14,352 nucleotides of DNA from Entamoeba histolytica HM-1:IMSS. Lineage: Eukaryota > Evosea > Mastigamoebida > Endamoebidae. Of this stretch, positions 1-14,352 are shown one piece after another; within the stretch, counting starts at the first letter, position 1, and each line of letters begins with the position of its first letter. The notes beneath the pieces were generated by a model. It worked only from the letters and a program-made list of their open reading frames with translations. It was not told where the DNA came from and made no database searches. Location: positions 1 through 14,352 of the forward strand of contig NW_001915216.1 of assembly GCF_000208925.1 (NCBI RefSeq), written 5' to 3'. Position numbers and translations under genes: made by a program.

Positions 1-239
1 ATTCTTTAATTCTTTGACTATTTCATATCTAATCATTTATTCACGTTTCTCCTGTTTATAACTTATTATTCTCTCTAATATTTAAAATCACATTATTTTT
101 ATTATAATTTATTATAATTATTTATTTTTAATCAATCTAAAAGAATGAAATTAGTATATATTAATTCATTTGTGTAAATATTAGAATGGAGATTATATTT
201 TGATTCATAACAACATAAGAATGTATAGATTTTTCATTT

Positions 240-480
240 GAAATAAAGATAATAAATGAAAAGAAATAGAAAATGGAAATAAAAATAAAAAGAATGAATA
301 ATAAATAAAAAAGAAGAAATAGAATATGATTAAAAGAATAATAGAAGAATAATATAAATAATAAGAAAATAGAAGAAAATAAGACATAATGATAATAAAC
401 AAGAATTAGATATAATAAAAGAAATTAAACGATATAAAGAAGAATATAAACAACAGAAATATGTCAGAAGAAGAAAAAAT
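240..480 (+). other. Purine-skewed, C-poor tract in left ITR
   Basis: The plus strand of this stretch is dominated by A and G with very few C, up to the palindrome. The right arm carries the mirror, a pyrimidine-rich plus strand at about 13309-13549. Frames on either strand are short and rich in stops or in low-complexity I/F/L/Y codons, so it is not coding. It may affect strand choice, unwinding or nucleosome exclusion (inference). Confidence 0.6.
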
Positions 481-530
481 ATTAATAATTTGTGATTTTC
501 TCCGGAGAAAATCACAAATTATTAATATTT
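477..530. repeat. Perfect 54-bp palindrome in left ITR
   Basis: The palindrome is centred on TCCGGA at 501-506. Bases 477-503 pair with 530-504 without a mismatch; the next pair outward (476/531) fails. It has no spacer, so it can form a cruciform or a long hairpin on single-stranded DNA. The GC-containing centre stands out in AT-rich surroundings. Possible roles are an origin, a telomere-resolution-like site or a protein dimer site; the sequence does not decide. Confidence 0.93.
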
Positions 531-690
531 CAAAATGAAATGATTATGAATGTTCTAAAAATAGAATGATGACGTGTAAATACGTAATAATTATTTATAG
601 AAATAGATTTGACGTGGTAACAACTCAAATGTATTTATAGAAATAGAATTTACTCATCAACACGTAATCAAATATAAATAGAATTATGGG
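531..690. repeat. About 40-nt degenerate tandem repeats beside the palindrome
   Basis: Units start near 531, 571, 611 and 651. TATTTATAGAAATAGA occurs at 592-607 and 632-647, exactly 40 nt apart. GACGTG occurs at 571 and 611, also 40 apart, and a related CACGTA sits at 661. The outer units are more degenerate. The mirror set is at about 13099-13258. Regular spacing next to a palindrome resembles Rep-binding iterons or a repeated promoter element; which one is unknown. Confidence 0.6.
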
Positions 691-850
691 ATAGATAACA
701 AAAAAATCTAAAAAATTAAAGATAGAAATGTCAGCTGACTCGCTGACCAAATTTATAGTAAAATTATAATAAAAATATTATAAAATATAATAAAAATATA
801 TAGTCAGTATAAATATATATATATATATATATTTTGAACCTCAAAAGTCA

Positions 851-1033
851 GTGTTGAATTATTTATGAAACACTCTCTGACTAAAGTGTGTTGAATAACA
901 CAATTTATTGATTTCTTTTGCTCGATTTAATGTTATCAGTTATCAGGAAATCGTTACATGCACTTCCCTTTGGTTGTTATTTCACTCTTATTTTCCTGTA
1001 CAACTGACAACATTAAATTATTCACAAAAGAAT
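851..1033. other. Non-coding stretch between left ITR and first gene, with imperfect hairpin 925-1018
   Basis: No gene was seen. Positions 925-950 (starting ATTTAATGTT) and 992-1018 (ending AACATTAAAT) form an imperfect inverted repeat of about 26 bp around a loop of roughly 40 nt. The outer 10 bp pair perfectly; inward there are two mismatches and a one-base bulge. It lies just beyond the 3' end of the 354-codon gene and could be a 3'-end structure or part of an origin. No CRESS nonanucleotide (NANTATTAC) is in the loop. Confidence 0.6.
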
Positions 1034-2098
1034 TTAATTACCTAGTGCTTTCCAGCGGTTCGAGAAAAGTGAAGTTGGCAAATATGAATATGATGGTGTA
1101 TCTTTTCTGAATGCTATTTTCATTGAATCTTCTTGTTGTGCCATTTCATCATCAGAGTTCGATGCTATAAAGAATATACTGCCCCAATTTATTGCATTGG
1201 CGAAGAGTATTGGAACGAGTAATGCCTTTTCCCCCGCAGCTAAGAAGATTTCTCCTTCATATATGAATCGGGGTTCTAATTTCCCATTATTTGCGAATTT
1301 TAACGAAAGGCAGCTTTTAGAACTTAGTAGAGTTATATAAAACGGTCTAAGCGCGTGACTAGATTTTACGAGTGTCGTTTCTTCGGAGTAAGGAATGTTG
1401 AGTTCCGACCATGTAACCTGTTCTGTGTTTGTAGGAAGGTTTATTATGTTGGTAGGATAGTTAATTGGAAAGGCTTCGGTTCCACTCGAATAATATAGCT
1501 TATTGAATGTATGTTTTTCTTCTGGGATGTTCGTGGTTATGGTAATTTTTGAAAAACCATAGTAGTTTGAATCCGGAGTGTAAGTTGCTGTTGCGTTTTC
1601 CTGTATTGTTATGTCTTTTGTTTGTAGAGCAGGTTGTACGTTTATTGATGCATTGACGGCATTTAAACCATAATGATTTTCGTCTGGTTTAAGAAGGTAA
1701 TTTCCGTTATTTGTAAATGTGTGTGATAGTGTTTGAAGAGGGGGATTGACATCTGTTGTTATTGAAACTTGACCGAAGGTATGATTTGGTTCCGGTAAGA
1801 AGGTCTGTTGACCGTTCTGGTTTATCAATTTTACTAACATGTCTTCTGTTTTGGGAGGTATATCGACTTTGAGATTTACTTCTTTTATTCCATCATAATC
1901 ATCTGGTGTCTGAATTGTATAATTTCCATTCTGTGTTATGTAAGAAGATAGAGTTATAGTATTTATTGGCTGTTTTGTTTCTAAATCCGGTATATTTGTC
2001 AAAACAATTTTTTCTTTCTCGGAAATTATTTCAAGAGAATTTTGGTTTGTTTTATTGCATGTTTTTATGAGGTTTGTTAGGTTTATCTCCGTTTCCAT
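1034..2098 (-). CDS. Putative adhesin or receptor-binding protein with four beta-rich repeats
   Basis: This 354-residue protein begins with a domain shared with the next gene (about residues 1-45: ETEI..L...CN...L.I..EKE.I.L..IP.L). Four repeats of about 37 residues follow at roughly 47-82, 84-120, 121-156 and 158-192, each with a core like NGNY...DD.DG...VN...V. This pattern is widespread in phage tail and baseplate-associated proteins and bacterial surface proteins, where it is thought to form short beta units. The C-terminal domain (about 205-354) matches the neighbour at TW.ELNIP and at LPTSL near the end. There is no signal peptide or membrane segment. The ATG at 2098 is the first in frame, with a TAATTGATTA motif 34 nt upstream. 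The stop is followed by TAATTAAATTCTTTT, resembling a protist-type 3' end. Surface binding is inferred; no enzyme motif was seen. Confidence 0.8.
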   Translation of the reverse strand: METEINLTNLIKTCNKTNQNSLEIISEKEKIVLTNIPDLETKQPINTITLSSYITQNGNYTIQTPDDYDGIKEVNLKVDIPPKTEDMLVKLINQNGQQTFLPEPNHTFGQVSITTDVNPPLQTLSHTFTNNGNYLLKPDENHYGLNAVNASINVQPALQTKDITIQENATATYTPDSNYYGFSKITITTNIPEEKHTFNKLYYSSGTEAFPINYPTNIINLPTNTEQVTWSELNIPYSEETTLVKSSHALRPFYITLLSSKSCLSLKFANNGKLEPRFIYEGEIFLAAGEKALLVPILFANAINWGSIFFIASNSDDEMAQQEDSMKIAFRKDTPSYSYLPTSLFSNRWKALGN

Positions 2099-2131
2099 TG
2101 GTTATAATGTTTATTGAGATGAATTGAATAA

Positions 2132-2773
2132 CTAATCAATTAAAAGTTTAAACTTCCTTGTTGAAGTATTTATTCCAAATCTCGTCAAAGAGACCGGGAG
2201 AAACTGTTGATAACCCCCATTAATTTCCAGGTCTATTTTGATGTATTGCTGGTCCGAGTTCTTTTCTCTCCCCCCACTTTCCAATGTTAATAATAAACGT
2301 TTAGTCGAATCATTATAATTTAATCTGTAGGGAAATATTATTATGTTTTTTTGAGGTGTGATATTGAACCATTGATTTTTGTATGCACCGAAACGGATTA
2401 CGTGTGTTTTCAAGTCGAAGCTCATTACTACGTAGAGTATTCCACTTCCTTCTGTAATCATTATTTCATGTTCATCGTCGTCTTTCATTGTTAGAAATGT
2501 CGCAGTTGAAGTTGGAATGTTTAGAGATTGCCATGTTTGAGTGTTACCCTTTTCAGATGTTATGATTATATGATTAGTTGGTTGTTCATTTATTTGTATT
2601 TGTTTTTCGTCATTGTCTGGATTAATTCCTGTTAGTTTTATTCTGTTTATTACAAGTAAGCTTGGTATATCTTTTAGAGTTATTGTTTCTTTTTCCAATA
2701 CAATGTCGTATTGATTCATTTGGAGGATATTACAAGTGTTTATTAGGTCTTTTATACTCACTTCCGTGTTCAT
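2132..2773 (-). CDS. Repeat-less paralogue of the adjacent adhesin-like protein
   Basis: The 213-residue product aligns with the 354-residue neighbour at both ends. Residues 1-40 resemble the N-terminal domain (NTEV.IKDLINTCN, then EKETITLKDIPSL), and residues 78-213 resemble its C-terminal domain (TWQSLNIP at 80-87, FLPVSL near 191-196). The four central repeats are absent. This reads as a tandem duplication followed by gain or loss of repeats. The two genes lie head-to-tail with about 33 nt between them. The start at 2773 diverges from the large capsid candidate with only 40 nt between the two ATGs. It may be a base-plate or alternative form of the same particle-surface protein (inference). 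Confidence 0.8.
   Translation of the reverse strand: MNTEVSIKDLINTCNILQMNQYDIVLEKETITLKDIPSLLVINRIKLTGINPDNDEKQIQINEQPTNHIIITSEKGNTQTWQSLNIPTSTATFLTMKDDDEHEIMITEGSGILYVVMSFDLKTHVIRFGAYKNQWFNITPQKNIIIFPYRLNYNDSTKRLLLTLESGGREKNSDQQYIKIDLEINGGYQQFLPVSLTRFGINTSTRKFKLLID
2133..2142 (-). promoter_or_regulatory. TAATTGATTA junction motif upstream of the 354-codon gene
   Basis: This decamer covers the stop codon of the 213-codon gene and ends 34 nt before the next ATG. Identical copies sit at two other co-directional junctions (5531-5540 and 11558-11567), with a close variant at 4554-4563. It could be a promoter element of the downstream gene, a 3'-end signal of the upstream gene, or both. Confidence 0.5.
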
Positions 2774-2813
2774 TGATATTCTCAGTTTCTCTGGGATCTT
2801 GTAATATCAGTTT
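2774..2813. promoter_or_regulatory. 40-nt divergent promoter between adhesin-like and capsid genes
   Basis: Only 40 nt separate the two divergent ATGs. Each direction has a TGATATT motif about 27-33 nt before its start: plus strand at 2774-2780, minus strand at about 2803-2809. These are candidate TATA-like boxes. The 11-bp CTTGTAATATC at 2798-2808 is also repeated inverted at 2726-2736 inside the 213-codon gene. Such compression implies very short leaders. Confidence 0.45.
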
Positions 2814-4547
2814 ATGTCCTTTTCATCTAATTCAACATTTAAACATAAGAAATACGGACCGGCTAAAGTTAATGTCGATGTCGCAAAACGTAATCAGAGA
2901 CAGGAGCTTACTGTTACTATTCCAGTTTCAACTGAATGGAGAGGTGCAATGAGACATATCGGGGGGAGAGATTACAGTGATGTTCACACTATTTCGAGTT
3001 TATCCATGCTCGCTGGTTCCAGGCAATTTATAGAAATGTGCGATTGTTTCGATCAATTTAAAATTATGGATGTTCATATTTGTGGCGATGTTAGTAAAGG
3101 AGTATCTACATTGATGAATTTTAGAGTGTGTTTTATAAAGAGTATTTCACTTCAGGTGAGTATTGATAATGGTTCAAATTGGACAGATATCGATGCTGCC
3201 GAATTATTAGTTGATGCGAATCATGTGTATTTTGAAGAAGGTCAGGCTGGCGAATTTATTGCATATTATAATGGGAATTTTTATATCGGAAAACCGGAAC
3301 ACGGTGCTGGTTATCCAATAATTGCCACGCAAGTTCTCAGTTTTCCAACCGTTTATGGTCTGGCTAGTCGTCGTACTGTTCCTCCTGGATTTTTTACTCC
3401 AAGTCCTACGGGAGTTTCGTATGTTGAGCCTAGTTTTGATGTTCTTTCTTCTTATTCTTCTTTTATATATCAAAGTAAATTACCTGGTGCCAGTTTACAT
3501 TTATCACTTGATGTTGCTGGAGTATCTTCGAGTGAAAAAATGATGACAACTCCCACTATGATGGCGGGAAAGTTATATAAATTTATTCCAGAGAATCAAA
3601 ATGGACGTTTTTATCCTTTTATTATGTATGGTGCTAAAGCCACTCTTCCCACTGGTGCTGGTGATATTACTGATGCTCTTTCTTTTATTGATGATGGTGG
3701 TATTTCTTGGTCTGGTAATGTGGGAATACCTCAAGAAGAAGAGGAAATTATTTTGGATAATGCTAATGTTGATTTACAGGATGTTATTCGTGATAATGTG
3801 AAAATAAAAGTTCATGTTGGTCGTGGTATTGTAGTTGGAGGATTTCAGGGATCGGATGCCGCGGATGTTGAAGCTGCATATAAACAAGAACTTGCTAATC
3901 ATACCACCGTTGATACTGATGGTTCGTATATTATGAAAATTATGGGGTATATTACAGTGAGATTTAAGCAATTGCGTTCATCTCCTCTCGAGATTGTTGA
4001 AGCATATAATTTTGTTCGTTGTCAGTCATCTTGGAGAAATCCAACGACTGGCGAGGTCGCATCTCATGACAGTGTAATTTCGTTAAATGGTTTAGGACAA
4101 TTTGTTCAGGATGGTGTTAGTGGGTTTGTTATTGAACGTGGTGATGGAGAGTCGTGGACGGATGCATTGAAACGATATGGCTTAGAAAATATTCCAGTTG
4201 ATACTTTCCTGACTCTTGGTTCTCTCGCTGAAGGAACGGGTATTACTTCTTATGCATGTAATATGGTTAAAAAGGGAGTTAAGAATGTAATTGGACCATT
4301 AGTTGAAAGTGCCATTTCTGATGCTGTACCTGGTTTTAATACCGCTAAAGTGTTGGTAGGATACGCTTATACTGGTATTTCTGAAGGTATGGAGTTTATT
4401 GATAATAATACCTATTTGAGTGCTGGTCGAGATGCTTTGGAATCTGTCTTAATTGGTGGATTGAGGAAAGTCGCAGGTGATAAAGTTGTCGATTTTTTCG
4501 GTAACGTCACTTCATTACTTTCAAAGACTATATCACTCTTTAATTAG
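2814..4547 (+). CDS. Large capsid candidate, CRESS/circovirus-like jelly roll with C-terminal extension
   Basis: The 577-residue protein has a mildly basic N-terminus (about residues 8-30) followed by regularly spaced beta-strand-like segments. The segment CFDQFKIMDV at 78-87 matches in position and character MYDQFKLNAV in the second capsid gene, and recalls the '(F/Y)D.(Y/F)KI' strand common in circovirus-like capsids. The middle is glycine- and serine-rich (around 195-245) with an acidic EEEE stretch near 315. The final 100 or so residues are alternately hydrophobic and charged, suggesting amphipathic helices, and are not typical of small CRESS capsids. At 577 residues it is about twice the usual size. 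The start is the first ATG after the divergent promoter. A tegument or spike role for the C-terminal part cannot be excluded; the family call is by eye and moderate. Confidence 0.65.
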   Translation: MSFSSNSTFKHKKYGPAKVNVDVAKRNQRQELTVTIPVSTEWRGAMRHIGGRDYSDVHTISSLSMLAGSRQFIEMCDCFDQFKIMDVHICGDVSKGVSTLMNFRVCFIKSISLQVSIDNGSNWTDIDAAELLVDANHVYFEEGQAGEFIAYYNGNFYIGKPEHGAGYPIIATQVLSFPTVYGLASRRTVPPGFFTPSPTGVSYVEPSFDVLSSYSSFIYQSKLPGASLHLSLDVAGVSSSEKMMTTPTMMAGKLYKFIPENQNGRFYPFIMYGAKATLPTGAGDITDALSFIDDGGISWSGNVGIPQEEEEIILDNANVDLQDVIRDNVKIKVHVGRGIVVGGFQGSDAADVEAAYKQELANHTTVDTDGSYIMKIMGYITVRFKQLRSSPLEIVEAYNFVRCQSSWRNPTTGEVASHDSVISLNGLGQFVQDGVSGFVIERGDGESWTDALKRYGLENIPVDTFLTLGSLAEGTGITSYACNMVKKGVKNVIGPLVESAISDAVPGFNTAKVLVGYAYTGISEGMEFIDNNTYLSAGRDALESVLIGGLRKVAGDKVVDFFGNVTSLLSKTISLFN

Positions 4548-4553
4548 AACTTT

Positions 4554-4563
4554 TAATTGAATC
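4554..4563 (+). promoter_or_regulatory. TAATTGAATC variant of the junction motif
   Basis: It lies 17 nt before the ATG at 4581 and just after the stop of the large capsid candidate, preceded by GAACTTT. A similar GAACTTT lies upstream of the coiled-coil gene at about 5543. The GAACTTT resembles the GAAC promoter element described in Entamoeba histolytica, but it is short and may be chance. Confidence 0.35.
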
Positions 4564-4580
4564 TTGTTTTCAATCATTTG

Positions 4581-4643
4581 ATGCAACGACGTGTTAGTAG
4601 ACGTAATTATCCAAGAAGAGGTTATAAAAACGTACAACTTTGA
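4581..4643 (+). CDS. Short Arg-rich frame, probable displaced N-terminal arm of the second capsid protein
   Basis: A 20-codon frame opens at the ATG at 4581 and stops at TGA 4641-4643. It begins MQRRVSRRNYPRR and is dominated by Arg and aromatic residues. That is the usual composition of the DNA-binding, nuclear-targeting arm at the start of circovirus-like capsid proteins. It overlaps the start of the second capsid frame but is out of phase with it by one base, with an A5 run at 4626-4630 at the crossover. On its own it is unlikely to be a gene. It is best read as the first exon-like piece of the next entry, separated by an indel, a sequencing error or recoding. Confidence 0.6.
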   Translation: MQRRVSRRNYPRRGYKNVQL

Positions 4644-5533
4644 AACGACAAGCATTTGGTAATTTTGCAAGTGCTATGCAGCAACGAGATAGTACTAATG
4701 TAGTTATTAGTATGCAGGAGGACGTTTCTATTAATGTTCCAGTTGGTGCAAATGAAGGTACAATGTTGAGGAATGTCACTGCTTTGATGACTTCTACACA
4801 ATATTTTCATAATTATATGGGAATGTATGATCAATTCAAGTTAAATGCTGTCAGAGCATCCATGGAAATGACATTCATTGGAAATCAGTTGTTAAATAGT
4901 GCTACATTCCCTTCTATATGTACAGCATGGGATCGTAATGGTGTTAGAATTAATACTGCTGTTATTAATAATACGAGATATTTCCAATTACCTGCTTATT
5001 CTTCTGTTTCTTCTTATTCTAGTGCAAATGAAAAGACATTGTATTATGGTAGTAGATGGGGAGTAGTGAGACAATTAGACGCAGCATCTATGATGGAAAA
5101 GTCTATGTATTTACCAACAACTAATACTAGAGATGTACTTAGTATGGATAACATGTATAGTGCATGGAATCCTCAATTACTTATTTCTATAAAAACTCCT
5201 CAAGCTGTTAATGTTGCCAATGCTTGTACTCTTACCATTCATTGGCAATTTGATGTTACATTGAGAGGTTTGAGAAAAGTACTTGTTACCGATGAAAATT
5301 CATTTAAACCTTATGCTGGGTTTATTGGTTATGCTCGTAATAATAATGGACTTGTTGTACCTAGTAATATTCCTAATGCTCAGCCTCCTTATATTTTAGT
5401 CGGAGCTATTGCTAATGGATTTGCTCCATCAATTAATCCTGAGACTGTTTATGATAATGCTAACAATGCATATTCTAACGGTGGGTTGGTAATACCAAAT
5501 GATGGATTGCCAGAACATAATGTTAATCTCTAA
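4640..5533 (+). CDS. Second capsid candidate, CRESS/circovirus-like jelly roll
   Basis: About 290 residues, the usual size of a circovirus-like capsid protein. The frame opens after a stop at 4625-4627, and the first in-frame ATG is at 4676, so the left boundary here is set by the open frame and is uncertain. The body is rich in beta-type residues. MYDQFKLNAV (about residues 62-71 counted from 4640) parallels CFDQFKIMDV of the large capsid candidate. A late segment with alternating Thr, His, Gln and Phe, leading into TLRGLRKV, looks like the final jelly-roll strands. Asn and Ser abound at the C-terminus. The expected basic N-terminal arm is present immediately upstream in another frame (4581-4643). 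The gene is either interrupted by one indel or needs a frameshift. Its context between two other structural-type genes supports a virion role. Confidence 0.75.
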   Translation: MKRQAFGNFASAMQQRDSTNVVISMQEDVSINVPVGANEGTMLRNVTALMTSTQYFHNYMGMYDQFKLNAVRASMEMTFIGNQLLNSATFPSICTAWDRNGVRINTAVINNTRYFQLPAYSSVSSYSSANEKTLYYGSRWGVVRQLDAASMMEKSMYLPTTNTRDVLSMDNMYSAWNPQLLISIKTPQAVNVANACTLTIHWQFDVTLRGLRKVLVTDENSFKPYAGFIGYARNNNGLVVPSNIPNAQPPYILVGAIANGFAPSINPETVYDNANNAYSNGGLVIPNDGLPEHNVNL

Positions 5534-5540
5534 TTGATTA
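5531..5540 (+). promoter_or_regulatory. TAATTGATTA junction motif upstream of the coiled-coil gene
   Basis: This exact decamer includes the stop codon of the second capsid gene and ends 22 nt before the next ATG. TTGAACTTTATTTGG follows it. It occurs in the same setting at 2133-2142 and 11558-11567 on the other strand. Confidence 0.5.
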
Positions 5541-5562
5541 TTGAACTTTATTTGGTTATTTG

Positions 5563-8037
5563 ATGTGGAGACGAAGGAGAAGACAATATAGTTATAACAA
5601 ACGAAATAACCGTTATTATAATAGTGCTGGAAAGTATGTTTCCAGACAATATGATAAACAACCCATTGATAATGAACAACAGTTTTATCAATTTGGTGGA
5701 AGACCTTATAATCCACCACTTCCAGATGAATCTCTTCGAAATATAGTTAGTAGGGAATTGGATAAACGATTAGGTGAAGAAGGTAGTTTTTATAAAGAAA
5801 ACAATAAACTACAGAAAAGGATTGTTGATGATAATAAAAGTCTGTATAGAGCTATTCTACGTGCTCAACAGGATAATCTTAAAAATGTCCATCATATTGA
5901 ACGTTTAGAGTCTGCAATTAAAAAATATAAACAAAATGCTGAACGATTTGTTACAGTTGAAGATTTAGTTCATGAAAATAGAGAAATGATAAATGAAAAC
6001 GTGAATAAGATTAATGAATTAAAATTACAATTTGGTGATTTTATTCCTCGTAATGTTCGTACTCAAATAAAGGATCTTACAGAACAAAATTCAGTATTAA
6101 AACGTCGTGTATTTCAAATTGAAAGGAATAATGGGATATTTGTTACTCGTGCAGAGTTAAATGCTTTCAGAGATTTCTATGAACCTCTAATCGAAAAACA
6201 GGGTTCTAGATTACAAAATATCGAAGAGCGAGTTAATGTCATGAGAGGATTAATTGATAAATATCCTGCTTTTGAGAATGAATTACAGAATCTTTCTAAT
6301 GCTTATCAGAATATGGGAATGGTATTTTCTAAACAATATGATGATTTAAATTCTCAATTTAGACATTTGAATACAATAAGTCCAGAAAATTTAAATGCTG
6401 TTAGAGCAGATTTGGAATTATATAAAAACCAACTTCAAAAAGAAATACAATTACTTTATAAGACTAAATTGGATGTTAATGATGCTGCCAAATGGTTTGA
6501 TCAGACATTACCCAATACATATAATCGAAATGATGTAAATGCTTTATTAGGACAAATTAATGATTATGTAAAGAAACAAGAAGGAATTATTAAGGATATT
6601 GATTCGAGACTTGCTGAACAGAACCGATTTTCATTGAAACAACTTGATGCTGTTACGGATAAGGTTAATTTATATACGGAACGTCTTGATAAATTAGAAA
6701 AGAAATCAGAAGAATGGAAAAATGTTTTTGATGTTGTTAACAGATTACCTGAACATATGAAAATACCATTAAATGATTTACTCAAAGATTTGTTGGAAGA
6801 AAGAGAACCTGCTAATTTCACTAGAAGAATGAGAATACTTGAGAGTGAAGTGAAAGCTCTTAATTCATCGATACATAAAATTGGTAGTGGTAAAACAGAA
6901 GAAATTACTCGTGTAATAAGTTTGGTGAAAAGTATACAAAACGATATGAATTCATATAAAAGGAGGGGACAAATAATAAATGCAGGAGAAGAACAATTTT
7001 ATAGTGATGATCCGGATATGAGACAGAGTAAAAAGGCATTCGAAAATACTCGTCAATTGTTAATTTCTCGTTTTAAAGATGTTAATAGGTATATAAAAGA
7101 TAATGAAGTTCGAGGCGCGCAATATAATGATGTAATAAGTAATGTTAATGCAATTATGAAACAATTTGAAAATATTGCTCAGTCTTTTAATGCTGAATAT
7201 GTTGTTCCTGTTAATGATATGCAAAATTTCCATGAAAGTATGATGATGGTTTTGAGTGGTATTATGGATGATAAGTCTAATGTTGATGAAATTCGTTATA
7301 AATTGGATGTTGCTTCTCATGATTTTGATAAATTGCGAGGTTCTTGGAATGATAATAGAAATGCGGGTGCTAAGATTATTGCAAATAAATTAGCCGAACG
7401 AAATGATATAAATATTAATGATTTTGTTGAATATGCTCAGAGTTTTGCTGTACGCGGTGGTTCAGATTCTTATGTTTCTGAGAGTGTAATACAACCCAGA
7501 AAAAGAATGTTAAGAGATGATATTTCTTCTGATTCAAATTCTGGATTTGACAAACGCGGAGATGGAACAGTTACACCGAGAGAAAGAAATCGTGGATATG
7601 AAATAATGGGTAGACATAAAATTGAACCTAAATATGATGCTATTCCTATTGCTTCGGATTATAGACAGAAGACAAATGATTTGATGCGTTCATCTTATAA
7701 TGAATATGATTACGAGAAGTGGTACAAAGAAGCCAGAGGAAGAATAGAAGAGCGAGTAAAGAAATATTATGATAATCCAGAAAATGAAAGAGAAGTTGTT
7801 GATATTAATGGACATATTACTGAATCTATTCCGAGAGGCGTGTATAACATGATTGAGGCCGATGAAATTGGACGATATGAAAAGCGTGTAAGTGCATCGA
7901 AAAGAAACAATTTAATACTGAAACGTACTATGGAACGTATTAATAAGCATGCCTGGGAAGGTGCAATGAAGAGAGATGAAACAATGAAACCGAGAAAAAT
8001 AACAAAAATTCCTATGGTAAGGGATAAAAAGAAGTAA
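5563..8037 (+). CDS. Large coiled-coil protein with Arg-rich N-terminus, probable virion or scaffold protein
   Basis: The product has 824 residues from the ATG at 5563; an in-frame TTG just before it is not a plausible start. Residues 1-30 are strongly basic and aromatic (WRRRRRQY, then alternating Arg, Tyr, Asn), like the DNA-binding arm of circovirus-like and anellovirus capsids. From about 75 to 450, charged heptad-like segments rich in Leu, Ile, Glu, Lys and Asn predict long coiled coils, with a weakly repeated FVT..(D/E)L unit near 130 and again about 70 residues later. The second half is more broken and polar, and the C-terminal 30 residues are again basic. There are no membrane segments or enzyme motifs. 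It follows the second capsid gene by 29 nt and converges on rep with 17 nt between stops. A structural, scaffolding or genome-condensing role is inferred from composition and position only. Confidence 0.8.
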   Translation: MWRRRRRQYSYNKRNNRYYNSAGKYVSRQYDKQPIDNEQQFYQFGGRPYNPPLPDESLRNIVSRELDKRLGEEGSFYKENNKLQKRIVDDNKSLYRAILRAQQDNLKNVHHIERLESAIKKYKQNAERFVTVEDLVHENREMINENVNKINELKLQFGDFIPRNVRTQIKDLTEQNSVLKRRVFQIERNNGIFVTRAELNAFRDFYEPLIEKQGSRLQNIEERVNVMRGLIDKYPAFENELQNLSNAYQNMGMVFSKQYDDLNSQFRHLNTISPENLNAVRADLELYKNQLQKEIQLLYKTKLDVNDAAKWFDQTLPNTYNRNDVNALLGQINDYVKKQEGIIKDIDSRLAEQNRFSLKQLDAVTDKVNLYTERLDKLEKKSEEWKNVFDVVNRLPEHMKIPLNDLLKDLLEEREPANFTRRMRILESEVKALNSSIHKIGSGKTEEITRVISLVKSIQNDMNSYKRRGQIINAGEEQFYSDDPDMRQSKKAFENTRQLLISRFKDVNRYIKDNEVRGAQYNDVISNVNAIMKQFENIAQSFNAEYVVPVNDMQNFHESMMMVLSGIMDDKSNVDEIRYKLDVASHDFDKLRGSWNDNRNAGAKIIANKLAERNDININDFVEYAQSFAVRGGSDSYVSESVIQPRKRMLRDDISSDSNSGFDKRGDGTVTPRERNRGYEIMGRHKIEPKYDAIPIASDYRQKTNDLMRSSYNEYDYEKWYKEARGRIEERVKKYYDNPENEREVVDINGHITESIPRGVYNMIEADEIGRYEKRVSASKRNNLILKRTMERINKHAWEGAMKRDETMKPRKITKIPMVRDKKK

Positions 8038-8054
8038 ATTAATTTAATTCTTTC
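8038..8054. terminator. Shared bidirectional 3'-end region between the coiled-coil gene and rep
   Basis: Only 17 nt separate the two convergent stops. The stretch is TTAATT-rich in both directions, followed by T-rich sequence for the plus-strand gene (TTCTTTCTT). TAATT plus a downstream U-tract is the pattern reported for Entamoeba polyadenylation sites. The transcripts probably overlap. Confidence 0.4.
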
Positions 8055-9707
8055 TTAATCGTAAATTATGTTCATGTCATTGTCCTTGCCTCCAAAGGGC
8101 TGGTGTTCTGGAGGTGCGTCGTCTGAGAAATCTTCGTATTCCTCTTCCATTGAATCATCTTCTTCTTCGTTGAAGTAATTCATTCTGTCCTTTTCAAATT
8201 TGTTCATCATGTCGTTTTCGAATTGTCTGTAATTTTCTTTTGACATCCCCAAGGGATTATCTGATTGATAGTTTTCTATTTCTTCGTTCCATTCCTCCAA
8301 CAAACTCTCGTTATTCTCTTGGGATTCGTTTAGTATTTTTTTCATCTTGGTATCTTTTTTAGCCTCTTTTATTTTTTCATCAAATTCACTGAGAAATTCT
8401 TCATCGTATCCTAAACTTTCCATGAGATTTGATACTCTGTTATAAAAGGGGACGTGCTCTATCGGTTGATTGTTTACCTCTTCCTGGTCGTCGGTCACGT
8501 CTTCAATGTTTTTGTATTTTTCTTCTAAATCATCTAATGCATTGTAGTCCTTTTCTCGTTGTTCCATGTTTTCTGAAGAATTATCAGATTCGGCAGGGTC
8601 TTTATAAATTTTCTTATCTAAAAATACGGTCAGGGAGTTTCTTCTCCACCAATTATAACCTCCGCTGTATTTCATTAAATCGATTACTCCTTCGTATTCT
8701 TTCTGGTTTAATAGATGAACGCATGGTCTGGCCGTGACTATTACTTTCGAATATTTAATATTTACCATTGTTTTTTTGTTTATTGCGGAAGTAACTGCTT
8801 TAATTAAACGGAGTAAATTTTTATCATAATTTATATCATCGAATAATATAAATTTATATTGTTGATCTTCATCGTATGTATCAAACAGAGAATCTCCTCT
8901 AAGCATAAAAGTTGGGTATTTCATAAAGATCTCTTGTATAGCGAACTCGGTTTTTCCTGTTTTAGTGGGCCCGACTATAAACAGGTTTCCCATTCGGTAT
9001 TTATTCCCGGAAGCACATTTCAGCCATTTTCTTATTGTTTGTAATTCTTCCATTTCTTCTTTCCAGGGAAATAGGTCTGTTCTAGTATATGTTTCCATGT
9101 CGATCCTTCTGGCGTTTTTTCTTAACCATCTCGATTTAATCTTTCCTTCTTGCTGAATGTATTTTTCGGCATTTATTTCTAGGAGATTTTTTTCCAATTC
9201 TTTATAATCTTGATATGAGTCCATATCATTTAAGGCGTTTATCCACGTCTGCTTTAGTTCTTCTTTGGTATCTGGTGTTCCTTTAAACATGCCTTTACCT
9301 TTTTTGGTGATGTATTTAATAATGGCTGAAATGTCTCCTGTTCTTGAAGTGTAGGAGTTTACTCTCGAGTACCAAAATTTCTGTTTTGTGCCATCTGAAT
9401 GAATTATTATTGGTCTGGCATTATACGAGCGAGGTCTTTTTGTAACTATTAATAGGTGTTGATGGGGTTTAGGATTAACTTGGTCGATTTCTACGGGTGA
9501 AATATGTGCGTATTGGATATTAGATGTTGCACCTCCTAATCTATCGACCAATTCTTTAAACTGTGTTTCATTTCCTACTTCGTCGCCCCAGAGTGTCAAA
9601 TAGAGATATCTGGAAGTAAAGTGTAGCGGTTTGTTATGTTCAATGGCTTCTTTGAGGTGTAGTTCGTCTTGTTTACTCGGTTCTCCGTTGAATTTTTGTT
9701 CGGACAT
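8055..9707 (-). CDS. rep: Replication initiation protein, HUH endonuclease plus SF3 helicase, CRESS type
   Basis: The 550-residue protein carries the nicking domain in its N-terminal 140 residues: motif I-like RYLYLTLW (33-40), motif II PHQHL with the metal-binding His pair (82 and 84), and motif III YITK with the probable catalytic Tyr132 and Lys135. The helicase follows: Walker A GPTKTGKT (246-253), Walker B ILFDDI (287-292), a motif C position at VIVTARP (322-328) that lacks the usual Asn, and WWRR (353-356) matching the Arg pair seen late in circovirus Reps. After about residue 370 comes an unusual extension of about 180 residues, charged and very acidic near the end. Typical CRESS Reps are about 280-400 residues. 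It should nick at the origin and unwind DNA in the nucleus. A TATTTAAAG box lies about 28 nt upstream of the ATG. Confidence 0.95.
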   Translation of the reverse strand: MSEQKFNGEPSKQDELHLKEAIEHNKPLHFTSRYLYLTLWGDEVGNETQFKELVDRLGGATSNIQYAHISPVEIDQVNPKPHQHLLIVTKRPRSYNARPIIIHSDGTKQKFWYSRVNSYTSRTGDISAIIKYITKKGKGMFKGTPDTKEELKQTWINALNDMDSYQDYKELEKNLLEINAEKYIQQEGKIKSRWLRKNARRIDMETYTRTDLFPWKEEMEELQTIRKWLKCASGNKYRMGNLFIVGPTKTGKTEFAIQEIFMKYPTFMLRGDSLFDTYDEDQQYKFILFDDINYDKNLLRLIKAVTSAINKKTMVNIKYSKVIVTARPCVHLLNQKEYEGVIDLMKYSGGYNWWRRNSLTVFLDKKIYKDPAESDNSSENMEQREKDYNALDDLEEKYKNIEDVTDDQEEVNNQPIEHVPFYNRVSNLMESLGYDEEFLSEFDEKIKEAKKDTKMKKILNESQENNESLLEEWNEEIENYQSDNPLGMSKENYRQFENDMMNKFEKDRMNYFNEEEDDSMEEEYEDFSDDAPPEHQPFGGKDNDMNIIYD

Positions 9708-9853
9708 TTAATGTTTGACGAAAAAAAAAACGAACTTTAAATATGTCGCGTTGAGGTTTTTTCTTGCGTGTCATGAGTTGGCGATTACATCATTGAGCGG
9801 AACTTGGAAATTAAAACCCTCTGAACAGTAAATTCAGAACATTTGAAACGGAC
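9708..9853. promoter_or_regulatory. Divergent promoter region between rep and the 172-codon gene
   Basis: These 146 nt hold an A10 run (9721-9730). On the minus strand a TATTTAAAG box (9735-9743) lies 27 nt before the rep ATG. On the plus strand ATTAAAA lies around 9810-9816 and AAATTCA at 9830-9836, 17 nt before the ATG at 9854. A small hairpin (TCTGAA/TTCAGA, 9820-9838) sits there too. The TATA-like box and the AAATTCA resemble Entamoeba TATA and initiator elements. Confidence 0.5.
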
Positions 9854-10372
9854 ATGAGCAAGAATGGAAGAGTTCATGATGATATCTATTATGAAGTAGC
9901 TGAGATGGATATTATGGATGTGTATACAGAATCTCAGGGAGAACCGGCAGTGAATTCTTTATTAAAGAAGTTTTATTACTGTATGAAAGATCCGCAATAT
10001 TGTGACTGGAGATTACGCGATGATGCTCGAGTAGATAGTGATGAATTAAGACAGGACATTATACGAAATAAGCTGGAATCTATTCGCAGATGTGAGCGTA
10101 TTTCACGATTTATGGATGAAAATGGAATTAATATTAACAGTTTTAATACATGGAATAAGAAATTTGCTAAGAAAGTTGCAAGGGCTGTAAATCAAACATC
10201 TATTCCAGATTGGGTGCGTAAGAATTCTAAGAAATGTGGTGATGTTACTACGGATGAAGGAGAAGCCGATGTTGAAATTATTGAGAACCAAGCCAAGCGT
10301 TCAATGTTAAAGCCCGTTAAAAGGGGGGACGAGGAAAAGAAGCCGAAGAAATCTGAGACTAAAGATAATTAA
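9854..10372 (+). CDS. Unrecognised 172-residue protein, divergent from rep
   Basis: I do not recognise a family. The protein is hydrophilic and mostly helical in character. It has an acidic first third (VAEMDIMDVYTE), a Cys/Tyr/Trp-containing segment (about 41-54: FYYCMKDPQYCDW), then a basic central part around residues 115-130 (KKFAKKVARAV). The tail is highly charged with low complexity (from about 155, KRGDEEKKPKK), suggesting a disordered nucleic-acid- or protein-binding end. There is no signal peptide or membrane segment. The start at 9854 is the first ATG downstream of the divergent promoter. Sharing a promoter with rep suggests expression at the same time, so a replication accessory role is a reasonable guess without direct evidence. 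Confidence 0.75.
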   Translation: MSKNGRVHDDIYYEVAEMDIMDVYTESQGEPAVNSLLKKFYYCMKDPQYCDWRLRDDARVDSDELRQDIIRNKLESIRRCERISRFMDENGININSFNTWNKKFAKKVARAVNQTSIPDWVRKNSKKCGDVTTDEGEADVEIIENQAKRSMLKPVKRGDEEKKPKKSETKDN

Positions 10373-10559
10373 TAACCTTTTTTATTCTTTTATTTTAATT
10401 GTTAAATAATATATAATTGGATAAAAATATTGATAAAGGTGTCCGTTTAAGTTGAAAATACCCGACGAAGGAGGGTCACACGAATTAATGGAGAGGTTAT
10501 GAAAACTAAATAAATCTTTAATTGATAACTAGAAAATAAAACGAAAAAATAAAAATTAA
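10373..10559. other. Convergent intergenic stretch, probable 3'-end signals
   Basis: No gene was seen. The stop of the 172-codon gene is embedded in GATAATTAATAACC followed by T-rich sequence, matching a TAATT-plus-U-tract 3' end. On the opposite strand the 101-codon gene also runs into AT-rich sequence. A TAATTGATAA at about 10519-10528 is a 9/10 match to the junction motif. Confidence 0.4.
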
Positions 10560-10865
10560 TCACTTAAAGTGAATAGCGTATTCCCTTGTATAGAAAAATC
10601 TGAATTGACCTAAAATTTCTAATAGTTTTTCATTCCCTAATATCAATACTTGTGCATCCGATATTAAATAATCCAGGTAACTAAGCAATGTATCGTCATA
10701 ATTGAATTCACGAATAAATGACACGCGTCTTAACCATATAGCAATTGCGTGAATTAGACTATCTCCTTCGGGGGATTGATTAGTCTTTGATAAATGTTTG
10801 ATTGCGTCGGATAAATTCTTGGACAAGTCTTTTAAAACATTTTTAACGTAATTGGAGGAGTTCAT
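10560..10865 (-). CDS. Unrecognised 101-residue helical protein
   Basis: No family was recognised. The first 35 residues look like an amphipathic helix with Leu/Ile/Val at heptad-like spacing (VKNVLKDLSKNLSDAIKHL), followed by a short polar turn. A second helical segment with WLRRVSF near the middle leads to a Leu-rich C-terminal half (TLLSYLDYLI, KLLEILGQF). There is no membrane segment long enough to span. The ATG at 10865 has an exact GTATTTAAAG box upstream. The mixed open frame, plausible composition and promoter support a real gene. A small regulatory or protein-interaction role is possible but unsupported. Confidence 0.65.
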   Translation of the reverse strand: MNSSNYVKNVLKDLSKNLSDAIKHLSKTNQSPEGDSLIHAIAIWLRRVSFIREFNYDDTLLSYLDYLISDAQVLILGNEKLLEILGQFRFFYTREYAIHFK

Positions 10866-10894
10866 GTTGTTGATAATAATGTTAATTTCCAGTG

Positions 10895-10904
10895 CTTTAA
10901 ATAC
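10895..10904 (-). promoter_or_regulatory. GTATTTAAAG, TATA-like box of the 101-codon gene
   Basis: On the minus strand this is an exact match to the published E. histolytica TATA consensus GTATTTAAA(G/C). It ends 29 nt before the ATG. The rep box (9735-9743) shares TATTTAAAG at almost the same distance, so the element is repeated within this genome regardless of host. Confidence 0.6.
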
Positions 10905-11022
10905 GTTTGAATACGTGTTGTTTAGTAATAGTTTTGTCTGTTTGGTGACGTGTATTGTCTGTTTGCATTGAGTTGTGCCTATTTGTGGTATATTAATTGA
11001 CGTTCAACTAAAAATTCATTCG
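10905..11022 (+). promoter_or_regulatory. Plus-strand promoter of the 108-codon gene with TATA-like and initiator-like elements
   Basis: TATATTAAT (10989-10997) lies 25 nt before the ATG at 11023, and AAAAATTCA (11010-11018), an exact match to the E. histolytica initiator consensus, lies 4 nt before it. Further upstream an 11-bp direct repeat TTGTCTGTTTG (10934-10944 and 10955-10965) flanks GTGACGTGTA, and ACGT cores recur at about 10904, 10914, 10948 and 11000. Candidate regulator sites. Confidence 0.5.
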
Positions 11023-11349
11023 ATGAGTAACAAAATTGAAGATAAGATCGAATACTATCCCTTTGATGATTTGAAGGTCGAATTATTGTGCGATTTTTAC
11101 AGTGATATGAATGATTTGTATGAATTCTGTGATGACATGGTTAATTTATATAAGAAGGAAGAGTGTTGTACTCTGGGAAGCGAAAAATATTCTACGCTCA
11201 TCGAGGATGAAGTCTTTTTAATAGAAGATATTGCTTCTGCGGCCTGTAAGATATTGCAGCAACATGGTACTGTTATAAAAGCTTTTAGACAGTGTCGGGA
11301 AAAGAGAGAAAGTAAAAAACGGGAGCAAACTAAGCCAAGAAAAGAATAA
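11023..11349 (+). CDS. Unrecognised 108-residue acidic protein with basic tail
   Basis: No family was recognised. The start is taken as the ATG at 11023, not the in-frame GTG further upstream, because it follows initiator- and TATA-like elements. The first two thirds are acidic and helical with several Asp/Glu/Tyr/Leu clusters (DDLKVELLCDFYSDMNDLY) and four Cys, including a CC pair near the middle. The last 20 residues switch to dense Lys/Arg/Glu (KRESKKREQTKPRK), probably disordered or nucleic-acid binding. The charge layout loosely recalls the 172-residue protein, without clear homology. It converges on the small membrane-protein gene with 6 nt between stops. Confidence 0.65.
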   Translation: MSNKIEDKIEYYPFDDLKVELLCDFYSDMNDLYEFCDDMVNLYKKEECCTLGSEKYSTLIEDEVFLIEDIASAACKILQQHGTVIKAFRQCREKRESKKREQTKPRKE

Positions 11350-11355
11350 TTAAAT

Positions 11356-11529
11356 TTATTTTGACTCGTTGTTGTTTGTTGAGAATTTCAACATTAGTTC
11401 TGCTATTATAATGAGAATAGTTAGCAAGAACAAAGCGATTGAAACTGCTATTGAGTAACATATTCTTAATAATAGTTTTGGTTTTTTCGTGTCTGGTTTA
11501 TCGGTAAATGAATTTTCTGCTTGGACCAT
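11356..11529 (-). CDS. Small single-pass membrane protein (57 residues)
   Basis: This frame runs from ATG at 11529 to TAA at 11356-11358. The first 20 residues are polar (MVQAENSFTDKPDTKK). A strongly hydrophobic stretch of about 20-25 residues (roughly 22-46, with SIALFLLTILIIIAEL at its core) should span a membrane, and a short polar Asn-rich tail ends in ESK. It fits exactly between the 108-codon gene and the kinase gene with 6 and 31 nt to spare, and TAATTGATTA lies 28 nt upstream, as for other genes here. A viroporin-like, fusion-accessory or anchoring function is conceivable, but only membrane insertion is supported. Its size makes a chance frame possible. Confidence 0.6.
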   Translation of the reverse strand: MVQAENSFTDKPDTKKPKLLLRICYSIAVSIALFLLTILIIIAELMLKFSTNNNESK

Positions 11530-11557
11530 GATAAAACGTCGAATGTTAATAATTAGT

Positions 11558-11567
11558 TAATCAATTA
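11558..11567 (-). promoter_or_regulatory. TAATTGATTA junction motif between the kinase and small membrane protein genes
   Basis: An exact copy of the decamer covers the kinase stop codon and ends 28 nt before the next ATG, the same setting as at 2133-2142 and 5531-5540. Three identical 10-mers at three junctions of unrelated genes are hard to explain by coding constraint. Confidence 0.5.
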
Positions 11568-12313
11568 GAAGTTGGTTTACTCGTTTGATGTTTAATAAAG
11601 AAGTTCATATAAGCATTATTAAGCGGTAATAGTTGTTCCTTGTATTTGTATCTGCTGATTTCTGGTTGTCTATTTCTTTTGAGGAGCCTATTAAATTGAA
11701 CATTGGTATTACTGCAATAGAGGAGGAAATAATAATCCGCATCAAATTCTCCTAATAATAGGGAACAGATATATTCACTTAGTACTAATTGTTCTAATTC
11801 GGTGAAATCTAAATATGATGTATCTAACTTTATCATGTTGACCGTATTTTCTGTAATACTTGGAATCTGATATCTCTTGCAAAGATATTCTATTTGTATT
11901 TTTAACCTTTCTTTTTGTACATTTGTTAGCATTTTATCGGCATTGCAAAATATCTCCAGAGATTCCGTGGGATGTCGATCCCAGATAACAAAGTCTGCTT
12001 CTTCGTAATCGAGTGATTTTAATTGGTCCTCGTAGCATTGTAAAATATATTTCTGGAATTCGTAATTCGTAATAGTGTTATTGAATAATTTATTAAGCAT
12101 TTCTTCGCCGAGGGGATCATAATCTATGTATTCTCTTATGAATATTGCTTCTGTGTAATTATTGACGTAGTCGCAAATTGCACCCCCTAATGTTGATTTC
12201 CCTGTGGCGATACTTCCTCCTAAAAATATATGCTGTTTTCTAAATTGGAAAGGATATGGTTGTTTAGCCGGTATTTTGTTAACTGTGGAGGAGTTGTTGG
12301 ACGTGTTATTCAT
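11561..12313 (-). CDS. Deoxynucleoside kinase
   Basis: The 250-residue protein is of the usual size for the dNK/TK1-unrelated (herpes TK-type) kinases, which phosphorylate deoxynucleosides with ATP in the salvage pathway. A polar N-terminal 25 residues precede the P-loop GGSIATGKST (32-41), then the likely catalytic acid in REYID (Glu61), a DRHP motif (112-115; the family has DRS or, as in herpesvirus TK, DRH), and the Arg-rich lid RLLKRNRQPE (209-218) closing on phosphate. The C-terminal helix is YMNFF-like. Substrate preference cannot be read from the sequence. A virus carrying its own kinase would raise dNTP supply in a host that depends on salvage. The start at 12313 is the first ATG, with a TATA-like box 27 nt upstream. 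Confidence 0.9.
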   Translation of the reverse strand: MNNTSNNSSTVNKIPAKQPYPFQFRKQHIFLGGSIATGKSTLGGAICDYVNNYTEAIFIREYIDYDPLGEEMLNKLFNNTITNYEFQKYILQCYEDQLKSLDYEEADFVIWDRHPTESLEIFCNADKMLTNVQKERLKIQIEYLCKRYQIPSITENTVNMIKLDTSYLDFTELEQLVLSEYICSLLLGEFDADYYFLLYCSNTNVQFNRLLKRNRQPEISRYKYKEQLLPLNNAYMNFFIKHQTSKPTSN

Positions 12314-12943
12314 TAAACGAATAAATCTTTTACCAGTTCGCTTTGCTATATTTGTTTATCTTGTTACGTTGTCATGTGTAAGCAATACGTTGTTATGCCA
12401 CTTTTCATTTTTTTAATATTTTTATTAATCTTTATTCGAATGCCATTATGATTCCCTGTTACTGACGTAATACCTCGCCGTTCTCTCGTTGTTTATTGGT
12501 TGTTTTGTGTTTCTCGGCTTCTTCGTGTTTCTAGAATGCATTTTTTTTTCTTGAATCTTGTTTCTATTCTTCATTGGTATGATGTTTATCATTCTCTTGA
12601 CTTTTTGTTGACTTTTAAGTGTTTATTTGACTTCTTTATGCTTCTATGTTGTATTTTTCTTCTCATTTCTGCACCTTTCTTTCGCCCTAATTCCTCACCA
12701 CTTGAAATTTTTGAATGTTGTTTTCAACCCTGCCACGTTGCGTTTTTATATAAATATTTGTCAGCGAACTAATAATTCAGTTGCACTGACTTTTGTGTTA
12801 TATGCCTCTTGTTGATGTTTTGTGTTATTTATTTTTATTTTTATCTCAATCATTGTATTTATATTTTAGTGTTTCTTTTTTATTTCCATAATTTTATGTT
12901 ATTTATCTCATTTTTGTCAGTTGTGCCAATATTATGTCTAAAA
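12314..12943. other. Long T-rich non-coding region between kinase gene and right ITR
   Basis: About 630 nt without a supported gene. The plus strand is rich in T. A 78-codon plus-strand frame from an ATG near 12536 is hydrophobic and Cys/Phe-rich, as expected by chance from T-rich DNA. TATATAAAT-like sequence lies at about 12748-12755 and GTCAGCG just after it (12760-12766). ACGT cores (12365, 12387, 12465, 12734) and GTCAG/CTGAC motifs (12462, 12760, 12786, 12916) recur. It may hold origin or promoter sequence, or an unrecognised small RNA. Confidence 0.5.
12341..12350 (-). promoter_or_regulatory. TATA-like box of the kinase gene
   Basis: On the minus strand this reads TATAGCAAAG, preceded by AAA, and ends 27 nt before the ATG, matching the distance of the rep and 101-codon gene boxes. 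The match to their TATTTAAAG is partial. Confidence 0.4.
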
Positions 12944-13098
12944 TGACATCTGAGGTCCAAAATATATATATATATTTATACTGATATATATTTTTTATTA
13001 TATTTTATAATATATTTTATTATATTTTACTATAATTCTTGTCAGCGGTGTCAGCTGACATTTCTATTTGTAATTTTTTAGATTTTTTTGTTATCTAT

Positions 13099-13258
13099 CC
13101 CATAATTCTATTTATATTTGATTACGTGTTGATGAGTAAATTCTATTTCTATAAATACATTTGAGTTGTTACCACGTCAAATCTATTTCTATAAATAATT
13201 ATTACGTATTTACACGTCATCATTCTATTTTTAGAACATTCATAATCATTTCATTTTG
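13099..13258. repeat. Mirror copy of the 40-nt degenerate tandem repeats
   Basis: This is the reverse complement of the left-arm units, with the two TATTTATAGAAATAGA copies and the ACGT-core motifs in the same spacing. It lies within the perfect part of the ITR, so it adds no independent evidence of conservation. Confidence 0.6.
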
Positions 13259-13312
13259 AAATATTAATAATTTGTGATTTTCTCCGGAGAAAATCACAAA
13301 TTATTAATATTT
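13259..13312. repeat. Perfect 54-bp palindrome in right ITR
   Basis: This is the mirror copy of the palindrome in the left arm, again centred on TCCGGA. It lies 477 bases inside position 13788 and about 1,040 bases from the end of the window. Being internal to the repeat, it is not itself the terminal hairpin unless the molecule ends there at some stage. Confidence 0.93.
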
Positions 13313-13788
13313 TTTCTTCTTCTGACATATTTCTGTTGTTTATATTCTTCTTTATATCGTTTAATTTCTTTTATTATATCTAATTCTTGTTTATTATCAT
13401 TATGTCTTATTTTCTTCTATTTTCTTATTATTTATATTATTCTTCTATTATTCTTTTAATCATATTCTATTTCTTCTTTTTTATTTATTATTCATTCTTT
13501 TTATTTTTATTTCCATTTTCTATTTCTTTTCATTTATTATCTTTATTTCAAATGAAAAATCTATACATTCTTATGTTGTTATGAATCAAAATATAATCTC
13601 CATTCTAATATTTACACAAATGAATTAATATATACTAATTTCATTCTTTTAGATTGATTAAAAATAAATAATTATAATAAATTATAATAAAAATAATGTG
13701 ATTTTAAATATTAGAGAGAATAATAAGTTATAAACAGGAGAAACGTGAATAAATGATTAGATATGAAATAGTCAAAGAATTAAAGAAT

Positions 13789-14352
13789 TATATTTTCTAC
13801 AAACAGAATATGGTATAAAACAAAATATAAATAAATGATAAATAACCAAATGAATGAAGAAATAATAATATACAATATACAAATTAACACACTAATAATA
13901 AATTGTACCATACAAAATAATTATAAAAAAGAAATAAATAAAAATAAGAAAATAAATATTTCATAAATTAAAATATATTAAAAAAGCAAAAAGAAACATG
14001 ATAAATTTAATCAAATAAATAGATATTATAAAGAAGTAAATAAATAAACAAATAGAATAAATTTCATAATATTAAATAAATTGAATAAATAAAATAAATT
14101 ATATATTTCAAAAGAAGAAAATCAAAAATAATTTATTCAATAAATAATAATAATAATAATAATAGTAATCATAAATAAATATAATTTTATTAATTCTTTA
14201 TAATTTTATAAATAATTTAATGAATTAATAATATTTAATATTTTATCTATGTAAATAATATAATAATGTAACAATTTACAAATAAAATAAAAATATATTT
14301 AAATATTCTTTTCATTCATTATTTCATATTAACAAATAAAATAAATATGTTA
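13789..14352. other. AT-rich gene-free stretch beyond the mirrored part of the right ITR
   Basis: No gene, tRNA or hairpin of note was seen. It is extremely AT-rich, with (TAA)n at about 14145-14164. Its base composition continues that of the outer ITR without a visible break at 13788. It may be more of the ITR, with the left copy missing because the sequence starts inside the repeat, or host DNA beside an integrated element. Confidence 0.5.

What the first reader, a model, noticed from the sequence alone, without database searches (positions are those of the whole stretch)
1..13788. CRESS-type Rep and capsids in a linear, ITR-bounded element of about 14 kb
CRESS-DNA viruses are normally small circular genomes of about 2-10 kb. 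Here a Rep with HxH, YxxK and SF3 motifs and two circovirus-like capsid candidates sit with nine further genes between inverted repeats of at least 718 bp. Parvoviruses have linear genomes with terminal hairpins but are about 4-6 kb and encode a different Rep and capsid. The mixture, including a nucleoside kinase and phage-like adhesin repeats and no polymerase gene, suggests a distinct lineage of larger Rep-encoding viruses or an element derived from one.
Basis: partly seen in the sequence, partly recalled or inferred. Interest (0 to 1): 0.93.

Follow-up and report, generated by a model that had tools for sequence, protein, structure and literature searches.

The report
Large Rep-and-capsid provirus of Entamoeba
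The window is one of at least five copies, in the genome of a dysentery-type amoeba (Entamoeba), of a virus-like element of roughly 17 kb that carries a replication enzyme and shell proteins like those of tiny circular DNA viruses but lies between long mirror-image ends, and it may belong to an undescribed group of larger viruses of this parasite.

Summary
The window is a whole 14,352-bp contig of an Entamoeba assembly, closest to E. histolytica. Arms 1-739 and 13050-13788 are 100% complementary; sister contigs show that 13789-14352 is also repeat and that the repeat reaches at least 2.2 kb, so the element is about 16.8 kb or more. Five contigs carry it. P0004 folds as a single jelly-roll, nearest circovirus capsids (tied with plant virus capsids); P0003 is a related second capsid protein. 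P0006 has HUH motifs and Walker A/B. P0010 is a deoxynucleoside kinase. Five structural genes show dN/dS 0.00-0.31. A break near 8.08 kb separates a shared structural module from anciently diverged replication modules. A 54-bp palindrome, in 10 of 10 repeat ends, is the likely Rep origin. Linked relatives occur in E. dispar and unnamed public contigs. A chimera is rejected. Integration is likely (relatives on 131-215 kb contigs), but no clean junction was seen and the free form is unknown. Best reading: a lineage of large Rep-encoding endogenous viruses of Entamoeba, distinct from the small circular viruses known there; eight completed literature searches showed no description of it.

The parts
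1..739 (.). left inverted repeat, visible part (cut by the contig end)
   Evidence: 100% complementary to 13050-13788; arms 97-99% identical in C88, C72 and C82 and 91% in C86
13050..14352 (.). right inverted repeat, visible part; 13789-14352 is its outer continuation, cut by the contig end
   Evidence: 3 of 10 contig ends align out to 2,224 nt from the inner edge
477..530 (.). 54-bp perfect palindrome, candidate Rep origin (left)
   Evidence: DNA fold z -7.35; longest palindrome in 100 second-order Markov sequences is 22
13259..13312 (.). same palindrome in the right repeat
570..649 (.). two iteron-like tandem units of 40 bp next to the palindrome (left)
   Evidence: family D1; similar units seen by eye in the other ends printed
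13136..13215 (.). the same units in the right repeat
   Evidence: family D2
1034..2098 (-). P0001, 354 aa, repeat-bearing fibre-like protein (role inferred)
   Evidence: internal repeats above shuffles; N-terminal stretch of about 49-63 aa shared with P0002 at about 40%; dN/dS 0.04-0.18
2132..2773 (-). P0002, 213 aa, second fibre-like protein with the same N-terminal stretch (role inferred)
2814..4547 (+). P0003, 577 aa, larger single-jelly-roll capsid protein
4640..5533 (+). P0004, 297 aa as read, circovirus-like single-jelly-roll capsid protein; in this copy its Arg-rich N-terminus (about 4580-4640) is out of frame with the rest
5560..8037 (+). P0005, 825 aa, long coiled-coil protein with Arg-rich N-terminus (internal virion or DNA-binding role inferred)
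   Evidence: heptad power above the shuffled 99% level in 23 of 25 windows starting at residues 21-501; open in 5 of 5 copies
8055..9707 (-). P0006, 550 aa, Rep: HUH endonuclease plus P-loop helicase-like domain
   Evidence: motifs; PF23343 below its cut-off in 5 of 7 rows; 23 homologues
9854..10372 (+). P0007, 172 aa, unknown, replication module
   Evidence: found in 4 of 4 other copies, 48-61% identity
10560..10865 (-). P0008, 101 aa, unknown, replication module
   Evidence: found in 4 of 4 other copies (32-82%) and weakly elsewhere
11023..11349 (+). P0009, 108 aa from ATG (124 from GTG), unknown; travels with Rep in a second element family
11356..11529 (-). 57-aa ORF with a hydrophobic stretch
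   Evidence: 51-59% identity in 4 of 4 other copies, E about 1e-12 to 1e-14
11561..12313 (-). P0010, 250 aa, deoxynucleoside kinase
   Evidence: PF01712 E 6.1e-07, 29.8 bits against cut-off 27

Best explanation
This is one copy of a lineage of large endogenous DNA viruses of Entamoeba. Rep binds near the repeats, nicks the palindrome in each inverted repeat, and host polymerase copies the element from that nick, so that both ends are rebuilt by hairpin-like transfer (inferred). Two single-jelly-roll proteins form the shell (fold predicted, assembly inferred), P0005 lies inside or binds DNA (inferred), and P0001 and P0002 are fibres with a common anchoring end (inferred). The kinase helps to supply dNTPs (family shown, role inferred). 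Copies persist in the host chromosomes (likely) and recombine, so that one structural module and one set of ends are joined to several old replication modules (mosaic shown, mechanism inferred).
For: Five contigs with the same repeats, capsid P0003 and P0005. Capsid fold of P0004 and P0003. HUH and Walker motifs. Palindrome in 10 of 10 repeat ends; one end has two bases near the axis changed symmetrically. dN/dS 0.00-0.31 in five structural genes (50 pairwise values) with dS 0.04-0.33, against dS too high to compute in 10 of 10 Rep pairs. Identity falls from 84-90% in the 100-bp bin at 7981 to 48-59% in the bin at 8081 in 4 of 4 other copies. Rep lineages are mixed among species: 7 E. histolytica rows need 7 changes on the tree, at least 6 forced by starred branches. 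Equal contig lengths link Rep with capsid or both capsids: 13386, 14655, 16401, 9907 (unnamed contigs) and 5220, 15699, 19304 (E. dispar). Relatives on contigs of 131,106 and 214,769 bp.
Against: No contig here spans element and unique host genes on both sides. The one seen junction (C86 base 999/1000) lies exactly at the end of a dispersed repeat, which may have inserted into the arm rather than mark the element's end. The outer sequence of C82 and C88, shared with C56, could be host flank or more arm. No packaging ATPase, protease or integrase family among Pfam hits. Four scans of viral contigs with Rep and capsid queries found no relative, so virions are not documented there. No expression, particle or free-DNA data. 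Some copies are broken. The Rep profile has no PDB match at E 0.1 and only a sub-threshold Pfam match.
Confidence: 0.72

Rival explanations
1. A non-virion mobile element: a Rep transposon that kept captured capsid genes for another use, spreading only inside the host genome.
For: Multi-copy, long inverted repeats, no packaging ATPase or protease family; no relative in viral contigs; a dispersed repeat abuts one copy.
Against: Both capsids and both fibre-like genes are under purifying selection; 58 capsid homologues, 57 of them at 51-74% identity, 2 of them named (E. dispar), show a widespread and diverse family.
Confidence: 0.12
2. Fixed relics: old virus insertions now decaying, no longer able to replicate, homogenised by host gene conversion.
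For: Stops or frame breaks in some copies; four sister Reps are 99.7-99.8% identical to records of named E. histolytica strains, as expected of fixed loci.
Against: P0005 open in 5 of 5 copies and Rep in 4 of 5; dN/dS far below 1. Copies may be relics while the lineage is alive.
Confidence: 0.3
3. A free linear virus or plasmid carried by the amoeba culture and assembled as separate contigs, not integrated.
For: All five copies are lone contigs of 14-17 kb.
Against: Relatives lie on contigs of 131,106 and 214,769 bp; near-identical repeats at ten ends can break an assembly; a dispersed repeat with about 40 other copies abuts C86; the same Reps recur in several strains.
Confidence: 0.12
4. A parvovirus-like virus with enlarged genome.
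For: Inverted repeats with a palindrome; HUH plus P-loop Rep.
Against: No parvovirus replicase or capsid family among Pfam hits at E up to 1; capsid nearest circovirus and CRESS capsids.
Confidence: 0.03
5. A chimera of separate genomes made by the assembler.
For: A sharp change in relatedness near 8.08 kb.
Against: Structural genes and Rep lie side by side across the break in 5 of 5 contigs; linked genes in E. dispar and unnamed contigs.
Confidence: 0.01

Closest known systems
Naryaviridae and Nenyaviridae (small circular CRESS viruses of Entamoeba; PMC7493932: found passages and section 7 read)
   Same: Rep and Cap genes; copies integrated in Entamoeba genomes, one shared between E. histolytica and E. 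nuttalli
   Different: Those genomes are small circles; here about 11 genes, two capsid proteins, fibre-like proteins, a kinase, inverted repeats of 2.2 kb or more, about 16.8 kb. No sequence comparison with those viruses was made here.
Cressdnaviricota capsids (circoviruses; 'Capsid protein 1' of Cressdnaviricota sp. A0A6M4B900)
   Same: Single jelly-roll; Arg-rich N-termini in homologues; best named BFVD matches of P0004 at E 4.3e-17 and 6.9e-15
   Different: Two homologous capsid proteins, 297 and 577 aa, in one element beside fibre-like genes
Adomaviruses with CRESS-type Rep (PMC11071296: found passages read)
   Same: A CRESS-type Rep in a genome of 9-20 kb shows that such Reps can drive larger viruses
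   Different: Described there as predicted circles with adenovirus-like virion proteins; here inverted repeats and circovirus-like capsids
Parvoviridae (features recalled)
   Same: Inverted repeats with palindromes, HUH plus helicase Rep, jelly-roll capsid
   Different: 4-6 kb, other Rep and capsid families; no Pfam match here
Polintons and polinton-like viruses (search listing and abstract starts only)
   Same: Integrated, capsid-encoding elements of 14-40 kb in protists; inverted repeats (recalled)
   Different: No PolB, integrase or packaging ATPase family among hits here; single, not double, jelly-roll capsids

Membership tests
Cressdnaviricota | HUH endonuclease with HxH and YxxK | tested here: met
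   H82, H84, Y132 and K135 invariant in 7 rows; in 4 further Reps of the genome HxH is kept in 4 and YxxK in 3 (R in C189)
Cressdnaviricota | SF3 helicase motifs A, B, C | tested here: inconclusive
   A and B present in P0006 (three second-family Reps lack the first Gly of A); the Asn recalled for motif C is R, I or L in 10 of 10 rows
Cressdnaviricota | single jelly-roll capsid protein with basic N-terminus | tested here: met
   Arg-rich N-termini in 3 of 3 homologues printed
Cressdnaviricota | small genome (2-10 kb by the finding's text) | tested here: not met
   about 16.8 kb or more inferred from the repeat arms
Cressdnaviricota | circular ssDNA genome | not testable with these tools
   only assembled, probably chromosomal copies; no reads
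Cressdnaviricota | stem-loop origin with nonanucleotide TARTATTAC (recalled) | tested here: not met
   0 matches in the window, 0.65 expected by chance; a loop-free palindrome instead
Cressdnaviricota | place in a Rep phylogeny with CRESS families | not tested
   no reference Reps in hand; tree of 23 relatives only
Parvoviridae | NS1 family replicase | tested here: inconclusive
   no Pfam match at E up to 1; no structure model of the Rep was made
Parvoviridae | terminal hairpins on a linear ssDNA | not testable with these tools
   the palindrome lies inside the repeat, about 2 kb from the outermost end seen
Polintons / polinton-like viruses | PolB, integrase, packaging ATPase, double-jelly-roll capsid | tested here: not met
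   no such families among Pfam and PHROGs hits of 10 proteins at E up to 1
Naryaviridae / Nenyaviridae | small circular genome with Rep and Cap | tested here: not met
   size and gene content; circularity not testable and sequence relation not tested

The most novel reading that the evidence does not exclude
These elements are a virus lineage of family rank or higher: large, inverted-repeat-bounded, Rep-replicated viruses whose origin is a palindrome in each end, with two jelly-roll proteins building a shell larger than a circovirus's, and they are the proviruses behind the polyhedral E. histolytica virus particles of about 70 nm dated 1972, whose genome a 2023 review lists as not studied (PMC9973342, found passages).
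Probability: 0.12. Interest if true: 0.96.

Novelty: new variant of a known kind. Interest (0 to 1): 0.86.

Why it matters
Rep-encoding jelly-roll viruses are thought of as minimal circles. An element several times larger than the known Entamoeba CRESS viruses (their size recalled), with two capsid proteins, fibre-like proteins and a kinase, would show that this kind of virus can grow large and carry repeat-bounded ends. It would also give sequences to look for in the 50-year-old question of what the E. histolytica virus particles are: a 2012 review says those agents presumably arose by spontaneous induction of latent viruses (PMC3820453, found passages).

Tried and rejected
Chimera: rejected, because structural genes and Rep lie together across the break in 5 of 5 contigs. 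Element end at repeat position 2,224: first taken as an integration junction because C86 leaves the other ends there; then 3 of 3 other copies of the C86 outer repeat were seen to stop at the same base, so the place may be where a host repeat entered the arm; held as undecided. C56 as host flank: differs from C82 and C88 by 0.4-0.7%, about as much as two arms of one element differ (0.3-0.7%), so undecided; no ATG-started ORF of 90 aa or more was printed for the joined C56 pieces (6.5 kb), and the separate pieces gave one stop-to-stop frame of 189 codons. Phage origin of the P0001 repeats: no match; Rep against phages: no match. A 17-residue likeness of ORF 12536-12772 to P0003 was not borne out on direct comparison (one search printed no match). 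Hairpins in the second family: a 14-bp stem in 2 of its loci, with unmatched changes in two aligned copies, not used as evidence; a 60-bp near-palindrome in C142 was only noted. Scans of viral contigs with P0006 and with alignments A2, A3 and A1 found no relative. VIA and Foldseek lists hold many RNA-virus capsids with Z tied to the circovirus rows; absence of other families from those lists proves nothing. The tree has two outgroup rows on branches of length 10, 11 of 20 inner branches starred, and shuffled labels reach as few changes in 500 of 500, so it shows only that the species are mixed. The host rRNA search never ran, so the host species rests on protein identity alone. Completed literature searches, none showing a large element of this kind in listing or passages; failed: 94, 102, 107, 111.
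Full report
What the window is. The window is the whole of contig C49 (14,352 bp) of a 16.95-Mb, 392-contig assembly. The host is Entamoeba: of 23 Rep homologues 21 are close (67-96% identity), and the 16 of these that bear names are E. nuttalli, E. dispar or E. histolytica. The Reps of four sister contigs are 99.7-99.8% identical to records of E. histolytica HM-3 (two), HM-1 and KU27, the last over a 342-aa fragment, while the window's own Rep is 96% identical to an E. nuttalli record. I take the host to be E. histolytica or a very near relative; an rRNA search was tried six times and never answered.

Repeats and size. The arms 1-739 and 13050-13788 are perfectly complementary. The 564 bases beyond the right arm are found, 98-100% identical, at both ends of C88, C72, C82 and C86, in C82 and C86 only in part at one end, so they belong to the repeat. 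Aligned from the inner edge outward, three contig ends (C86, C82, C88) agree for about 2,224 nt; the other seven stop earlier because their contigs end. With 12,310 nt between the arms this gives about 16.8 kb or more; no single contig shows two complete arms. Inner arms are 91-99% identical among five contigs.

The candidate origin. Each arm holds a 54-bp perfect palindrome. It is present in 10 of 10 arm ends; in one end two bases near the axis differ in a way that keeps the symmetry. No other perfect palindrome of 34 bp or more (all-A/T ones counted only above 44 bp) was printed for the 19 fetched stretches scanned beside the window. The longest palindrome in 100 second-order Markov sequences made from the window was 22, and the strand folds at z -7.35. 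Beside it lie two to three tandem units of about 40 bp. Long palindrome plus iterated units is what a Rep origin could look like; the CRESS nonanucleotide (recalled) is absent. Nicking there is inferred.

A mosaic. Five structural genes have dS 0.04-0.33 and dN/dS 0.00-0.31 among five copies. In Rep dS is too high to compute in 10 of 10 pairs, and in its four neighbours it is 0.67 or more wherever it could be computed. Identity to the window drops within about 100 bp near 8.08 kb, between the converging ends of P0005 and Rep, in 4 of 4 other copies, and recovers towards the right arm. In a tree of 23 Reps the 7 E. histolytica rows need 7 changes, at least 6 forced by starred branches: species are mixed, so Rep lineages probably predate the species. 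Several old replication modules thus share one structural module and one set of ends, kept alike by recombination or gene conversion (inferred).

Not a lone oddity. P0004 has 58 homologues, 57 at 51-74% identity, P0003 15, Rep 23. Most of the P0004 homologues are unnamed; that they come from metagenomes is likely but not stated. Contig lengths that recur between these lists (13386, 14655, 16401, 9907, 5220, 15699, 19304) indicate linkage of Rep with capsid or of both capsids; that equal length means the same contig is inference, supported for the last three by close E. dispar gene numbers. Against a wide spread of virions: viral contigs gave nothing. In the same genome seven contigs carry a second element type with Rep, a P0009-like gene and weak capsid-profile hits (E 2e-06 to 5e-05), one of them, C11, with arms of about 1.17 kb at 97%.

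Integrated or free. Relatives on contigs of 131,106 bp (a Rep 67% identical to the window's) and 214,769 bp (P0003, 99%) and recurrence in several strains favour chromosomal copies. Against a clean proof: the C86 arm ends exactly where a dispersed repeat with about 40 other scored copies (a lower bound) has its own end, and the outer sequence of C82, C88 and C56 may be arm or flank. The free form is unknown.

Decay. Rep is open in 4 of 5 copies, P0003 in 3 of 5, P0005 in 5 of 5; P0010 lies in two frames in one copy. In the window the Arg-rich start of P0004 is out of frame with the rest, by a break in or near a run of A, while the other four copies read on there; it may be a sequencing error.

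Known or new. Kinsella and colleagues (PMC7493932; passages and section 7 read) found small circular CRESS viruses and their integrated copies in Entamoeba. I found no account of large repeat-bounded elements in eight completed searches (listings); the library is partial and four searches failed. UniRef names already call one homologue 'Capsid protein' and others replication proteins. A preprint (PMC11071296, passages) reports adomaviruses of 9-20 kb, some with CRESS-type Rep, so a large Rep virus is not without precedent; hence 'new variant of a known kind'. A 2023 review (PMC9973342, passages) lists a polyhedral 70-nm E. histolytica virus of 1972 with its genome unstudied; a link is possible and untested.

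Noticed in passing
L043, L044, L046-L051 (contigs C11, C123, C189, C69, C174, C142, C48): A second element family: P0009-like gene, Rep (about 488 aa where unbroken), a 505-517 aa gene, a 117 aa gene, an opposite-strand gene and weak capsid-profile hits; C11 has inverted arms of about 1.17 kb.
   Followed up: partly
L045 (C335:17595-19040, -): A third Rep type on a 72.9-kb contig, about 30% identical to the window's Rep, with no P0009-like neighbour found in the 10 kb fetched.
   Followed up: no
L035:1-999 (C86): An AT-rich dispersed repeat with about 40 other scored copies, 93-97% identical, and a fixed end.
   Followed up: partly
G000 contigs C23, C146, C118: Pairs of deoxynucleoside kinase genes about 1 kb apart on three contigs, perhaps another repeated element.
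   Followed up: no
L050 (C142:15046-15105): A 60-bp near-perfect palindrome upstream of the P0009-like gene.
   Followed up: no
L051:46-1784 (C48): An inverted repeat of 716 nt, 90% complementary, with 307 nt between the arms.
   Followed up: no
P0034 (E. histolytica homologue of P0003): Its 90% cluster holds 16 member sequences, which hints at more copies in other assemblies.
   Followed up: no
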